DNA of 64,000 bases, taken from assembly GCF_011045165.1 (NCBI RefSeq), contig NZ_JAAKZI010000028.1, forward strand, positions 1 through 64,000, in the 5' to 3' direction. Of the stretch, positions 1 through 64,000 are shown piece after piece. The notes beneath the pieces are model-generated. The model was not told where the DNA came from and did not search any database. It saw nothing but the letters and a program-made list of their open reading frames with translations. Position numbers and translations under genes: made by a program. Source of the stretch: Arthrobacter silviterrae (GTDB lineage Bacteria; Actinomycetota; Actinomycetes; Actinomycetales; Micrococcaceae). Positions within the stretch are counted from its first letter, which is position 1. Every line of letters begins with the position of its first letter.

Positions 1-1
1 A

Positions 2-97
2 GGCGTGGCCTTCTACACCCGCGCCAAGGTGGTCACCTCCCGCTGGCCCGAACCCTCCCACGCCTCCGACGCCAGCTACAACTTCCCGTCCAACTGA
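2..97 (+). CDS. mmsA: C-terminus of methylmalonate-semialdehyde dehydrogenase (CoA-acylating), 5' truncated by window edge
   Basis: Only the last 31 codons are inside the window, ending at TGA 95-97. The tail has the pattern G-x-x-FYT-x-x-K-x-x-TS-x-W, which closes CoA-acylating methylmalonate-/malonate-semialdehyde dehydrogenases (ALDH6 family). These enzymes convert the semialdehyde to propionyl- or acetyl-CoA in valine and inositol breakdown. The assignment rests on this short tail only. A 7-bp inverted repeat (GGCCGTC/GACGGCC, 240-264) about 140 bases downstream could end its transcript. Confidence 0.6.
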   Translation, partial: GVAFYTRAKVVTSRWPEPSHASDASYNFPSN

Positions 98-538
98 TCC
101 CCGCCCGCTCCCACTGCATCAGGGCAGGGACAGCACGGTCGGACCGGGGGTGGCGGGCACGCCGCACAGACTCAATTGCCACAGATAGGGTTGGCAATGA
201 CAACGGCTTCGTTTCATGAATGGGTAGGGCCCGTGAGGAGGCCGTCCAGCCGGGTTTGACGGCCTGGGCGGCCCTGCAATCGTCTCGGGCTCCGTCGAAT
301 TCTATTTCTCCAGGCGCCAAAAGAGGGAGTCCAACCCAGGGAAAAGGGGAGTCAAATCGGAAGATTCTTTTGCTGAATTGGGGGACTAGATGGAGAGTTG
401 GACTGAAATACGCGCTGCCTGCGGGACATAACCGCAGGCCAAGGCCACATTGGTGCCCCGGGGCGGACTCGAACCGACGGCCATGAGAACTTCGTGCGAG
501 ACTGAATTGGAGAGTAAACCCCACGAAAGACGGCTGAA
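98..538. other. Intergenic region holding the tRNA scar
   Basis: No convincing gene is present. It contains a possible hairpin terminator at 240-264 and the orphan tRNA 3' end at 451-476. A short reading frame here ends in the sequence usually seen when a tRNA 3' end is wrongly translated, so it was left out. Confidence 0.6.
451..476 (-). tRNA. Orphan tRNA 3' end (partial; probable attachment-site scar)
   Basis: Read on the minus strand, these 26 bases are the T-loop (TTCGAGT), the 3' half of the T stem, a GC-rich acceptor strand and an encoded CCA. Only three bases of the 5' T-stem strand are kept, so the 5-bp T stem has a mismatch. No matching 5' acceptor strand (GCCCCGG) or anticodon arm lies in the next 90 bases. 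This is therefore not a functional tRNA but the duplicated 3' segment typical of integration into a tRNA gene. The intact tRNA must lie outside the window. Confidence 0.75.
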
Positions 539-844
539 GTGACCGCTACGCATTATCAGGTTATTGCCCACTATTTCGCCCGCCCCAACCAAGTCCGCGC
601 TGTCCTGGCCCTGTTGGCAGAGCTGGCCCGAGCCAGTCGTCAGGAACCGGCGAACCTGTCTTACGAATTCTTCCAGAATGGGGAGGATCCTGAACATATC
701 GTGATTTTGGAGCGCTATGTCGATGCCGCCGGATTCGAACGACACCGGGACTCGGAACACTTTCAGCGCATTGGTGCCGGCCAGATCATCCCCTTGCTGA
801 CCAGTCGCCGTGTCGAGCGCTACGAGGGAAGCGCGGAAGAGTAG
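539..844 (+). CDS. Antibiotic biosynthesis monooxygenase (ABM) domain protein, quinol monooxygenase-like
   Basis: This 101-residue protein begins at GTG. Its length and pattern fit a single ABM ferredoxin-like domain: an N-terminal strand (YQVIAHYFARP), a helix (VRAVLALLAELARASRQE), a strand with YEFFQN, and the late helix with an H-R-x-S-x-H-F motif (about residues 64-70). Such small dimeric proteins include YgiN-type quinol monooxygenases and heme- or polyketide-modifying enzymes. The substrate cannot be deduced. It is convergent with the DMT exporter, with only 16 bases between the stops. Confidence 0.7.
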   Translation: MTATHYQVIAHYFARPNQVRAVLALLAELARASRQEPANLSYEFFQNGEDPEHIVILERYVDAAGFERHRDSEHFQRIGAGQIIPLLTSRRVERYEGSAEE

Positions 845-860
845 ATGCGGCACCGCACGG

Positions 861-1766
861 TTACGTGCACTTCACGTCTGGTTCATGTGGGGCATTAGCA
901 CGGTTGACAGTGCCCTGCCGCCCGAGGATCGCGACACCCCCGAGGGCGATGGCACCTCCAAGAATGGCACCGGTGGAGGGGACTTGTCCCAGCAGCAGCC
1001 ACCCCAGGACGACAGAAAATACCGGAATCGCAAACAGGAGAGAGCCTCCCGTGGCCACACTTGTCGCCGCGAGTGAGATATTCCAATAGGTACAGGCCAG
1101 CACCGTGCTGAAGATGACCAAGACGGCCAAGGCTACGTGAGTTGAGGGCGCCCATGTTTCAAGGTGGATGTTGAAATCTGCAAATGGAAGTGTTGCCAGG
1201 CCTCCGACGAGGCACCCCCAAAATACCAGCTCGACAGGTGGAATGGCGGCAAAGACCGGCTGTTGCAGTATGAGGAAGATTCCAAGGGCAAGGGCGGCTG
1301 CCACTATGAGCAGTGCGTTTCTATCGAATCCAAGGGCGGTGGATCCGGAGAGTGTCACAATCACTGTCCCCAGGACCGCCGTCGCCAACCCGATAAGCCC
1401 GACCCGGGACGTGCGCTCCTTCAAGAACACACGGGCCAGAATGAAGGCAAACACTGGTGCCGTATTGACCAACATGCTTGTTGTTCCGGCGGATACCGTG
1501 CTTTGTCCGAGGTTGAGCAGCGTGACGTAGACGCCGTAGCCGAGAATGACTATGCCGAATACTCTTGGTGCGTTGGGAGGTCTGAGGACAATCCTCCGCT
1601 TCGTGATGAGGAAGTAGGAGCCCAGGACTAACGCTGACAGCAGGAATCTGAGCGGTGTCAGGTTCAGGGGGCTGACTACCTTGATGACTTCGGCCGTGGC
1701 AACATAGGCCGGTGCTGAGGTAATGACCATCAGCACGTCGGGCCGACGTAGCAGTGCTGCTTTCAA
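861..1766 (-). CDS. DMT-superfamily exporter (EamA family)
   Basis: The 301-residue protein is almost entirely hydrophobic, with about ten predicted membrane helices arranged as two EamA repeats (about residues 8-140 and 150-285). Family members export metabolites such as amino acids or related compounds from the cytoplasm. It lies 77 bases downstream of the SDR gene in the same direction and may be the last gene of the long leftward operon, perhaps exporting an intermediate. The substrate is unknown. Confidence 0.8.
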   Translation of the reverse strand: MKAALLRRPDVLMVITSAPAYVATAEVIKVVSPLNLTPLRFLLSALVLGSYFLITKRRIVLRPPNAPRVFGIVILGYGVYVTLLNLGQSTVSAGTTSMLVNTAPVFAFILARVFLKERTSRVGLIGLATAVLGTVIVTLSGSTALGFDRNALLIVAAALALGIFLILQQPVFAAIPPVELVFWGCLVGGLATLPFADFNIHLETWAPSTHVALAVLVIFSTVLACTYWNISLAATSVATGGSLLFAIPVFSVVLGWLLLGQVPSTGAILGGAIALGGVAILGRQGTVNRANAPHEPDVKCT

Positions 1767-1843
1767 GAACTTGCTCCACTCGTGGTCAATTTCGTTCTGG
1801 TCCCTTCCACGGCCCAGGCATCTTGGCGTCTTGTCGTAGGGGC

Positions 1844-2521
1844 CTAGAATTCCTGGCCGGTGGCCCGCAAGGTGATGTCAGAGACGTCGACGCTGGCTGG
1901 CTGCGACAGTCCCCAGAGCATGGCCTTTGCCACTGTCTCGGGTTCGATTGCAGCGTCGGGGGTCTCTGTCCACAGCGCAGTGTCTACGTGGCCCGGTGCG
2001 ATGTTCAAAACCCTCACGCCGGTCCCAACGAGCTGTTGACGCAGGGATTCGGCCAGACCCGTTACAGCCCATTTGGTGGCCGTGTACAGATTTCCCGGGT
2101 AGACCTTCCGGCCGGCGGTGCTGCCAATGAAGACCATGGTGCCGCGGTTGGCGGTGAGCTGCGGCAGGGACGCCTTGGCCAGGATGGCGGGGCCGTAGAC
2201 ATTGGTCAATATCATGTCCCGCCACTGTTCGGGGTCGCCATCCAGGAGGTCGCCCCCGACGGAGAAGCCTGCGTTGGCCACTGCCACGTCGATTCCGCCC
2301 ATGAAGTCAATGGCCTGTTCGACAGAGGCCAGGGACTGGTGCCAGTCTCCGGCGTCGGCCATCACCCCGTCCACGTGGCCGAGCGGGGCGCAGGACTCAA
2401 GGAAGCGCGCCAGCCTGTCTTGGTGCCTGCCCGTGGTGAAGACTAAGTGCCCTGCCAGGAGGGATTCACGGACCAGGGCGGCACCGATTCCACTGGTGCC
2501 GCCCGTAACCAGTATTCTCAT
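1844..2521 (-). CDS. Short-chain dehydrogenase/reductase
   Basis: A classical SDR of 225 residues. The nucleotide-binding motif TGGTSGIG is at residues 6-13 and the structural NAG at 83-85. The catalytic residues are Ser134, Tyr146 and Lys150 (YTATK). Such enzymes oxidise or reduce an alcohol/carbonyl pair with NAD(P). The ATG shares one base with the stop of the upstream aldehyde dehydrogenase (TGATG), so translation is coupled and the two probably act in one pathway. The substrate is not predictable from sequence. Confidence 0.85.
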   Translation of the reverse strand: MRILVTGGTSGIGAALVRESLLAGHLVFTTGRHQDRLARFLESCAPLGHVDGVMADAGDWHQSLASVEQAIDFMGGIDVAVANAGFSVGGDLLDGDPEQWRDMILTNVYGPAILAKASLPQLTANRGTMVFIGSTAGRKVYPGNLYTATKWAVTGLAESLRQQLVGTGVRVLNIAPGHVDTALWTETPDAAIEPETVAKAMLWGLSQPASVDVSDITLRATGQEF

Positions 2522-4029
2522 CAGGACGGGTCCGCGATGCCTATGTATCGTGTTTCCAGGTACTCTTCGATGCCTTCGGCGCCGCCTTCACGGCCCAGGC
2601 CGGATTGCTTGACACCGCCAAATGGGGCGGCAGGATTGGAGACTATGCCCGTATTGAGGCCGAACATGCCAACATCCACTTGTTCCGAGAGGCGCAGGCC
2701 GCGGTTGAGATTGTTCGTGTATCCGTAGGCGACCAGGCCGAACTCGGTGTCATTGGCCAAGGCGATTGCCTCTCCTTCCGTGCGGAAGCTAATGACGGGC
2801 GCCACCGGCCCAAACACTTCTTCCTGGAGGATTCGCGCCGATTCCGGCACGTCCACCAAGACTGTGGGCGGGTAGAAGTACCCATCTCCGGCGGCCGCCA
2901 CGCCTCCTGTGAGGATCTTGGCGCCTCCGTCGACGGCGTCCTGGACGAGGTCTTCGACCTTTGCCCGGCTTTTGGCATCGATGAGCGGGCCGATGTTGGT
3001 TCCTTCGGCGGAGCCGCGTCCCAGCAGGAGCCCTGCCATCCGGCGGGCCAGGCGCTGGCTGAATTCGGCGGCGATGGATTCGTGGACGATGAACCGGTTT
3101 GCTGCGGTGCAGGCTTCGCCCATGTTCCTCAATTTGGCCACCATGGCGCCGTCGACGGCGGCGTCCAGGTCGGCATCCTCGAATACGAGGAAGGGGGCAT
3201 TTCCGCCAAGTTCCATGGAGGTGCGCAGCACCTGGTGGGCGGAGTCGGCGATGAGCTGGCGACCGACCCCGGTGGACCCGGTGAAGGAGAGTTTTCTCAG
3301 CCGTGGATCGCGGATCAGGGGTCCGGTCACTTCGCCGGGCCGGCTGGTGGGAATGACGTTCAACACACCGGCGGGAAGTCCTGCCTCCTCGAACACTTGG
3401 GTGATCAAGAGTGCGGTCAGGGGCGTCAGGTTGGCGGGCTTGAGCACCATCGTGCATCCGGCAGCGATGGCGGGGGCAATTTTTCGTGTGGCCATGGCCA
3501 GTGGGAAGTTCCAGGGCGTGATGAACAGGCACGGCCCCACCGGCCGTTTGGAGACCAGGAGCCGGGAGTTGCCGTCGGGTGCCATGGAGTACCGGCCGGA
3601 TATTCGGACTGCTTCCTCGGAGAACCAGCGCAGGAACTCCGCACCGTAGGCAACCTCGCCTCGGGACTCGGCCAGGGGCTTGCCCATCTCAAGTGTCATG
3701 ACCAGGGCAAAGTCATCGGCGCGGGCGGTCACGATTTCAAAGGCGCGGCGGAGGATTTCGCCCCGTTGGCGCGGGGGAGTGGCGGCCCAGGAACTTTGCA
3801 CCCGCGCTGCCGCGTCCAGTGCCCTCAGGCCGTCCTCGGGGGTTGCGTCGGCGATGCGGGCCAGCAGGGCGCCGGTGGACGGGTCTTCCACGTCCGAGGT
3901 GCCGCCGTCGGATGAGTCGGTCCAGGCACCATCGATGTACAGCTGTTTTGGCAAGGTGGCGACGAAGGCCTCCTCGGAGAGTGCCGGGCCCGCGGTGGTG
4001 GCCGGGTCAAGGTCAAGGTTGAATGTCAT
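2521..4029 (-). CDS. NAD(P)-dependent aldehyde dehydrogenase, succinate-semialdehyde dehydrogenase type
   Basis: 502 residues, full length for the ALDH superfamily. The general base Glu273 is in MELGGNAP and the nucleophile Cys307 in GEACTAANRF; both motifs are typical of the succinate-semialdehyde dehydrogenase (GabD) branch. It would oxidise a semialdehyde to an acid. Its ATG directly follows the TAA of the iron alcohol dehydrogenase (no gap), so an alcohol to aldehyde to acid sequence is likely. Whether the true substrate is succinate semialdehyde is inference. Confidence 0.85.
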   Translation of the reverse strand: MTFNLDLDPATTAGPALSEEAFVATLPKQLYIDGAWTDSSDGGTSDVEDPSTGALLARIADATPEDGLRALDAAARVQSSWAATPPRQRGEILRRAFEIVTARADDFALVMTLEMGKPLAESRGEVAYGAEFLRWFSEEAVRISGRYSMAPDGNSRLLVSKRPVGPCLFITPWNFPLAMATRKIAPAIAAGCTMVLKPANLTPLTALLITQVFEEAGLPAGVLNVIPTSRPGEVTGPLIRDPRLRKLSFTGSTGVGRQLIADSAHQVLRTSMELGGNAPFLVFEDADLDAAVDGAMVAKLRNMGEACTAANRFIVHESIAAEFSQRLARRMAGLLLGRGSAEGTNIGPLIDAKSRAKVEDLVQDAVDGGAKILTGGVAAAGDGYFYPPTVLVDVPESARILQEEVFGPVAPVISFRTEGEAIALANDTEFGLVAYGYTNNLNRGLRLSEQVDVGMFGLNTGIVSNPAAPFGGVKQSGLGREGGAEGIEEYLETRYIGIADPS

Positions 4030-5217
4030 TTACAGGGCCTTCTTCAAGATTGTGAGGACTTCGTCAGCCGTCGGGGGGACGGGGGTGTTGTTGATGACCG
4101 AATCTGCCAGGGTGTCTGCGACCAAGGTGTCCAGGTCGGTTGCGCTCACGCCGAAGTCGGAGAGCCTGCCGGTCATGCCCACCTGGGCGGCCAGAGATGC
4201 CACGGCCGCAATGGCGGATTCAGCGTTTTCCTCCGTGGAGGCGGCGGTGTTGCCAACGCCGAGGGCAAAGGCCAGGCGGGCGGTCCTGTCCAGCCTGGTG
4301 CGCAGGTTGAACCGCAGTACGTCCTCAATGACCAGGCACAGGGCCAGTCCGTGGGGAATGTTGAAGCGGCCGCCCAAGGGGTGGCCGATGGCATGGACCA
4401 GCCCCAGGCCGGTGTGGGAGAAGCCGACGCCGGCTATGTGGGAGGCCAGGAGCAGCTGGGAACGGGCCTCGATGTCGGAACCGTCTGCAACTGCGCGGGG
4501 CAGGAATTCGGCGACCATGGCTACGACCTGCAGGGCAATGCCGTCGGAGAATGGGTTGGGCCGGATTGAGCTGTACGATTCGATGGCGTGGGTGAGCGCG
4601 TCCATGCCCGTTGCTGCCGTTGCCTTGGGTGGCAGGCCAAGCGTCAGTTCCGGGTCAAGGATGGCGGCCTTGGGGAGGGCGGAGTCGTGACCCACGTAGA
4701 ACTTCCGGTGGGCTTCGACGTCGGTGACAACACCAAAGGCGTTGACTTCAGCTCCCGTGCCGGCCGTGGTGGGTACGGCCACGATGGGCAGTGCGGGCTT
4801 TTCGAAGGAGTTTGTGTAGTCCAGGCCGGCGCCGCGTGCGCTGTTCACGGCGCCGAGGGAGATGCCTTTCGCGGCATCCATGGACGAGCCTCCGCCGACG
4901 GCGACCAGGACGTCGATCCCGGACGCTGCGGCGAGGTCTGAGCCGGCGTCAACACAGGTGGTGGTCGGGTTGGGGGTCACGCCGTCGAACATGCTGACGG
5001 CCAGGCCGGCGCCTTCCAGGGAGGCGCGGACGGCGGCGGCGACGTCGGTCGTGGCGAGGAAGGGGTCGGTGACGATGAGGGCGTGCGTTGCGCCAAGTGC
5101 GGTGACGATGCCGCCGACTTCGGCGACCCTGCCCCGGCCAAAGTAGGCGGTCGGCTTGGGGTCCAGGGTCAGTTCGGTCGAGGCAAGGTCGGCGTGGACC
5201 AGCAATGGGGTTTGCAT
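4030..5217 (-). CDS. Iron-containing alcohol dehydrogenase
   Basis: 395 residues with the group III (Fe) ADH pattern: a GGGSSMDAAKGIS nucleotide-binding motif at residues 108-120 and a metal site formed by the GMDALTHAIE region and HAIGHPLGGRF...PHG. It would oxidise a primary alcohol such as 4-hydroxybutyrate or a diol to the aldehyde used by the next gene. The start is supported by AGGAAACTGAA before the ATG, three bases from the upstream stop. It belongs to the leftward catabolic operon. Confidence 0.85.
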   Translation of the reverse strand: MQTPLLVHADLASTELTLDPKPTAYFGRGRVAEVGGIVTALGATHALIVTDPFLATTDVAAAVRASLEGAGLAVSMFDGVTPNPTTTCVDAGSDLAAASGIDVLVAVGGGSSMDAAKGISLGAVNSARGAGLDYTNSFEKPALPIVAVPTTAGTGAEVNAFGVVTDVEAHRKFYVGHDSALPKAAILDPELTLGLPPKATAATGMDALTHAIESYSSIRPNPFSDGIALQVVAMVAEFLPRAVADGSDIEARSQLLLASHIAGVGFSHTGLGLVHAIGHPLGGRFNIPHGLALCLVIEDVLRFNLRTRLDRTARLAFALGVGNTAASTEENAESAIAAVASLAAQVGMTGRLSDFGVSATDLDTLVADTLADSVINNTPVPPTADEVLTILKKAL

Positions 5218-5218
5218 T

Positions 5219-6202
5219 TCAGTTTCCTTCCGCTGCGGTGCGCAGCTGCGTGCCGATGGCGTCTTCGTAGAGTTTGACCGGCGTCATCTCGCCGGCCCGG
5301 TCGCCGTATAGGGCCTTGGCCCGGCGGTACAGCTGTTCCACGAGGGAGGACAGTTCCACGGGGACACCGACGGAGCGTGCCAGGTCGACGGAGAGCCCCA
5401 GGTCCTTGCAGGCCAGGGCGATGGCGAACCCCTCGTCGTAGTCGCCGTGGTGGAGGATCGAGAGGACGTCGTTTTGGACAAAGTTTGAATTGGCGGGGCT
5501 TGCAATCAGGGCCTGGCGCAGCACTTCCAAGTCGACCCCGGCCTTCACGCCGGTGCTGAGGACTTCTGCGGTGGCAACAAGGTGGGAGAACCACAGCTGG
5601 TTGATCATGAGCTTGACTGCGTATCCGGCACCGTGGCTGCCCACGTGCTGGATACGTTCCGGATCGCCCATGGCCTCGAACACCGGGCGCAGCCGGTCGA
5701 CGTCGGAGGCGTCGCCGCCGATGAAGATCTGAAGCATTCCCTTGGCGGCCCCCACGGACATGCCGCTGACGGGGGCGTCCAGGACGCGGATTCCGCGGCC
5801 GGCCACGGATTCGCGGACGCGGTTTGCCACGTCGGGGACCGAGGTGGACATGTCGACCCAGGTCCCGCCGTCGGGCATTCCTTCCAGGATGCCGCCGGGG
5901 CCGGCGGCCACGGCCTCAACGTGCTTGGGGGTGGGGAGCATGGTGATCACGACGTCCGTTGTTGCTGCGACTTCTGCGGCCGTGTCGGCCCAGCGGGCGC
6001 CGTTGGAGATCAGTGCCGCGGCGGCATCCTTGCGGACGTCGTTGACGACCAGCTTGAAACCGGACGCCTGGAGATTTTTGGTCATGCCCGAGCCCATGTT
6101 GCCAAGGCCGATGAATCCGATGGTGGCGGTGGCGGGGGTGAATTGTTCCTGCACCGGCATCGGGGTGGTTACTTCTGTTGCGGTCATTGCGTCATTTCTC
6201 AT
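5219..6202 (-). CDS. NAD(P)-dependent oxidoreductase, 3-hydroxyisobutyrate dehydrogenase family
   Basis: About 327 residues. The Rossmann motif GFIGLGNMGSGM lies near the N-terminus, followed by the beta-hydroxyacid dehydrogenase signature (DAPVSGM...) and the helical C-terminal domain with the catalytic lysine region (AVKLMINQL). The family oxidises beta-hydroxyacids such as 3-hydroxyisobutyrate or tartronate semialdehyde. Starts at 6202 and 6187 are both possible; neither has an ideal ribosome site. It sits 11 bases after the aldehyde dehydrogenase stop in the same operon. The substrate is unresolved. Confidence 0.82.
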   Translation of the reverse strand: MRNDAMTATEVTTPMPVQEQFTPATATIGFIGLGNMGSGMTKNLQASGFKLVVNDVRKDAAAALISNGARWADTAAEVAATTDVVITMLPTPKHVEAVAAGPGGILEGMPDGGTWVDMSTSVPDVANRVRESVAGRGIRVLDAPVSGMSVGAAKGMLQIFIGGDASDVDRLRPVFEAMGDPERIQHVGSHGAGYAVKLMINQLWFSHLVATAEVLSTGVKAGVDLEVLRQALIASPANSNFVQNDVLSILHHGDYDEGFAIALACKDLGLSVDLARSVGVPVELSSLVEQLYRRAKALYGDRAGEMTPVKLYEDAIGTQLRTAAEGN

Positions 6203-6213
6203 TTCCTGGAGGG

Positions 6214-7731
6214 TTAGTCGTCGCCGAGGGGCGCGTCGCCCAAGTGGATCCATGTGGTTTTTAGTGCCGAATAGGCATCGAGGGCGTGCAGGGACCGGTC
6301 ACGGCCGAACCCTGACTCCTTGAACCCTCCGAAGGGGGTAATGATGTCGGCGACGTCGAAGGTGTTGACCCACACGGTCCCTGCACGCAGCTCCCGGGCG
6401 GCGGTGTGGGCTGTGGTGATGTCCTGGGTCCAGATGCTTGCAGCCAGTCCGTATTTGGATTCATTGGCCAGGCGGATGCCTTCGGCTGCACCGCGGAAGG
6501 TGCTCACGGCAAGGACTGGCCCAAAGATTTCTTCCTGGCCGATCCGCCCGGCGTTGTCAACGCCGTCCAGCACCGTCGGTTCCAGATAGTAGCCGCCTTC
6601 GACGCCGTCGGGCCTTACCTGGGTGCCGCCGGAGGCGACGGTGATGCCCTCGGCCTCGGCCACCTTGTAGTACCCCAGGATGCTTTGGAGTTGGGTGTCG
6701 TCAATGATGGTCCCGATTTGTGTTTCGGGATCCAGCGGGTCGCCCAGTTTCAGGGACCGCCCCACCTTGATGACTTCAGCCAGGAGCTCGTCGTGGACCC
6801 GTTCGTCGACCAGCAGCCGGGACCCGCCGTGGCAGGTTTGGCCGGCGTTGTAGAAGATGCCCCAGGCGACGGCGGAAGCGCAGGCCTTGATGTCGCCCAC
6901 GTCGTGGAGGACCACCTGTGGCGACTTGCCGCCGAGTTCCAGGGCCACCTGCTTGCCGTTGGATTCGGAGGCGTAGAGCTGGAAGTAGCGTCCCACTTCG
7001 GGCGAGCCGGTGAACGTGATCTTGTCCACGAGCGGGTGCCGGCCCAGGGCGGCACCTGCCACGTGGCCCAGCCCGGGGATGACGTTGAAAACGCCGGCGG
7101 GAACTCCGGCTTCGGTGGCCAGCTCGGCGAGGCGGAGGGCGCTCAGGCTGGTCTGCTCCGAAGGCTTGAGGACAACGGAATTGCCCGCGGCCAGGGCAGG
7201 GGCGACCTTCCATGCGGAGATGATCAAGGGGTAGTTCCACGGGACCACTGCGCCAATCACGCCGAGGGGCTCGCGGGAGATGATGGCCAGGGCGTTGCGC
7301 GGGGTCGGGGCGACGTCGTCATACACCTTGTCGAGGGCTTCGGCGTACCAGCGGAAGGTTCGGGCGCAGCTGGGGACGTCAACGCCCAGTGCATCGGAGA
7401 TGGGGTGGCCGGTGTCGGTTGATTCCAGCAGCGCCAGCTCTTCCACGTTTTCCAGGATGAGCTCGGAGAGCCGGACCAGGACGTCCTGGCGGTACCGGCG
7501 GTCCGTCCGAGACCAGGCACCCGCTTCGTAGGCGCGGTGCGCGGCGGTGACCGCGTCGTCGACGTCAGTCTCGCCGGCCGCGGCGATGTGGGCCGTGACC
7601 GTCCCGTCGCGGGGGGAGACCGTGGGGAAGGTTTGGCCGTCCCGTGCGCTGCGGAAGGCGCCGTCGATGTAGAGCCCAGACGAAGGCTTGAGTGTCGCGG
7701 CCCGTTGGATCCATCCTTGTTTTGTGGTCAT
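6214..7731 (-). CDS. Aldehyde dehydrogenase family protein (betaine-aldehyde-dehydrogenase-like)
   Basis: 505 residues. Catalytic Glu266 (LELGGKSPQ) and Cys300 (NAGQTCHGGSR) are present, with the PWNYPL cofactor-binding segment at about 164-169. The pattern is closest to the broad betaine-/aminoaldehyde dehydrogenase branch. This would fit the quaternary-amine-type importer encoded in the same operon, but the substrate is inferred. The operon holds two distinct ALDH genes, so at least two aldehydes are probably processed. Confidence 0.83.
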   Translation of the reverse strand: MTTKQGWIQRAATLKPSSGLYIDGAFRSARDGQTFPTVSPRDGTVTAHIAAAGETDVDDAVTAAHRAYEAGAWSRTDRRYRQDVLVRLSELILENVEELALLESTDTGHPISDALGVDVPSCARTFRWYAEALDKVYDDVAPTPRNALAIISREPLGVIGAVVPWNYPLIISAWKVAPALAAGNSVVLKPSEQTSLSALRLAELATEAGVPAGVFNVIPGLGHVAGAALGRHPLVDKITFTGSPEVGRYFQLYASESNGKQVALELGGKSPQVVLHDVGDIKACASAVAWGIFYNAGQTCHGGSRLLVDERVHDELLAEVIKVGRSLKLGDPLDPETQIGTIIDDTQLQSILGYYKVAEAEGITVASGGTQVRPDGVEGGYYLEPTVLDGVDNAGRIGQEEIFGPVLAVSTFRGAAEGIRLANESKYGLAASIWTQDITTAHTAARELRAGTVWVNTFDVADIITPFGGFKESGFGRDRSLHALDAYSALKTTWIHLGDAPLGDD

Positions 7732-7742
7732 GGTGAATCTTC

Positions 7743-8846
7743 CTAGATCTTGTATTTCTCGACGGCGCCGTAATCAATGGTGGCCCCCAGGCCCGGCCGG
7801 TCCGGAACCCGCAGGTATCCGTCGGCGTCGGTGTGGAGAGGTTCCATGAAGAAGTCGCGGCGCTCCGGTGTCCAGCCTGGCGGGTCGTAGGGGAATTCCA
7901 GGTACGGGCCGGCATCCACGCCGGCGGCAACGTGGAGGTTTGCCAGCAGGCCAAGGCCGTTGCTCCACGTGTGCGGGGTGAAGGCCCGGTGTTTGAGGTT
8001 TGCCGTTTCGGCCACCTGGCGGGCACGGTACATGCCCACTGACAAGGCCACGTCCGGCTGGTAGATGTCGTAGGCGTCGGCTTCAATCAAGGCCATCATT
8101 TCCGGCATGCTGCGCACCATTTCACCGCCTGAGACCTGGATGCCGGTCTGTTCGCGAACGCGCTGGGCACCCCTGACATCCGACTGGGGCAGGGGCTCCT
8201 CGAGCCAGCGGACGTTCAGTTCGGCCAGCTGGGCTGCCAACCGGTGGACCTTTGCAAGTTCCAGGGCCGGTTCAATGTCACCGCTCATCCGCCACATCTG
8301 GTTGAGGTCAACCATCAAGTCGAAGTCACCGCCAACGGCCTCGCGGGCGGCCCGGACCGCGGCGACGCCTTCCTCCAAGTGGTCGCGGGAAATGCGGATC
8401 TTCATGGCCTTGAAGCCGCGCTCCTTGGCCTTGATGGCAGACTCCGCACGGGCAGGAGGTGTCTTCAATTCCCCGCAGGAAGCGTACGCGATGAGTTTGT
8501 CACGCGCTCCGCCAAATAGCGTGGCCACGGGCAGGCCGGCCACCTGGCCAATGATGTCCCACAGGGCGGCTTCCAGGGGCCAGTAACGCCCGCCATGAAA
8601 ATTGATGGTCTCAATGCGGCGGACCTGGTTGAGAATGGCCAGGGGATTGGTGCCGATGAACAGGTGTTCGTAGGCTTCAAAGCCGTCCATGGTGTCCCCG
8701 GACCCGACACCTGTGACTCCTTCGTCCGTTTCCACTTCCACCAGTGTTGCGGGGAATGATGTCCGGGGCTCCGGGTCCCAGGCGGCGTTGAAAGGCGGGT
8801 CCAGCGGCAGGACCATGCGGGTCAGGCGTATGGCGGTGATCTTCAT
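7743..8846 (-). CDS. Enolase-superfamily enzyme (mandelate racemase/muconate lactonizing family)
   Basis: 367 residues with an N-terminal capping domain and a TIM-barrel domain. The barrel base motif reads K149-I-R151 (KxR rather than the commoner KxK). Metal ligands appear as Asp180 (VDLNQ), Glu216 or Glu217 (WLEEPL) and Glu242 (SGGEM), with an Asp at about 265 and His292 (PHTW). This fits an acid-sugar dehydratase or racemase of the MR subgroup. The ATG overlaps the Fae stop (ATGA), so the two are translated together. The substrate is unknown. Confidence 0.8.
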   Translation of the reverse strand: MKITAIRLTRMVLPLDPPFNAAWDPEPRTSFPATLVEVETDEGVTGVGSGDTMDGFEAYEHLFIGTNPLAILNQVRRIETINFHGGRYWPLEAALWDIIGQVAGLPVATLFGGARDKLIAYASCGELKTPPARAESAIKAKERGFKAMKIRISRDHLEEGVAAVRAAREAVGGDFDLMVDLNQMWRMSGDIEPALELAKVHRLAAQLAELNVRWLEEPLPQSDVRGAQRVREQTGIQVSGGEMVRSMPEMMALIEADAYDIYQPDVALSVGMYRARQVAETANLKHRAFTPHTWSNGLGLLANLHVAAGVDAGPYLEFPYDPPGWTPERRDFFMEPLHTDADGYLRVPDRPGLGATIDYGAVEKYKI

Positions 8847-9370
8847 TTGTTGCCTGCCTTGGGGGTGAAGAACGGGTTTGAGGGGGAGTTGCGGGCCTCA
8901 ATGACCGCTGTGGTGGACGGCAGTTGCCGGGCCCCGTTTTCAAGTGCTGTGCGGACGGATTCGCGGTTGTTGCGGTACACGGCCTCCTCGTCGTCGGCGG
9001 AGGGGTTGACCCAGACGGCGGCGACGATTGCATGGGTGTCAGCCTCGTCCTCGCTGATGGTGCCGTTGGCCAGGGCGTCCGCCACGCCGGCAGCTATCCC
9101 TGCCTGGGCGGCTCCCCAAATCAGGTTGCCGTGGGTGTCATTGGCGGGTGCGGCCTTGGTGACGAAAAGGGTGTACGGCTTGACGGGCAGGGACGGGCGC
9201 AGGACCGTGACGAAGGGTACGTGTCCGGCGCTGGGCGTTGCCAGGGCTGTGGCCCATGCCGTTCCGACGGGGCCGTCGCGGTGGCCGAAGACGGTGTTGA
9301 CGTGCGCGGCGTTTGAGCCGTCGCCGATGAACGATTCGCCCAGCTGCACCGGTTGTGCTTGCTTTCCCAT
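8843..9370 (-). CDS. fae: Formaldehyde-activating enzyme (Fae) homologue
   Basis: 175 residues, the usual Fae length. The N-terminal GESFIGDGSNAAHVNTVFG matches the Fae active-site strand and keeps the key histidine (His23). In methylotrophs Fae condenses formaldehyde with tetrahydromethanopterin. Actinobacteria of this kind are not expected to make that cofactor, so this protein may use another pterin or folate, or bind another carbonyl. It lies between the ABC importer and the enolase-superfamily gene. The operon may therefore release formaldehyde or a similar aldehyde. Confidence 0.8.
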   Translation of the reverse strand: MGKQAQPVQLGESFIGDGSNAAHVNTVFGHRDGPVGTAWATALATPSAGHVPFVTVLRPSLPVKPYTLFVTKAAPANDTHGNLIWGAAQAGIAAGVADALANGTISEDEADTHAIVAAVWVNPSADDEEAVYRNNRESVRTALENGARQLPSTTAVIEARNSPSNPFFTPKAGNK

Positions 9371-9372
9371 GG

Positions 9373-10305
9373 TTAGATCAGGCCTTCCGACTTGAGCCAG
9401 TCCGTGGCGATCTTTGCCGGCTCGTCGCCGTCGACGTCGGCCTTGGCATTGAGGGTTTGCATGACTTCGGTGGTCAGCCTGGGGGAGACCTTGGCGATGA
9501 TGTCGGCAATGGCCGGATATTTGGCGAGTATGTCGGCCTTGATGGTGAAGGCACCCTGGTAGATGGGGAAGAACTGCTTGTCGTCCTGCATGACGGTCAG
9601 CTTCAGGGCCGGGATGCGGCCGTCAGTTTGGAAGACCTCGCCAAAATTGCAGTCCTGTCCCTTCTGCGTGGCGGTGTAGATGACGCCGGTGTCGAGCATG
9701 GATACCTTGGCGTTGGGGCTGAAGCCGTATTCCTTCTTCAGGCCCGGCCAGCCGTCGTCGCGGGTGGAGAATTCACTTTCGAGGCAGAACGTCTGCTCGC
9801 TGGCGGGCAGTTTGGCGATGTCGGAGAGCGTCTTGACGCCCAGTTCCTGTGCCTTGCTCTGCCGGATCGCGAGTGCGTAGGTGTTGTTCAGCGGTGCCGG
9901 GGCCAGCCAGGCGATGCCCTTGGCGGCATCGGCGGCCTTGACTGCATCAAACATTTTCTGCTTGTCCTTGATGGGTTCAGTCTTCTTGTTGTAAGTGATC
10001 CACGAGGTGCCCGTGTACTCCCAGTACCCTGAAATCTTGTTGCTTTCCAGGGCGGTCCGGACGTTTGCGGAGCCAACGATGCTGGTGTTGGTGTCCATCT
10101 TGGCACCGTGGGCGTTCAGCAGCTGGGCTGTGATGTTGGCCAGGATGTACTGCTCCGAGAAGTCCTTTGCGCCGATGACCCCGGTCAGCCCGGCGAGTTC
10201 GGTGCCCTTGGAGTCGGTCTGGGCCTGGGTGCTTCCGCCGCAGGCTGTGAGGGAGAGCAGGGCGGCGACGCCGGTTGCCATAATGGCGAGGAGTGGCTTT
10301 TTCAT
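9373..10305 (-). CDS. Glycine-betaine/choline-type ABC transporter substrate-binding lipoprotein
   Basis: 310 residues with a lipoprotein signal peptide (KK, hydrophobic core, LTAC lipobox with Cys22). The mature part has the OpuAC/ProX-like type 2 binding fold, with segments such as GAKDFSEQYILANI and GYWEYTGTSW that form the aromatic cage for quaternary ammonium ligands in this family. It would deliver the ligand to the two permeases upstream. The downstream catabolic genes suggest the ligand is a carbon or nitrogen source rather than only an osmolyte. Confidence 0.87.
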   Translation of the reverse strand: MKKPLLAIMATGVAALLSLTACGGSTQAQTDSKGTELAGLTGVIGAKDFSEQYILANITAQLLNAHGAKMDTNTSIVGSANVRTALESNKISGYWEYTGTSWITYNKKTEPIKDKQKMFDAVKAADAAKGIAWLAPAPLNNTYALAIRQSKAQELGVKTLSDIAKLPASEQTFCLESEFSTRDDGWPGLKKEYGFSPNAKVSMLDTGVIYTATQKGQDCNFGEVFQTDGRIPALKLTVMQDDKQFFPIYQGAFTIKADILAKYPAIADIIAKVSPRLTTEVMQTLNAKADVDGDEPAKIATDWLKSEGLI

Positions 10306-10395
10306 GGTGGATCCTTTGCTGTTGGGGCAGGCGGTAGTGTCTGCGGTCGAATGCGGAGGGTGCAGGAGGTGGCAGGTTTGTGCCAGGAGTTGGCT

Positions 10396-11181
10396 TTAGG
10401 TGCCCTTGGGCTTGATGAGGTCCTCGGCCAGGCCGGCGAGCCAGTCGATGGCCAGGGCAATGCAGGAGACGACGACGGCCCCGGTGACGAGTACGGGCCA
10501 GCGCTGGAGCTTGAGGCCGTTGACGATCATGTCGCCGAGGCCGCCGGCGTTGATGAAGGTGGCGACGGTGGCGACGCCCACACAGAACACCAACGCCGTG
10601 CGCAGTCCGGCGATGATGACGGGGACGGCGAGCGGCAGCTCAATCCGCAGGAGCACCTGGAGGGGTTTCATGCCCATTCCGCGCGCCGCTTCGGTGAGGC
10701 TGGCATCGATTTGCTGGATCCCGACCAGCGTGTTTCGCAGGACCGGAAGGACGGAGTAGGCGACCAGGCCGATCAGTGCCACCTTGAAGCCGGTTTCCCA
10801 GACGATGGCCAGCAGGATTACCAGGCCGATCGCGGGAGTGGACTGGCCGATGTTGGCGATGCTGAAGACAACAGCGTGTACAACTTTGGAACGGACACGG
10901 CTGAGGATGATGCCGGCCGGGATGGCAATGACCGCGATGATTGCGGAGGCAATCACGGTCAGGCGCAGGTGCTCGTAGGTCCGTTCCCAGAGGTAGGGCC
11001 AGTTCAGTGTGCGCTGCTCGATGGAGTCCAGGGTCAGCGAGGACAACCACCAGAAGAGGACGGCCAGTACGACGACGATCACCACTGGCGTGCCGAACCG
11101 TTTTACCGAGAAGTACTTGCCGCGGCGGTTGGAGGCTGTTCCGAACGCTGTGGCGATGTCCCGGCTTGCCTGCACGCTCAT
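10396..11181 (-). CDS. ABC transporter permease, OpuCB/ProW-like
   Basis: 261 residues with about six membrane helices and the EAA loop (ASLTEAARGMGMKPLQVLLRIELPLAVPVI) that contacts the ATPase. It is one of two permeases flanking the ATPase gene, as in OpuC-type systems. The start overlaps the ATPase stop by four bases. It has a longer N-terminus than the second permease (10.4 versus 12.2 kb genes), suggesting a heterodimeric channel. Confidence 0.88.
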   Translation of the reverse strand: MSVQASRDIATAFGTASNRRGKYFSVKRFGTPVVIVVVLAVLFWWLSSLTLDSIEQRTLNWPYLWERTYEHLRLTVIASAIIAVIAIPAGIILSRVRSKVVHAVVFSIANIGQSTPAIGLVILLAIVWETGFKVALIGLVAYSVLPVLRNTLVGIQQIDASLTEAARGMGMKPLQVLLRIELPLAVPVIIAGLRTALVFCVGVATVATFINAGGLGDMIVNGLKLQRWPVLVTGAVVVSCIALAIDWLAGLAEDLIKPKGT

Positions 11182-12197
11182 TGCCGCACCCCGATGATGG
11201 ACTCCGGGAGGAATTCCCCTCCGAGGGCGGCGGAGATCCTCTCGATGTCAATGGATCCGACCGGGCGGCCGTTGTTGTCGACGACGGCGACGGGGGCGCC
11301 TCCTGAGAGGACGAGGGAATCGAGGGCATTGCGCAGTGAATCGCCGATGTTCACATCCAGGGCGCCACGGGAGGTGATGTGGGGCCCCAGGGTGGCTTGG
11401 TTGACGGGAATGAGGCCAAGGCGTTTGAGGGCGGCTCCGTGGCCGACGAATTGTGACACATAGGGGTTGGCGGGGTTGGCGAGAATATTGGCGGGCGTGT
11501 CAAACTGTTCGATTTGCGAGCGTTCGGAGAGTACCGCAATGCGGTCTCCCATCCGTACGGCCTCGTCGAAGTCGTGGGTGACGAAGACGATGGTCTTGCT
11601 CAGTTTTTCCTGCAGGCGAAGGAATTCGGTCTGCAGTTTTTCCCGGGTGATGGGGTCGGTTGCGCCAAACGGTTCGTCCATGAGCATCACGGGCGGGTCT
11701 GCAGCCAGTGCCCGTGCCACTCCCACACGTTGTTGCTGGCCGCCGGATAGCTGCCGAGGATAGCGTGAGGCGAAGGATTTCGGGTCCAGTTCAACCACTG
11801 CCAACAGCTCTTCGACGCGGTCGCGGGTGCGCTTCTTGTCCCATCCTAGAAGTTTGGGGACGATCGCAATATTTTCTGCGATGGTCATGTGGGGAAACAG
11901 TCCTATTTGCTGGATGACATAGCCAATGCGCCTGCGCAGTTGATTTGGTTCCAACGACAGGACGTCCTCGCCGTCGATGGTGATGGATCCGGAGGACGGT
12001 TCGATGATTCGGTTGATCATCTTCATCGTGGTGGTCTTGCCGCAGCCGGAGGGCCCGACGAACATGATCAGCTCGCCGGGGGCAATGTCCATGGAGAACG
12101 CTTCCACGGCGGGGGCTTGCTGGCCGGGATAGACCTTGGTGATGTCCTCAAGGATGATCCTTGCGCCGGCGGACGGACGGTTGGTTTGTTCAGACAC
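11178..12197 (-). CDS. ABC transporter ATP-binding protein with C-terminal CBS domain (OpuCA/ProV-like)
   Basis: About 339 residues from GTG 12197. I prefer this start because AGGGGA precedes it and it overlaps the upstream permease by only eight bases; the longer frame to 12245 would overlap by 56. Walker A is GPSGCGKTT, the signature LSGGQQQRV, and Walker B LMDEP. The C-terminal region (ALDSLVLSGGAPVAVVDNNGR) is a CBS-type domain, which in OpuA senses ionic strength. It powers the betaine-type importer. Confidence 0.88.
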   Translation of the reverse strand: MSEQTNRPSAGARIILEDITKVYPGQQAPAVEAFSMDIAPGELIMFVGPSGCGKTTTMKMINRIIEPSSGSITIDGEDVLSLEPNQLRRRIGYVIQQIGLFPHMTIAENIAIVPKLLGWDKKRTRDRVEELLAVVELDPKSFASRYPRQLSGGQQQRVGVARALAADPPVMLMDEPFGATDPITREKLQTEFLRLQEKLSKTIVFVTHDFDEAVRMGDRIAVLSERSQIEQFDTPANILANPANPYVSQFVGHGAALKRLGLIPVNQATLGPHITSRGALDVNIGDSLRNALDSLVLSGGAPVAVVDNNGRPVGSIDIERISAALGGEFLPESIIGVRQ

Positions 12198-12855
12198 GAA
12201 GTCCCCTTGAGGTAGTGAGGCGGCGGATGGCGACAAACGCGGCATCCAGAAGCAGGGCGAGAATGATGACGCCGGCGGTTCCCACGACGGCGTAGTTGAC
12301 GGCGTTCCTGGAGCCCAGGCTGGAAAGCCCCTTGAAGATCATTTCTCCAAGTCCCGGCCCACCCACGTAGGCCGCGATGGCCGCGATCCCCATGGTCAGC
12401 TGCGCCGAGACGCGAACCCCGGTGAGGACAACCGGCCAGGCCATGGGGAGCTGGACCAGGAACAGGGTCTTGGTGGTCCCCATGCCCATGCCGCGGGCCG
12501 ATTCGCTCACCGCGGCCGGGACTTCCTGAAGACCGACGACGGTGTTTCGGATGATGGGCAGCAGGGCATAGAAGGCAAGCCCAACAATGGTGGGAAGCCA
12601 GCCAAGGCCCAGAATCGGGATGAGGAGGGCCAGCAGTGCCATGGACGGAATGGTCAGTCCGACGCCGGCGGATGCAATGGCCAGGGACCGGGAGATGGGC
12701 CGGTCCCAGACCAGAATGCCGATCCCGACGCCGATGACCGTTGCAATCAGCAGTGACACAAGAACGACGACGAGATGTTCCGTGGCGGATGCTGCAATGT
12801 CGGCAGATCTTGTGGAAAGAAATGAACCCAACCGCGTGAAGAACGAGTTGTCCAA
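12190..12855 (-). CDS. ABC transporter permease, OpuCD-like
   Basis: 221 residues with about five or six membrane helices and an EAA loop (AVSESARGMGMGTTKTLFLVQLPMAWPVV). It pairs with the permease at 10.4-11.2 kb. It is the first gene of the leftward operon and lies 138 bases from the divergent IclR gene; GATCCTCC in the plus strand upstream gives a GGAGGATC ribosome site. Confidence 0.88.
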   Translation of the reverse strand: MDNSFFTRLGSFLSTRSADIAASATEHLVVVLVSLLIATVIGVGIGILVWDRPISRSLAIASAGVGLTIPSMALLALLIPILGLGWLPTIVGLAFYALLPIIRNTVVGLQEVPAAVSESARGMGMGTTKTLFLVQLPMAWPVVLTGVRVSAQLTMGIAAIAAYVGGPGLGEMIFKGLSSLGSRNAVNYAVVGTAGVIILALLLDAAFVAIRRLTTSRGLRV

Positions 12856-12993
12856 AGTGATCCTCCTTTTCGCTTCATTGGGTTAAGGATTGGCCCCGGC
12901 ATTCCGTGAGCCACATCACCAAAGTACGTTGTTGGTTCAGTATGCACAATAGCTGTTGTTGATATGTCAACGCGAAGTGGTTAGTGTGGGAAC
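12856..12993. promoter_or_regulatory. Divergent promoter region between importer operon and IclR gene
   Basis: A TTGACA hexamer on the minus strand (12965-12970) could be the -35 of the importer operon, with loose AT-rich -10 candidates about 18-20 bases on. Two similar direct elements, GTTGTTGgt and GTTGTTGat, each followed by a TATG-containing stretch (about 12928 and 12953), are candidate IclR binding sites. The promoter assignment is by pattern only. Confidence 0.4.
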
Positions 12994-13899
12994 GTGAGCA
13001 AACTTCAAACACATCCCGAGGCGCGTCCTGCGCGGCGAAACTCATCGGGGCTTCGGCGGGACCTGGAACTATTGGAGATCCTCGGATCACCCCAGGCCCT
13101 TGCCATGTCCGGGCTGGGTGTCAGTAAAGTCTCCGAGCTGGCTGGCCGCGACAAGGCCCAGGTTTCACGCACCCTTGCCACCCTTGCAGAAGCAGGGCTG
13201 GTCACCCGGGATGCCGACACGCTCCAATACAGCCTCGGCTACGGCCTCTATGCCCTGGCGGCCAAGACCGCCGAGGCGCACATGGTCGGCGCGGCCACGC
13301 CGTTTCTCAAACGCATAGCCATGACAACCCATGAGACAACACACCTGTGCGTGCTACGCGGGGGCACGGTCCTGACCTTGAAGAGTGAAATGTCCAACCA
13401 CACCTACCGGGCCCTTGGCTGGGAGGGCGTGAGCGTTGACGCGTGGGGAACTTCGTCCGGGCGGGTACTTGTCAGCGACTGGGACGAAGACGCCCTTCGC
13501 GACTGGTACGAAACCAACGCGACGATAAACCACCCAACCACAGAACCGGCGGCACTTTTGATGGGGCAAAGCTCCTCGGTGCCTCCCGTGCGGGTTTCCA
13601 ACAAGATCCAGTCCTACGCCGACTTTCAAGCCGAGATGGCACGGATACACGAGCGGGGGTATGCAGTTGTTGATGAAGAATTTGAATCCGGCGTGGTAGG
13701 GGTGTCAGCTCCCGTCTATGACTTCAAGCAGCGCATCGTTGCCACGTTTAACGTCAGCGCACCCAAGCAGCGGTTTGGACGGCACCTGGAACAGGCGGGG
13801 GTCCTCACGGCGGCGGTTGCCCTGGAATTCTCCGAAACGCTTGGCGCGGACACCAGCCGGCGGCGCGCCCGCACAGGGGAAGCCATCCCCAGAAAATAG
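12994..13899 (+). CDS. IclR-family transcriptional regulator
   Basis: 301 residues starting at GTG. Residues about 20-80 form the winged-helix domain (LELLEILGS...VSKVSELAGRDKAQVSRTLATLAEAGLV). The rest is the IclR effector domain with the typical late segment ERGYAVVDEEFESGVVGVSAPV. It is transcribed away from the importer/catabolic operon and is the natural candidate for its substrate-responsive regulator. Confidence 0.88.
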   Translation: MSKLQTHPEARPARRNSSGLRRDLELLEILGSPQALAMSGLGVSKVSELAGRDKAQVSRTLATLAEAGLVTRDADTLQYSLGYGLYALAAKTAEAHMVGAATPFLKRIAMTTHETTHLCVLRGGTVLTLKSEMSNHTYRALGWEGVSVDAWGTSSGRVLVSDWDEDALRDWYETNATINHPTTEPAALLMGQSSSVPPVRVSNKIQSYADFQAEMARIHERGYAVVDEEFESGVVGVSAPVYDFKQRIVATFNVSAPKQRFGRHLEQAGVLTAAVALEFSETLGADTSRRRARTGEAIPRK

Positions 13900-14357
13900 G
13901 GGACCTCGGTCGGGCGCCGGCGCAGGACATCGCTTGCCCATGCCGCTGGTGGAGCAATGCCCATATCCACGTGCCCTTGCGACAGCGGGGCCAGACGCCG
14001 GAAACGGCCGACGCCGGTGCCACCAAACGCACAACGGCCGCCCCCGCTGTCTCACATGTTCCTTCCATTTTGCCAGCCACCTCGTTTAAGCAGCGGTCGC
14101 TCATGTGTCCGGCTGACAGCGGATATTGACTTTAGTCCCGTAATGGCGCGTGGTGAGTGAGGCCACCTGTGTTGAAATTGTGGTCTGTAACTGGCATTTG
14201 AGAGCATGAGGTGCCCGTTTTGACTAGGGTACTGGCTGCGTCAAGGTGACTTCGTGCGGTCCGATTCACGAACTCGCATGCCGGGCTCCTTGTCGCACTT
14301 CTGATGTCCCCGGTGGGATCGGCCAGGCGTGTCCGCCCGGCCGATCCCGGTAAATGG
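13900..14357. other. Intergenic region between IclR gene and nucleoside operon end
   Basis: About 460 bases without a credible gene. The region separates two convergent transcription units. The only clear structure is the hairpin at 14315-14348, described separately. Confidence 0.6.
14315..14348 (-). terminator. Hairpin terminator after the nucleoside hydrolase operon
   Basis: A perfect 10-bp inverted repeat, GGGATCGGCC and GGCCGATCCC, encloses a shorter inner stem (GGCG/CGCC). It lies 10 bases past the nucleoside hydrolase stop. There is no T tract, which is common for actinobacterial terminators. Confidence 0.65.
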
Positions 14358-15326
14358 TCAGACTGCCACTGGTTGCACGCCCAGCGTTGAGAGGAACAGG
14401 TCAAGGACTTTGGGGATGTCGGCGCTGAAGATGACGTCGGCCGTCGGCCATTGGCCGGCGGTGCCGTGGATAGTGTCTTCGCCGATGTGCACGCGACGGT
14501 CGACGATGGTCTGGCCGCGGCTGTCCCCGGGCGCGAGCTGGACCTGCACCGGGCAGGTTTCACTATGCATTAGCTCGTTGGCGACCAGCGCGCATACTGC
14601 ACCGGCATCCCCGATGAGGCTGAACGCGCGGTCCGGTTCGCCTTCGGGTCCCGGTACGCGGAAGGCCAGCAAGCCGCCGAGCACCTTTGCCACAGCGTTG
14701 TCGGATCCGGCCAGTTTCTGCACCGATTCGGCATCAAGGCCGACGGTGTTGAACACATCCAGGCCGTACATGGTCAGCGGTACGCCACTGTTGAGGACCA
14801 TGTGGGCGGCTTCGGGGTCGTGCCAGATGTTGAATTCGGCCACGGCGGTAGCGTTGCCGACGGATGCCGAGCCGCCCATGAAGAGGATGCGGTCGATTTT
14901 GGCGGTACATTCGGGGTAGGTGCGGAGCAGTAGGGCAATGTTGGTCAGCGGGGCGAGGGCCACGAGGGTGATCGGCTCGGGTGCGTCTGTTAGGACTTGG
15001 CGCATCATTTCAACGGCGTGCACGGGTAGTGGCCTGCGCTTGGTCGCCGGTAGGTTGACGTTGCCGAGTCCATCTTCTCCGTGTACGTAGGCGGCGCTTC
15101 GGGCCTTTTCGATGATCGGCCGGGTTGCACCGCCGGCCACGGGAATATCGGGGGCTTCAACGGCATCGAGAATCTTGAGCGTATTTTCCACCACGCTGTC
15201 CAGTCCGACGTTGCCCGACACGCAGCTGATCGCCAGAACGTCGATGTCTGGGTTCTTGACGGCGAACATGATGGCCATGGCATCGTCGATTCCTGTGTCT
15301 ACATCCATCATGATGGTGTGCTTCAT
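14358..15326 (-). CDS. Inosine-uridine preferring nucleoside hydrolase (first of two)
   Basis: 322 residues with the calcium-binding N-terminal motif DVDTGIDDA (residues 8-16) and the later EFNIWHDPEAAH segment that are diagnostic of the nucleoside hydrolase fold. It cleaves ribonucleosides to base and ribose in the cytoplasm. It is the last gene of the operon that also holds an ECF importer, a LacI regulator and a ribokinase, which together allow uptake, cleavage and phosphorylation of the freed ribose. Confidence 0.9.
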   Translation of the reverse strand: MKHTIMMDVDTGIDDAMAIMFAVKNPDIDVLAISCVSGNVGLDSVVENTLKILDAVEAPDIPVAGGATRPIIEKARSAAYVHGEDGLGNVNLPATKRRPLPVHAVEMMRQVLTDAPEPITLVALAPLTNIALLLRTYPECTAKIDRILFMGGSASVGNATAVAEFNIWHDPEAAHMVLNSGVPLTMYGLDVFNTVGLDAESVQKLAGSDNAVAKVLGGLLAFRVPGPEGEPDRAFSLIGDAGAVCALVANELMHSETCPVQVQLAPGDSRGQTIVDRRVHIGEDTIHGTAGQWPTADVIFSADIPKVLDLFLSTLGVQPVAV

Positions 15327-15356
15327 GGTTTGTTCCTTCTTTCTGTGGTGGGGTGG

Positions 15357-16304
15357 CTATCGCGCTGTGGCGGTTGTGCGGGAAACGGTGTGCTTGAGCA
15401 GCTCATAGAATTTTCCGGGATCGGCATCGAGGGCTACGAAGGCGTTGGGTGGCCGGCCACTGATCCCCTTGAGGTCAACGATCGTTCGCCCGTATGTGTG
15501 AAATCCAACTGTGTCTGCGTCCACGTTGAGGCGTTGCACGCCTATGACAGTTGGATCGATGGCGTAGGCGACGCACAGCGCGTCATGGACAGCTGCGACC
15601 GATTGGGTGTCATTGCCGCGGATGTAGTAGTCCAGGATTTGTGCGGTCGCAAGTGCGGCCGGGCTGCCAAGGGCAGCCAATTCCTGGCACTGGATGTCGG
15701 AGACGAGGGCCTTGCGGGTTGCGTCCAGGGTTACCAGGACCAGCCGCTCAAATCCGGCATTGAAGACGACCTGTGCGGCGACGGGGTCCTTGTAGATGTT
15801 GAATTCGGCCTGGGAGGTTTCGTTGCCGTGTGTGGCCGAGCCGCCCATGATGACGATTTCTTCCACGGCGTGGATGATCTCGGGGGCTACGGTGATGGCG
15901 GCGGCGATATTCGTCAGGGGGGCAACCGGTATCAGAGTGACCTTTTGCGTAGCACCCCTCAGTGTTTCGACGAGCCATTCGACGGCGGTGGCAGTCTGGG
16001 CCCGCGTTGTGGCTTCGGGCAGTGCCAGCTGTTCCTGGTGGACCGGGGTCGCCGAACTTGTGAAGCCTTCCGGGACGGGGAACGGGTGGGGTGCAAACGG
16101 CTTTGCCAAACCGCGGTAGACCGGAACATCGTCGCGGCCAATGTGGCTGAGCACGCGCAGGGTGTTGTCGGTGGTGTTTTCGACCGGCAGGTTTCCGGCA
16201 ACGGTAGTGCAGCCCACCAGCCGGATGTCTGGGTGCAGTGCCGCCATCATGATTGCGACGGCGTCGTCGTTGCCCGTGTCAACGTCGAGGATGACATTCT
16301 TCAT
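15357..16304 (-). CDS. Inosine-uridine preferring nucleoside hydrolase (second of two)
   Basis: About 315 residues from ATG 16304, chosen because GAAGGGA precedes it; the frame extends further without a good start. It has DVDTGNDDA near the N-terminus and EFNIYKDPVAAQ later. It is clearly homologous to but divergent from its neighbour, so the pair may split purine and pyrimidine substrates or 2'-modified nucleosides. The gap to the next gene is 30 bases. Confidence 0.9.
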   Translation of the reverse strand: MKNVILDVDTGNDDAVAIMMAALHPDIRLVGCTTVAGNLPVENTTDNTLRVLSHIGRDDVPVYRGLAKPFAPHPFPVPEGFTSSATPVHQEQLALPEATTRAQTATAVEWLVETLRGATQKVTLIPVAPLTNIAAAITVAPEIIHAVEEIVIMGGSATHGNETSQAEFNIYKDPVAAQVVFNAGFERLVLVTLDATRKALVSDIQCQELAALGSPAALATAQILDYYIRGNDTQSVAAVHDALCVAYAIDPTVIGVQRLNVDADTVGFHTYGRTIVDLKGISGRPPNAFVALDADPGKFYELLKHTVSRTTATAR

Positions 16305-16388
16305 GGATTTCCCTTCATTGGGGGCGGTAGTCGGACGCGGCGGCGCCGGTCTGGTCACCACAGGGCGGGCCGGTGCCCGACCTGTGGC

Positions 16389-17183
16389 TTAGCGGATCAG
16401 GGCGACGACGGCGTTCAAGTGGAGGGCCGTGGTGCTGAGGCCGAGCTCGCGCGCCAGCTGGGGGACTTCCGGCCGTTTCAACTTGGCCCGGCTCAGGACA
16501 TCGTCGTTGCCGAAGACTTCCTCACAGCTGCCGTCGGCGATGATCTTCCGGTTCGCCATGGCCACGACGCGGGTGAATGAGTCGACGACGAAGCGCATGT
16601 CATGGGTGATGGCGATGACGGCAACGCCTTCGGCCTCTAACTGGTCCATCATGCGATTGAGCAGCTTCAGGCCACGGTCGTCGAGGCCGGCCGTCGGCTC
16701 GTCCAGAATCACGTATTTGCAATCCCCCACGAGGATGGCGCCAATGGCGACGAACTTTTTGATGGCGAACGGCAGGTCATTGGGATTGACCTTCAAGAAT
16801 CGGCGGATCCCGGTCATCTTGGCGGCCCGACCAACGCGCTGTTCGGTCACTTCGGCATCCCATTTGAGGTACTTAGGCATGTACTCCAGTTCTCCCTGAA
16901 CGTCGCTGCCAAAGATTTGGTCGTCAGGGTTTTGGAACACGTAGCCGACGGTTCGAGCGGTGGTTGCCGTGGTCTGATCCGTTGTGGCGAGGCCATCGAC
17001 CGTGACGGATCCGCTGCTTGGCTTGAGCAAACCGTTCATCATTTTGACCGTTGTCGTCTTGCCCGCGCCGTTTTGGCCGACGATGGCGATGCGTTCGCCG
17101 TCGTTGATTCTCAGGGTTACGGAGTCCACCGCCAGCGAACCGTCGGGGTAGGAGAACGACGCGTCAGAGAGCACTATGGGCAT
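16389..17183 (-). CDS. ECF transporter ATPase A' with degenerate signature motif
   Basis: 264 residues. Walker A (GQNGAGKTTT), the Q-loop (FQNPDDQIFG), Walker B (YVILDEPTAGLD) and the H-loop (ITHDM) are intact. The canonical LSGGQ is replaced by LPFAIKK (in NDLPFAIKKFVAIGAIL). One of the two ATP sites of the A/A' heterodimer should therefore be non-canonical. It overlaps the A subunit gene by 20 bases. It energises the nucleoside importer. Confidence 0.85.
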   Translation of the reverse strand: MPIVLSDASFSYPDGSLAVDSVTLRINDGERIAIVGQNGAGKTTTVKMMNGLLKPSSGSVTVDGLATTDQTTATTARTVGYVFQNPDDQIFGSDVQGELEYMPKYLKWDAEVTEQRVGRAAKMTGIRRFLKVNPNDLPFAIKKFVAIGAILVGDCKYVILDEPTAGLDDRGLKLLNRMMDQLEAEGVAVIAITHDMRFVVDSFTRVVAMANRKIIADGSCEEVFGNDDVLSRAKLKRPEVPQLARELGLSTTALHLNAVVALIR

Positions 17184-18036
17184 GGGGTGCCTCCTTGATT
17201 CGAGCCGAGACCAGTTCCCTGGCTTCGGCGCGGGTGATGGGGACCGAGCGCAAGGGTTTGCCTGCGTTGGCCAGAGCGAATGCCAACTCGGTGACTTCGG
17301 GATATGGCACGCCTGCCTGGGAGAGCTCGTCGGAAACCAGCACTTCCCGGGCCGGGCCCTCCATGACTACGCGTCCAGCCTTCATGACGATGATGCGGTC
17401 GGCGTATTCGGCCATTAGGTCAATCTTGTGCTCGACGAGAATGATGGACTTGCCGCGTTCCTTGAGCTTTCGGATGATGCCGAAAACCGCCTCGGACGCG
17501 TCCGGGTCCAGTTGCGATGTTGGCTCGTCAATGATGATGAAGTCAGCGTCCATGGCGATGATGGAAGCAAAGGCAACTTTTTGCCGCTGGCCGCCCGAGA
17601 GCTCGTTTGGGTTCTTGCGGATCAGCGCTTCCAGGCCGAGCTCACGAACGACCGTGGTGACGCGATCGATCATCTCTTCCCGATCGACGCCCAGATTTTC
17701 AAGCCCCAGGGCGATTTCTTCAAAGACAGTGTCCTTCACCCCGCTGATCTGGGTGAATGGGTTCTGAAAAACATAGCCGATTGACTTTGAAAGTTCAGCC
17801 GGGTCCCACTCCAAAAGGTCCCTGCCCTTGATTTTTACTTCCCCCGTGAGTTCACCGTGGTGGAAGTGGGGGATGATGCCGCGGACCACGCTGCACAGGG
17901 TGCTCTTGCCGCTGGCGTTGAGGCCAACCACTCCGTAGAGGAGGCCTGGCTCGATGGTGAGGGAGACGTCGTTGAGGGCGGGCTTGTCGCCATAGGCATA
18001 AGTAAATCCGACGTTCCGCAGTGACACTAGTTCCAT
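17164..18036 (-). CDS. ECF transporter ATPase A
   Basis: About 290 residues from the ATG at 18036 (MELVSLRNVGF). The frame is open further upstream, but that part reads into the T-subunit gene. Walker A is GLNASGKST and Q-loop FQNPFTQISG; the signature ELSGGQRQK and Walker B IIIDEPTSQLD are canonical. The C-terminal extension is typical of EcfA proteins. It forms the ATPase pair with the next gene. Confidence 0.87.
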   Translation of the reverse strand: MELVSLRNVGFTYAYGDKPALNDVSLTIEPGLLYGVVGLNASGKSTLCSVVRGIIPHFHHGELTGEVKIKGRDLLEWDPAELSKSIGYVFQNPFTQISGVKDTVFEEIALGLENLGVDREEMIDRVTTVVRELGLEALIRKNPNELSGGQRQKVAFASIIAMDADFIIIDEPTSQLDPDASEAVFGIIRKLKERGKSIILVEHKIDLMAEYADRIIVMKAGRVVMEGPAREVLVSDELSQAGVPYPEVTELAFALANAGKPLRSVPITRAEARELVSARIKEAPHAHSAL

Positions 18037-18842
18037 ATGAATGCAGCTCCAACAATTGAAAGGACGGCACAAGCGGCTACTGCGCACACCAACGCAATTT
18101 CGGCGGCACCGACGGGCTGCAGGCTAACGAGGTACGAATGCCTGCTCCGGGAGTTGAATGCCCTGGCGTCAAGGGCCAAGGCGCGTTCCTCGGTTTGGCT
18201 CATGGCCGCCAGAAAGACCGGGGCAAGGATGGGTACGAACGCCGTGACGCGGCCCACCATCCCTCCCTCTGTTTCGATACCCCGAGACTTCTGGGCGTCC
18301 ATGACCACTTTGGTGTTCTTTCCCAGGTCCGTGATGGCCTGGAAGGAGGCCAGGATGACGTAGGTCGCCCGCGGTGTCACACCCCGCAGTTCAAGTGCCA
18401 GCATGAGATTCTTCATGGGGGTGACCGTGAAGAATAAGGTCATGGCGCCGCACAGTGCCATGACCACGAGCGCGAAGTCCAGGCCCTGGGCGATGCCCTC
18501 GGCGCTGATGGCGATCGGCCCGAGTCGAAGCAGGACGTGTTCTCCGGGCAGGAAGGCTGCGCGGAGGACGAACAGGATTAGGCCGACGACGGCGAAGAGC
18601 TTGCCGTAGGCCGGTAGAAATGCCTTGGACACTCCCGCAGCGATCGAGACGGCAACGTAGATGAGGCAGATGGCCGCTGGGCCCCAGGGCCCCGGCAGTG
18701 TTACGGCGGCGACCGCGCAGGCGACCATGATGACGGCGAAGCTGATGGGGTTCAGGTCCCGGATCCGGTTGCCTGCCGATGCCGGGGACCGGAAGCTGTC
18801 AATGAACTCCTGGTCGAGTTCGTCAATGATGGGAGTGCTCAT
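18027..18842 (-). CDS. ECF transporter transmembrane component T
   Basis: 271 residues with about five to six membrane helices. The central coupling region carries two short Ala-Arg-Gly-like motifs expected of EcfT (MDAQKSRGIETEGG and ALDARAFNSRSR). It links the S protein to the ATPase pair. The start ATG shares a base with the S-component stop and its end overlaps the A gene by 10 bases. Confidence 0.85.
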   Translation of the reverse strand: MSTPIIDELDQEFIDSFRSPASAGNRIRDLNPISFAVIMVACAVAAVTLPGPWGPAAICLIYVAVSIAAGVSKAFLPAYGKLFAVVGLILFVLRAAFLPGEHVLLRLGPIAISAEGIAQGLDFALVVMALCGAMTLFFTVTPMKNLMLALELRGVTPRATYVILASFQAITDLGKNTKVVMDAQKSRGIETEGGMVGRVTAFVPILAPVFLAAMSQTEERALALDARAFNSRSRHSYLVSLQPVGAAEIALVCAVAACAVLSIVGAAFIWN

Positions 18843-19516
18843 TATCCCAGCGCCAATTCATCATCTTCTTCGTCAACGACGGCGACAGCAGGGTTCTTGG
18901 ACGCGGTCTTGTCCTTGTTGAGGTAGACGTGGCCCAGGGGCAGCTTGACGAACAGGCGGGTGGGGATCCGCTTGAGAATCAAGAAGACCACCAGGACCGT
19001 GGGGATTTTGTCGAGGAAGTCCATGGGGACACCGGAGGCGAAGACGGCCGCGTTAATGTCCATACCGGCCGCCACAAGTGCGCCGACGATCAAGGCGCCG
19101 CCGCTGCCGCTGAGGCCGCCGAAGACCCAGATGGTGATGAGGCCTCCCAGGATGCTCCCGATCAAGGCAAAAGGAATAGATGACAGCAGGGTCTTCCACA
19201 GGCTCTTGAAGACTCCGTGCTTGGAGAGCCAGCCGGCCAGGAAGCCGAAGAGGATGCTCAACGTGGCAAAGGGTGCCAGTGTGGGCGAGGTGATTGAGTT
19301 GATGAGGTTGGAGATCAGGCCGACCAGGGCGCCTGGGAGTCCGCCGCACAGGGCACCGACCAAGATCGTGCCGATGCTGTCCAGATACATGGGAAGTTTG
19401 AGGAGAATGGCGATCTGCCCGCCAATGAAGTTCGTGGCGATGCCAATGGGAATCATGAAAATGGTCAGGCGTCCGTAGCTGCGCATCAGGGCGGAAAATC
19501 CTCGTTGATTTTTCAT
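18842..19516 (-). CDS. ECF transporter substrate-specificity component S (probable nucleoside or base)
   Basis: About 224 residues from ATG 19516, preceded by AAAGG. The longer frame to 19663 would run into the LacI gene. Six hydrophobic helices and the YLDSIGTILVGAL segment with a GALVG...NLINS loop fit the S-component fold. The substrate is inferred from the operon: two nucleoside hydrolases and a ribokinase point to nucleosides. The C-terminal tail is acidic and cytoplasmic. Confidence 0.82.
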   Translation of the reverse strand: MKNQRGFSALMRSYGRLTIFMIPIGIATNFIGGQIAILLKLPMYLDSIGTILVGALCGGLPGALVGLISNLINSITSPTLAPFATLSILFGFLAGWLSKHGVFKSLWKTLLSSIPFALIGSILGGLITIWVFGGLSGSGGALIVGALVAAGMDINAAVFASGVPMDFLDKIPTVLVVFLILKRIPTRLFVKLPLGHVYLNKDKTASKNPAVAVVDEEDDELALG

Positions 19517-19590
19517 TTTGTTACCTTTTTTAGATGGGAGTGCCGCAAGAAACGGCATTCTTTGCGTTGATAAGTTTTCGTGGTGCCGGG

Positions 19591-20628
19591 TCAATTGTGG
19601 TCCGGCACTGGTTGGCCGGCGTGCGGTCCGCAGGACGGCCTGAGGCGGAGCGTAAAGTCGCACTCGTGTTGGACGACTTCATGCCCCGGTGGCCTGGCGA
19701 GCAGGTTCACTGCCACCCTGGCGATTTCGTTCAGTGGCTGGACGACGGTGGAAATCGCGGGTGTCGCATATTCCGAATCGTCCGTGCCATCAAAGGTCAT
19801 GATGGCGAGGTCTTCGGGGACACGAACGCCGAATTCGGCGGCCGCTGCCAGCAGTCCTACTGCCTGTTGTTCGTTGGAGGCAAAGACTGCTTCGGGAAGC
19901 TGGGGGAGGGAGAACAGCCTGCGCCCGGCCTCCCGTCCCCCGTGGCGGGAAAAGTTCTCCTCGAGCCGCCAACGCGGGTCCACTTCCAATTGTGCTTGGG
20001 CCATGGCCGTTTCCCAGCCGAGGTTGCGGTCCCTGGCCGTGTAAAGGTTGCCTGGGCCCGAAATAATGCCGATTCGCGTGTATCCGTGCCCGATCAAGTG
20101 GTTCGTGGCGGCATAAGAGCCGGCAATATTATCGACCGCGACTGAGGAAACGCCGGCGTCGTTGTCCACCCTGTCCAGGATGACCAGCTGGACGCCGGCC
20201 CTGAGAGCGGCACGCACATCGGGTTTGCTATCCACTCCGATGAAGAGGATTCCGTCGATCTGCCGTTGCAGGAACAACTTGAGCAGCGTCTCTTCACGTT
20301 CCTTGCTCTCGGCAGAATCCCCGAGAAGCAGAACCTTGCCTTCGGCTGCGACCGCCTCCTCGAGTTCATGGGCCAAGGCGGCAAAGAACGGGTTGGAGAT
20401 ATCCGGGACGATAAGCCCATACGCGCCGCTGACCCCGGAGGCCAGCGCCTTGGCAATTCCGTTGGGGGAGTAGCCTACGGAATCGATGGCGGCAAGGACT
20501 CGGTCCCTTGTTGCCTCGGCGACCGGCCGCGGGCCGCCGTTGACGACGTAACTGACGACGGCAACCGAGGTGCCCGCTTGCCGGGCAACATCCTCCCTGG
20601 TCGCCCGGGTCGATTTTTTCCCCGTCAC
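19591..20628 (-). CDS. LacI-family transcriptional regulator
   Basis: About 345 residues from GTG 20628, which overlaps the ribokinase stop as GTGA. The N-terminal helix-turn-helix is TREDVARQAGTSVAVVSYVVNG, followed by the hinge (SPNGIAKALAS) and a periplasmic-binding-like sensor domain (LIVPDISNPFFAALAHELE). It probably represses the operon until ribose or a nucleoside binds. A matching palindrome lies upstream of the ribokinase gene. Confidence 0.9.
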   Translation of the reverse strand: MTGKKSTRATREDVARQAGTSVAVVSYVVNGGPRPVAEATRDRVLAAIDSVGYSPNGIAKALASGVSGAYGLIVPDISNPFFAALAHELEEAVAAEGKVLLLGDSAESKEREETLLKLFLQRQIDGILFIGVDSKPDVRAALRAGVQLVILDRVDNDAGVSSVAVDNIAGSYAATNHLIGHGYTRIGIISGPGNLYTARDRNLGWETAMAQAQLEVDPRWRLEENFSRHGGREAGRRLFSLPQLPEAVFASNEQQAVGLLAAAAEFGVRVPEDLAIMTFDGTDDSEYATPAISTVVQPLNEIARVAVNLLARPPGHEVVQHECDFTLRLRPSCGPHAGQPVPDHN

Positions 20629-21614
20629 GGGGCACCCACAGGGGTGTGGGACAGCAGTGAAAGTTCCAATTGAGCCAAGGTGGGGTATGAACTGGTCGTG
20701 CCGCGACGCTCGACGGCGATGGAACCGGCGGCAACTCCCCAACGGACCGCCTCACGCAGGGAGTCCCCACGTGCCAGAACAGATACGACTGCACCAACAA
20801 AAGCGTCTCCAGCGCCCGTGGTGTCCTCAATCTTTTCCGGGACCGGTGCCGGCTGGTGCCAGCTGCTGTCGCCTTCAGCAGCGACGGCACCGTCGGCGCC
20901 GAGGGTGATGATGACGGATGGCGAGACCCGCGCTGCCAGAATTTGTGCCGCCGTTTGGGCGGATTCGACGCCCGTCAGGGTTTCATATTCACCGATGACT
21001 GACTCGAGCAGCTGCCGGGCTTCACCTTCGTTGACGATCAAAGGGTTGGCCAGATGGAGGGTTGCTTGGGAGAGGGCCACAAAAGGTGCCAGGTTCAGGA
21101 CGAACCGGGCGCCACGCGAAGAGCATTCGTGGGCGAATGTTTCGGTGAGGCGGATGTCTGTTTCGCCTTGGGCCAATGCGATCGTGCCATTTTCGTGGTT
21201 CGCTTCGAAGCGCTGCCGCACACGGGCTTGAACATCCTGCGGCTCGATCCCCGTGTTCGCGCCTGATACGACGCAGATGGTGTTTTCCCCAGCGCTGTTG
21301 ACCGTGATGTAGGCGGCACCCGTCGGATACGAGTCTGACGTTGCCAAGGTCTGTCCATCTATTCCGTAGGCATCAAATTGTCCGCGGATGTAGTCGGCGA
21401 AACCGTCATGGCCCACCTGGCCAATGAATTCGACGGGTGTTCCCAACAATGAAGCGGCCACTGCCTGGTTTGCGCCCTTGCCACCCAGACCCATGTCGCC
21501 GCCCATTGCCAGGATGGTCTCGCCGGGTGCCGGAAACTCGTCAACATAAATGAAGGTGTCGACGTTGACGGACCCCAAGATCATGACCCCGCACATGGAC
21601 TCCAGGATGCTCAA
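20625..21614 (-). CDS. rbsK: Ribokinase (PfkB family)
   Basis: 329 residues. The N-terminal GSVNVD, the GG-GLGGKGANQAVAA substrate motif and the C-terminal DTTGAGDAFVGA with the catalytic Asp are present. It phosphorylates ribose freed by the nucleoside hydrolases. The likely start is TTG 21614, with GGGGAG six bases before it. ATG codons at residues 7 and 11 are alternatives. It is the first gene of the nucleoside operon. Confidence 0.88.
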   Translation of the reverse strand: MSILESMCGVMILGSVNVDTFIYVDEFPAPGETILAMGGDMGLGGKGANQAVAASLLGTPVEFIGQVGHDGFADYIRGQFDAYGIDGQTLATSDSYPTGAAYITVNSAGENTICVVSGANTGIEPQDVQARVRQRFEANHENGTIALAQGETDIRLTETFAHECSSRGARFVLNLAPFVALSQATLHLANPLIVNEGEARQLLESVIGEYETLTGVESAQTAAQILAARVSPSVIITLGADGAVAAEGDSSWHQPAPVPEKIEDTTGAGDAFVGAVVSVLARGDSLREAVRWGVAAGSIAVERRGTTSSYPTLAQLELSLLSHTPVGAP

Positions 21615-21670
21615 ATCGTTCTCCCCATCGAGACATGCCCATAAAGTTTAAAGGGCCGTTAGTTAGTGGT

Positions 21671-21697
21671 TCTACGCGCATTGTCTACGCGCGTAGA
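21671..21697. promoter_or_regulatory. Candidate LacI operator upstream of the nucleoside operon
   Basis: The perfect 14-bp palindrome TCTACGCGCGTAGA (21684-21697) is preceded 13 bp earlier by a partial copy, TCTACGCGCATTG (from 21671). CG-centred palindromes are the usual targets of LacI-type regulators. It lies about 57-85 bases ahead of the ribokinase start, so it is placed to control the operon that contains the LacI gene. Confidence 0.7.
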
Positions 21698-21884
21698 TTG
21701 TGTTGTAGAACACAGTAGGCAATGTTTGAAGGGAATGTCAAAGAAGCGCGAGAGTTACACCACTTTTGCCTATTGTTACGCCGTGACCCGGTGGCAGGTT
21801 GACGTTGGGCCGGTCGGGCATGGTCAGCCCGACGCGTTGTCTGTGGAGATGACGGTCGCGTCAATCTCCACGAGCAAGACCTAA

Positions 21885-21990
21885 TTGCCGGGGAGCAGCT
21901 CAAGGTTGTGGAGGCGTTTCGGGCCACCAGGGTCAAGTCATTTGCTTCCATGGCATTTGGGGGAGATGGAACCGGAGTCTCTAGACATAT
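21885..21990 (+). pseudogene. Fragment of an EspR-like regulator gene
   Basis: This stretch aligns base for base with about 23260-23360 of the intact EspR-like gene (GAGCAGCTCAAG, GGGCC-CCAGGGT and AAGTCATTTG are shared) but has substitutions and loses the frame after about 100 bases. The first part of the gene is not recognisable. Confidence 0.7.
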
Positions 21991-22034
21991 TCTTCGGCTG
22001 CCCGGAGCGGTATTTTTCTCCTCCGCATTTTGGT

Positions 22035-22312
22035 GTGGGAGAAGCGTCTAGCAATTCAGCAGATCATCCATGAGCGCCCTTTTCAGCTCTTTGGCGCGGT
22101 CTAGATCCACTGACTAGCGTGGCGTGCGGCCGTGCAGCTGGCCCCGTACGGTGTCCACGATGATGACCTCGTAGTCTTCGAGCGCGATCAAGTGCTGGGT
22201 AACGCTCGCCTCGCTGGCGGACACTGCTTCAACGATGTTGCCGCGTCTCACAGGGCCGTGTCTATTCCGGTGTCGAATGATTTCAATGTGCCCCCGATTG
22301 GCGGATAGCTCC
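22035..22312 (-). pseudogene. Fragment of a winged-helix regulator gene
   Basis: It is clearly homologous to 23412-23680 of the intact winged-helix gene (shared stretches include CAATTCAGCAGAT, GGTGTCCACGATGATGAC and CACTGCTTCAACGAT). In-frame stops have accumulated and the N-terminal coding part is missing. It retains the convergent position relative to the EspR-like fragment. Confidence 0.72.
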
Positions 22313-22313
22313 G

Positions 22314-22434
22314 GTTGGTACTGCTAGTCCACGTAGTCCAAAGTACTGAGACCCGCTGTCCACGAATGGGGTGATATTCACTGTCCACGATGTAGCGAGA
22401 TTACACACCCACTACGTGGACCACCTGTACCAAC
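22314..22434. repeat. 24-bp imperfect inverted repeat with internal GTCCACG repeats
   Basis: The left arm (22314-22337: GTTGGTAC, 4 bases, AGTCCACGTAGT) pairs with the right arm (22411-22434: ACTACGTGGACC, 4 bases, GTACCAAC) at 20 of 24 positions. Between them the heptamer GTCCACG occurs twice more in direct orientation (about 22359 and 22383). It sits where the winged-helix relic stops. It could be a recombinase attachment or arm-site array, or the ends of a small lost element. Confidence 0.6.
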
Positions 22435-22566
22435 TAGGCTGATCCGCCACCCCGTTTGCCGACCATCGCCGGTGCGACGTTTTTTGCTCTAGCCAATAGA
22501 AGTCATGTGGTTTCGGTGTCTTTGCAGCATGGAAGGGGGAAGACCAACATTGAATAGGAGCATTCG

Positions 22567-22683
22567 TTGACCGAGCATACCTTCTACCAGTGGTGCGTCA
22601 AGCACGCGGGGCCGAGGGCCCACAGGATCGGCCGCCACGTTTGCATCAGCCGCACGGTTTTCGACGCGTGGCTGCCACAACAG
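22567..22683 (+). pseudogene. Fragment of an excisionase gene, opposite orientation to the intact xis
   Basis: The encoded segment TFYQWCVKHAGPRAHRIGRH followed by ISRT-x-x-AWL matches the ICE Xis (TFYQWRVKHLGPKAHRIGRH) closely. The N-terminal part is missing and the frame continues into unrelated sequence. It runs on the plus strand whereas the intact xis is on the minus strand. Confidence 0.75.
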
Positions 22684-22953
22684 ACGACCGTTGGCATGTC
22701 GGAAGAACGACGGCAGCCGACTCGTCTGACGCCGGCTACGTGCAGACGGGTTCCCTACGGCAGTGACCACCCCTGGTGGATAGCGGAGTTCCCGAGCCTG
22801 GACAGAAATGGAAACGTTCGAGTGCACGGGATTGGCAACGCATTGCTGATAATGCGGGGCGTGTTTACGAACGGCTCACGTCTCGTGGCTCGTTGAAGCG
22901 TTCAAGTGGCCGGACCATATTGGAAGCACTTCAAAGTATCGGATTGGAGAAAC

Positions 22954-23445
22954 ATGGCAGACAAGGAATCACCCGGTGCAGGCGACATGGCTAGGCGCAC
23001 ACCTCAAGGCGAACTCGCTCGAAAGCTCCACCTCTTGCTTGACAACGCTGTCGTGGCGCGCGGCGGGCCGGTGTCATATCCAGACATTTGGGCCGCAATG
23101 ACCGTCCGCGGGGTGAAACTGTCCAGGGCTCGGTGGGCTTACATGAAGGATGGCAAGGGTGTCTTGATTCGGGACCGTGCCTTGCTGACTGCGTTGGCTG
23201 ACTACTTCAGAGTGGATCCCGACTATTTGCTCAGTGTCGAGGAAGTTAAGACTCCGGCCATGACAGGCGAGCAGCTCAAGAAGGTCAAGGCGTTCCGGGC
23301 CGCCAGGGTGAAGTCATTTGTGGAAAGTACACTCGGTGACGTATCGCCTGAGACGTTGGACGAGATTATTGACTACCTGGGTCAGGCTTCTGCTCCACAT
23401 CCTGGCGAGGGGGAGGCGCCTGGCAATTCAGCAGATATTCCATAA
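22954..23445 (+). CDS. EspR-like helix-turn-helix regulator
   Basis: About 163 residues from ATG 22954, chosen because GGAG lies four bases before it. The core (ARKLHLLLDN...SRARWAYMKDGKG...LADYFRVDPDYLLS) has the size and order of mycobacterial EspR: an N-terminal HTH with a long wing and a C-terminal helical dimerisation part (LKKVKAFRAARVKSF...SPETLDEIIDYL). It probably binds ICE promoters. Its last 80 bases overlap the convergent winged-helix gene, an arrangement also seen at 29.8 kb. Confidence 0.75.
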   Translation: MADKESPGAGDMARRTPQGELARKLHLLLDNAVVARGGPVSYPDIWAAMTVRGVKLSRARWAYMKDGKGVLIRDRALLTALADYFRVDPDYLLSVEEVKTPAMTGEQLKKVKAFRAARVKSFVESTLGDVSPETLDEIIDYLGQASAPHPGEGEAPGNSADIP

Positions 23446-23749
23446 GTGCCCCTATCAGTTCCTTGACGCGGTCAAGGTCGACCGAATAGCGTGGCGCGCG
23501 GCCGTGCCGCCGGCCCCGGACGGTGTCCACGATGATGACGCCGGAGTTTTCGAGGGAGATGAGATGGGTGGCAACGCTCGCCTCGCTGGAGGTCACTGCT
23601 TCAACGATTTCGCCGCGTCTAACAGGCCCATGCCCATTCAGGTACCGAATGATTTCATTCTGGCCTCGGTTGCCGAACAGCTGCATCGCAGCGTCTACAT
23701 CGGCCGTCCAGCCTGGCCCTATTGGGTGCACGATCTTTGGCATGGCCAT
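23366..23749 (-). CDS. ArsR-like winged-helix regulator, convergent with EspR-like gene
   Basis: 127 residues, start ATG 23749 with GAAGGAGAAC before it. The winged helix spans about residues 30-85 (NEIIRYLNGHGPVRRGEIVEAVTSSEASVATHLISLENSGVI). A basic hinge RGRRHGRAPRYS follows. There are no obvious metal-binding cysteines, so it is probably not a metal sensor. It is a clear paralogue of the gene at 30.25 kb. It may act with, or against, the overlapping EspR-like regulator. Confidence 0.75.
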   Translation of the reverse strand: MAMPKIVHPIGPGWTADVDAAMQLFGNRGQNEIIRYLNGHGPVRRGEIVEAVTSSEASVATHLISLENSGVIIVDTVRGRRHGRAPRYSVDLDRVKELIGALMEYLLNCQAPPPRQDVEQKPDPGSQ

Positions 23750-23816
23750 GTTCTCCTTCCGTTTTCCACAGATTTATGTAGATTGGCCGAATGTCAGTAA
23801 ATCCGACGCCATCCGA

Positions 23817-24995
23817 CTATTCAGGTAGGGACCGGCCGAACGCCTGCAGCACCTCGGTGTTGTCTGGCGCTTGGTGCGTCTTCTGGACGTAGTGCTTGCT
23901 GGTGATTTTCTCACTTGAGTGGCCGAGCTGCGCCGTTGCAGCTGCCATGCCTTGGGTGTTGGCCAGAATGGTCCCAACTGATTTCCGGAACGTATGCGGC
24001 GTCACCCATTCAAAGCCGATGGCCGTCCGGGCGTCGCGCCATTGCTTCCGGAAGCCGTTGGGATCACGAATCGTCCCGACACTGGAGGCAAAGACCAGAC
24101 CCAACTTATTCGTTCGAGCCGTGTCGGCCTGGCGTCGGCGCAGCATCTCGACGGCGAAGAGCGGCAGGAAGTACCGCTGCCTGGAATTGGCGCTCTTCGG
24201 ATGGTCTTGAATGATCAACCCGTTCTTCCCGCGAAGATTGATGATGGTCCCGTTGACGGCCACCGTTGGCTTGTCGGCATCGAGGTCGACGTCGACCCAT
24301 CTGATCGCCAACGCCTCGCCTATACGCACTCCCGTGGCCAGCATGATGTCCACAACGTCCAAGACGTCCTTTTCGTGGAGTCCGTTGGGACCTCCGGTGG
24401 GCTGCTGCCAATCGTAGACACCCTTGCGAAGCTCCACCGCTTCATCCAAGGTGAGGGCTCTGACTTCTTTGGTGGCGATGGGAATCCGAGCTACTTCTCG
24501 GAGTGGATTCGCGCTTACGGCGCCGTGGCGTGTGGCAAGGCTCAACATGCCGGACAGGATGGTCTTGCACATCTTGGCCGTTGAATTGCCGTTCTTGGTG
24601 CGAACCGTCTTGAGGAACCTGTCCAGTGAGTTCACGGTGGCTTCCCTGATGGTGAGGTCACCTACTCCCGGCAGGATGTATGTGTTGATGATTTCGCGAT
24701 ACCTCCTGCTGGTATTGGCGGCGCGTCCTAGGTCCTCAAACTCTGCCCACCAGACCTTGGATAGTTCCCGCAATTGCATGTCAGGGCTGATTTCTTCTTC
24801 ATTGACCGGCACAAGTTGAGTGAGCTTGTGGACCAGCGCAGCCTCTGCCTTCGGGCCAGAAGGGCCCCATGCTTCGTACCGGCGGACCACGCCGTCGAAG
24901 GAGCGGAACTTGGCACGTGCGCGCCAAGTCTTGGGCTTGAGTTGATAGCGCGTTATCTGCCCCCAGGTCCCCAATGCCAGCCGCTGCCTAACCAA
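23817..24995 (-). CDS. int: Tyrosine site-specific recombinase (ICE integrase)
   Basis: About 393 residues from TTG 24995, preceded by GAGG; an upstream extension would simply read through xis in another frame. Three parts are visible: an N-terminal arm-binding region, a SAM-like core-binding domain (about 75-160) and a catalytic domain. That domain carries Arg in ATGVRIGEALAIRW, HTFR, and the LGHSSEKITSKHYV motif with the tyrosine nucleophile. It integrates and, with Xis, excises the element. It begins within the last bases of xis. Confidence 0.92.
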   Translation of the reverse strand: MVRQRLALGTWGQITRYQLKPKTWRARAKFRSFDGVVRRYEAWGPSGPKAEAALVHKLTQLVPVNEEEISPDMQLRELSKVWWAEFEDLGRAANTSRRYREIINTYILPGVGDLTIREATVNSLDRFLKTVRTKNGNSTAKMCKTILSGMLSLATRHGAVSANPLREVARIPIATKEVRALTLDEAVELRKGVYDWQQPTGGPNGLHEKDVLDVVDIMLATGVRIGEALAIRWVDVDLDADKPTVAVNGTIINLRGKNGLIIQDHPKSANSRQRYFLPLFAVEMLRRRQADTARTNKLGLVFASSVGTIRDPNGFRKQWRDARTAIGFEWVTPHTFRKSVGTILANTQGMAAATAQLGHSSEKITSKHYVQKTHQAPDNTEVLQAFGRSLPE

Positions 24996-25218
24996 AGTCG
25001 TCCTCGGTTGTCGCCAGCCAGGCGTTGAGGTCCGTACGGCTGATGCGCAGGTGCCTGCCAATTCGGTGGGCCTTCGGACCCAGGTGCTTGACGCGCCACT
25101 GGTAGAACGTCTGTTCCGGGATCTGCAGCTCACGGCAGATCTCTTTGGGCGTCAGCCATTCCTCGACGTTGCCAGTCGTGCTGGTTGCCGAAGCGGCCGT
25201 GTTAAGTTGCTGCGTCAT
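24988..25218 (-). CDS. xis: Excisionase, MerR-like helix-turn-helix (Xis)
   Basis: 76 residues. The core WLTPKEICRELQIPEQTFYQW...GRHLRISRTDLNAWL is a MerR-type helix-turn-helix of the excisionase/AlpA class. It sits directly upstream of int, and the int start overlaps its end. It should steer recombination towards excision. An inverted repeat 32 bases upstream may be the control site for the int-xis unit. Confidence 0.88.
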   Translation of the reverse strand: MTQQLNTAASATSTTGNVEEWLTPKEICRELQIPEQTFYQWRVKHLGPKAHRIGRHLRISRTDLNAWLATTEDDFG

Positions 25219-25250
25219 CGGAATCTCCTATTTTGTGTTTTGATCACTTC

Positions 25251-25264
25251 AACGTGTTCACGTT
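25251..25264. promoter_or_regulatory. Inverted repeat upstream of xis-int
   Basis: AACGTG-TT-CACGTT is a perfect 6-bp inverted repeat with a two-base spacer, ending between xis and the DUF4192 gene. Its position 32 bases before the xis ATG suits an operator for an ICE regulator. Which protein binds is unknown. Confidence 0.5.
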
Positions 25265-25294
25265 TCGGGCCGGATATCTATGGACCTTGACGGC

Positions 25295-26353
25295 TCAGGC
25301 CATTCCCAGGCCCTCGATATTCGGTCCACGGTTCATGGGCGGCTGGTAAGACGCATTGCGGTCCGTCGCCCAGGGGGCAAGGATTCCGGACTTGACCATT
25401 TGGTCGGTCAGCTGTGCCAGCCGGTAGCTAGGGTCAGCCTCGATGGCGCGTTGAAAACATTCGTGTGCTCGGCTTCCACGGCCCTCCCACCATTGGATGA
25501 CTCCCAAGCTGGTAAGTATTGGTGCTGCATCTGCCTGGTCGGCCCGGCTGTACAGGTGGAGCAGAAGGTCGGTCGCGCGGTCTACGCGGGCCCAATGCGG
25601 AGCCTGGATGGTCTGAGCCAACAGCAGGTCACGCAAGTTTTCATTGAGCCCTGGGACGTCGCCAAGCAGCCGATCGCGGACCGACACAAACTTGAAGTAC
25701 GCCAACAATTCGGCCGACTGGTCGTCGGACGGCATTTTGTTGCCCTCAAGGAAGCTTCCCCACAGCGTCCGTGCCTTTGCGATAGCAACCGGGGGACTCA
25801 TTGCCTCAATCCGTCCACAGTGCTTGATGATTTCATCGTGGATATCCCGCTGGGCAAGAACGGGTACGTGAAATCCCGGGTCCGGGGCAATGCTGGATCC
25901 GCGGAATACGAGCTCGGCGTTGAGCTGACTGCCGGTGATGCGGTCCAGCGAGTAGGTCTTGACGGGGTCGTTGGTCATTCGAAGGTAGTTTGTAAATGAC
26001 TTTTCACCGATCAACCATCCGTCGCGAAGGATGATGTCGTGCTGAGAGAGTTCGCCGGTGAGCCGCTCCATGACCGCTTCATGGGGGCGGGGATCGCCAG
26101 GGCTCCATGCCGCGTGAGTGAAAAGGGCGAAAACGACCCCGGTCGCTTGCCGGTCCGTTTGGATGTAGCGCACTACATGGTCGACGTACCGCGCTTCGTC
26201 TGTCGTAGTTGATGGCAGGTCCACCCGTAGGGTGCCGCCGATCCGGCGGTCATCCAGCACCATGCACACCAGACTTTCCTGGGGCCAGTATCCGAGACTG
26301 TGCCCCATGAGACTGATGAAATCGTCAGGGGTCTTGATTCTGAGCCGTTCCAC
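25295..26353 (-). CDS. DUF4192 domain-containing protein
   Basis: About 352 residues from GTG 26353. The DUF4192 core begins at once (IKTPDDFISLMGHSLGYWPQESLVCMVL) and fills the protein; the family is common in actinobacteria and has no known function. The frame is open to ATG 26404, but that ATG lies inside the -10 half of a promoter motif. The GTG has GGAGGAATT just before it, so I take the GTG as the start. It is monocistronic, between the MAB_1171c-like gene and xis. Confidence 0.8.
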   Translation of the reverse strand: MERLRIKTPDDFISLMGHSLGYWPQESLVCMVLDDRRIGGTLRVDLPSTTTDEARYVDHVVRYIQTDRQATGVVFALFTHAAWSPGDPRPHEAVMERLTGELSQHDIILRDGWLIGEKSFTNYLRMTNDPVKTYSLDRITGSQLNAELVFRGSSIAPDPGFHVPVLAQRDIHDEIIKHCGRIEAMSPPVAIAKARTLWGSFLEGNKMPSDDQSAELLAYFKFVSVRDRLLGDVPGLNENLRDLLLAQTIQAPHWARVDRATDLLLHLYSRADQADAAPILTSLGVIQWWEGRGSRAHECFQRAIEADPSYRLAQLTDQMVKSGILAPWATDRNASYQPPMNRGPNIEGLGMA

Positions 26354-26396
26354 AATTCCTCCGAGCAAAGCAGTCCATGAGCCGGAGCTCCTTTGA

Positions 26397-26431
26397 CTGT
26401 TCATGGTGGTGGGGAGCCGAAACTACGTGAG
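26397..26431 (-). promoter_or_regulatory. ICE sigma-type promoter, copy 1 (DUF4192 gene)
   Basis: Read on the minus strand: CTCACGTAG, 14 bases, then CACCATGAACAG. It matches five other copies in the ICE with the same spacing. Transcription should start near 26393, inside the annotated reading frame, which supports the downstream GTG start. Confidence 0.75.
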
Positions 26432-26488
26432 CGCCGGTGTTCAGCGTTGGCCAATCGGTATGGAAAGTTAGGCTTTGGTGGCCAACAA

Positions 26489-27469
26489 CTAGTGCCCGCT
26501 CAGCAGCTGTTCGGCACGTGCGAGCAAGGTGCTCTCGCTCGGGAGAACAAGGCCAGATTGGCCGGATCGCATGACGCCGTCGTTGATCTCAATGTACCGA
26601 CGGTGCAGGTGCATCTTGGCGTTCGGGGCGAATGGAGTCAACATCCCGAACGGTGACGGGTTGAGGATGATGTCGCGCCGGCCTGCCGTTGCCCGCAACC
26701 AGGCGGGCCTCAATTGGAGGAGGAGCGCCCGTGCCTCGAGGTTTTGCAAGACGCTCCGCGCAGGGTTCTGCACGGCCGGAATGATGAGGCCGATTCCGAT
26801 GCAGGTGACCGCCACGGCCTCGGCCGGCCAGTAGGCGGAATCAAGGAATGCTGCAAGCGAGGTAGACGGGCGGGCACCTTGGCTGATCGAACCATAGGCA
26901 ACGCGATCAATGATGGCCGCGCATGACGCCGCACAACCGATGGCGATCAACAGAAACCCAATTCGAAATGCGGGGGAGTGCAGGTGCTTCCACGAACGAA
27001 TGCACATGACTGCCAGGTCCAGGCCGCACCATACCAAGAATGCCGAGCCGGACAACAGGAACGCTTTCATGCCCGGTTCGTCCGCATAGGCGACCTGGAG
27101 ATTTCCGCTGGTAGCACCTGGATTGCTCGTCAAAAAGCCGACGGCGGCGATCGTCCCAGCGGCGGCTACGGCCCAGCGGCCAGCCAACAGACGCCGTCGG
27201 CTGCTTGTATGGTCGGTGGAGACCGCGACGAGGATCGCGCTGCGAAATTGCCAGAAGCCGAGCATGACGGACAGGAGGGTGGCCAGTTTCACCAAGTTCC
27301 GCCCACCCAGAACCGTGTCAACGGCGAAGTAAACGTCCGGGACGTACAAGGTACAGGCAACGGCTGCAAACAATGCGGCCCAGAAGACATGCCGGCCCCG
27401 GGCGTCTTTGGCATGGGGAATGCGGACGAGCGCCAATGACCAAAGGATAGCCGCGGGGAGGTATTGCAT
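26489..27469 (-). CDS. Seven-TM protein, MAB_1171c/DUF6545-like putative transporter
   Basis: 326 residues. Seven hydrophobic helices can be placed at about 3-17, 29-50, 60-84, 94-116, 133-157, 170-195 and 203-235, followed by a roughly 90-residue soluble C-terminal part (LEARALLLQLRPAWLRATAGR...). This is the layout of the actinobacterial MAB_1171c family, whose function is unknown. Its ATG overlaps the ImmA/IrrE stop (TGATG). A membrane sensor or exporter for the adjacent protease and oxygenase are both possible. Confidence 0.72.
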   Translation of the reverse strand: MQYLPAAILWSLALVRIPHAKDARGRHVFWAALFAAVACTLYVPDVYFAVDTVLGGRNLVKLATLLSVMLGFWQFRSAILVAVSTDHTSSRRRLLAGRWAVAAAGTIAAVGFLTSNPGATSGNLQVAYADEPGMKAFLLSGSAFLVWCGLDLAVMCIRSWKHLHSPAFRIGFLLIAIGCAASCAAIIDRVAYGSISQGARPSTSLAAFLDSAYWPAEAVAVTCIGIGLIIPAVQNPARSVLQNLEARALLLQLRPAWLRATAGRRDIILNPSPFGMLTPFAPNAKMHLHRRYIEINDGVMRSGQSGLVLPSESTLLARAEQLLSGH

Positions 27470-27954
27470 CAGCCAAAGACTTCGCCGAAGGACAGGTGCT
27501 CAGCCACAGCCTTCGTCGATTTGCTGAGAATCCGGTGGGATAGGCGGTCGGCCAGCAATTCAGCCGCACGCTCCGCGGCAGCCGAGTAGCTGCCTCGGAA
27601 CAGCACATGCCGAATGGTGGCCGGATCAATGTTGGGGATGAGGGACAAGTTCGCTTCAGCAGGAATCGCACCGATGTCGTGCCTGAGAATCATGTGCCCA
27701 AACTCGTGGAGGACGATTTGCTGGCCGTGCCAGGGCGTTCGCGGGGTAGCGTGAAGAATCAGGTCCCGAGTTTCCAATCCGATCCACATCCCGCAAACAT
27801 CGGTTCCCGGCAGATCCGGCAGTTCGTCAACGATGATTGCCGTGCCCCGTTCGACGGCGAGATAGCTCTGCAGGGCCTGAAGCGTGAATCTGGGCGGCAG
27901 CTTAAGGCTTTGTTCGGCGATTTGAGCCTGCAGCTTTGCTGGCCGGGTATCCAT
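27469..27954 (-). CDS. ImmA/IrrE-family metallo-endopeptidase
   Basis: 161 residues. The zinc motif HEFGHMILRH is complete (two His and a Glu) and is preceded by the family's beta-sheet region (GMWIGLETRDLILHATPRTPWHGQQIVL). ImmA of ICEBs1 and IrrE/PprI cleave HTH repressors. Here the likely targets would be one of the EspR-like or winged-helix regulators, which is inference. The gene is coupled on both sides (TAATG with the oxygenase gene, TGATG with the 7-TM gene). Confidence 0.85.
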   Translation of the reverse strand: MDTRPAKLQAQIAEQSLKLPPRFTLQALQSYLAVERGTAIIVDELPDLPGTDVCGMWIGLETRDLILHATPRTPWHGQQIVLHEFGHMILRHDIGAIPAEANLSLIPNIDPATIRHVLFRGSYSAAAERAAELLADRLSHRILSKSTKAVAEHLSFGEVFG

Positions 27955-28829
27955 TACCGGACCCGATCTGCCGAGGTCATGACGTTAACCGGGCCAAGGT
28001 CGGCCAGCTTGTAGCCATTTGGGTAGATGGCGCTGACGGGCCTGCCCGGCGTGAACCGGGGTTCCTGCGAAAGCGGACGCCACCGTCTGAGAACGTTTCG
28101 GGCCTTCAAGGCCCCGTTGAGTGCCGCACGGGACCAAAGGCGCGGGCGCGGCAGGCCGAGAGCAGCGGCGAGGCGGCCGTCGTCGAACATGGCACTGAGC
28201 AGGATCCGGGTGAAAGGTCGCACAGGTGTCGGCAGGGTCCCCTGCAGGATCTGGACGGTCGCATTCATGAGTTCCAGGCCCGCCGGGCTGGGCGCGACAT
28301 TCTCGGATTCGTAGTCATCCAGGATGGCCGCAGCGTCGGAGAAGGAACTGGGTAACTGGACAATGTGCATTCGGCGTCCAAGTTCCGTGAAAAATCGCGT
28401 CGCGGCGTCCACTTCGGTGTCGGTTGGCTTGCGCCATGCATGCTGCTCACACCAGCGGATGGGCACCACCAGAAGGGTGAGTAGCACGTAGCGGAAGTCT
28501 TCCGGTTTGCCGGGCACGTATTTGTGCACGCGGTTGAGCAGGGAAACCATTTCCTGACCGCGCGGACTGTCCAGTCCGCTTGCGATGATTTCGTAGATGA
28601 CGATGGCGGTGTCGTACGACCTCTTTGTGGGGCGTGCCGTGATTTCCCCATTCCTGGCGAGCGTTTGGGCCAGCTGGGGGACCGCGAAATTGCGGTAGTA
28701 GGAGAGGAAGTTGCCGAATTCCATGTCCTTGGCGAGGTCGAAAAGGACCATCCGCCGGAACGTGCCCTCCCATTCTTCGGGCGAGGCTGATTGCTGCTTG
28801 CGCAAGCTCTCAACAAGGCTTGAATGCAC
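27954..28829 (-). CDS. MpaB-like (DUF2236) oxygenase family protein
   Basis: About 291 residues from GTG 28829, which has GGAGG in the right place; the frame is open to 28937. The MpaB/latex-clearing-protein pattern is visible: EWEGTFRRMVLFD, YRNFAVPQL, then HKYVPGKPEDFRYVLLTLLVVPIRW with conserved His and Asp. Family members are heme proteins or putative oxygenases acting on hydrophobic or peptide substrates. It leads an operon with an ImmA/IrrE protease and a 7-TM protein. I see no signal peptide. Confidence 0.7.
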   Translation of the reverse strand: MHSSLVESLRKQQSASPEEWEGTFRRMVLFDLAKDMEFGNFLSYYRNFAVPQLAQTLARNGEITARPTKRSYDTAIVIYEIIASGLDSPRGQEMVSLLNRVHKYVPGKPEDFRYVLLTLLVVPIRWCEQHAWRKPTDTEVDAATRFFTELGRRMHIVQLPSSFSDAAAILDDYESENVAPSPAGLELMNATVQILQGTLPTPVRPFTRILLSAMFDDGRLAAALGLPRPRLWSRAALNGALKARNVLRRWRPLSQEPRFTPGRPVSAIYPNGYKLADLGPVNVMTSADRVR

Positions 28830-28970
28830 AGGGCACCTCCAAAAGTGAGACCAACTACCAGCCGGCGACTGCCGCCCGGTACCGAATTTGGGAGCTGTTT
28901 TCCATAGTAAGTCAGTTTTGGCGTGCGGGCGCCTCATTTCGATACTTGGCGGATCCGGCCAGCGGCGCAG

Positions 28971-29291
28971 CTACGGCGGCTCTGCCCCGAAGTCTGCCAA
29001 CAGCTCCGAGAGACCCCGCTCCACCCGGCTTCGATCCGCCATGTAGCAGGGGTGCACTCCCGCTGCCGATGGATCCGTGATGCTGACATAGCCGTCCCGG
29101 CGAAGCACCCAAAGCTTGTGCCGAACGCGGCCGGGTTTCAGATCCAATGCTGCACAGATTTCGGGCATACCCATTGGCCCGGCAGCTGACAAGAGGTGCA
29201 GCAGCCTGGCGCTTATGGATGTGAATAATATTCTCGACATGACTGGAGCCACCCTTCGTTGCGCCCTCAGCTTCGCTACCGATGTGGACAT
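28971..29291 (-). CDS. Small winged-helix DNA-binding protein
   Basis: 106 residues to ATG 29291; ATG 29240 has a better ribosome site (AAGGGTGG) and may be the true start. The winged helix reads ARLLHLLSAAGPMGMPEICAALDL...VRHKLWVLRRDGYVSI, resembling MarR/ArsR-type regulators. It lies between the oxygenase operon and the divergent promoter of the 105-residue gene, so it may control either. Confidence 0.7.
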   Translation of the reverse strand: MSTSVAKLRAQRRVAPVMSRILFTSISARLLHLLSAAGPMGMPEICAALDLKPGRVRHKLWVLRRDGYVSITDPSAAGVHPCYMADRSRVERGLSELLADFGAEPP

Positions 29292-29320
29292 GTCTAATGA
29301 ATTAATGTACGCCTGATCCG

Positions 29321-29355
29321 CTCACGTTGGAAGAAGTGTGGCCAACCATGAACAA
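29321..29355 (+). promoter_or_regulatory. ICE sigma-type promoter, copy 2 (105-residue gene)
   Basis: CTCACGTTG at 29321-29329, 14 bases, then AACCATGAACAA at 29344-29355. It matches the consensus fully. The first gene downstream starts at 29418, leaving a 5' leader of about 60 bases that contains a 9-bp hairpin. Confidence 0.8.
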
Positions 29356-29361
29356 ATAAGG

Positions 29362-29391
29362 AACCGGCAGGCCGTTCAACGACTGCCGGTT
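29362..29391 (+). promoter_or_regulatory. 5'-leader hairpin, 105-residue gene
   Basis: AACCGGCAG and CTGCCGGTT form a perfect 9-bp stem with a 12-base loop. It starts within about ten bases of the predicted transcription start. Similar hairpins follow promoter copies 4 and 5. Confidence 0.6.
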
Positions 29392-29417
29392 GAGGGCGAC
29401 AGCGGAGGGAGACTCCC

Positions 29418-29735
29418 ATGCACGGGCATCCGCAAGTTGAAGCATTCCGTCAGGCCGCAGAACTGATGCGGGCTGAGCGGTACTGGCACCGCAACGACGA
29501 CGATGAGATTGAATTTCTGAGGGCACTGGCTGGCGTGGTCTCTGAGGTGGCCTATCACCTGGACGCATACCAAGCGATGGACCCTGACGGTCTGGCTGCA
29601 TATGTCTGCGCTGCGCGTCTCAGGCCGTGGGCGGGGACTGTCAGTGCCGAGCTGCTGCTGGTGACCGCAGTGGACAATGTGATCGAACGTCGTATTGCGA
29701 CAGTGTCGGCGGCGCGGAATACTGGGGGTCAGTAA
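29418..29735 (+). CDS. Hypothetical protein, 105 residues
   Basis: The start ATG has GGAGGGAG eight bases before it. The protein is soluble and mostly helical, with an acidic N-terminal half (AAELMRAERYWHRNDDDEIEFLRALAGVVSEVAYHL); no domain was recognised. It follows a sigma-type ICE promoter and a leader hairpin, so it belongs to the ICE regulon. The EspR-like gene starts 56 bases after it and may be co-transcribed. Confidence 0.65.
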   Translation: MHGHPQVEAFRQAAELMRAERYWHRNDDDEIEFLRALAGVVSEVAYHLDAYQAMDPDGLAAYVCAARLRPWAGTVSAELLLVTAVDNVIERRIATVSAARNTGGQ

Positions 29736-29790
29736 GGGCGCTTTCATTGCATCGGGTCTGCGCCATAACTGCCACCAGTGGGAGCCGGAA

Positions 29791-30291
29791 TTGCCAGAGA
29801 ACGCAAACGAGGCGGAGTCAGGTCCGTCGCCTCAGCAGCTCCTTGCACGCCGCCTCAATCTACTCCTGGATGTTGCTGCGGAAGAACGGGGCGCCCCGCT
29901 CACCTTCCTCGAGCTACAAAAGGAACTGGCCGCCCGCGGCGTGGGACTCTCTCGTGCCCGGTGGTCCTATATGAAGGACGGTTCTGGCCGACTAGTATCC
30001 GATCCACAGCTTCTCACCGCGATTAGTGAAGTCTTTGGCGTGGACCCGGACTACTTGCTGGGAAACGGGGGTCCGGAATTGCCGGAGGTCATAGACTCGC
30101 GCCTGGAATTCCTGAAAGCGTTAAGGGCTGCAAAGGTGAAGTCGTTTGCCGCTCGGGCCCTGGGCGAGGTTTCGCCGGAGACACTGCGAGTGATCACCAA
30201 ATACCTCAATGATGACATTAAACGGCACCGGGCCGGCAAAGCCGTTACAGGTCAAGAAGATAGCGTCGGTGAGCCGCCATCAGCTCCCTGA
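29791..30291 (+). CDS. EspR-like helix-turn-helix regulator, second copy
   Basis: About 166 residues from TTG 29791, preceded by GGGAG at six bases. It is a clear paralogue of the gene at 22.95 kb: LSRARWSYMKDGSG, VFGVDPDYLLG, LKALRAAKVKSFAARALGEVSPETLRVITKYL. The HTH and helical C-terminal parts match EspR in order. Its 3' end overlaps the convergent winged-helix gene by 47 bases. It is a candidate switch for the sigma-factor gene that follows. Confidence 0.75.
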   Translation: MPENANEAESGPSPQQLLARRLNLLLDVAAEERGAPLTFLELQKELAARGVGLSRARWSYMKDGSGRLVSDPQLLTAISEVFGVDPDYLLGNGGPELPEVIDSRLEFLKALRAAKVKSFAARALGEVSPETLRVITKYLNDDIKRHRAGKAVTGQEDSVGEPPSAP

Positions 30292-30568
30292 TGCGAGCCT
30301 TGTTTGTTGAATAGCGTGGTGCCCTTCCGCGCCTGAGGCCGGGTTCGACGTCGGCCTTGATGACGCCAGTTTCCTCCAGGATCAAGAGGTGCTTTGCAAC
30401 GCTCGGGGCCTCCGAGCTGACGGCTGCCACGATGTCCCCGCGGGTGGCCGGGCCGTGGTGGGCCAAATAGCGCAGGATTTCACTTCGCGCCCGGTTTCCA
30501 AAAGTGGCCACGGCCGCCTCAATCTCGGGAGACCAGTCTGCGTCTTCAGGCTGCGTGATGTGTGGCAT
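30245..30568 (-). CDS. ArsR-like winged-helix regulator, second copy
   Basis: About 107 residues from ATG 30568, aligned with the start of its paralogue at 23.4 kb. The winged helix is ARSEILRYLAHHGPATRGDIVAAVSSEAPSVAKHLLILEETGVI, and the RRGRAPRYS hinge is shared. It faces the sigma-factor gene across a shared upstream region and may control that promoter. A TTG at 30586 is a less likely start. Confidence 0.75.
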   Translation of the reverse strand: MPHITQPEDADWSPEIEAAVATFGNRARSEILRYLAHHGPATRGDIVAAVSSEAPSVAKHLLILEETGVIKADVEPGLRRGRAPRYSTNKARIRELMAAHRRYLLDL

Positions 30569-30613
30569 GGCACCATTCTGCCCCAAAGTTGTCCACAGGT
30601 GCAGCCTTCTTCC

Positions 30614-30641
30614 TTGACAATAACTAACTTAGCTCTAAAAA
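30614..30641 (+). promoter_or_regulatory. Housekeeping-type promoter of the ICE sigma-factor gene
   Basis: TTGACA (30614-30619), 16 bases, then TAAAAA (30636-30641). It differs from the ICE motif and fits the primary sigma factor. The leader to the sigma gene would be about 95 bases. The decamer AACTAACTTA between the boxes resembles AACTGACTTA upstream of the oxygenase operon. Confidence 0.55.
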
Positions 30642-30740
30642 TGGAAAGATATCCAAATGCAGAAGCGGTTGCCCAAGACTCTTGGTGGATTGCTTCAGAG
30701 CCCGGAATTCCGGCTCGCTTCCCTCGCGTGACACGGTCCC

Positions 30741-31757
30741 ATGATGGAAGCTCCAACAACGGCGCTTGAATCGACGCCGCTCGTCGAATACTCACCACAG
30801 GCACGAAATCCGGTGAATAAGATGGGCCTCAAGTCCAACGAACCAGACAGCAAGATCCGCCTCACCACAGATGCATCCTTGGAGCACCTCCCAGAGCCCG
30901 ACATCCCCATCGACCAGCTGATGCAAGCTGTTGAAAACACCCAGAAGTATGTCCGCTCCAGGCTTATGCGCCTGGGCAGGATCGACGACGTCGACGACGT
31001 CATGCAGGACATCCGCGTCGCCGCCTGGGAGGGGCTTGTAAAACAGCAATACCGGTATTTGCCTGGCACTACGTTTGGCGGGTGGGTGCAGGGAATTGCC
31101 GTTCACCTTTGCGCTGACCATATCCGCCATGTACTTGCCCACCCTCTGCTGCCGCTGATGTTTGATCCGGACGGGGACAGTCTCTCTCCCATTGACTACT
31201 CGGCAACCGAGAGCATGGACCAGGTTGCCGGGCACGAGTGGGCCGAGGAGGTCATCACTGCAGTCCGCAAAAATGTACCGGCCAAGAAGTGGGACTGGGC
31301 GGTCGAATGCCTTTCAACGCCGCGGCCGCGCACTGAGGCCCATCACCCGGGGTGGGAAGAGCGCAAGCGCTGGGACGCCGTATCAATCGTGCGGCAGATG
31401 GCCTTCACCGTGAGGGCGGCATTGGATGTGGAACCGGCAACCTTGTGCGACGAACCCACCACCATCGCCACCGCCGTCTCCTGCCTTCCGAGCCCGCTGC
31501 TGCAGATCGTTGCCGAACGGTTGGTCCTGACTGGTGTCCAGGGCGCTGAACGGGCCGCCCGTCTCACGGACTTGGCTGCCGAAACCGCCACTAGCTGGCG
31601 GTATCTTGAATCCAAGATTGGCCATGCCCGGCGGATGTACTTCGCTGCCCTCGAAATCCTCGAACACGCGGCGGCCGGCAACGCGACGCTAACCGATATC
31701 CGACCTTCGGCTGAGTGTGATGCCCTGGCCCTCGATGGAAGGGCGCTCACGTTGTAG
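30741..31757 (+). CDS. RNA polymerase sigma factor, sigma-70 family (ICE-encoded)
   Basis: 338 residues. Region 2 is recognisable at about residues 70-130 (VRSRLMRLGRIDDVDDVMQDIRVAAWEGL...GTTFGGWVQGIAVHLCADHIRH), with the DDVMQDI core of ECF-type factors. Region 4 is near 250-300 (LPSPLLQIVAERLVLTGVQGAERAARLTDLAAETATSWRYLESKIGHA). The two are separated by an unusually long linker of about 115 residues. It is followed 37 bases later by a gene with an ICE-type promoter, and is the best candidate to read all six copies of that motif. Confidence 0.78.
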   Translation: MMEAPTTALESTPLVEYSPQARNPVNKMGLKSNEPDSKIRLTTDASLEHLPEPDIPIDQLMQAVENTQKYVRSRLMRLGRIDDVDDVMQDIRVAAWEGLVKQQYRYLPGTTFGGWVQGIAVHLCADHIRHVLAHPLLPLMFDPDGDSLSPIDYSATESMDQVAGHEWAEEVITAVRKNVPAKKWDWAVECLSTPRPRTEAHHPGWEERKRWDAVSIVRQMAFTVRAALDVEPATLCDEPTTIATAVSCLPSPLLQIVAERLVLTGVQGAERAARLTDLAAETATSWRYLESKIGHARRMYFAALEILEHAAAGNATLTDIRPSAECDALALDGRALTL

Positions 31758-31780
31758 AACCTCCCGAGAACCATGAATAG
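31746..31780 (+). promoter_or_regulatory. ICE sigma-type promoter, copy 3 (TcpC-like operon)
   Basis: CTCACGTTG at 31746-31754, 14 bases, then AACCATGAATAG at 31769-31780. The first half lies within the last codons of the sigma-factor gene. The leader is only about ten bases, just the GAGGGGG ribosome site before ATG 31795. Confidence 0.8.
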
Positions 31781-31794
31781 TTGAGGGGGTTTTC

Positions 31795-32508
31795 ATGTCC
31801 GTAATGGTTGATCTGATTCGCCGCTTGGCGGGGCGCCGACGGGCCTTATTGGCTCTGGTGCTTGCTGCAGCTGTCGTCGTCTTTGTGGCAGTCGTTCTCG
31901 CCGCTCGGCCGCCACTTCCAAGCCCTTCGGCGTCGGCGCCCAAGCCCAGCCCCACCGTGGTGAGGCCGCCTGCCGGGGAGGTGCCCGCCGTCGTACCACC
32001 GCCGTCGCGTACTGAACCAGTCATGGCGCCGGACGAACCAATGACCAAGAACTACCGGATGCTGGCTGCTGCTGCGGCGCAGGCGATTTACACCTGGGAC
32101 GCGCGGTCTTCGACATATTCGCAGGTTTACGAGCGTCTGCGGTCATGGTGGGACGTGCTGCCCGACGGGTCCAATCCACTAACCGTTTTGGCCCAGGAAT
32201 TCCAGGCTACCGGTGTCACCGCGGCATCGTTCGCATCGCTGGAAGGCATGGACGCCTACCGGACCGCTGCTATCTCTACGGCCGCCTGCGATGCCCAGCT
32301 GGCCCAATTCCAGCAGAACCCGCCCCCATGGCAGGGGCTCCACGTATGCACGTTCACACTCAAGGTGGCTGAACACCAGAAGGGTGGCACGAACACGTAC
32401 ACGACACCCGTTAGCGTCATGGTCAACTGTCCTCCCGCCGCCAACGCGCCCGCCGACCGCTGCGTGATGGTGGGCTTCTACGCCTCAGCGGGCAGGATCG
32501 TGTACTGA
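31795..32508 (+). CDS. Single-pass membrane conjugation protein, TcpC/VirB8-like by position
   Basis: 237 residues with a short basic N-terminus, one membrane helix (about 17-38), a Pro/Ser/Ala-rich linker (40-80) and an extracytoplasmic domain of about 155 residues. That domain contains three cysteines. This is the layout of TcpC/VirB8 proteins of Gram-positive conjugation systems, but sequence similarity is weak, so the name rests on layout and neighbours. The next gene starts on its stop codon (TGATG). Confidence 0.6.
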   Translation: MSVMVDLIRRLAGRRRALLALVLAAAVVVFVAVVLAARPPLPSPSASAPKPSPTVVRPPAGEVPAVVPPPSRTEPVMAPDEPMTKNYRMLAAAAAQAIYTWDARSSTYSQVYERLRSWWDVLPDGSNPLTVLAQEFQATGVTAASFASLEGMDAYRTAAISTAACDAQLAQFQQNPPPWQGLHVCTFTLKVAEHQKGGTNTYTTPVSVMVNCPPAANAPADRCVMVGFYASAGRIVY

Positions 32509-33638
32509 TGGCTGTGCCGGCAGTTCTGTTGACGGTAGCGAAACGGCGCGCTCTTATTCGGCTCGTGACCGGCGCCGTTGGACTCTTGGTCCCCGTCCTC
32601 ATTATGGCCATGTGTGGCGGCTTGGCCCTTATGACGACGACGGCCGCACAGGGAAGTACGACGGCGTGCCTCACCACAGTCTCGACAGTCGCCGACACGC
32701 CAGCTCAGTCGGGCAACGGACTGTCGATCCCGTTGGGTTCCGGACCTCCCATCGTTCTCTCCGCGGGACAGCTTGCCGTGGCACGGGCCTACATCGCCGT
32801 TGGCAAGTCACTGGGAGTTCCTGACAGTGGCCTGGAGATCGCCATCATGATGTCGCTGCAGGAATCGGGGCTCCGGGTACTCGCAAATTCGTCTGTCGCG
32901 AGCTCCCTGGCCTTCGCCCACGACGGAGTCGGCTCCGACCATGACTCACTTGGGACGGCCCAGCAGCGACCCTCGGCCGGGTGGGGGACCGTGACTGACC
33001 TGATGAACCCTTTGTATGACGCCGAGGCGTTCTTCGGCGGGCCGACCGGGCCAAACCATGGATCCCCGCGCGGCCTGCTCGACATCCCTGGCTGGGCGTC
33101 CATGCCGAAAGGCGCTGCGGTGCAGAGTGTTCAGGAATCGGCGTTTCCGGAACTGTATGCGCAATGGGACGGGGAAGCCCATGCCATAGTCGCGGCACTC
33201 AAATCCGGGACTCATGTGGCGAAATGTCCTTCAGCCGTTGGCTCCGTCCAGGATCCGCAGCTTCCTGCCAACCTCAGCAAGCTGCGGCGCGACATCATCC
33301 ATTACGCCGAGGAAGGCATTGGCGGGAGCTATGTCTGGGGCGGAACAGCGTTCAAGGCGTGGGACTGCTCCGGTTACGTCCAATGGGTCTACGGACAGGC
33401 GGGGATACCGCTGCCTCGGACGGAGCAGTGGACCGGTGGGCATCCAACGTCAGTGCCTCAGCCGGGCGACCTGGTCGTCCAGAATCCGGACGGACCCAAC
33501 CACTGGGGCCACGTCGGGATATACGCCGGCAACGGCATGATGTTCAGTGCATTGAATCCAACGGTTGGGACCTTGTTGCATCCGGTGGCGTGGAATGTTG
33601 GGACCCGGTACTTTGCACTTTTGCGCGCCGGGACATAG
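32508..33638 (+). CDS. Conjugation-associated cell-wall hydrolase with NlpC/P60 domain
   Basis: 376 residues. An N-terminal membrane segment (about 22-47) is followed by a lysozyme-like/transglycosylase-like region (GLEIAIMMSLQESGLR...). The C-terminal NlpC/P60 domain (about 255-376) has Cys in WDCSGYVQW and His in HWGHVGIY. It would open peptidoglycan for the mating channel, like VirB1-type proteins. It is translated with the TcpC-like gene. Downstream the conjugation genes are interrupted by the catabolic island. Confidence 0.85.
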   Translation: MAVPAVLLTVAKRRALIRLVTGAVGLLVPVLIMAMCGGLALMTTTAAQGSTTACLTTVSTVADTPAQSGNGLSIPLGSGPPIVLSAGQLAVARAYIAVGKSLGVPDSGLEIAIMMSLQESGLRVLANSSVASSLAFAHDGVGSDHDSLGTAQQRPSAGWGTVTDLMNPLYDAEAFFGGPTGPNHGSPRGLLDIPGWASMPKGAAVQSVQESAFPELYAQWDGEAHAIVAALKSGTHVAKCPSAVGSVQDPQLPANLSKLRRDIIHYAEEGIGGSYVWGGTAFKAWDCSGYVQWVYGQAGIPLPRTEQWTGGHPTSVPQPGDLVVQNPDGPNHWGHVGIYAGNGMMFSALNPTVGTLLHPVAWNVGTRYFALLRAGT

Positions 33639-34077
33639 ACGATCGGCGGGCTGCGGCACGATTCAGAGGTCCGAGGATGAGACTCCGAGTGGCAATGTCG
33701 GAGCCTTGTGACCGCATCGAAACCATGAATCAACTAGCAAGGGTATTCCGCGGCGAAGCCGGAACGCCGCACAGTTTGGATATAAACGGCCACCCGTGAA
33801 CAGTCATTGCCAAGCCCGTTCGTTGGATTGAACGCATCGCGTGGTGGGAGTCGGCTCGCCGGCTGCCGAGAGGGACGGGACGGATTGACATCGAAATCTG
33901 GCAAGTCCAAGCCCGGCTCGGACGCAATGAAAAATCTGGTCCCGGCACGCTCAAGCTGGCAAACAGCCGGAATGGAACTCCGTTGCTCCTTCGAGAGGTC
34001 CTGCACGCGGCCTAGGCTTCCGGAGCCCTCTTGATCAGGAACAACGCCGGCAATTGATTCGGCGCATTAGTCGATCC
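33639..34077. other. Intergenic junction between ICE and catabolic island
   Basis: No convincing gene. At 33721-33732 lies AACCATGAATCA, a good match to the -10 half of the ICE promoter, without a recognisable CTCACGTTG half 14 bases before it. A frame at about 33803-34015 encodes a basic stretch (RWIERIAWWES...) without a usable start and may be a gene remnant. Confidence 0.5.
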
Positions 34078-34797
34078 TTAGTCCTTGGCGAGTTCGACGG
34101 CGTCTAGTTCTTCCAAGGCGGCACGGTGGACCATGTCGAGGTGCTCGCGGACAAGACGGGCTGAAAGTTGTTGGTCGCCGTCCAGGAATGCGTCCACCAG
34201 TTGAGTATGCATTCGTTTCATCTTGTCGACATCGTCCCGTCGGGCATCGATCACGGCCACGACCAGGCTGGAGTCGATCATAAGCTGCTCTTCCTGGCGC
34301 ATGAGGCGGTCATTGCCGGTCATTCCGACCAAGGCAACGTGCAGGTCGCGATGCCGGCGTGAGCTTTCTGCCAGGTCTTCTTCATCGAAAGACGTCAGGT
34401 AGTCGGTGAGGGCGCGGCGGAGGCGTGCCTTGGCGTTTGCATCGGCGTTGATGGATTGGAGGCCGGCGTGGACTTCCAGAAGTTCGCGGGCTTCCAGGAG
34501 GTCACGGATTTCCTTGGACGAAAACGCCCGGACATAGGCGCTGTGGTAAGGCCGCCGCGCCAGGTAACCCTCGGCGATGAGGTACTGCATGACCTCGCGA
34601 ACGGTAGCACGGGACACGCCGTACTGGGCGACCATCGACTTCTCCGTCATGGCTGTGCCCAGCGGTATCTCGCCGCTGACGATTGAATTCCGCACTTCTT
34701 CGGCAATGACGTCGGCCGTCAGGGCTCCGGATGACGGCGTGTTTTTTTGGTGCCGGGCAGCCGCCGGTGGACGCTTCTCGGGACGAATGATGGTCAT
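34078..34797 (-). CDS. GntR-family regulator (FCD domain)
   Basis: 239 residues. The N-terminal winged helix (VRNSIVSGEIPLGTAMTEKSMVAQYGVSRATVREVMQYLIAEGYL, about 30-85) is followed by an all-helical FCD ligand domain with metal-type His and Asp residues. It is transcribed divergently from the catabolic operon. Three TGTCAGAYA boxes in the shared upstream region fit a GntR operator. It probably represses the operon in the absence of the substrate. Confidence 0.88.
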   Translation of the reverse strand: MTIIRPEKRPPAAARHQKNTPSSGALTADVIAEEVRNSIVSGEIPLGTAMTEKSMVAQYGVSRATVREVMQYLIAEGYLARRPYHSAYVRAFSSKEIRDLLEARELLEVHAGLQSINADANAKARLRRALTDYLTSFDEEDLAESSRRHRDLHVALVGMTGNDRLMRQEEQLMIDSSLVVAVIDARRDDVDKMKRMHTQLVDAFLDGDQQLSARLVREHLDMVHRAALEELDAVELAKD

Positions 34798-34807
34798 AAA
34801 TCCATTT

Positions 34808-34878
34808 TGTCAGATAAAACCTTGACCGCGCCAGCTTTTGGTTAGATGATTGTCAGACATTCACCACATTGTCAGACA
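34808..34878. promoter_or_regulatory. GntR operator boxes between regulator and catabolic operon
   Basis: The 9-bp palindrome TGTCAGACA occurs at 34851-34859 and 34870-34878, 19 bp apart, with a variant TGTCAGATA at 34808-34816. The T-x-GT-N-AC-x-A layout is typical of FadR/FCD-type GntR operators. A TTGACC (-35-like) at 34822-34827 lies between the boxes, so binding would block transcription. Confidence 0.7.
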
Positions 34879-34905
34879 TTCTTTCCACTAGTTTGAGGTG
34901 CATTT

Positions 34906-36351
34906 ATGACAACGACGTCAGTAGACAGTACGGGCGGCCACGCGGCTGGCAAGCTCTGGGGCGGACGGTTCGCGTCCAGAACTGACCCTGCACTGGAAGA
35001 CCTCTCCCGTTCACCCCGCGACTATTTCCGCATGGTGCCCTACGACGCCATCGGTTCAAAGGCCCACGCCGGCGAGCTGGTTCGCAAAGGACTCTTAACT
35101 GCGGGGGAGCGGGAGGTGATTGAATCTACCCTCGATGAAATCGTGGCTGACCACCTGAACGGTGACATTGTTCCGTCGCCAGGTGACGAGGATGTTCACG
35201 GCTACCTTGAGCGGATCTTGGTGGAGCGGCTGGGACCGCTCGGCGGCAAGTTGCGGGCAGGCAGGTCGCGCAATGACCAGACAGCCAATGAGCTTCGCCT
35301 TTACCTTCGGGACGCCGCACGGTCCGTGGCCCATGACACCGGGCGCCTGGTGGAGGTCCTGGTGGCACGTGCCGTGGAGGCGAAGGACGTGGTGGCTCCC
35401 GGGTTCACCCACCTGCAGCCGGCGCAGCCGATTGTTTTCGGGCACCAGCTGATGGCCCACGCGTTCGCACTCACCCGTGACGTCACGCGGCTCCAGCATG
35501 CGTGGGAGTCGAGTTCGCTGTCCCCGCTGGGCGCCGCCGCACTCGCGGGATCGTCCTTAAGCGTGGATCCCCTGGCGGCGGCCCGTGAGCAGGGCTTCAC
35601 CGGAATTTCCGAGAATTCCATTGATGCCGTGTCGAGCAGGGACCATGTGGCGGAGTTCCTCTTCGCAACCGCGATGCTGGCCACCGACATTTCCCGCCTG
35701 TGCGAGGAATTCTGCCTGTGGTCCACCATCCAGTTTGGGTGGATAAAGCTCGACGACGCATTTTCCACCGGGTCATCCATCATGCCGCAGAAGAAAAACC
35801 CCGACATTGCCGAACTGGCCCGCGGCAAGGCGTCACGGCTCAACGCCAACCTTGCCGGCATGCTCGGCGTGCTCAAGGGCCTGCCCTTCGCCTATAACCG
35901 GGACCTGAGCGAAGACAAGCGGTTTGCTTTTGACAGCGCCGACACCCTGGCCCTTGTCCTGCCTGCCGTAGCCGGAATGGTCAGGACGTTCAAGATCAAC
36001 GCCGAGGCCATGGAACGCCAGGCGACGGTGGGATTCACCCTAGCAACGGAACTTGCCGACTGGCTCGCCGAGCAGGGCGTCCCCTTCAGCGAGGCTCATG
36101 ACGTCACGGGCCAGGTGGTGAAGCACTGTGAAATGAACAGCATCACTTTAGGGCAGCTGACCTTGCAGGCCGCACGGGAGATCGACGCCCGCATCAGCAG
36201 CGACGCCCTGGCCCGGCTGACAGTTGAATCCGCCCTGGCACGACGAAACGGACCCGGCGGGACATCGCCGTCAAACATTGACGTGCAGCGCAGACAAGTT
36301 GAGGCGAAGCTGTCCGAGGCACTGGGACTCTTTGGCGGACCAGATGACTAG
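34906..36351 (+). CDS. Argininosuccinate-lyase-like C-N lyase of the aspartase/fumarase superfamily
   Basis: 481 residues. The three superfamily regions are intact: GRSRNDQ, THLQPAQPI and the signature GSSIMPQKKNPDIAEL with the catalytic Ser. It closely resembles ArgH, but no arginine genes lie nearby. EDDS lyase is ArgH-like, and the island also holds an MmgE/PrpD protein, the family of iminodisuccinate epimerase. I therefore infer cleavage of an N-substituted aspartate to fumarate and an amine. A duplicated true ArgH remains possible. Confidence 0.75.
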   Translation: MTTTSVDSTGGHAAGKLWGGRFASRTDPALEDLSRSPRDYFRMVPYDAIGSKAHAGELVRKGLLTAGEREVIESTLDEIVADHLNGDIVPSPGDEDVHGYLERILVERLGPLGGKLRAGRSRNDQTANELRLYLRDAARSVAHDTGRLVEVLVARAVEAKDVVAPGFTHLQPAQPIVFGHQLMAHAFALTRDVTRLQHAWESSSLSPLGAAALAGSSLSVDPLAAAREQGFTGISENSIDAVSSRDHVAEFLFATAMLATDISRLCEEFCLWSTIQFGWIKLDDAFSTGSSIMPQKKNPDIAELARGKASRLNANLAGMLGVLKGLPFAYNRDLSEDKRFAFDSADTLALVLPAVAGMVRTFKINAEAMERQATVGFTLATELADWLAEQGVPFSEAHDVTGQVVKHCEMNSITLGQLTLQAAREIDARISSDALARLTVESALARRNGPGGTSPSNIDVQRRQVEAKLSEALGLFGGPDD

Positions 36352-37270
36352 GGACAGTGCAGCAACAGTGGACAACATGACTACAGATGCCGCCAAGCCG
36401 GGCTATCGGGTCATCCCCGTGCGGCATTGGGGGCGCCTGGCTGCCGGCATCGTCACGGTTGCCCTTCTGGCCTCCATCGTGGTTTCCTTTGCCCGGGCCG
36501 AAATTGACTGGTCGGTTGTTGGCCAGTACTTCACCTACCACACGATTCTCACGGGCTTCATGGTGACGATCGTGCTGACCGTTGTTGCCATGGTGATCGG
36601 CATCCTCCTGGGGGTGCTGGTGGCGGTCATGCGCCTCTCCTCCAACCCTGTCGTGAGCGGCATCGCCTGGCTGTATGTGTGGATTTTCCGTGGGACACCT
36701 GTCTACCTGCAGCTCCTGTTGTGGTTCAACATCGCCTTGATCTTTCCCCACGTGGGGATACCGGGAGTATTTAGCGGACGGACGGTGGACCTGGTCACCC
36801 CCTTTGTGGCTGCCATCCTCGGCCTTGGCCTGAACCAGGGCGCCTACACCTCCGAGGTCGTTAGGGCCGGAATTCTCTCCGTCGACGAAGGACAGGGAGA
36901 AGCCGCCAAGGCCCTCGGCCTCCCGAGTGGTGCCTTGATGCGTACGGTGATCCTGCCCCAGGCGATGCGGGTGATCCTTCCCCCGATCGGCAACGAGACG
37001 ATTGGGATGCTCAAGACCACCTCTCTGGCCTCGGCCATCGGCGCCTCGGAAGTCCTCAATGAGTCCCAACACATCTACCTGGTAAACAACATGATCATGG
37101 AACTGCTCCTGGTCTCGGCCATCTGGTACCTCATCGCCGTTTCCATCCTTTCCATCATCCAGTACTACATTGAACGCCGCTTCGCGAAGGGCGGCTCCAG
37201 CAAGGCCCTGCCGCTGACCCCCTGGCAGAAGATTGTTTGGTTCTTCACCACCCGAAGGAGCTTGGCATGA
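36344..37270 (+). CDS. Polar amino-acid ABC transporter permease (HisM/GlnP type)
   Basis: About 308 residues from ATG 36344, which overlaps the lyase stop by eight bases; ATG 36377 is also possible. It has about five membrane helices and the EAA segment ([28 protein letters not shown]). Only one permease is present, so it should form a homodimer. With the next two genes it makes a complete importer. Confidence 0.85.
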
Positions 37271-38043
37271 ACACCCAACCACTGGTCCGGGTCGAAGGGC
37301 TGCACAAGAGTTTCGGCCCCCAAGAAGTGCTCAAGGGTGTGTCCATGGAAGTGCACAGCGGGGAGGTGGTTTGCATCCTTGGCCCCTCCGGTTCAGGGAA
37401 GAGCACACTCCTGCGATGCATCAACTTCATCGAAGAGCCCACCGCCGGCCTCATCTTTGTAGGGGACGAGATCATCGGCCACAGGCGCACGCCTGATGCC
37501 GCCGTCCTGCAGCAGGTCCGGGAGTCGGAAATCGCGCGCCAGCGCCAGGACATCGGCATGGTCTTCCAAAAGTTCAACCTCTTCCCGCACATGACAGTCC
37601 TGGAAAACATCACCCATGCCCCCCGCCTCGTCAAGCACATTGCTGCCGGGCCGGCGAAAGCCACAGCCATGGACCTGCTGGAGAAGGTAGGCCTGGCGAA
37701 CCGCGCCGGCGCCTATCCCCGCCAACTTTCCGGTGGGCAGCAACAGCGGGTGGCGATTGCCAGGGCCCTGGCCATGGAACCAAAGCTGGTGTTGTTTGAC
37801 GAACCCACATCCGCCCTCGACCCCGAACTGGTGGGTGACGTCCTGGAGGTCATGAAGGACCTTGCCACGGGGGGCCTCACCATGATCGTGGTCACGCATG
37901 AAATCGGCTTTGCCCGCGAAGTGGCCGACCGCGTGATCTTCGTTGACGACGGCGTCATCGTCGAACAAGGCACGCCCGCAGAAGTCCTCGACACACCATC
38001 ACACGAACGTACCAAAGCCTTCCTTTCCCGAGTTCTCTCGTAA
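37267..38043 (+). CDS. Polar amino-acid ABC transporter ATP-binding protein
   Basis: About 258 residues from ATG 37267 (AAGGAGCTTGGC before it; ATGA overlap with the permease stop). Walker A is GPSGSGKST, the signature LSGGQQQR, Walker [13 protein letters not shown] and the H-loop VTHE. It is the GlnQ/HisP class that energises the importer of the island. Confidence 0.9.
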
Positions 38044-38063
38044 TCAACCCTGAGGAATACATT

Positions 38064-38912
38064 ATGAAATCGACATTTATCAAGGTCGCCGCCACCGCCT
38101 CCGCCATCTTCATGCTGGCCGGCTGCGGGGGTGCCGCCACTTCCAGCACCAGCAGCGCAGGACTGTCCACCATCAAGTCCGGAGTCCTGACCGTGGGCCT
38201 GTCCCCGGACTTCCCTCCGATGGAATACCTGGACCCCAAAACCAACCAGCTCACCGGGGCCGACGTCGACCTGGTCAATGAAATCGCCAAACGGCTGAAC
38301 CTAAAAGTGGAATTCACCCAGCAGAAGTTCGACCAACTGGTCAACTCCGTCAAGACGGAACGGGTGGACATCACCTTCTCCGGCATGTCAGACACCGTGG
38401 CCCGCCAGAAAACGGTCGACTTCGTGGACTACTTCAAGTCCGTGGGCCGCTTCTACACACTGGCTGCGAACAAGGCCAAGTACACCAAGGCAACAGACGC
38501 CTGCGGCCAAGCCGTGGCCGTCAGCTCGGCGACCGACTACTTCCCCAAGCTGCAGCAATTCAGCAAAGACACCTGCGAATCTGCCGGGCTCCCCGCCGTC
38601 AACATCATCCCCACGGATTCTGGTGCTGCCGCCCGCCTGCAGCTCGACCAGGGTCGTGCCACCCTGGCCATCCAAGGAGCAGAAAACCTTGTCTACTTTG
38701 CCCAGCAGGATCCAGGCAAGTACGATATGGTCCTGCCCGACTTGACCAACACCCCCTTTGGTGCTGCCGTAAAGAAGGGCAACACCGCTCTGGCGGACAA
38801 GGTGCGGGACGCCTTTGCTGCCATGAACACCGACGGGACCACCAAGAAAATCCTCGACAAATACAATGTGGGCTACGGCCTGATGGCCCCCGCCATCAAT
38901 GGTGTCAAGTAG
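38064..38912 (+). CDS. Polar amino-acid ABC transporter substrate-binding lipoprotein
   Basis: 282 residues with a lipobox (MLAGC). The mature protein is a type 2 periplasmic-binding fold with the usual N-terminal pattern GVLTVGLSPDFPPMEYLDP and the DVDLVNEIAKRL helix. It would bind an amino-acid-like anion or zwitterion, plausibly the substrate of the lyase. Its stop lies within the start of the next gene. Confidence 0.88.
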   Translation: MKSTFIKVAATASAIFMLAGCGGAATSSTSSAGLSTIKSGVLTVGLSPDFPPMEYLDPKTNQLTGADVDLVNEIAKRLNLKVEFTQQKFDQLVNSVKTERVDITFSGMSDTVARQKTVDFVDYFKSVGRFYTLAANKAKYTKATDACGQAVAVSSATDYFPKLQQFSKDTCESAGLPAVNIIPTDSGAAARLQLDQGRATLAIQGAENLVYFAQQDPGKYDMVLPDLTNTPFGAAVKKGNTALADKVRDAFAAMNTDGTTKKILDKYNVGYGLMAPAINGVK

Positions 38913-39759
38913 CTCCGTGGACCTCAAAGCCTCAACCGACAAGCCGGGGGCCGGCGTGCTTCAACAAGCCACGCTGGCCCTCGCTTTCGACCTTGACGGT
39001 CCCACCGGGGACGCCATGCTTAGCGGTTCCATCTGGAACAAACCCGGCTACTTCGGCCTGGGCGCCTACGGGCCACACCGGGCCGTGCCCCGGATCCTGG
39101 ACATGCTGGCCGCCCACGGCGTGAAGGCCACGTTTTTCACCCCGGCATGGGTGGTGGAACACTGGCCCGGCCTTTGCCGACGCATCGTGGCAGAGGGACA
39201 CGAAATCGGCAACCACGGATACAAGCACGAAGTCTTCTTCAGGCTTTCGGCCGAGGAGCAGCGGAGCATCCTGAATAGAAGCCAGAATATCTTCGAGGAC
39301 ACTGTGGGAGTTCGGGCCACGGGATTCCGGGCGCCCTCGGGCGACTGGCACCCGCAGACCGCCTCACTGCTGGCCGAATGCGGGTTCAGCTACTCCAGCT
39401 CCCTGCGCAATGGTGACGTGCCCTTCCGCCACGACGGCCATTCCCTCATCGAGATTCCAGCCAAGTCGCTTTTCGACGACTACACGGCGTTCGCTTACCA
39501 CCGGGCCCCGAATTTCCCGGCAGGACTGGACAGGGTGGCCGCCTACACCCCCGTATTCGAGTCCTGGGGCGAGGAAATCCTGGCGGCCGTTCCCGAAGGA
39601 CTAACGGTGGCCACGATTTGGCACCCCAAGGTCATCGGGACGCCGGGACGGGCGCTGCTGCTCGAGAAGTTTATCGGCGAGCTGGTGGAGAACCCGGGCA
39701 TCCGCTTTGAAACGTGCGACGCCATCGCCCGGCACTGGTCTGAAAGGAATCCTGCATGA
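38899..39759 (+). CDS. NodB-fold polysaccharide-deacetylase-like hydrolase (first)
   Basis: 286 residues. NodB motifs are visible: a first acidic motif FDLDGP (instead of TFDDG), the metal motif NHGYKH with two His, and the arginine motif GFRAPSGDW. The D-x-D form and the absence of a signal peptide fit the cytoplasmic PuuE-like group that hydrolyses small C-N substrates rather than cell-wall sugar. It overlaps both neighbours by a few bases in the operon. Confidence 0.78.
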   Translation: MVSSSSVDLKASTDKPGAGVLQQATLALAFDLDGPTGDAMLSGSIWNKPGYFGLGAYGPHRAVPRILDMLAAHGVKATFFTPAWVVEHWPGLCRRIVAEGHEIGNHGYKHEVFFRLSAEEQRSILNRSQNIFEDTVGVRATGFRAPSGDWHPQTASLLAECGFSYSSSLRNGDVPFRHDGHSLIEIPAKSLFDDYTAFAYHRAPNFPAGLDRVAAYTPVFESWGEEILAAVPEGLTVATIWHPKVIGTPGRALLLEKFIGELVENPGIRFETCDAIARHWSERNPA

Positions 39760-40658
39760 ACTGGCCCCACAATGCCCGGTGCGCCGTCGCCGTCACCATC
39801 GACATCGACGGGGACCTCCCGTTCCTGGCACTCGACCCGGAATATCGGGACCGGCTCAAATCCCGTTCCGTGGGCCTGTACGGGCCCGACCATGGCGCCC
39901 AGAGGCTCCTCGCTGTCCTGGAGGACCTGGACATCAGGGCCACCTGGTTTGTTCCCGGCGCAATCGCAACAACCTACTCGGAGCTCGTGCGCCACATCGC
40001 GGCCACCGGGCACGAAGTGGCTTGCCACGGAACCGAACACCTCGACTTTGACACGCTTGACGCCCCCGGGCAGGTGGAGGAAATCCTCTCCGGGCGCGCC
40101 ATGCTCGAGGAAGTATTGGGCACGCCCGTCACCGGCTTCAGGACACCGGCCGGGGAGTGGGGTCCCGGGTTTGTTGAATCCATGGCGGACGAAGGGTTCC
40201 TATGGTCCTCCTCCCTTCCCTGCGACGACCGGCCATTCTGGCTCGCGGAGACGGGGGTGCTGGAAATTCCCTTCCGCTATGAGCTGGAAGACCTGCAATA
40301 CCTCGGATTCAATTTGGATCCGCCCTTCCCACCCGGCCAGTCACGCATAGCAAGCCACCAAACAGTCCGCGAGAACTGGCGCATCGAGTTTGAAGCGGCA
40401 AACCGGTGGGGGACGCTCTTCCTGCTCCGGCTCAACGCGGAAATCATGGGAACCCCCGGCCGGGCAGAACTGCTCCGCCAATTCCTGACTGAAATTCAGC
40501 AATCCGGCACCGCCTGGATTGCAAGCTGCGGTGAACTGCACAGCCACTTCGCGTCAGCGCAGCCACACCCGGAGGACAACCACCCGTACTCCCTGTTCAC
40601 CAGGCTCAGCGCAGGTGTGGCCGCCTCCGCACCGGCAGTCGCCAAGGCCATTCCATGA
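39756..40658 (+). CDS. NodB-fold polysaccharide-deacetylase-like hydrolase (second)
   Basis: 300 residues. It has the same motif set as its neighbour: TIDIDGD, CHGTEH and GFRTPAGEW. The two proteins are diverged paralogues in tandem, possibly forming a heteromer or acting in turn. No signal peptide is visible. It would act on amide or imide bonds of an imported compound; the exact reaction is unknown. Confidence 0.78.
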   Translation: MNWPHNARCAVAVTIDIDGDLPFLALDPEYRDRLKSRSVGLYGPDHGAQRLLAVLEDLDIRATWFVPGAIATTYSELVRHIAATGHEVACHGTEHLDFDTLDAPGQVEEILSGRAMLEEVLGTPVTGFRTPAGEWGPGFVESMADEGFLWSSSLPCDDRPFWLAETGVLEIPFRYELEDLQYLGFNLDPPFPPGQSRIASHQTVRENWRIEFEAANRWGTLFLLRLNAEIMGTPGRAELLRQFLTEIQQSGTAWIASCGELHSHFASAQPHPEDNHPYSLFTRLSAGVAASAPAVAKAIP

Positions 40659-41989
40659 CTGCCGTTGAAATATTGGCGGACTGGTGCGCCGGGCTCGCCT
40701 GGGAAGACATACCGGGCACCCTGCAGGCCAAGGCCCAAGACCACCTGCTCGACACCCTCGGCGCCGCGATCGCCGGGCGCAACAGCGAACCCGTGCGAAT
40801 AGCGGAGCAAGTCTTCGCGACGCTCGGGCAGGTGCGCCTGCTTACCGCCGGCATGCCGCGCGAACTGCGCGATGCTGCACGGATCAATGCCATATCCGCC
40901 CACGCCCTCGAAATTGACGATACGGAAGGCTGCGACCATTCAGGGGCCGTGGTGGTCCCCGTGGTGATGGCGCTGCAGGACGCGCAAACCGGCGTCGGCG
41001 GGTCCCGGATGCTCACAGCACTCGTTGCCGGGTACGAGGTGGGCCGCCGCGTCCAGCTGTCCCTGGGCGGCTACAACGCCCACAACGACTCCGGTTGGCA
41101 TTCGACCGCAACCTGCGGCGTATTTGCCGCTGCCGCCGCTGCCGCCGTCATGCTTGGACTGGATGCCGGCCAGGCGGCGTCCGCCCTCGCTATTGCAGCC
41201 AGTTCAAGTGCCGGGGGATGGGCCTTCGCCCGCGACGGTGCCATAACGAAACAACTCCACCCCGGCAACGCCGCCGCCAACGGCATCGACGCAGCCCGCC
41301 TGGCCGCCGCTGGCGCCAGCGGACCACTGAACATTTTCGAGCCCGTATGGGGCGGACTGTTTCAAACCCACGGCAACGCCACGGCAAGTCCCGGCGAACT
41401 CACCCGGGGACTCGGCACCACCTGGCACTTCTCACACTCGGCCATCAAGCCCTACGCGTCCTGCCGCAGCACACATTCGGCCATCGACGCTGTGCTCGAG
41501 TTACTGGAGGACGGGTGCCTACGCCCAGACGACATTACCGGCCTCGAAGTGGAGGTGACCTCGTTCCTGCTGCCCATGATCTGTCCGGATCGCCCGGCCA
41601 CGGTCAGTGCCGCACGCATGAGTTTGCCGGTCTGCCTTGCCCTGCTCTTGCAGGGCAGGGCCCTCACACCCGCCGACTTTGATCTGTTCGCCACACCAGC
41701 GACAACCGCCTGGCTGCAGCGCACCACCGTTGTCGTCAATGACGACGACCCCGCCGCGGAACCACTGGTGCGCCTGCGGACAACCGCCGGAACCTTTTCC
41801 AACCGGCACACGACAGCCAGGGGAAGCGCCCCGCTGGCCCTGTCCACGGCAGAAGTTGAAGCCAAATTCGACGAGTTGGTCCGAGAACACGTCGGGATTG
41901 CCACGGCAGAAGCCATCAAGCGGTTTGTCCGGGAACTTCCCGCCACACCGTCGCCGCATTTCCCAGAGATGGCGACCGACCGAACATAA
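40655..41989 (+). CDS. MmgE/PrpD-family protein (iminodisuccinate-epimerase-like)
   Basis: 444 residues with the MmgE/PrpD all-helical N-terminal domain (AQDHLLDTLGAAIAGRNSE, DDTEGCDHSGAVVVP, GYEVGRRVQLSLG) and the lid domain (HFSHSAIKPYASCRSTHSAIDA). The family holds 2-methylcitrate dehydratase, cis-aconitate decarboxylase and iminodisuccinate epimerase. Next to an ArgH-like lyase and an amino-acid importer the epimerase role is the most economical guess. The ATG overlaps the previous stop (ATGA). Confidence 0.78.
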   Translation: MTAVEILADWCAGLAWEDIPGTLQAKAQDHLLDTLGAAIAGRNSEPVRIAEQVFATLGQVRLLTAGMPRELRDAARINAISAHALEIDDTEGCDHSGAVVVPVVMALQDAQTGVGGSRMLTALVAGYEVGRRVQLSLGGYNAHNDSGWHSTATCGVFAAAAAAAVMLGLDAGQAASALAIAASSSAGGWAFARDGAITKQLHPGNAAANGIDAARLAAAGASGPLNIFEPVWGGLFQTHGNATASPGELTRGLGTTWHFSHSAIKPYASCRSTHSAIDAVLELLEDGCLRPDDITGLEVEVTSFLLPMICPDRPATVSAARMSLPVCLALLLQGRALTPADFDLFATPATTAWLQRTTVVVNDDDPAAEPLVRLRTTAGTFSNRHTTARGSAPLALSTAEVEAKFDELVREHVGIATAEAIKRFVRELPATPSPHFPEMATDRT

Positions 41990-42064
41990 ACATCAGCGAC
42001 GAATTGGCCCCGTACTTGGCCACGATCGGCCCAGGCAAGGGGCCGGAATGAGGAAGCAGGCATC

Positions 42065-43441
42065 ATGGAACCCGGACGCACCGCCATCCGCACCCGATAT
42101 ACCGTCGTCCCCGGAGCCGTCCACCAGGAAGTCATCCGCGATGCGACCGTCATCGTGGAAGGCAACACGATCGTGGCCGTCACGCGTGAGGAGGTGACGC
42201 GCGCGGACGAGTTCATCACCGTCGAGGAAGGTGTTCTCATCCCGGGCTTCGTCAACCTGCACAACCATGCCCTCAACGGCCCCACGTTGAAGGGCATCAC
42301 CGATGACTACGACCGCACTGCCAGCGCGGGAAGCCTGATCTACAAATTGCTCATGCCCCTGGGTGACCTTTCCACGCATGGGACATCGGAAGAGGACATC
42401 CGGGCGATATACCGGCTCGCCCTGCTCGACATGCTCAAGAGCGGCACCACCACCATGTTGGACATGTGGCGGCCAGCCCACCGCGGTTTCCTGGCCGTTG
42501 CCCAGGAAATGGGGTTGCGCGCCTATGGTGCTCCCTATGTGCTCTCAACCCCACCAACCGGCGTCAACTCCCAGGGCCTTCCCACTTACGGACAGGCAGA
42601 TGAACGCGAGCAGATGGCCGTTTTCCGTGAGATCTTTGACGAATATGACGAGGGACCGTCAGGCCGGATAAGGATTGTCCTCGGGCCGCATGGGACGGAC
42701 ACCTGTACCCCTGAGCTGCTGGAAACCGTCCGCAGGACAGCCAACGAGCTTGACACCCTGGTCACCATCCATGCCGCCCAAAGCCAACCCGAGGTCGCCA
42801 CCATACAGGACCGCTACGGACTGACCCCGATCGAATACCTGCACGCCCACGGCATTACCGGGCCGGACGTTATCGCCTCCCACTGCGTATACGCGAGCGA
42901 TGCAGATCTTGGGATACTCCGGGACACGGGAACATCCGTGGCCAGCTGTCCGCTGACATTCGCCCGCGGAGGCTACAGCGCCCCCTATCAACGCTTCGCC
43001 GACCACGGCATACGCACCGGCATAGGCACCGACGGCTATGGTTTTGACTTCATCGAGGAAATGCGGTCGGCCGGATTTGTGTCCAAACTGAAGCTTCAAC
43101 AATCCCATGTGGCAAGCGCAGCGCAATTGCTGAAGGCCGGAACCGAGGACGGGGCGGCCGCACTGGGCAGGTCCGACCTGGGACGGATTGAAGTTGGCGC
43201 ACGGGCGGACCTGACGATCGTTGACCTGGGCCGCGCAGGACTGCAACCCGTGCGGGATCCCATCAAGAACCTCATCTGGTACACCTCCGCCCCCGACGTC
43301 ACTACCGTCATGGTGGACGGTCAGGTGCTGCTCAAGGGACGAAAGCCGGTAGGGATGGACGAGGCAACTGTCATCTCTGCAGGGGTCGAGGCCGTGGGCC
43401 GGCTTTGGGAACGCGCCGAACAACAAGGCATCCAACTCTAA
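42065..43441 (+). CDS. Amidohydrolase-superfamily deaminase/chlorohydrolase (Atz/Trz type)
   Basis: 458 residues. The metal site is complete: HNH in GFVNLHNH (about residue 66), His in TIHAAQSQ, His in ASHC, and Asp in GIGTDG. This is the subtype shared by AtzA/TrzN, guanine deaminase and related enzymes, which remove amino or chloro groups from ring or guanidino compounds. It lies in the island operon 75 bases after the PrpD gene. The substrate is unresolved. Confidence 0.82.
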   Translation: MEPGRTAIRTRYTVVPGAVHQEVIRDATVIVEGNTIVAVTREEVTRADEFITVEEGVLIPGFVNLHNHALNGPTLKGITDDYDRTASAGSLIYKLLMPLGDLSTHGTSEEDIRAIYRLALLDMLKSGTTTMLDMWRPAHRGFLAVAQEMGLRAYGAPYVLSTPPTGVNSQGLPTYGQADEREQMAVFREIFDEYDEGPSGRIRIVLGPHGTDTCTPELLETVRRTANELDTLVTIHAAQSQPEVATIQDRYGLTPIEYLHAHGITGPDVIASHCVYASDADLGILRDTGTSVASCPLTFARGGYSAPYQRFADHGIRTGIGTDGYGFDFIEEMRSAGFVSKLKLQQSHVASAAQLLKAGTEDGAAALGRSDLGRIEVGARADLTIVDLGRAGLQPVRDPIKNLIWYTSAPDVTTVMVDGQVLLKGRKPVGMDEATVISAGVEAVGRLWERAEQQGIQL

Positions 43442-43538
43442 CGGCGCCCGGCAGAAAGGCCGCGTGTCGCCAGCCTTTCCAGTCCGCTCCGCTCTACTCG
43501 TCCAACCCAACATCCGCCAACCCATGGAGGTATCGCCA

Positions 43539-44747
43539 ATGTCCCCCCTCACGCTTCTGCACAACGCCACAGTCTTCGACCCGCAAAAGCTGGGGGTGAC
43601 CGATGTCCTTGTGGGAGGCGGGTCAATCTTGGCCGTCGGCGCGGAGCTGAATGTTGAGGGCATCCCGGGGGCCGCCGTCGTCGACTTGACCGGCAAAACC
43701 CTGGTTCCAGGCCTCGTTGACGGGCATTTGCACCAGGTGGGCGGATGCGGGCTGCAGGGGTACGCCTCCCGCGCCCCGGAGCTGTGGACGGGAGAGCTGG
43801 CCATGGCAGGCATTACCACCTCCGTGGCCGCTCCCGGCATGGACATGCTCACCAAGAACATGGAATCAGTCCTGGCCAAGGTGTACGCCTTGGAATCCGA
43901 CGGCTTGACGGCGTTCGCCTTCCTCGGTGGTGGCCGCCGGCCGTACCAGACGCTCACCGACTCGATTCGCAAGGACCTGTTCCTGATTGAAAAGCTGATT
44001 GGTGTGAAGGTGTTTCTCGGTCAAGGAGCCGCCAGCCGCTACAGCAATGACGAGTTGATCGATTTGGCTTCCGAACTGGAATGGTCGGCCCGGACCACCA
44101 GCAAAGCTTGCTTGCTCCATGCACACCTCGGTGAGACGGAAGATCCGGCGGCCCAGCTCTTGTTTGCGATCAAGAAAAGCCAGGCCGCGCCCGATAGGTT
44201 CCAGGCCACGCACGGTAACTACACGGAGCACACCATGGCCGCGTCCGTGGAACTGGCAAAGGCCGGCTGCGCGGTGGACCTGAACCCTCTGCTGGATCCT
44301 CGCGCCGGCGTCATGGATGCCATTGGTGTCCAGGAGGCACTGCCGCGGCTCCTGCAGGCGGGTGTAGACCCCTCCATGTTGACGATGAGCACGGACGGCA
44401 ATGCAAATGTTCCTCGACTCCGTCCCGACGGATCGCGGGGCCCGTATGTGAAGAACCTGGGCAGCCTTTGGGGCGCCACGGTGGAGCTGGTCAGTGACTT
44501 TGGCATGAAACTGGACGACGTTCTGCCGCTGGTCACCAGCAACCCGGCACGCGTGTTGCAGCTGGCCTACAAGGGCCGCATACAGCCTGGGAGCGACGCC
44601 GACCTGCTAGTCCTGGACGGCACACTGCAGATCGTGGACGTCTATGCCAAGGGGAAACACTTTGTCGCGGACGGGCAGCCACTCATTGAGTCAATGTATG
44701 AACAACACCCAGCGGAGGCCTATCCTTATCCTGCTCTGGCCCGGTAG
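43539..44747 (+). CDS. Isoaspartyl-dipeptidase-like amidohydrolase
   Basis: About 402 residues from ATG 43539, chosen for GGAGG eight bases before it. The HxH motif is GHLH, followed by the KVFLGQGAASRYS region, HAHLGE, THGN and STDGNANVP. This is close to IadA-type beta-aspartyl dipeptidases, which cleave an isoaspartyl bond. That fits a pathway dealing with N-linked aspartate units. It is the last gene of the catabolic island. Confidence 0.78.
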   Translation: MSPLTLLHNATVFDPQKLGVTDVLVGGGSILAVGAELNVEGIPGAAVVDLTGKTLVPGLVDGHLHQVGGCGLQGYASRAPELWTGELAMAGITTSVAAPGMDMLTKNMESVLAKVYALESDGLTAFAFLGGGRRPYQTLTDSIRKDLFLIEKLIGVKVFLGQGAASRYSNDELIDLASELEWSARTTSKACLLHAHLGETEDPAAQLLFAIKKSQAAPDRFQATHGNYTEHTMAASVELAKAGCAVDLNPLLDPRAGVMDAIGVQEALPRLLQAGVDPSMLTMSTDGNANVPRLRPDGSRGPYVKNLGSLWGATVELVSDFGMKLDDVLPLVTSNPARVLQLAYKGRIQPGSDADLLVLDGTLQIVDVYAKGKHFVADGQPLIESMYEQHPAEAYPYPALAR

Positions 44748-44990
44748 CTTGACAGGTCCTCGAACAGGAAGACTTAGGCTCGCTGTGCGCAAGGTCCACC
44801 AGTGAAGCTGGAGAGTTCCAAGGAATACGTGACCATTATGTGCGCGGACGGTGACTGTGCGGCCACAGACCAGCACGGGCATGTTGCTCACTCTCCCCAT
44901 TCCATGACTTGAGCTCGAGCACCCGGAAGTCTTGGAAGTCGTTTGTGGAACTCCCGCTGGCAGATCCTTGGTACGGCGAGAATACGTCTC

Positions 44991-45025
44991 CTCACGTTGT
45001 TTAGCCCTCCCGCAACCATGAACAA
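44991..45025 (+). promoter_or_regulatory. ICE sigma-type promoter, copy 4 (type IV secretion operon)
   Basis: CTCACGTTG at 44991-44999, 14 bases, then AACCATGAACAA at 45014-45025. Both halves match copy 2 exactly, and the spacer shares CCTCCCG with copy 3. It drives the main conjugation operon. Confidence 0.82.
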
Positions 45026-45032
45026 GTGAATG

Positions 45033-45052
45033 CTCCCCGCAGACGTGGGGAG
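45033..45052 (+). promoter_or_regulatory. 5'-leader hairpin of the conjugation operon
   Basis: CTCCCCGC, loop AGAC, GTGGGGAG: an 8-bp stem with one G-T pair. It ends 19 bases before the ATG and lies just upstream of the ribosome site. Confidence 0.55.
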
Positions 45053-45071
45053 TCCTTGATAGGAGTTCACC

Positions 45072-45362
45072 ATGTTCCTGGCTGCGCCGGTCGATCCCGG
45101 CATCACACCCAATGCAAGCTTTCCCTTCCTCGAGTCGCTGAAGGAGATTGGCGGCGGCATTCTGGTCGGCGCCTTCATCATCATTGCCATAGTCGCCATC
45201 TTGGGCGCGGCGATGCTCCTGGCCGGCAAGTTGAGCCAGTCTTCGCGGCTCGCTTCGGGCGGCGGAATGATCCTGCTGTGGACGGGCCCCGTCGCGGCCA
45301 TCCTCGGCGGGATCAACGGCTACATCCTGTGGTCGCAGACAGCATTCCACCTCGGCTTTTAG
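45072..45362 (+). CDS. Small two-TM conjugation protein (DUF6112-like, VirB2 position)
   Basis: 96 residues with two membrane helices (about 28-53 and 64-88) joined by a short basic loop. A short N-terminal segment precedes the first helix. It resembles the DUF6112 proteins that open actinobacterial conjugation operons and has the size and layout of a VirB2-like pilin or channel subunit; that role is inferred. Start ATG follows TAGGAG. Confidence 0.68.
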   Translation: MFLAAPVDPGITPNASFPFLESLKEIGGGILVGAFIIIAIVAILGAAMLLAGKLSQSSRLASGGGMILLWTGPVAAILGGINGYILWSQTAFHLGF

Positions 45363-45371
45363 GCCTCAGCA

Positions 45372-46793
45372 ATGCTGCCAACGGTCAAGTGTGCCGCCAA
45401 TGGCTGGTGGCCGCCCGGATGCGGTCTCATCTCCCAAACCCAGGACGCCGCTACCCAGACCATCACCGACATGTTCGCCAGCATCCTGGCCAACATGGCT
45501 TCCTGGATGTGGTCCTTCATCTCCGGTGCCTTTGGCGTGTCTGACATCGGCCCGTCAGACTGGACAGCCGTCAGCGGGATGACCAACTGGTGGATCGTCG
45601 TCATGATGACACCGCTAGTTGTCGCCATGATCCTCCAACTCCTTGGTGGCATGGTCAGCCAGCAGCCACGCCGCATCGGTCGCGCCCTCATTGCGGGCGG
45701 GATCGCCGTCCCCGTGGTCTTCGGCGCCGTCAGCCTGATGCAGAAGCTGACGCAGTTTACGGACTCTGCATCAACCGCCATGCTGGCTACACTCGGCTCG
45801 GACCCTTACGTCGTCTTCATGCGACTCTTCGGATTTCAGAAGGCGCCGGCCGGATCCGGACACCAGTGGGACCTGGTCTCCATGGTGAGTCCCGGCGATG
45901 CCGGCCTCGCGGGCCCCGTCATTGTCACCGTAGCTGCCGTGGCGCTCGTGTGGGTCATGTCCTTCATCTTGATGTGTTCCATGATTTTCCGGTCGTTTGC
46001 ACTCCTGATCCTGGCCTCGACGGCGCCGGTGGCCATCATGTTGATGCCATGGGAACGCACCAAGTCGTGGACGCGACGCTGGTGCGAGACCGTCGTCGCG
46101 CTTCTCATTGCCAAACCGCTTGCCGCCACGGTTCTGGCAGTTGCCGTCAAGCTGTTTGCCAATTCCACCTCGTTCGCTGGCCTGGCCTCCGGTGCTGTCG
46201 GCATGGCGCTCGCCTGTGCTGCACCTCTGATGGCCCTGCGCCTGGTCAGCTTTGCCGGCGGTGAACTGGCCGCTGCCGCCCAGGTTGCCGGCGGTGGGCA
46301 TGTCCTGACGCGCACCAGCGGGTTTGCGGCCCGGCAGGTCAGCCGGCAGGTGGGCGGCAAGCTGTCGTTGGCCAGTGTCGGTTCCAAGAGCCCCGCCTTG
46401 GTCCAGTCATCACCGGAACCAAAGATCAAGCTTCCCGTGGATGGCGAGGGTGCCGGCCAGGAGGCTGTGAAGCACGACGGCGGCCGGCCGGCTTCCAGCG
46501 CAGCCAACCCGCCGCCCGGCTCGGAAACAAAGACCTATGGCCAGCCGTACGTCAGGCGGGGAGGAACCCCACACCGGGACCCGGGCGCGCAGTACGGGAA
46601 CGGACAAAACGCCGGAACAGCATCCGGGCCACCAGCAGGAGCCGGGCAGAGTCCGCGAGCGCCGGAGGCCCAACGGGGAGTGCCAACGGGTCAGCATGGC
46701 CCTGCCTCGGTGCCGCAGCAACCCCCGGTGATACAGCAGCCCGCGGTCCCGCGCCAGCAGAACACGAACCCGGAAAGGGACAACCATGTCTGA
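45372..46793 (+). CDS. Conjugal transfer membrane protein, VirB6/TrbL-like
   Basis: 473 residues. The N-terminal 300 residues hold about six membrane helices in the TrbL style. The last 150 residues are Pro/Gly/Gln-rich and disordered (RGGTPHRDPGAQYGNGQNAG...). It would form part of the inner-membrane mating channel. The next gene starts eight bases before its stop. Confidence 0.75.
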   Translation: MLPTVKCAANGWWPPGCGLISQTQDAATQTITDMFASILANMASWMWSFISGAFGVSDIGPSDWTAVSGMTNWWIVVMMTPLVVAMILQLLGGMVSQQPRRIGRALIAGGIAVPVVFGAVSLMQKLTQFTDSASTAMLATLGSDPYVVFMRLFGFQKAPAGSGHQWDLVSMVSPGDAGLAGPVIVTVAAVALVWVMSFILMCSMIFRSFALLILASTAPVAIMLMPWERTKSWTRRWCETVVALLIAKPLAATVLAVAVKLFANSTSFAGLASGAVGMALACAAPLMALRLVSFAGGELAAAAQVAGGGHVLTRTSGFAARQVSRQVGGKLSLASVGSKSPALVQSSPEPKIKLPVDGEGAGQEAVKHDGGRPASSAANPPPGSETKTYGQPYVRRGGTPHRDPGAQYGNGQNAGTASGPPAGAGQSPRAPEAQRGVPTGQHGPASVPQQPPVIQQPAVPRQQNTNPERDNHV

Positions 46794-48252
46794 AAATACG
46801 CGCACTTTACAGCCGGTCAAGTTTCCCCGCCATGAACGCCACGGCTTGTTCATGGGCCTGCAATGGTACCAACTGGGCCTTGTCGCTGGGGGCGTCTTCA
46901 TGGCCACCGTTGCTTCGGCAGCGGGAGGTCCGCCTGCCCTCGTCGTGACGTCGCCAGTATGGGCGGGACTCATCTTGTTTGGTGTGTTGCAGTATGCACG
47001 CATTCCGTATCCGGTGTGGGCCTATACAGCCGCAGTGTTCTTCTGGCGCCAACAGACGGGCCAGACCAAATACCTGGTCAAGCCGGAGCGGCCCCGGGCC
47101 GCCGGCCAGCTCGCCCTCCCCGGCGGGCTTGGCACGCTCGAGCTCAAGCAGACACGGGACGGCGCTGCGTTCATCGTCGACAGACCAGGCCGGGAGGCTG
47201 TCGCCATCCTGCGTTGCAGCACCACCTCGTTCGCACTTCTCGATGACGACGACAAGGCCTACGCCGTCCAAGCCTGGTCCAGGGTGCAAACGGCCATGGC
47301 GCAGCGCCCCGCCGTCGCCCGGATCGCCGTGCAGGATTACACGGTGCCATACCCGTCCTCCGCACTCCGCGACTTTTATGACCGTATGAAGGTCCCTTCT
47401 CGCATTGACGAGATCAACTGGGGCGACAAGTCCTACCTGGACCTGATCGCGGCCGCCGGCTCGGCGATGAGCCATGAGCTGCTGGTCTGCCTGGTCATCG
47501 ATACGGCGAAGGCCAGGCGGCGGATCCGCGACGCCGGGGGAGCGGCCGCAGGCCTGGAGCACGTGGTCCGGTCCGAAGTCGAGGCCCTCACCACGGGGTT
47601 GAAAACTCACGGAGTCACTGTGGACGAGTGGCTGTCCGACAGCAAGCTGACGGCTGTGATGCGTGGGGCCTTTGACCCGGAAGCCGTCCCGCGGCTCGCC
47701 GCCGCCACGGCAAGCGGCCAGCCGGCGATGACCATTAGCGGCGGCCCCATGGCCGTGGAGGAACACTGGTTGTACCTGCGCACCGATTCCGGGTTTCACC
47801 AGACGTTCTGGATTTCTGAATGGCCTCGGCAGAAGGTGTTCCCCGGTTTCATGCACCCGCTGGTGTATGTGGGTAACTTCCGGCACACGGTCACTGAGGT
47901 CATCCGCACCATTCCCACGGACCAGGCTTTGCGTGACATCCGTTCCGCCCATGAAGCACACGACACCCGGCGCCGCATCAACGTCCGCTTCGACCGCCCC
48001 CTCACCCGGGAACAGCGGGCCGAGGAAGAGGAAGTTGCCCAGCGAGAGGATGAGATCGTGGCCGGGCATGGGGATGTGCGACCGGCAGCTTATGTAACCA
48101 TCACCGCGGAAACCATTGACGAGCTTTCACGCTGCCGGCAGGAACTCGAATCAGCCGCCGCAGGCGCCTTCGTCGAACTGCGCCTCCTGGCCGGCCAGCA
48201 ATGGCCCGCCTTTGTGGCCGGCGCCTTGCCCCTTGGAAGGGGACTGAAGTGA
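46786..48252 (+). CDS. SCO6880-family conjugation protein (PrgI-like N-terminus)
   Basis: 488 residues. Two N-terminal membrane helices (about 27-50 and 54-74) resemble PrgI. A large soluble part follows with KTKYLV-type and KSYLDLI segments seen in SCO6880 proteins. In related elements it stands directly before the VirB4-type ATPase, like the N-terminal half of a split VirB4. Its stop overlaps the next GTG (GTGA). Confidence 0.75.
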   Translation: MSENTRTLQPVKFPRHERHGLFMGLQWYQLGLVAGGVFMATVASAAGGPPALVVTSPVWAGLILFGVLQYARIPYPVWAYTAAVFFWRQQTGQTKYLVKPERPRAAGQLALPGGLGTLELKQTRDGAAFIVDRPGREAVAILRCSTTSFALLDDDDKAYAVQAWSRVQTAMAQRPAVARIAVQDYTVPYPSSALRDFYDRMKVPSRIDEINWGDKSYLDLIAAAGSAMSHELLVCLVIDTAKARRRIRDAGGAAAGLEHVVRSEVEALTTGLKTHGVTVDEWLSDSKLTAVMRGAFDPEAVPRLAAATASGQPAMTISGGPMAVEEHWLYLRTDSGFHQTFWISEWPRQKVFPGFMHPLVYVGNFRHTVTEVIRTIPTDQALRDIRSAHEAHDTRRRINVRFDRPLTREQRAEEEEVAQREDEIVAGHGDVRPAAYVTITAETIDELSRCRQELESAAAGAFVELRLLAGQQWPAFVAGALPLGRGLK

Positions 48253-49706
48253 AAAAGCACTTCGAACATGTGAGCTTCATTCCGGCAGGTGAGTCCCGCT
48301 CGGACCGGGACGCACGACGGCGGCGCGAACGTGGGGATTTCGACCCACCCCGTGCTTCGCTCCTGGCCAGATTGGCCCACCTGGATGGCGAGAGTTCCCC
48401 GTCACGCTCGCAGGGGGATTGGGGGAGCCGGGAAGCAGCCTCACTCCGGGGGCCGCACCGCCTTCGCCCGGCACCCCACCGGGCATCGACCATGACGTTT
48501 GCCGCCGCCTACCCGTTCCTGACCGAGTCGGGACTGGGCCACGAAGGCACCTACATCGGCACCGACGTCTTCGGCTCCGGTGCATTCTCCTACGATCCCT
48601 GGATCCTCTACGACAAGGGCGTGATCAGCGGCCCGTCCATCGTGGTCATCGGCACGGTGGGGACAGGCAAGTCCATGTGCGGGAAGTCGCTGGTTGCTCG
48701 GTCGTTGACACTGGGCCGTAAAGCGGCCGTGGCATCCGATCCCAAGGGGGAGTGGGTCCCCGTCGCCAAGGCACTGGGCGGCAAGGTCATCTCCGTGGGA
48801 CCGGGCAAGCCGGCCCGGGTCAACCCGCTCGACGCCGGACCCCGGGCAAAGTCCGTCTCCGACGAGCAATGGCAGGCCGTCGTGCGCCAGCGCCGCCGCC
48901 ACCTGCTCGTGGCGCTGGTGTCCCTGATGCGCCAGGGCCAGCCCATGAGTCCCGTGGAACACACCGCCCTGGACATGGCACTCACCGATGCCGTGGCGGC
49001 CAACAGCACCCCCACTTTGCCCATGGTGCTGGAGTACCTGCTCAACCCCAGCCCCGAGACCGTGGCGCTAGTCGGACGGGACGGAGGGACCGGCGTCGGG
49101 CATTCACTGCGGCGCACCGTGGCAGGTGACCTCGAAGGTATGTTCGATGCGCCGTCCACGGTGGCCTTCGACGCTGATGCACCCATCATGGTCATGGACA
49201 CCTCCGCCCTGATTGGCGCCTCCGAGCAGGCGCTGTCCCTCGCGGCCGCCTGCGGGGCGACCTGGCTGGAAGCCGCCGTGACCAATCCCGACGGCGCCAA
49301 GAGGCTCGTGGTCTACGACGAGGGCTGGCGAATGCTCGCCGACCCGTACATGCTGGCCAAGATGAGCGAGCAGTGGCGCCTGGCCCGCACGTACGGAATC
49401 GCCAACCTGCTGATCATGCACAAGGTGGCCGACCTCAACGAGATCGGCGACGGCAGCAGCGGGCTCCGCCAGAAGGCGCTGGGCCTATTGACGGAAGCTG
49501 ACACCCGTATCATCTACCGACAAAAACATGACGCCATGCGCCTGACCAAGGAAGCCCTGGGCCTGACCGAAGCCGAATGCGAGCACGTCGAAAACCTGCC
49601 CAAGGGCATGGGGCTTTGGAAGGTCGGCAACAGGTCATTCATTGTCGCCAACCGCATCACCACCGACGAGATGGCGGTGTTCGGCACGGATGGGGGGATG
49701 CGCTGA
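48249..49706 (+). CDS. VirB4/TraC-like conjugation ATPase
   Basis: About 485 residues from GTG 48249 in the GTGA overlap. Walker A is GTVGTGKSMCGKS (about residues 135-147). Walker B is LVVYDEGW, followed by the arginine-rich WRLARTYG segment and a typical DLNEIGDGSS stretch. It is the ATP-binding part of the secretion motor; the N-terminal part normally found in VirB4 is carried by the preceding SCO6880 gene. Confidence 0.85.
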   Translation: MKKHFEHVSFIPAGESRSDRDARRRRERGDFDPPRASLLARLAHLDGESSPSRSQGDWGSREAASLRGPHRLRPAPHRASTMTFAAAYPFLTESGLGHEGTYIGTDVFGSGAFSYDPWILYDKGVISGPSIVVIGTVGTGKSMCGKSLVARSLTLGRKAAVASDPKGEWVPVAKALGGKVISVGPGKPARVNPLDAGPRAKSVSDEQWQAVVRQRRRHLLVALVSLMRQGQPMSPVEHTALDMALTDAVAANSTPTLPMVLEYLLNPSPETVALVGRDGGTGVGHSLRRTVAGDLEGMFDAPSTVAFDADAPIMVMDTSALIGASEQALSLAAACGATWLEAAVTNPDGAKRLVVYDEGWRMLADPYMLAKMSEQWRLARTYGIANLLIMHKVADLNEIGDGSSGLRQKALGLLTEADTRIIYRQKHDAMRLTKEALGLTEAECEHVENLPKGMGLWKVGNRSFIVANRITTDEMAVFGTDGGMR

Positions 49707-51514
49707 TGTCGCGCCGGTTGGATGACGGCAACCCGCAGCTCAACGCAGCGCTGATTGCCGCGGCCGTGTACCTGGTGTTTTGTTTCCTCGTCCAAGCCGC
49801 TGCAGCCACCGTAGTGCGATGGTCCTGCCACGCCGCGGAGCCCTGGACATTCAGCCCCGCGGCGGGAATCGGCCTGTTCGCAGGACGCATGCACTGGATC
49901 ACCAATGCACCGGCTTCATGCCACGTGGGAACAGCATCGGTGTGGATGATCATTGGCCCCGCGCTCGCAGGCGTGCTGGTCCTCACGGTTGCCGGCTACT
50001 TCGCGTGGCGGGCTTGGCGGCAGTCTGGCTCCTGGCTCCGCAAGGACATTCTCAGCCGCGAGGGTGTTGCCCGGCGTGCCGAGATCGTGCGGGACTTTGG
50101 CTCCCGCGCCGTTGTTCGGCGCGGAAAATATACGCGCCCCGGGCTGACCAAACCGCGCGTTGAGCAGGTCTCCTGGACAGTGGGGAAGTCCCGCGGCGTC
50201 ACCGTCCACGTCTCCACGGAGGAATCCATGGTCATCCAGGGCGCGCCGCGCTCGGGCAAGGGGCTGTACCTGATCATCAACGCCATACTCGACGCACCCG
50301 GCGCTGTGGTCACGACCTCTACCCGGGCAGACAACCTGGTGGTGACCATGAAGGCCCGCGCTTCTGGCGGCCGGCCGGTGACGGTGTTCGATCCACAGGG
50401 CATGTCGGGCTTGCCGACGACGCTGAGGTGGTCACCTGTCCGGGGCTGCGTGGACCCGGACATTGCCACCCGCCGGGCACTCGTCATTACCGCGGACACC
50501 GAGTTCAAGGGCGAAAATGCGGCGTGGCAGAAGCGCGCCGTTATCGTCCTTCAGTGTCTGCTTCATGCCGCAGCCCTGTCAGGCGACGGCGTCCGAGGAT
50601 TCCGCCGCTGGGCCTCAAACCCGGTCCTGGCCAAGGAGGCACTGGAAATCCTCGGCAGACCTGAAGCAGCCCTTGGCTGGCAGGCTGATCTCATGGGGAT
50701 TATCGACGATGACCCCCGCAATACCTCCAATTCCTGGATCGGCGTGAGCGCCGCCGTCGCACCTCTCTCCTCACCAACCGTCCTGTCCGCCCTTGACCCC
50801 CGCGGTGAGGCGGAGCAATTTGACCCGAAGGACTTCATCCGGCAGCGCGGCACGCTCTATTTGATCGGCACTAAGTCCGGGGCTGCCGCGGCCGGCCCAT
50901 ACCTGTCTGCGCTGATCGACGACATCGACCACGCCGCCAGGGAAATGGCCTTCGTGGCTCCCGGCGGAAGGCTGGACCCTCCGCTTTCACTCATTTTGGA
51001 CGAGATCGCCAACCTCTCTCCGTGGCCCGGGCTGCCAGTGGTGCTGTCCGACGGCGGCGGAATCGGAATCTCCACGATTGTTGTGCTGCAATCCCTGTCC
51101 CAGGCACGGTCCGGGTGGTCCATCGACGAGGCCGCCACCATCTGGGACGCGGCCATTATTAAGGTCATCTTCGGCGGCGGCTCCGACGAACGTGACCTCC
51201 GGGCTCTGTCCGGGCTGATCGGGGAGCGCAGCACCACGGTCAACACGAGGTCCTGGTCGTCCCAAGGGAGCCAGCACGGCGAGCAGGTCCGGGAAACTGC
51301 GGTCATTCCTCTGCATGAGATTCGCCGGCTCCCAGCAGGGACGGCGATCATGCTGGGCCGGAGGACGCGTCCCATCCTGCTGGACCTGCGTGAGTGGCAC
51401 AAGCGCAAGGACGCCGTCCAGCTGGGACTTTCCAAGGCCGAGACCGAACGCGAACTTGCCGACGGCCACCGGCGCCGCCAGGAAGTCGTAATGAGAACTG
51501 AAACCACGGATTGA
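49706..51514 (+). CDS. VirD4/TraD-type coupling protein
   Basis: 602 residues from ATG 49706, which shares a base with the VirB4 stop (TGATG). Two membrane helices (about 15-37 and 75-97) precede the ATPase domain with Walker A GAPRSGKGLY and Walker B LILDEIANLSPWPG. It also carries the C-terminal TraM-recognition-type part. It brings the relaxase-DNA complex to the channel. Confidence 0.87.
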   Translation: MSRRLDDGNPQLNAALIAAAVYLVFCFLVQAAAATVVRWSCHAAEPWTFSPAAGIGLFAGRMHWITNAPASCHVGTASVWMIIGPALAGVLVLTVAGYFAWRAWRQSGSWLRKDILSREGVARRAEIVRDFGSRAVVRRGKYTRPGLTKPRVEQVSWTVGKSRGVTVHVSTEESMVIQGAPRSGKGLYLIINAILDAPGAVVTTSTRADNLVVTMKARASGGRPVTVFDPQGMSGLPTTLRWSPVRGCVDPDIATRRALVITADTEFKGENAAWQKRAVIVLQCLLHAAALSGDGVRGFRRWASNPVLAKEALEILGRPEAALGWQADLMGIIDDDPRNTSNSWIGVSAAVAPLSSPTVLSALDPRGEAEQFDPKDFIRQRGTLYLIGTKSGAAAAGPYLSALIDDIDHAAREMAFVAPGGRLDPPLSLILDEIANLSPWPGLPVVLSDGGGIGISTIVVLQSLSQARSGWSIDEAATIWDAAIIKVIFGGGSDERDLRALSGLIGERSTTVNTRSWSSQGSQHGEQVRETAVIPLHEIRRLPAGTAIMLGRRTRPILLDLREWHKRKDAVQLGLSKAETERELADGHRRRQEVVMRTETTD

Positions 51515-51526
51515 TTGGAGCAAGCA

Positions 51527-51991
51527 ATGGATGAGGAAGATTCATTTGAATACACCGTCGGCGGGGGAGCGGAGGACGAATTTGCCGCGATGCTGTTTGG
51601 CTCCGCCGAAGGCAAGCGGTCAAAGCGGATACCAATGACCTACAGGTGGCGGGACATGGATCCCCGTACGGCAGAGACGGTCTGGAAGCACCTGGGGGAG
51701 TGGGTCCAGTGGTTGGTGGACACGTATCACCTGCCCACCTCTGTGATCCCGGACTGCTGGTGGAAGCACAGCGACATGGTGGCAGAACTGTACGGGCTCC
51801 AGCGGGCCGAGCAAGCCTCCTACACCGAGGACGACGGCGGCTTCGGTCCCATTGCCTTTCACGAGCGGCTGACATCCAGCATCGAGCGGATGCGTGACCG
51901 CACGCGCACGGCGGGGTGTGTCGGCCTGCAGGTCCACAGGGAGACGGTACGCCGGGTATTGCCTCCTGGCGGCCCCATTCCCCAGTCTTAG
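51527..51991 (+). CDS. DUF4913 domain-containing protein
   Basis: 154 residues from ATG 51527 (TTGGAG eight bases before). The DUF4913 pattern is clear: YRW, WKHLGEWVQWLVDTY, IPDCWWKHSDMVAELYGL, FHERL. The family is found in actinobacterial conjugative plasmids and ICEs beside the coupling protein; its function is unknown. It is probably the last gene of the conjugation operon. Confidence 0.78.
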   Translation: MDEEDSFEYTVGGGAEDEFAAMLFGSAEGKRSKRIPMTYRWRDMDPRTAETVWKHLGEWVQWLVDTYHLPTSVIPDCWWKHSDMVAELYGLQRAEQASYTEDDGGFGPIAFHERLTSSIERMRDRTRTAGCVGLQVHRETVRRVLPPGGPIPQS

Positions 51992-52018
51992 CATTCGGGC
52001 CCGGGTGACCCAGCCCAA

Positions 52019-52053
52019 TTCACGCTGTTTGGGGTTCTGGCCCCTATGAACAT
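52019..52053 (+). promoter_or_regulatory. ICE sigma-type promoter, copy 5 (ArdC gene)
   Basis: TTCACGCTG at 52019-52027, 14 bases, then CCCTATGAACAT at 52042-52053. It is the least perfect copy, but the spacing is identical. The start codon is about 50 bases downstream. Confidence 0.68.
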
Positions 52054-52056
52054 ATG

Positions 52057-52075
52057 GGCGGGACGGAAGCCCGCC
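52057..52075 (+). promoter_or_regulatory. 5'-leader hairpin of the ArdC gene
   Basis: GGCGGG, 7-base loop, CCCGCC. It begins within ten bases of the -10 half of promoter copy 5. Confidence 0.55.
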
Positions 52076-52103
52076 AAAGATCTATGCGGTGGAGGTGGCG
52101 GCA

Positions 52104-53309
52104 ATGAGTGCTGATCCGTTGGAATCCGAACCGGCCAAGGGGGACGGCCTCTTGGAACGGCAAGCGCCGCCGCCACCAAGCCATCCGGCGCCGGCCGAAC
52201 GCGTGGAGGCTTTAACGGAAGGTCTCATCGAACTGCTCGAACAGGCTGTCAACGAGCCGTGGCGCTGGCAAAAACTCCTGGACAACTCAGCCACCCTTTG
52301 GCGCTACTCCGGCGGGAACGCCGCGATGCTGATGGCCCAGATGCAGGAACGCGGCAAGGAGCCGCCGACTCTCGTGGCCGGCTACAAGGAGTGGGAACGC
52401 CACGGAAGGTACGTACTCAAGGGTGAACACGCCCTGTGGGTGATCGCGCCACGAACCGCAAGGGCTGAAGAGGAGATAGATCCGAAGAATCCACTGTCGG
52501 TGGCCGCTGCCACAGAGTCTGGCGGCTCCAAGCGAACACGGATTGTTGGCTGGCGGGGCCAGGCCGTCTTCGACGTTTCACAAACTGAAGGCGAGCCGCT
52601 CATGGTGCCGACCCGTGGTGCCGAAGTTGATCCAAGCATCGAAGGTAAGCATCAGGAGCTATGGCAATCACTCGTTACTGTTGCGGGGCAGCGGGGGTTC
52701 GCTGTTGACGTTTCCCAGAGTCAGCACTCGCTGGCTAGCGGCTACACCAACTTTGCTCGGCACCTCATCAGCGTCGGTGAATGGCTTGAGCCAGTCGAAC
52801 GCGTTGCGGTCCTCGCCCACGAAATCGGGCACGTCATGCTTCACGGCCCCGACGACGCTCTGGGCAAGCTCTACGGCAGCAGCACCGAGCACCGCGGACT
52901 CGCCGAGGTGGAGGCCGAATCGATTGCCTACACGGTCCTGAAAGCCCACGGAATCGACCGCGGACCGCAGTCATCGAGCTACTTGGCCGGTTGGGCAGAT
53001 GCAGTCCTGGAGGCCGAAGCGGATTCAATCATGCAATCAGCCGCCGGCTGCAAATTACTGTCCCGGGCAGACATTGCCAAGTCCGTCCTCGCGAGAGTGA
53101 CGTCAGCGTCCAAAAGCATCCTGGACGTCACCCAGCCTGCGGACTCGGGTGGTCGGCTCTCGCCTGGATCCAGGGATTTGGCTTTAGCCTCAAGGTCGCC
53201 GCATCATGCTGTTGTCACGCGTACACGATCCGCTATAACCAATGGGCTGATATTAGGCTGCGGTAATCGTATTGAATACTACGATATTTTTCAAAACCGA
53301 CTGGACTGA
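52104..53309 (+). CDS. ArdC-like antirestriction protein (ssDNA-binding domain plus metallopeptidase)
   Basis: About 401 residues from ATG 52104, preceded by GGAGG at eight bases (GTG 52089 is less likely). The N-terminal ArdC part (WQKLLDNSATLWRYSGGNAAMLMAQM, residues about 55-85) is followed by a zinc motif HEIGHVMLHG near 240. It would protect incoming single-stranded DNA from restriction. The last roughly 60 residues look unrelated and AT-rich, so the original C-terminus may have been replaced. Confidence 0.82.
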   Translation: MSADPLESEPAKGDGLLERQAPPPPSHPAPAERVEALTEGLIELLEQAVNEPWRWQKLLDNSATLWRYSGGNAAMLMAQMQERGKEPPTLVAGYKEWERHGRYVLKGEHALWVIAPRTARAEEEIDPKNPLSVAAATESGGSKRTRIVGWRGQAVFDVSQTEGEPLMVPTRGAEVDPSIEGKHQELWQSLVTVAGQRGFAVDVSQSQHSLASGYTNFARHLISVGEWLEPVERVAVLAHEIGHVMLHGPDDALGKLYGSSTEHRGLAEVEAESIAYTVLKAHGIDRGPQSSSYLAGWADAVLEAEADSIMQSAAGCKLLSRADIAKSVLARVTSASKSILDVTQPADSGGRLSPGSRDLALASRSPHHAVVTRTRSAITNGLILGCGNRIEYYDIFQNRLD

Positions 53310-53645
53310 TATTCCGGTTTGGCTGTCGGACCGGAAAGCTGTTCCTAAGTGCGATGGTGCAGCCAAACGCCCCGCGAATAATACGACAATCACGCACCTT
53401 GTCGCGACGACTGCAACCACTAAGACCCGTCACCGGTGCTAGTATCCAAACCCGGTGTGTGGATTTGGTTACCCTCGGGAACGGGCGTCGCTTCTGTCGT
53501 ATGCCCGATGGGTGCAACAGATGGGCACCCCATGCACTCATACTGGATAGTTCAGTTTGCTATCGCCCTGCGGGGCAGATGAGTTGATCGACAGATCGGC
53601 TAAACAGATCACGGCCAGATGAGCTTAGCTGACCAGCTACGATGA
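53310..53645. other. Intergenic region before the 592-residue gene
   Basis: No gene recognised. A 6-bp inverted repeat (GGGTGC/GCACCC, 53510-53530) is the only clear structure. AT content rises here relative to the conjugation genes. Confidence 0.5.
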
Positions 53646-55424
53646 ATGTGCGGCTTAGGCCGCGCGGTGCGAAGAATTTCGCTCGAAAACTCCTGCGAAA
53701 CGGTGTCCAGAGAGGCGGAATTGGTGGCGGATGAAACGGAACCTCCAAACTCGACCGGCGATGAAGGTAGACGGCCAGATCCGGACGGACCTGGCCGTCG
53801 GCTTCCCTGGTTCGATCGTTTACAGAATGGATTGCTCTCGTTCGCTGGTCGCCGCTTCTACGGGCAACTACCTGCATTCGTGCATAAGCCCTTCGATGTA
53901 CTTATTGCATGGTTGTATCGTCTGAGCTCCGTCCATCATGAAAAATCTCGGCCCCTCAACGATGGGAACTACAACATAGTTATCCCTACGGATGAACGGA
54001 TCAGCGTTCCCTATGTTTGGGTTGTCGAAATGTTTCCACCGAGTTATGCAGACGGAATGTTTCGGTCGATAAGGCGTGCCGGATGGACACAAGATTCCCC
54101 ATTATTGGGGACGAACGTTGAAAACATTATTCGCAGGGCACGGCAATCCGGCAATCTAGGCTCTCGCTCAATTGCCAAGCTGGTGGACCCGGCCGAAATG
54201 GACCAAAGCAGCCGGCGGATATTCGGATATAAGGCGGAACGCTTGCCACCGATGTTCAAGTCCATTGATGTAACCCTAGTCGAGCTTGGCAGTTCACTTA
54301 CTGCATTGGTGGCTGGCTTCGAGCTAAAGCAGCATGACTCACTTCGATTGGACCGTGCGTTGCGGGCCGTACGTGAGCCTGTCGTCACCAATTTGGGGCG
54401 AGGCGCCCATAGCGTCCGAAGCAGATTGGATGAGTCAAATCGATGGGTAGAAAGGGAACGAGCTGCAATCCATGACCAGGCTCGCGGATGGTTCGTCCGG
54501 CGGATGCCTGGAGTATTCGCGGCTGAAAGCAGAGGCAAACAGCTGCCGACCATGGATCTGATAATCACTGAGATCGCTAAGCCATTCGTGACCACTTTCC
54601 GAGATGGAGGCAACTATCTTCCAGCGCTGGGCCTGAGTCCCGGGCTCTTTCGAACAACTGCTCCCGAACTGCCCGGGATATCGTTCACGCAATACTCGCC
54701 CGGTCATCAATCGGACCCTAATCGTGAGTATGACCTATATTCCCTTTCTGGTTGTTTGTTGGACATTCCTAACAACGACGATGCGACGTCCGGTGGTGAG
54801 CCGCCGTCAATTAGAATCATTGCCAATGAGGTGAACGAGCTCGTGCCGCGTTTCCTGGCTCGTCTCGGTATCACAGCTCTTTTGGGACTCAAATCACGAA
54901 GTTCAGCAGCTTCACGGGACTTAGCTCACGATCTGCATTCCCGCCATGCAGTCAGAAGTACCAAAAAGCTTCGCGAGTCGTTTCTCCGCGGTAGCTTAGA
55001 TACGCTGTCTATAGCCAGTGGCGTTCGGTTGATTACAACTTTCCCAAATGATTACAAATGGAACGTAATGGAGTTCTTCACGGAACGCAATTTGATACCC
55101 ACTCTTGAGTCTGTGAGCCAGCACGTAGAGCCTGAAAGTCAGCTTTCAAGCATGTTATTGTATCAACGGCAGCAGGCGAAATCGCTTCTACGAGATGACG
55201 CCGAAACGAGGCAGATTTTGGGGGTTGTGGCATCGCTGACAGGATCAATTGAGGGGATGCGTGTTCAACGATGGGCTCTTTGGATCTCCCTTTTGTCTCT
55301 CGTCACCGCATTAATCGCGATAGCGATATCAATCGCCGCTGCGGATGGAGGTTCGGCCCATATGGATGTCGTTCGCAGCATTTTTAGTGGTCTTCGAATC
55401 TTTTGGAGGAACGTGATCCAGTAG
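53646..55424 (+). CDS. Unrecognised 592-residue protein with C-terminal membrane helix
   Basis: I do not recognise this protein. It is mostly soluble. A CorA-like layout of helices (SSMLLYQRQQAKSLLRDDAETRQILGVVASLTGSIEGM) leads into one strong membrane helix near 545-568 (WALWISLLSLVTALIAIAIS). Codon use and base composition are more AT-rich than the neighbours, which indicates recent acquisition. GTG 53724 has a better ribosome site (GAGG) than ATG 53646 and may be the true start. A defence or surface role is possible but unproven. Confidence 0.6.
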   Translation: MCGLGRAVRRISLENSCETVSREAELVADETEPPNSTGDEGRRPDPDGPGRRLPWFDRLQNGLLSFAGRRFYGQLPAFVHKPFDVLIAWLYRLSSVHHEKSRPLNDGNYNIVIPTDERISVPYVWVVEMFPPSYADGMFRSIRRAGWTQDSPLLGTNVENIIRRARQSGNLGSRSIAKLVDPAEMDQSSRRIFGYKAERLPPMFKSIDVTLVELGSSLTALVAGFELKQHDSLRLDRALRAVREPVVTNLGRGAHSVRSRLDESNRWVERERAAIHDQARGWFVRRMPGVFAAESRGKQLPTMDLIITEIAKPFVTTFRDGGNYLPALGLSPGLFRTTAPELPGISFTQYSPGHQSDPNREYDLYSLSGCLLDIPNNDDATSGGEPPSIRIIANEVNELVPRFLARLGITALLGLKSRSSAASRDLAHDLHSRHAVRSTKKLRESFLRGSLDTLSIASGVRLITTFPNDYKWNVMEFFTERNLIPTLESVSQHVEPESQLSSMLLYQRQQAKSLLRDDAETRQILGVVASLTGSIEGMRVQRWALWISLLSLVTALIAIAISIAAADGGSAHMDVVRSIFSGLRIFWRNVIQ

Positions 55425-55542
55425 TTATCTAAGTCCTATCTTTTTGCAAAGAATGAAAATCTCGTTCCATAATTTTTTCCCACCGCTACAATTCCGGCTA
55501 CTTAGTTGGGTTACTGTCATACTTTTTATCATTAGAAATGAT

Positions 55543-56094
55543 TTATCCGTCTCCATACCCGCCTGCCGGTGCCACTGCCCGGCAGTCACTCTCCGCGATC
55601 CTGTATGTCGGTGGCCAGGGTTGCCCGATGTGGACCTGGTTCGGATCCGGAGTAATGAGCAGGACGGATCCCGGCCAGTACGTTCCGCCAGCACCTTCGA
55701 TCCAGGCGGGTTGCCGGTAGCCGAACTGGTTCCACGTGATTGTGACCCAGGCACCGGTCGGCTGCACTTCCTCAACGCTGAGAACCGTCACTTCGGTGGT
55801 CGTGGCGCTGGTTCGTTTGACGTCCGCCAATTCCTGCCACAGCCGTTTTGCGTTGTCTTTCCAGCGCCGGGCACGGCGGACCTTGAACACCCATCGCAGC
55901 ACCAGAAGCGCAGAAATGACGAGAAAAATAACTGTCGTCGCAATCAGCCATCCGGGAGCCGGCCAGTTCGCAACGGTCGCCGGAACCAGGTAGAGCGTGC
56001 ACGGAAAAGCGACAATGCTCCCGCCGAGGACAACCGGTGAGACCACGTCCGGCTTGATCATCGGGTTCATGACCACCACGCTTCCTTTCGACAT
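55543..56094 (-). CDS. Two-TM hypothetical protein of the relaxase operon
   Basis: 183 residues with two membrane helices (about 20-43 and 47-70). A basic stretch (VRRARRWKDNAKRLWQEL) and a beta-rich soluble part of about 100 residues (EVTVLSVEEVQPTGAWVTITWNQFG...) follow. It starts five bases after the relaxase stop; GTG codons at residues 6 and 7 or ATG at 9 are alternative starts near AAGGA. It is probably a membrane accessory of transfer. Confidence 0.65.
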   Translation of the reverse strand: MSKGSVVVMNPMIKPDVVSPVVLGGSIVAFPCTLYLVPATVANWPAPGWLIATTVIFLVISALLVLRWVFKVRRARRWKDNAKRLWQELADVKRTSATTTEVTVLSVEEVQPTGAWVTITWNQFGYRQPAWIEGAGGTYWPGSVLLITPDPNQVHIGQPWPPTYRIAESDCRAVAPAGGYGDG

Positions 56095-56099
56095 TCAGT

Positions 56100-59000
56100 T
56101 TAGAGCGACGGCCCGACATCGATAAGGGGCTTGTGGACAATTGGCGCGTGCATGGCAGCCTCGCCCTTGTCCGCCAACCCAGCCGAGCTTGTGAGCATCG
56201 ACTGGATCAGCCGTTGGATCCGGTCATGTTCCTGCGTCTGCTCCCATTCAAAAGTGGCGGGCACCGGGCCGAGCGGATCCGCGGGCGTTTCGATGTCCCA
56301 GCGGTCACGGTAGGCGGCAATGTCACTTACGACGGCGGCCCAGCGTTGGGCGTCAATCTCGCCTCCCGCTGTGGCTCGGAGGGAGCGAACCCACGGGGGC
56401 ATGCCCGTAAGGGCTTCCCTGGCCACCAGGGTGCGGCGGCTGGCGGTACGGGAGCGTATCTGGTTGATCATCTCCTCCAGGTCTGGCCTCGTGGTGGTCA
56501 GTTCCTCACTCAGCGCGTCCAACTGTCTGGAATGTCCTGTCCCGGTAATTGTGCGTAGGCGTGCGTGGATGACTGCCATGTGGTCCTGGGCGTCGCCTGG
56601 GTGTAGGAGTGCGCCCTCCAGCACCCGCGTAGCACCTCCGGGATTCAATGCGGTGGCCCGGCGCCACGCAGCCACGCCGGCACCCCAGGAGGGGGACTGC
56701 TGAAGGTAGGTGACGACGTCGGGCATCACCTTGGCGATGACCGCGGCAAGGTGCTCGCCGGCGGCGAGTTGGGCGAGGTAGTCGTATTCTGCGGCGAGCC
56801 TCTCGAGCGTGTCTGCCTTGTTGGCCTCGTTGGTGCGGACTTCGTGGGCCGTGCGCTCGGCCCCTTCCGCGGCGAGGACTTCGCCGAGGATCTGCCGCCA
56901 GCTGGATGACGGGATGGTCATGGCCGGTTCATCGGCGGCGGGGTTGGATTCGCACACATAGGCGGTGTTGCTGGTGCGGCCGCGGGTCATGCCGACGTAG
57001 AAGAGTTCGCGGGTCAGTCGGCCTTGGGTGAGGACGGTGTGGCTGGTGTCGACGGTAATGCCCTGAGACCGGTGGGCCGTGGTGGCGTAGCCGAGTTCGG
57101 CTGATTCAGCGAGATAGCGGGGATCAAGCCGGACTGTTGCACCGGTGTCCACGCGCCGCCCGAGGACGCTGCCGTCCCTTCGCGGGCGTTTGATGATCCG
57201 GAGGAGGGTGCCGTTGCGCAGGTAGTCGCCGTTGCTGTCGGTGAGGTGGCGGTTGTTCTTCCGGGCGATGATCATGTCCCCGCGGCCCGCGGTCAGGCCG
57301 TCGCTGAGGGAGATGGTGTGTTCTGCGTCGACGAGTCCTGCGGCGACCAAGTCGGCATGTGCGCGCTCGTTCAAGGTGGTGACTGTGTCGTTGTCCGGCG
57401 CGATGAGGATCGATGACTTCCCATCTTGTCGGTCCGATTCCCAACGTTGGTAGGCTTCCTCAACCATGGTGTCGAAGGCACCGTGCCGGATTCGGCCGTG
57501 GGCGGCATACTCATCCACGGCTTCGATCGTGCCGTCGCGGAGTTGCAGGGATGCGGGGCCCTCCCAGGCGTGAATGAAGCGGTGGATGCTGGTCAGTTCC
57601 ACGGCCTTGCCGCTGCGGTGGAGCCAGCCGAGGATGCCGCCGGCGTCGATCGCGTCAAGTTGGGCCGGGTCGCCCACCAGCAGCAGTTTTGCCCCCGCGT
57701 CAGCTGCCTGGTGGACCAGCCCCGTGAGTTGGATGGTCGAGACCATGGAAGCCTCATCAATGATGACGAGCTGGTTCCGCTTGAATTGCCATTGCGCCTG
57801 CTGGAGGGAAATGCTGGCCAAATACTTGTTGGCCAGGCCGCCCGGCCGCTTCCGGGTTTGTTCCAACGAGCGGAACCGTTCGGCGCGGTTGTTGGCGCCC
57901 TGTCCGACACTTTCGTGGAGCCACTTGGCAACGTTTTCCGCGACGATCCCCAGTTCATGTGCCAGGACTTCGGCGCTGGCCGCGGCCGGTGCAAGCCCGA
58001 CGACGCTGCCCTCGCCGTGGGTGTCCTCCCACGCTGACTTGATGGCCGCCAAGGTGGTGGTCTTGCCGGATCCTGCGGGGCCAACGACGGCGTCCAGCCG
58101 GTTTCCGCTGTCGAGGACAGTCTGTGCCGCGGAGAGCTGGTCCGGGGCGAGGCCGTAGCCTGAGCGGTGCCGGTATGAGGCGAGGTGGCTGGAAGCCTGG
58201 GCGACAGCGATAGCCGGCCCGCCGGTGTTGTTCCTTGCCTGCAGGATGAATTGTTCATTGGCGAGGGTGGAGGCTGAGGTGAAGAGGCGGGCGCCGGGGA
58301 AGTCGAAGACCGTGTGGCCGGCGAAGGTGAGGTCCTGGGTGGCGTTGACGGGGAGCCGGTAGCGGGCGTTGTTGAGCGGAACGGATTTGCCTTGGGCGTT
58401 GCTGGTGATGGCGTCGATCATGGCGCGGCGGTCGGCGGGGGAGTCGCAGCGGATGTCGGCGCAGGTGCGTTCCGCTTCGGCGAGGATGTTCCAACGGTTC
58501 CAGGTGGCCCGGCGTTGCGCGACGCCGTCGCGGGTGACGGTTCCGGCGGCATCGACCCATTCGGGGGTGAGGTCGCAGGCGCGGACTGGCCGTAGCTTGG
58601 AGCGGTGGGTGGTGGCGTTGACGATGGATTTGGGGGTCTGGCCGAGACCTGTTGCGCGGCTTTGCCATCCTGCTCGCAGATCGTTCAAGGGTTTCGGGGT
58701 TTCGTCCTTTGCCTGGCGAGTGGAGAGGGTGGCGATTTGTCGGAGTTTGATGACGGTGGTGGCGCTGGGCGTTTTGCCGTGTGCCTTGTGCCAGTCGCGG
58801 ATGAGTCTGTCCGTTTCAATGTTGATGTTGCGGCTGCGGTTGGAGAATTCCTGGATGAGTTCGTTGTTGATGCCGATGAGTTCGTGGCTGGGGTTGCGCT
58901 GCCGGGCGATGGGGGCGCGGAAGTCCGCGTCCGTGCCCAGGGTGCGCTGGAGCTCGTCAAAGAGCAGGCCGTTGTATTGTTCGCTGGCCGCGACGACGGC

Positions 59001-59648
59001 CTTGAACAAAGTTCGGGAGTCCAGGGTTGCCCAGGCACCGTCGCTGGCCCGCTGGACCCGGTTGGCGATGACGAGGTGGGTGTGGAGCTGGGGATCGCCC
59101 GTGCGGGATTCCCAGTGGTCGAATGCTGCAGCCATGGCTCCCGTGGTGCCGACGTGGGCCACGCCTCCGCGCCCGGTGCGTGTGTGGATGGCCTGGTCTT
59201 CCAGCCAGTCAAGGACCGTGTTGAGCGCGCGGTGGTGGGCGGCGAGGACTAGTTGTTGGACGTCCTTGTCGGCGAGGGCCCAGAGTACGGAGACGGATTT
59301 GGGAGCGCTGAAGGTTAGGTCGAAGCCGGCGACGGCGTGGCGTTGCCGCTCCTCGCCATTCCGGGCGGCAACAGTGGTGTGTCCGTGGAGCCTGCCGAGG
59401 ATGGCCTGGGTGTCGGGGTGCGTGGCATGGGAAAAGACTGACTTGGCGTCTGCTGTGGTGACTTGTTGGAGGGGCCGGCGGTTGATGCCGCCAAGGCCGT
59501 GACCCAGCCAACGTCCCTGCGGGGTGCCCGCCTTGACGTAGTACGTGGTGGCATCGGGAATGGGTGAGAGGGCGTCGTCCTGCATGGTGGTCTTCAGCAG
59601 GTAACTCAGTCCGGTGTCGGCGGTCAGCCGGAAGAGCGAGACGGTCAT
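56100..59648 (-). CDS. MobF-family relaxase/helicase (TrwC/TraA-like)
   Basis: 1182 residues. The N-terminal relaxase domain has the candidate nicking Tyr16 and the metal triad His178, His189 and His191 (FDHW...QLHTHL). A SF1B helicase part follows, with Walker A GPAGSGKTT near 525 and a DEAS box (VIIDEASM). The far C-terminus has the YVGMTRGR motif. It nicks oriT and unwinds the transferred strand. The ATG overlaps the upstream stop (ATGA). Confidence 0.93.
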   Translation of the reverse strand: MTVSLFRLTADTGLSYLLKTTMQDDALSPIPDATTYYVKAGTPQGRWLGHGLGGINRRPLQQVTTADAKSVFSHATHPDTQAILGRLHGHTTVAARNGEERQRHAVAGFDLTFSAPKSVSVLWALADKDVQQLVLAAHHRALNTVLDWLEDQAIHTRTGRGGVAHVGTTGAMAAAFDHWESRTGDPQLHTHLVIANRVQRASDGAWATLDSRTLFKAVVAASEQYNGLLFDELQRTLGTDADFRAPIARQRNPSHELIGINNELIQEFSNRSRNINIETDRLIRDWHKAHGKTPSATTVIKLRQIATLSTRQAKDETPKPLNDLRAGWQSRATGLGQTPKSIVNATTHRSKLRPVRACDLTPEWVDAAGTVTRDGVAQRRATWNRWNILAEAERTCADIRCDSPADRRAMIDAITSNAQGKSVPLNNARYRLPVNATQDLTFAGHTVFDFPGARLFTSASTLANEQFILQARNNTGGPAIAVAQASSHLASYRHRSGYGLAPDQLSAAQTVLDSGNRLDAVVGPAGSGKTTTLAAIKSAWEDTHGEGSVVGLAPAAASAEVLAHELGIVAENVAKWLHESVGQGANNRAERFRSLEQTRKRPGGLANKYLASISLQQAQWQFKRNQLVIIDEASMVSTIQLTGLVHQAADAGAKLLLVGDPAQLDAIDAGGILGWLHRSGKAVELTSIHRFIHAWEGPASLQLRDGTIEAVDEYAAHGRIRHGAFDTMVEEAYQRWESDRQDGKSSILIAPDNDTVTTLNERAHADLVAAGLVDAEHTISLSDGLTAGRGDMIIARKNNRHLTDSNGDYLRNGTLLRIIKRPRRDGSVLGRRVDTGATVRLDPRYLAESAELGYATTAHRSQGITVDTSHTVLTQGRLTRELFYVGMTRGRTSNTAYVCESNPAADEPAMTIPSSSWRQILGEVLAAEGAERTAHEVRTNEANKADTLERLAAEYDYLAQLAAGEHLAAVIAKVMPDVVTYLQQSPSWGAGVAAWRRATALNPGGATRVLEGALLHPGDAQDHMAVIHARLRTITGTGHSRQLDALSEELTTTRPDLEEMINQIRSRTASRRTLVAREALTGMPPWVRSLRATAGGEIDAQRWAAVVSDIAAYRDRWDIETPADPLGPVPATFEWEQTQEHDRIQRLIQSMLTSSAGLADKGEAAMHAPIVHKPLIDVGPSL

Positions 59649-60202
59649 TGGTCCGGCACGAGGGTGTTGGTACGCCAGCCGCGGCGGGCGAAAATTTCCC
59701 GCGTTGCCTTGTCGAGGGGGAGGCCCAGGCGGGCGGAAAGTTCGAACAGCCGGCCGGCAATTTGCATGAGCTCCTTGATGTCTGCGCCCTGGCTATGTAG
59801 AAGGCGTGCATTCTCAAGCTGCAGTTCCGTGACCTGCGCTTTCAACTCCGGGATTTCGCAGGCGATGTCGACATTGATGGTGGCCAGGTCCCGGAGCCTG
59901 GTCCGAAGTTTTTCGGTCTCGCGCTCATGCTGGGCAGCTTCGGCTTCGAGTCTTTGTCTGGCATGTGCGTCCGCCGCGGCGAGCTGCCGCCGACATTTTT
60001 CCTGGGTATTCTCCAATCGCATTCTGCCCGCCGCGGCCGAGTCCTTGAGTTGCGACTGCAACATTTGCCGGGACTTCGCCCGGTTGCGCTTCTGCCATTC
60101 CCGGTCACGATGGCGATGAGAACATGTGGGGGAGCAGTACCGTTGCGTGCCGCGTCGCGGGTCAAAGGAGGTTCCGCACTCGGCGCAAATTTTCGTATCC
60201 AT
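59645..60202 (-). CDS. Zinc-ribbon/coiled-coil accessory protein of the relaxase operon
   Basis: 185 residues. The N-terminus is a small zinc ribbon (CAECG...RYCSPTC). A basic patch and a long coiled coil (about 50-150, rich in Glu, Arg and Leu heptads) follow. It is co-transcribed with the relaxase and may bind oriT or dimerise the relaxosome. The start ATG lies about five bases past the -10 half of promoter copy 6, so the mRNA is probably leaderless. Confidence 0.7.
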   Translation of the reverse strand: MDTKICAECGTSFDPRRGTQRYCSPTCSHRHRDREWQKRNRAKSRQMLQSQLKDSAAAGRMRLENTQEKCRRQLAAADAHARQRLEAEAAQHERETEKLRTRLRDLATINVDIACEIPELKAQVTELQLENARLLHSQGADIKELMQIAGRLFELSARLGLPLDKATREIFARRGWRTNTLVPDQ

Positions 60203-60204
60203 AC

Positions 60205-60239
60205 CAGTTCATGGTGCTGGAGAGGGATTACAGCGTGAG
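60205..60239 (-). promoter_or_regulatory. ICE sigma-type promoter, copy 6 (relaxase operon)
   Basis: Read on the minus strand: CTCACGCTG, 14 bases, CACCATGAACTG. Transcription should begin at about 60202, the first base of the accessory gene. Confidence 0.78.
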
Positions 60240-60242
60240 TGG

Positions 60243-60264
60243 CCGTCGATGCAGAAATCGACGG
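60243..60264. repeat. 8-bp perfect inverted repeat, candidate oriT hairpin
   Basis: CCGTCGAT, 6-base loop, ATCGACGG. It lies just upstream of the relaxase promoter, the usual place for the hairpin recognised by MobF relaxases. The flanking 60265-60460 stretch is strongly G-rich on the plus strand and non-coding. Confidence 0.5.
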
Positions 60265-60516
60265 GCAGGGCCTTGGATGCAAGAGGTGTGAGGGATTTTT
60301 TGGTTGCGGCGGCGGGGTGGGGGCGAATTGGCCGTGGGGGCGGGCTTTGGGTTGGCGCCGGGAGACGGTCGAGGGTGGGGGAGGTAGTGCTGGGAGGCCT
60401 GTGGTGGCGGGGGCCTTGTTCGTGGCTTGGTGGGGTGGTCGCCTGAAGATGTCAGTGGCGCATTCTATTGTCGAACACGTATTCTATTAACGGGTTTGTG
60501 TGTAGAGGTGTGTTCG
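60265..60516. other. G-rich non-coding region with a LexA-like box
   Basis: No gene is seen. The plus strand has many runs of three to five G. TCGAACACGTATTCTA at 60471-60486 resembles the actinobacterial SOS box (TCGAAC-N4-GTTCGA), matching 10 of 12 positions. It lies 31 bases before the DUF6504-like gene. Confidence 0.5.
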
Positions 60517-60801
60517 ATGGTTGTTGGTGAACGTGTGGACGTTTGGACGACTCCGGCGGGGAGTCCGTTGGGGTTTGCGTGGCGGTCGGGACGGTATCGG
60601 ATGACGGAGATGCCGATGCGGTTCTTTACGCGCCGTCCCTGGTGGACGGAACAGGACCGGGTCACCAAGGGCATTGGTGCCCAGGTTCTCGAGACGGAGG
60701 TGTGGCGCCTGACGGCCACGCGGCGCGGCCGTTCGGCGGAGCGGGTGTTTGAGTTGACGCGCGAGGATTCCGGGTGGCGGCTCGCCAGGATCCTTGGCTG
60801 A
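60517..60801 (+). CDS. DUF6504-like small protein preceding the error-prone polymerase
   Basis: 94 residues from ATG 60517, with AGAGG before it. The content (VWTTPAGSPLGFAWRSGRYR...WRLTATRRG...FELTREDSGWRLARILG) matches small beta-rich proteins normally found between imuB and dnaE2. Function is unknown. The gene ends seven bases before the DnaE2 start, so the two are co-expressed. Confidence 0.68.
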   Translation: MVVGERVDVWTTPAGSPLGFAWRSGRYRMTEMPMRFFTRRPWWTEQDRVTKGIGAQVLETEVWRLTATRRGRSAERVFELTREDSGWRLARILG

Positions 60802-60807
60802 GCACCT

Positions 60808-63800
60808 GTGTTCATTCATTTGCATGTTGCCTCCGCCTTTTCCGCCCACTACGGGGTGGACTGGGCCGACACCCTGGCCGCCGCGGCCAGGGATGGCGGC
60901 GCCGATGCCCTGGCGATCACGGACCGTGATGGCTTGTACGGGGTGCCCAAGCACATTGCGGCCTGTCGGCGGGCGGGGATTGACGCGATCCTTGGCGTGG
61001 AGCTCGCGACCTTGGACCGCGACGGCGGGGTGGCCGGCCGTGTTGTGGTCTTGGCCCACGGGCACAACCAAGGGGCGGGGTATGCGGCTTTGTGCCGGCT
61101 GGTGTCCACGGCGCACACCCGTTCGCCGGTCGGGGTGGGCCCGGAAGAGATTGCGGGCCATTTGCTGACGGGGTCCGGGCCGGTCGGGACGGTGTTGCTG
61201 GGCCCGCTCTCGGATGTCGGGCGGCGGGTCGGGGCACGCCGGGAGGGCCTGCCCTTGCTGCGCGCCTGGCAATCGGTCCTGCCGGCCGAGGCCTTGCGTG
61301 TTGAGGTGGTGTCTCATCTTTCCGAGCCCGGGCAGCCGCTCAGCCACCCGCACGCCATTCGCATGCTCCGCCTGGCCGCCCGGTCCGGGATCACGCCCGT
61401 GCTGACGAACATGGTCCGGTATGCCGAGCCTGACGGGGCGGTCACCGCGGATGTCCTGGACGCGGCCCGGGCCCTGGCCTGTCTGGATGAGGTGGGCGTC
61501 CAGCCGACAGCCCAGGGGTGGCTCAAACCCGTGGCAACCATGAAGGCGCTGGCCTCGGAAATTGCGGTGCTGGGCCAGTTCGGGGCGGGGGCGGCCAGGG
61601 CGCTGCTGGCGCAGACTGAAGAACTGGCGGATGCGTGCCGGATTGATCCGGTCACCGATGTGGGCTGGGGTGTCCCCGTCATGCCGGAGGCCTCCATCAT
61701 CGGCATCACCGGCGATCCCCTGGCGGAGCTCTGGGAACGGGCCACGGCGGGCGTGGCAAGCAGGTATCCGGGACTCCGGGCCAGGTCCCGGGCGGCTGTG
61801 GAGGAGCGGTTGCGGGCTGAGATGGGAACCATCGCCGAGCTCGGGTTCTCCTCGTACTTTCTGACGGTGGCGGAGGTGACCCGGCTGATCCGGGAGATGG
61901 GGATCCGCTCGGCCGCCCGCGGCTCCGGGGCCGGCTCCCTGGTCAACTATGCCCTGGGCATTTCCCAGGTCGACCCGATCCGGCACGAGCTGTTGTTTGA
62001 GCGGTTTCTGAGCACCGAGAGGCAAACCCTGCCGGATGTTGACATTGATGTGGAGTCGGCGAGGCGGCATGAAATCTACCACCGCATTTTCGAGCGCTTC
62101 GGCCCGGAACGGGTGACTTTGATGTCGATGCAGTCCGGGTACCGGGCCCGCGGCGCGGCCCGGGACGCCGGGATGGCGCTGGGCATGGCGCCGGGGGACA
62201 TTGACGGGATCGCGAAGGGGTTGTGGAGGTTCTCGGCGAGTGAATTCCGGGAAGCGTTGGATGAAAAGCCGGAACTGCGCGATCTGGCCGGCCGGGTCGA
62301 GGGGAACCGGCAGCTGGATCTTCTCGTGGACATCACAGAGCGCCTGGACCGGCTCCCGCGGCACATTTCCATGCACCCGTGTGGGGTCATCCTCAGCTCG
62401 GCTTCCTTGTTGGACCGCACCCCGGTCCAGCCCTCCGGGATGGGCCTGCCCATGTCCCAATACGACAAGCACGACATGGACCCCATGGGCCTGATCAAGC
62501 TTGATGTGCTGGGCGTGCGGATGCAGTCCGCGATGGCCTACGCCACCACGGAAATCCGCCGCACCACCGGCAAGGCCATCGACCTGGAGGCCGTGCCGTT
62601 GGATGACGGGCCGACCTTTGAACTCATCCGCTCCACCCAAACCCTGGGGTGTTTCCAGATTGAATCGCCCGGGCAGCGCGAACTCATCGGCAAGCTCCAA
62701 CCGACCGTCTTTGACGACCTCATCACCGACATTTCCCTGTTCCGCCCCGGCCCCATGCAGGCCGACATGGTCAAGCCCTTCCTGAACCGGCGCGGCGGCT
62801 GGGAAACCGTCGCCCAACTCCACCCCGACCTGGAACCGGTGCTGCGGGGCACCTACGGGATCGTGGTCTTCCACGAACAACTCATGCGCATCCTGGACAT
62901 CTTCACCGGCTGCGGCCTCGCCTACGCCGACGTGCTCCGGCGCCACCTCAGCAACGACGAGAAACTCCCGGCAGTCGAAACCTACTTTCGGGACCGGTCC
63001 GCCCAACGCGGCTACACCCCCGACGCCATAGAGAAGGTGTGGGGCGTGGTGAAGGGTTTTGGCTCGTTCGGTTTTTGCCGCGCCCACGGGGCAGCGTTCG
63101 CCGTCCCGACCTACGAATCCGCCTGGCTGAAAACCCACTACCCGGTCCAATTCCTGGCCGGGCTCTGGACCCATGACCCGGGCATGTATCCCAAACGCCT
63201 GCTCGTCGCCGAAGCCCGCCGGCTCGGCATCCCCATCCTGCCCCTGGACGTCAACGCCTCCACGGACGAGTACGTCGTTGAACCCGCAGGGGATCGCGGC
63301 CTGGGGATCCGCATGTCCCTGGCGGACGTGAAAGGCATCCAGGCCAAGGAAATCGAACGCATCCTCAACCAGCGGCCCTTCGATTCCCTGGCCGACCTCA
63401 AGCAACGCGCCCGGCTCCGCGTCTCGACGATTGAGAGCCTGGCCCTGGTCGGAGCCCTCGACTCCCTCTACACCGGAAACCACCACCGGAGCCGGCGCGA
63501 CCTGGCCGCCTGGAACCAGGCCACCCGCCACGGCAAACGCGCCCACGTGATCCCCGGCCAGCTCGCCCTGCCCCTGCCGGCCATCGACGCAGCCACCATG
63601 ACAGCCGGCGAACCGGAGATGACCCCCGTCGATGTCACCCGTGCCGAACTGGACATCCTCTCCCTCGACGTCACCCACCACCTCATGGACTCCCACCAAC
63701 CCCTCCTGGACCAGCTCGGCGTCACCAAAGCCAAAGACCTCCTGGGCCTGCGCAACGGCACCTTCGTCCGCGTCGCCGGGGTCCGGGTCGCCACCCAAAC

Positions 63801-64000
63801 ACCTCCCATGCACGGCGGCAAACGCGTCGTGTTCATCAGCATCGACGACGGCACCGGCTGCATCGACGCGACCTTCTTCGCCGACGCCCAGGAAAACGTC
63901 GCCCCGCCCATCCTCTTCAACACCCGGCTACTCCTGATCGAGGGCACCACCCGCCGCACGGGCCCGCGCGGCATGTCCCTCCAAGCCACCAACGCCACGG
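60808..64000 (+). CDS. dnaE2: Error-prone DNA polymerase III alpha subunit (DnaE2), 3' end beyond the window
   Basis: Over 1060 codons lie in the window, open at the right edge; start GTG 60808. The PHP domain comes first (LHVASAFSAHYG, ALAITDRDGLYG). The polymerase core has RGSGAGSLVNYALGI and the PDVDIDVE metal motif. The tail shows the helix-hairpin and OB-fold parts (VRVAGVRVATQTPPMHGGKRVVFISIDDG). It performs mutagenic lesion bypass in the SOS response. Its usual partner ImuB is not upstream. Confidence 0.92.
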   Translation, partial: MFIHLHVASAFSAHYGVDWADTLAAAARDGGADALAITDRDGLYGVPKHIAACRRAGIDAILGVELATLDRDGGVAGRVVVLAHGHNQGAGYAALCRLVSTAHTRSPVGVGPEEIAGHLLTGSGPVGTVLLGPLSDVGRRVGARREGLPLLRAWQSVLPAEALRVEVVSHLSEPGQPLSHPHAIRMLRLAARSGITPVLTNMVRYAEPDGAVTADVLDAARALACLDEVGVQPTAQGWLKPVATMKALASEIAVLGQFGAGAARALLAQTEELADACRIDPVTDVGWGVPVMPEASIIGITGDPLAELWERATAGVASRYPGLRARSRAAVEERLRAEMGTIAELGFSSYFLTVAEVTRLIREMGIRSAARGSGAGSLVNYALGISQVDPIRHELLFERFLSTERQTLPDVDIDVESARRHEIYHRIFERFGPERVTLMSMQSGYRARGAARDAGMALGMAPGDIDGIAKGLWRFSASEFREALDEKPELRDLAGRVEGNRQLDLLVDITERLDRLPRHISMHPCGVILSSASLLDRTPVQPSGMGLPMSQYDKHDMDPMGLIKLDVLGVRMQSAMAYATTEIRRTTGKAIDLEAVPLDDGPTFELIRSTQTLGCFQIESPGQRELIGKLQPTVFDDLITDISLFRPGPMQADMVKPFLNRRGGWETVAQLHPDLEPVLRGTYGIVVFHEQLMRILDIFTGCGLAYADVLRRHLSNDEKLPAVETYFRDRSAQRGYTPDAIEKVWGVVKGFGSFGFCRAHGAAFAVPTYESAWLKTHYPVQFLAGLWTHDPGMYPKRLLVAEARRLGIPILPLDVNASTDEYVVEPAGDRGLGIRMSLADVKGIQAKEIERILNQRPFDSLADLKQRARLRVSTIESLALVGALDSLYTGNHHRSRRDLAAWNQATRHGKRAHVIPGQLALPLPAIDAATMTAGEPEMTPVDVTRAELDILSLDVTHHLMDSHQPLLDQLGVTKAKDLLGLRNGTFVRVAGVRVATQTPPMHGGKRVVFISIDDGTGCIDATFFADAQENVAPPILFNTRLLLIEGTTRRTGPRGMSLQATNAT

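Follow-up and report, generated by a model that had tools for sequence, protein, structure and literature searches.

Control of integrative and conjugative elements (ICEs) is usually described in terms of repressors, activators or excision. In the SXT/R391 elements, one ICE-borne regulator, SetCD, acts on a dispersed regulon, as is proposed below for a sigma factor of an Arthrobacter ICE, the difference being that SetCD is an activator complex and not a sigma factor. Sigma factors by which a mobile element runs its own genes as a set are known from the phages T4 (gp55) and SPO1 (gp28); these are lytic, unlike a chromosomally integrated conjugative element. For Tn916, also an ICE with coordinated transfer-gene expression, Porf7 drives the conjugation genes once the element has circularised, with termination and antitermination named in the title of the report (PMC11658703), whereas the Arthrobacter ICE appears to use several dispersed promoters with one motif. 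Conjugative transposons of Clostridium difficile resemble the Arthrobacter ICE in carrying sigma factor-like genes; the passages that describe these among the accessory genes name no promoter set (PMC3158075), whereas in the Arthrobacter ICE the sigma gene lies in a conserved cassette and the transfer modules share a motif. A literature search covering titles and abstract openings, with few subscription papers among them, did not find any ICE described as being under the control of a sigma factor that it encodes.

The window analyzed here, 64,000 nucleotides of Arthrobacter silviterrae contig NZ_JAAKZI010000028.1, contains an element in which an integrase, a relaxase, a coupling protein and a type IV secretion ATPase are all present, the last labelled VirB4-like from weak Pfam P-loop matches. 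By gene content, this element is an ICE. Coordinates of its features are collected in Table 1. The NlpC/P60 label was assigned by domain match; the tcpC label is that of the original prediction, and no Pfam match behind it was found at 31795..33638.

Table 1. Features of the Arthrobacter ICE and its surroundings (window positions, except for the last row; scores of motif sites in bits)
Feature	Position	Strand	Remarks
Degenerate motif site before integrase N-terminal fragment (22565-22696)	22503..22535	+	15.9 bits
Tyrosine integrase of the ICE	23817..25133	-	
Motif site, putative promoter of DUF4192 gene	26399..26431	-	33.3 bits; relatives have a site at the same gene
Dyad TGGACATGTCTA upstream of p29418-xre genes	29285..29296		GTAGACGGGTCTACA in 40/60 loci
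Motif site, putative promoter of 105-aa protein and probably EspR-like xre	29321..29353	+	30.1 bits; also in relatives
105-aa protein (p29418)	29418..29735	+	all-helical in model
EspR-like XRE regulator	29683..30291	+	open frame
ArsR-like winged-helix regulator	30245..30568	-	divergent from sigma gene; putative start codon
Putative housekeeping-type promoter of sigma gene, TTGACA-N17-AAAAAT	30614..30642	+	conserved
Putative ICE sigma factor, 338 aa, ECF-like	30741..31757	+	sigma2 about 57-133; sigma4-like helices about 240-300
Motif site, putative promoter of tcpC-like/nlpC genes	31746..31778	+	36.0 bits; also in relatives
tcpC-like and NlpC/P60 genes	31795..33638	+	
Motif site, putative promoter of type IV secretion operon	44991..45023	+	43.0 bits; footprint in relatives
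Hairpin in 5' leader of type IV secretion operon	45033..45052	+	
Small hydrophobic protein	45072..45359	+	true first gene of transfer operon
TrbL, EccE-like (weak match), VirB4-like ATPase (weak P-loop), coupling protein, one more gene	45372..51991	+	
Motif site, putative promoter of ardC	52019..52051	+	27.5 bits; site also present here in relatives
ArdC-like antirestriction protein	52089..53309	+	
TrwC-type relaxase/helicase	56100-59648	-	whole relaxase operon 56100..60202
p59645, 185-aa gene preceding relaxase	59645-60202	-	start codon at 60202
Motif site, putative promoter of p59645-relaxase operon	60207..60239	-	38.7 bits
Seventh motif site, same contig, beyond the window	65819-65858		contig position

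The original prediction held that six copies of a two-part motif with a constant gap of 14 bases stand directly upstream of genes or operons of the ICE, and nowhere outside it. All six sites were found with this one gap. Five of them have at most 3 mismatches in 19 positions to CTCACGTTG-N14-AACCATGAAC, where 0.02 sites would be expected by chance; the sixth, at 52019, has 5/19 mismatches and was found with a shorter pattern. A matrix built from 21 sites of other genomes ranked the six and the seventh site beyond the window as the top seven in 66 kb, at 27-43 bits, against maxima of 7-21 bits in 12 simulated 66 kb sequences, a comparison that is not fully independent because the training sites were chosen using the window's own consensus. 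The four plus-strand coordinates stood as given, but the two minus-strand sites lie two bases from where they had been placed, and the contig holds at least seven sites rather than six. The absence of sites outside the ICE was nearly right: one degenerate site, at 22503, lies outside int, scores within the null range, and is probably a relic of another element. An ORF at 45026-45544, the first to follow the 44991 site, proved spurious, the conserved first gene beginning at 45072. Rejection of this ORF, whose GTG two bases past the site would have been the start of a leaderless type IV secretion operon, confines the leaderless idea to the relaxase operon. The 31746 site begins within the 3' end of the sigma gene. 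An ATG within the 26399 site shares the DUF4192 reading frame in the window but not in one relative (L059), so it is probably not the DUF4192 start codon. Across the 4.29 Mb genome there were nine exact matches, all within the element or beside ICE-type genes. Dozens of related Arthrobacter ICEs carry the motif in front of the corresponding genes.

Spacing between the halves was found to be rigid. Without removal of duplicate loci, offset 26 gave 85 matches, and none of 12 other offsets gave more than 5; when unique intergenic sites in front of ICE genes were counted, there were 106 at this offset, compared with 0-13 at each of ten others. By gene, the offset-26 pattern was present before the transfer operon in 33/46 cases, p59645 in 12/14, tcpC in 18/49 and ardC in 10/21; some of the tcpC and ardC upstream regions that lack it hold near matches, and others are unexplained. 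In 14 transfer operons of elements from sigma clade D, identity is 0.24-0.30 across the 110 bp upstream of the motif, rises to 0.86 in the left half and stays at 0.81-0.88 beginning with the right half, and nine DUF4192 upstream regions follow the same pattern. Since upstream identity at the transfer operon is at random level, the motif looks like a promoter core. Against this, conserved sequence also lies upstream of the relaxase operon (identity 0.85-0.90 over three windows of 10 bp) and of ardC, where the preceding gene is close. In 15/15 elements, the start codon of the relaxase operon and the first T of the motif are exactly 36 nt apart, counting only p59645 matches that start at query residue 4 or earlier; with transcription starting at or near that codon, this distance would place the two halves at about -35 and -10. 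Taken with the rigid offset, it bears out the claim that the spacing suits -35/-10 recognition.

The conserved blocks might instead belong to a repeated element for replication, silencing or the origin of transfer, which would suit their several copies per element and their partial inverted repeat. The blocks are, however, oriented towards the following gene, keep a fixed start-codon distance in the relaxase operon, and are followed at other genes by leaders with ribosome-binding-like sequence, which leaves this explanation with a next to negligible probability. Interpretation of the motif as a promoter that serves an ICE-wide regulon and has a bipartite reader is well supported by the spacing, the footprint at the transfer operon, the start-codon distance in the relaxase operon, the separate variation of the two halves and the linkage to the sigma gene.

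As to the reader, the original prediction named the ICE sigma factor as the obvious one. We consider it probable that the motif forms the core promoter for the transfer and maintenance genes of the ICE and is read by its ECF-like sigma factor, but "obvious" was too quick: the EspR-like xre and ArsR-like genes travel with the sigma gene in 59/59 loci, and being as universal as sigma they prevent linkage alone from picking the reader. Of 197 genomes, 13 have the type IV secretion protein with at least 64% identity; it occurs there at 17 loci, and in 17/17 the contig also has a strong match to the sigma factor. Neither a sigma homolog nor a strict motif was found in the 330 kb examined around 9 of 28 more distant type IV secretion loci. 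Eight outlying strict matches were inspected, half of them (4/8) without an ICE gene homolog nearby. A sigma-bearing plasmid of strain ERGS1:01 has one site, before an HTH gene and integrase; no motif was found before its tcpC homolog. The viral contigs searched contained no relative. A chromosomal sigma factor of the host could in principle read the promoters instead, the genome having 27 Sigma70_r4_2 matches, some of which are other HTH proteins such as response regulators. Such a reader is very improbable, given that the nine exact genomic matches are all ICE-linked, that the more distant ICE loci without the ICE sigma (9 examined) also lack the strict motif, and that promoter variants partly follow the ICE sigma clades.

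This last point was examined by clade. In site lists that require TCAYG and ATG(A/G), and so miss degenerate sites and may include some reverse matches because the motif core is an inverted repeat, position 29 of the motif (in the -10 half) is G in 16/19 clade C sites compared with 8/91 in clades A, B and D (700 bp limit; contig pieces without a sigma gene were assigned to clades by genome and best match, not by the tree). Exceptions include A in 3/19 clade C sites and G in 6/24 clade B sites, each of the latter six lying before int. With a 200 bp limit, this position had looked like a clean switch across the clade (16/16 compared with 3/80), a reading that was dropped on the 700 bp count, the cleaner figures having arisen because the shorter limit left such sites out. 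Clade A has a T-to-C change in the left half in 15/26 sites and CATGA in the right half in 26/26 (200 bp limit), where CATGA is shorthand for an A in position 29, and the initial C varies in some sites. Relaxase sites, which were selected through their gene without use of the pattern, have ATGG in 4/4 clade C elements and ATGA in 11/11 others. No weight is placed on the Fisher values calculated with the relaxase sites, which disregard relatedness and in one case use the 200 bp counts. The window's genome itself encodes three sigma paralogs, each on a contig of its own, which the tree places in clades A, B and C, and the promoters of these three clades differ in base preference at both halves, not absolutely. 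In sigma region 2.4, residue R129 is R in 45/45 non-C and 0/6 clade C proteins, this column being among 24 that set clade C apart.

Separate variation of the halves also bears on whether the motif might be a dyad operator (TCATG...CATGA) for the EspR-like XRE or ArsR-like protein, lying on a host sigma-A promoter. Beyond the presence of both proteins at every locus, this explanation draws on the inverted repeat that the halves TCATG/CATGA form in clades B and D, and on some sites between divergent genes that are near-palindromic and match in both directions. The half-sites, however, do not change together as those of a symmetric-dimer operator should, the pattern-free test being the 15 relaxase sites, and their separate variation fits a two-domain sigma factor better. 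Half-site centres 25 bp apart are also wide for one winged-helix dimer. Furthermore, the xre and arsR-sigma control regions have conserved elements of their own, other than the motif (45/60 and 51/60 loci, respectively), and the transfer operon has neither conserved upstream sequence where a housekeeping promoter would sit nor a sigma-70 consensus promoter that could be found in 44800-45100. Because of these separate control elements and the separate half variation, EspR-like and ArsR-like readers are disfavoured, and we regard the operator as improbable.

We infer, then, that the ICE sigma factor reads the motif. Its assignment to the sigma-70 family was upheld for region 2, with a PF04542 match of 25.2 bits (cut-off 24), but on weak scores it is ECF-like and not a typical group 1-3 factor. 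PF04542 was matched (E up to 1) by 51/51 members of alignment A2, which comprises the window and 50 of the 59 loci (L162 was left out for a stop codon, L159 and L161 for split matches; L143, L144, L146, L148, L151 and L152 were also left out); none of the 51 had a Pfam match to sigma region 4. By hhalign, residues of about 240-300 pair with sigma4 of host ECF factors in a co-linear alignment (E 2.3e-4 and probability 45% for the whole alignment), and Foldseek ranks 1-6 are ECF sigma factors (best E 0.042, none below 0.001; mean pLDDT of the model 71). The predicted two-domain layout resembles that of ECF (group 4) factors such as Escherichia coli sigma-E and Mycobacterium tuberculosis sigma-H, as does a promoter of two short elements at rigid spacing. 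ECF sigma factors are compact, at roughly 200 aa, whereas the ICE protein has 338 aa, with a long extra stretch between its domains. ECF promoters usually have an AAC core in the -35 element, which the ICE motif lacks. From these weak scores, the protein looks like a divergent, enlarged ECF-type factor.

The sigma gene itself would be driven by a different, housekeeping-type promoter, with the consensus TTGACR-N17-NANANT across elements and, in some of them, a dyad in the spacer. The ArsR-like protein may bind this dyad and would act as repressor of the sigma gene. Once repression lifts, host sigma-A would transcribe the ICE sigma gene, and the factor would contact the left half (-35 element, TCAYGTNGT) through sigma4 and the right half (-10 element, CCATG(A/G)), held at one rigid spacing, through sigma2. 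Genes for secretion, the relaxase, ArdC, DUF4192 and, in many elements, the integrase would then be expressed together. No anti-sigma factor for the ICE sigma was recognized; the 105-aa neighbour, found in 16/59 loci, was considered for this role and set aside, there being no convincing fold match for its model.

A sigma-run regulon in this ICE is well supported by computation. That a whole Arthrobacter ICE family is run by a private sigma factor, with sigma and promoters drifting together and co-resident ICEs partly insulated from one another, is a wider and doubtful proposal that we put forward tentatively. Where promoters across an element answer to a sigma factor of its own, a single gene would suffice to switch on the entire transfer programme. 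The promoter variants in dozens of elements also provide natural material for studying how sigma factors and promoters co-evolve, and might supply a sigma/promoter pair for orthogonal use in Arthrobacter.

Pattern search and matrix ranking confirmed that the ICE carries six two-part motif sites, each with a left, −35-like half (TCAYGTNGT) and a right, −10-like half (CCATG(A/G)). A pattern of 19 specified bases, allowed three mismatches at most, matched five of the six, where 0.02 would be expected by chance; the sixth (52019, before ardC), which by our own count differs at 5 of the 19 positions, was picked up with a shorter pattern. The matrix was trained on 21 sites from other genomes, a test not fully independent because the window's consensus had been used to find them. 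Ranks 1–7 (27–43 bits) were occupied by the six sites and a seventh past the window on the same contig, at 65819-65858; the best remaining match in these 66 kb scored 15.9 bits, and simulated 66-kb sequences (n = 12) peaked at 7–21. Across the whole genome (4.29 Mb), TCACGYWG-N16-MYATGAAY was matched exactly nine times, with seven matches on the window contig. Contigs C16 and C42 had one match apiece, in each case upstream of a DUF4192 gene and on a contig with other ICE-type genes. Two matches had one mismatch, and 61 in total had up to two, versus 14 for a reversed-pattern control.

No motif site above 8 bits was found by matrix scan in the metabolic cargo at 34078-44747 (GntR, lyase, ABC transporter, deacetylases, PrpD-like, amidohydrolases), which lies between two transfer modules. 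At 22503-22696, a degenerate motif accompanies an N-terminal piece of an integrase (45 aa, 73% to an integrase of clade C), likely left over from another element in this position. The 1108-aa protein at 60487-63813 had no match in Pfam and is 82% identical to a protein on another contig of the genome (locus L056, 15042-18365), which adjoins a DUF4192 paralog with a motif site.

The ICE sigma factor had 21 strong homologs (E < 1e-30) among 197 family genomes, and a genome-contig scan gave 59 sigma loci, nearly all in Arthrobacter and close relatives. In these elements the motif precedes varying subsets of the same genes (DUF4192, the 105-aa protein gene p29418, tcpC, the transfer operon, ardC and p59645-relaxase), and in many also int. 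The constant spacing of the halves was found to hold beyond the window: the half-motif cores gave 85 matches at one exact spacing and no more than 5 at any of 12 others (loci not deduplicated), and unique intergenic sites before ICE genes numbered 106 versus 0–13 at each of ten others. The fixed-spacing pattern was present upstream of 33 of 46 transfer operons, 18 of 49 tcpC, 10 of 21 ardC and 12 of 14 p59645 genes; some of the remaining upstreams carry near matches, e.g. CCACG or TCAGG. Near-palindromic sites between divergent genes, matching in both directions, occur in L074 (12714-12758) and L089 (about 12080-12124) and are possible bidirectional promoters.

When 14 transfer-operon upstreams of sigma clade D were aligned on the motif, identity was at random level (0.24–0.30) across the preceding 110 bp, 0.86 at the left half and 0.81–0.88 from the right half onward. 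Clade A and B transfer operons and nine DUF4192 upstreams showed a similar profile (0.19–0.43 upstream of the motif). Conservation extends further upstream for the relaxase operon (0.85–0.90 in three windows) and for ardC, where the previous gene sits. In all 15 unique elements the relaxase operon start codon (12 ATG, 3 GTG) lies 36 nt from the motif's first T, leaving little space for a ribosome-binding site; other genes have leaders with ribosome-binding-like sequences. If transcription begins at the relaxase start codon, TCAYGT would span roughly −36 to −31 and CCATGA −12 to −7. These sequence comparisons support a promoter rather than a side operator.

An operator for a symmetric dimer might also be considered, given that in clades B and D the TCATG and CATGA halves are inverted copies of each other; both halves would then be expected to change together, but each was seen to change alone, which disfavours it. 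Position 29, in the −10-like half, is G at 16 of the 19 sites of clade C, compared with 1/28 in clade A, 6/24 in clade B (all six before int) and 1/39 in clade D, counting sites no more than 700 bp from an ICE gene; a 200-bp limit, which drops contrary sites, gives 16/16 versus 3/80. In clade A the left half reads TCACG in 15 of 26 sites, with position 29 remaining A in all 26. Relaxase sites picked by gene rather than by pattern have ATGG in 4/4 clade C elements and ATGA in 11/11 others, the left half being TCAYG in 13/15. A midpoint-rooted tree of 51 proteins recovers each of the four sigma clades as monophyletic, and residue R129, in predicted region 2.4, is R in 45/45 non-C proteins and A or S in 6/6 of clade C, one of 24 columns separating that clade. 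The other two sigma paralogs of the window's genome belong to clades B and C; its contigs C28, C16 and C31 carry three paralogs (A, B, C) with transfer genes. A clade C element otherwise found in Arthrobacter relatives occurs in a record named Sporosarcina beigongshangi (L163), through either contamination or wide transfer.

The T4SS protein p46786 was found at ≥64% identity in 17 places in 13 of the 197 genomes, and on the same contig, no more than about 16 kb away, each of these had a strong sigma match. Of the 21 strong sigma matches, four lacked such a partner (two genomes lacking one, one contig end, one copy carrying two stops). The strict motif TCAYGTMG-N16-MYATGAAC was present in 9/13 genomes with a close T4SS, 0/23 with only more distant ones and 9/161 without; of these last nine, two sit among ICE gene remnants (G024, G009) and five share one similar stretch. 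Among eight outlying strict-motif matches examined, the surrounding stretch held ICE gene homologs for four (one 8 kb off) and none for four. Around 9 of 28 more distant T4SS places (329,511 bases), neither a sigma homolog nor the strict motif was found, and a relaxed pattern gave 6 matches at offset 26 versus 1–9 at others.

The sigma factor, originally predicted as the obvious reader, is linked to the T4SS, but the linkage does not single it out, because an EspR-like XRE gene and a divergent ArsR-like gene accompany it in 59/59 loci. The control regions of these two genes, however, mostly have other conserved elements. The dyad TRGACNNGTCYA precedes xre or p29418 in 45/60 loci, with 29 more matches elsewhere in 1.24 Mb, and its GTAGACGGGTCTACA version does so in 40. 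TTGACR-N17-NANANT lies in the arsR-sigma region of 51/60 loci (9 more matches elsewhere), as do all nine occurrences of GATAC-N5-GTATC. We infer that these elements belong to the neighbouring proteins; the motif is also present before the p29418-xre genes in clade A.

Sigma region 2 was recognised in 51/51 family members. Foldseek with a structure model (mean pLDDT 71) placed ECF sigma factors on top (6jbq, 6koo; probability 0.98–0.99 but E 0.04), and in profile comparison both ends aligned with host ECF-type proteins (E 2.3e-4, probability 45%; nine host proteins, two resembling response regulators by sequence). The protein therefore appears ECF-like with a long insertion, set in no named ECF group.

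The conserved first gene of the transfer operon begins at 45072. An ORF directly after the 44991 site (45026-45544) was rejected for annotation as a spurious shadow frame overlapping this gene. The leader hairpin had 90.7% of cells paired and some compensatory changes, with a covariation score that 7 of 500 shuffles attained; a GTGA/TCAC outer stem could lie beside the ribosome-binding site.

Leader element of the transfer operon
Feature	Position	Remarks
Hairpin, transfer-operon 5′ leader	45033-45052	Conservation across 12 loci of clades A and B, 9 of them distinct

A search of titles and abstract openings found no account of an ICE governed by a sigma factor of its own. In the parts of the sources available, the nearest case is the finding that conjugative transposons of C. 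difficile carry sigma-like genes (PMC3158075), Tn916 control is treated in PMC11658703 and PMC9632896 has nothing on such control. Sigma as reader, the positions of transcription start and the order of regulatory events are candidate assignments drawn from sequence; the motif itself is confirmed, and its interpretation as an ICE-wide promoter set is supported.
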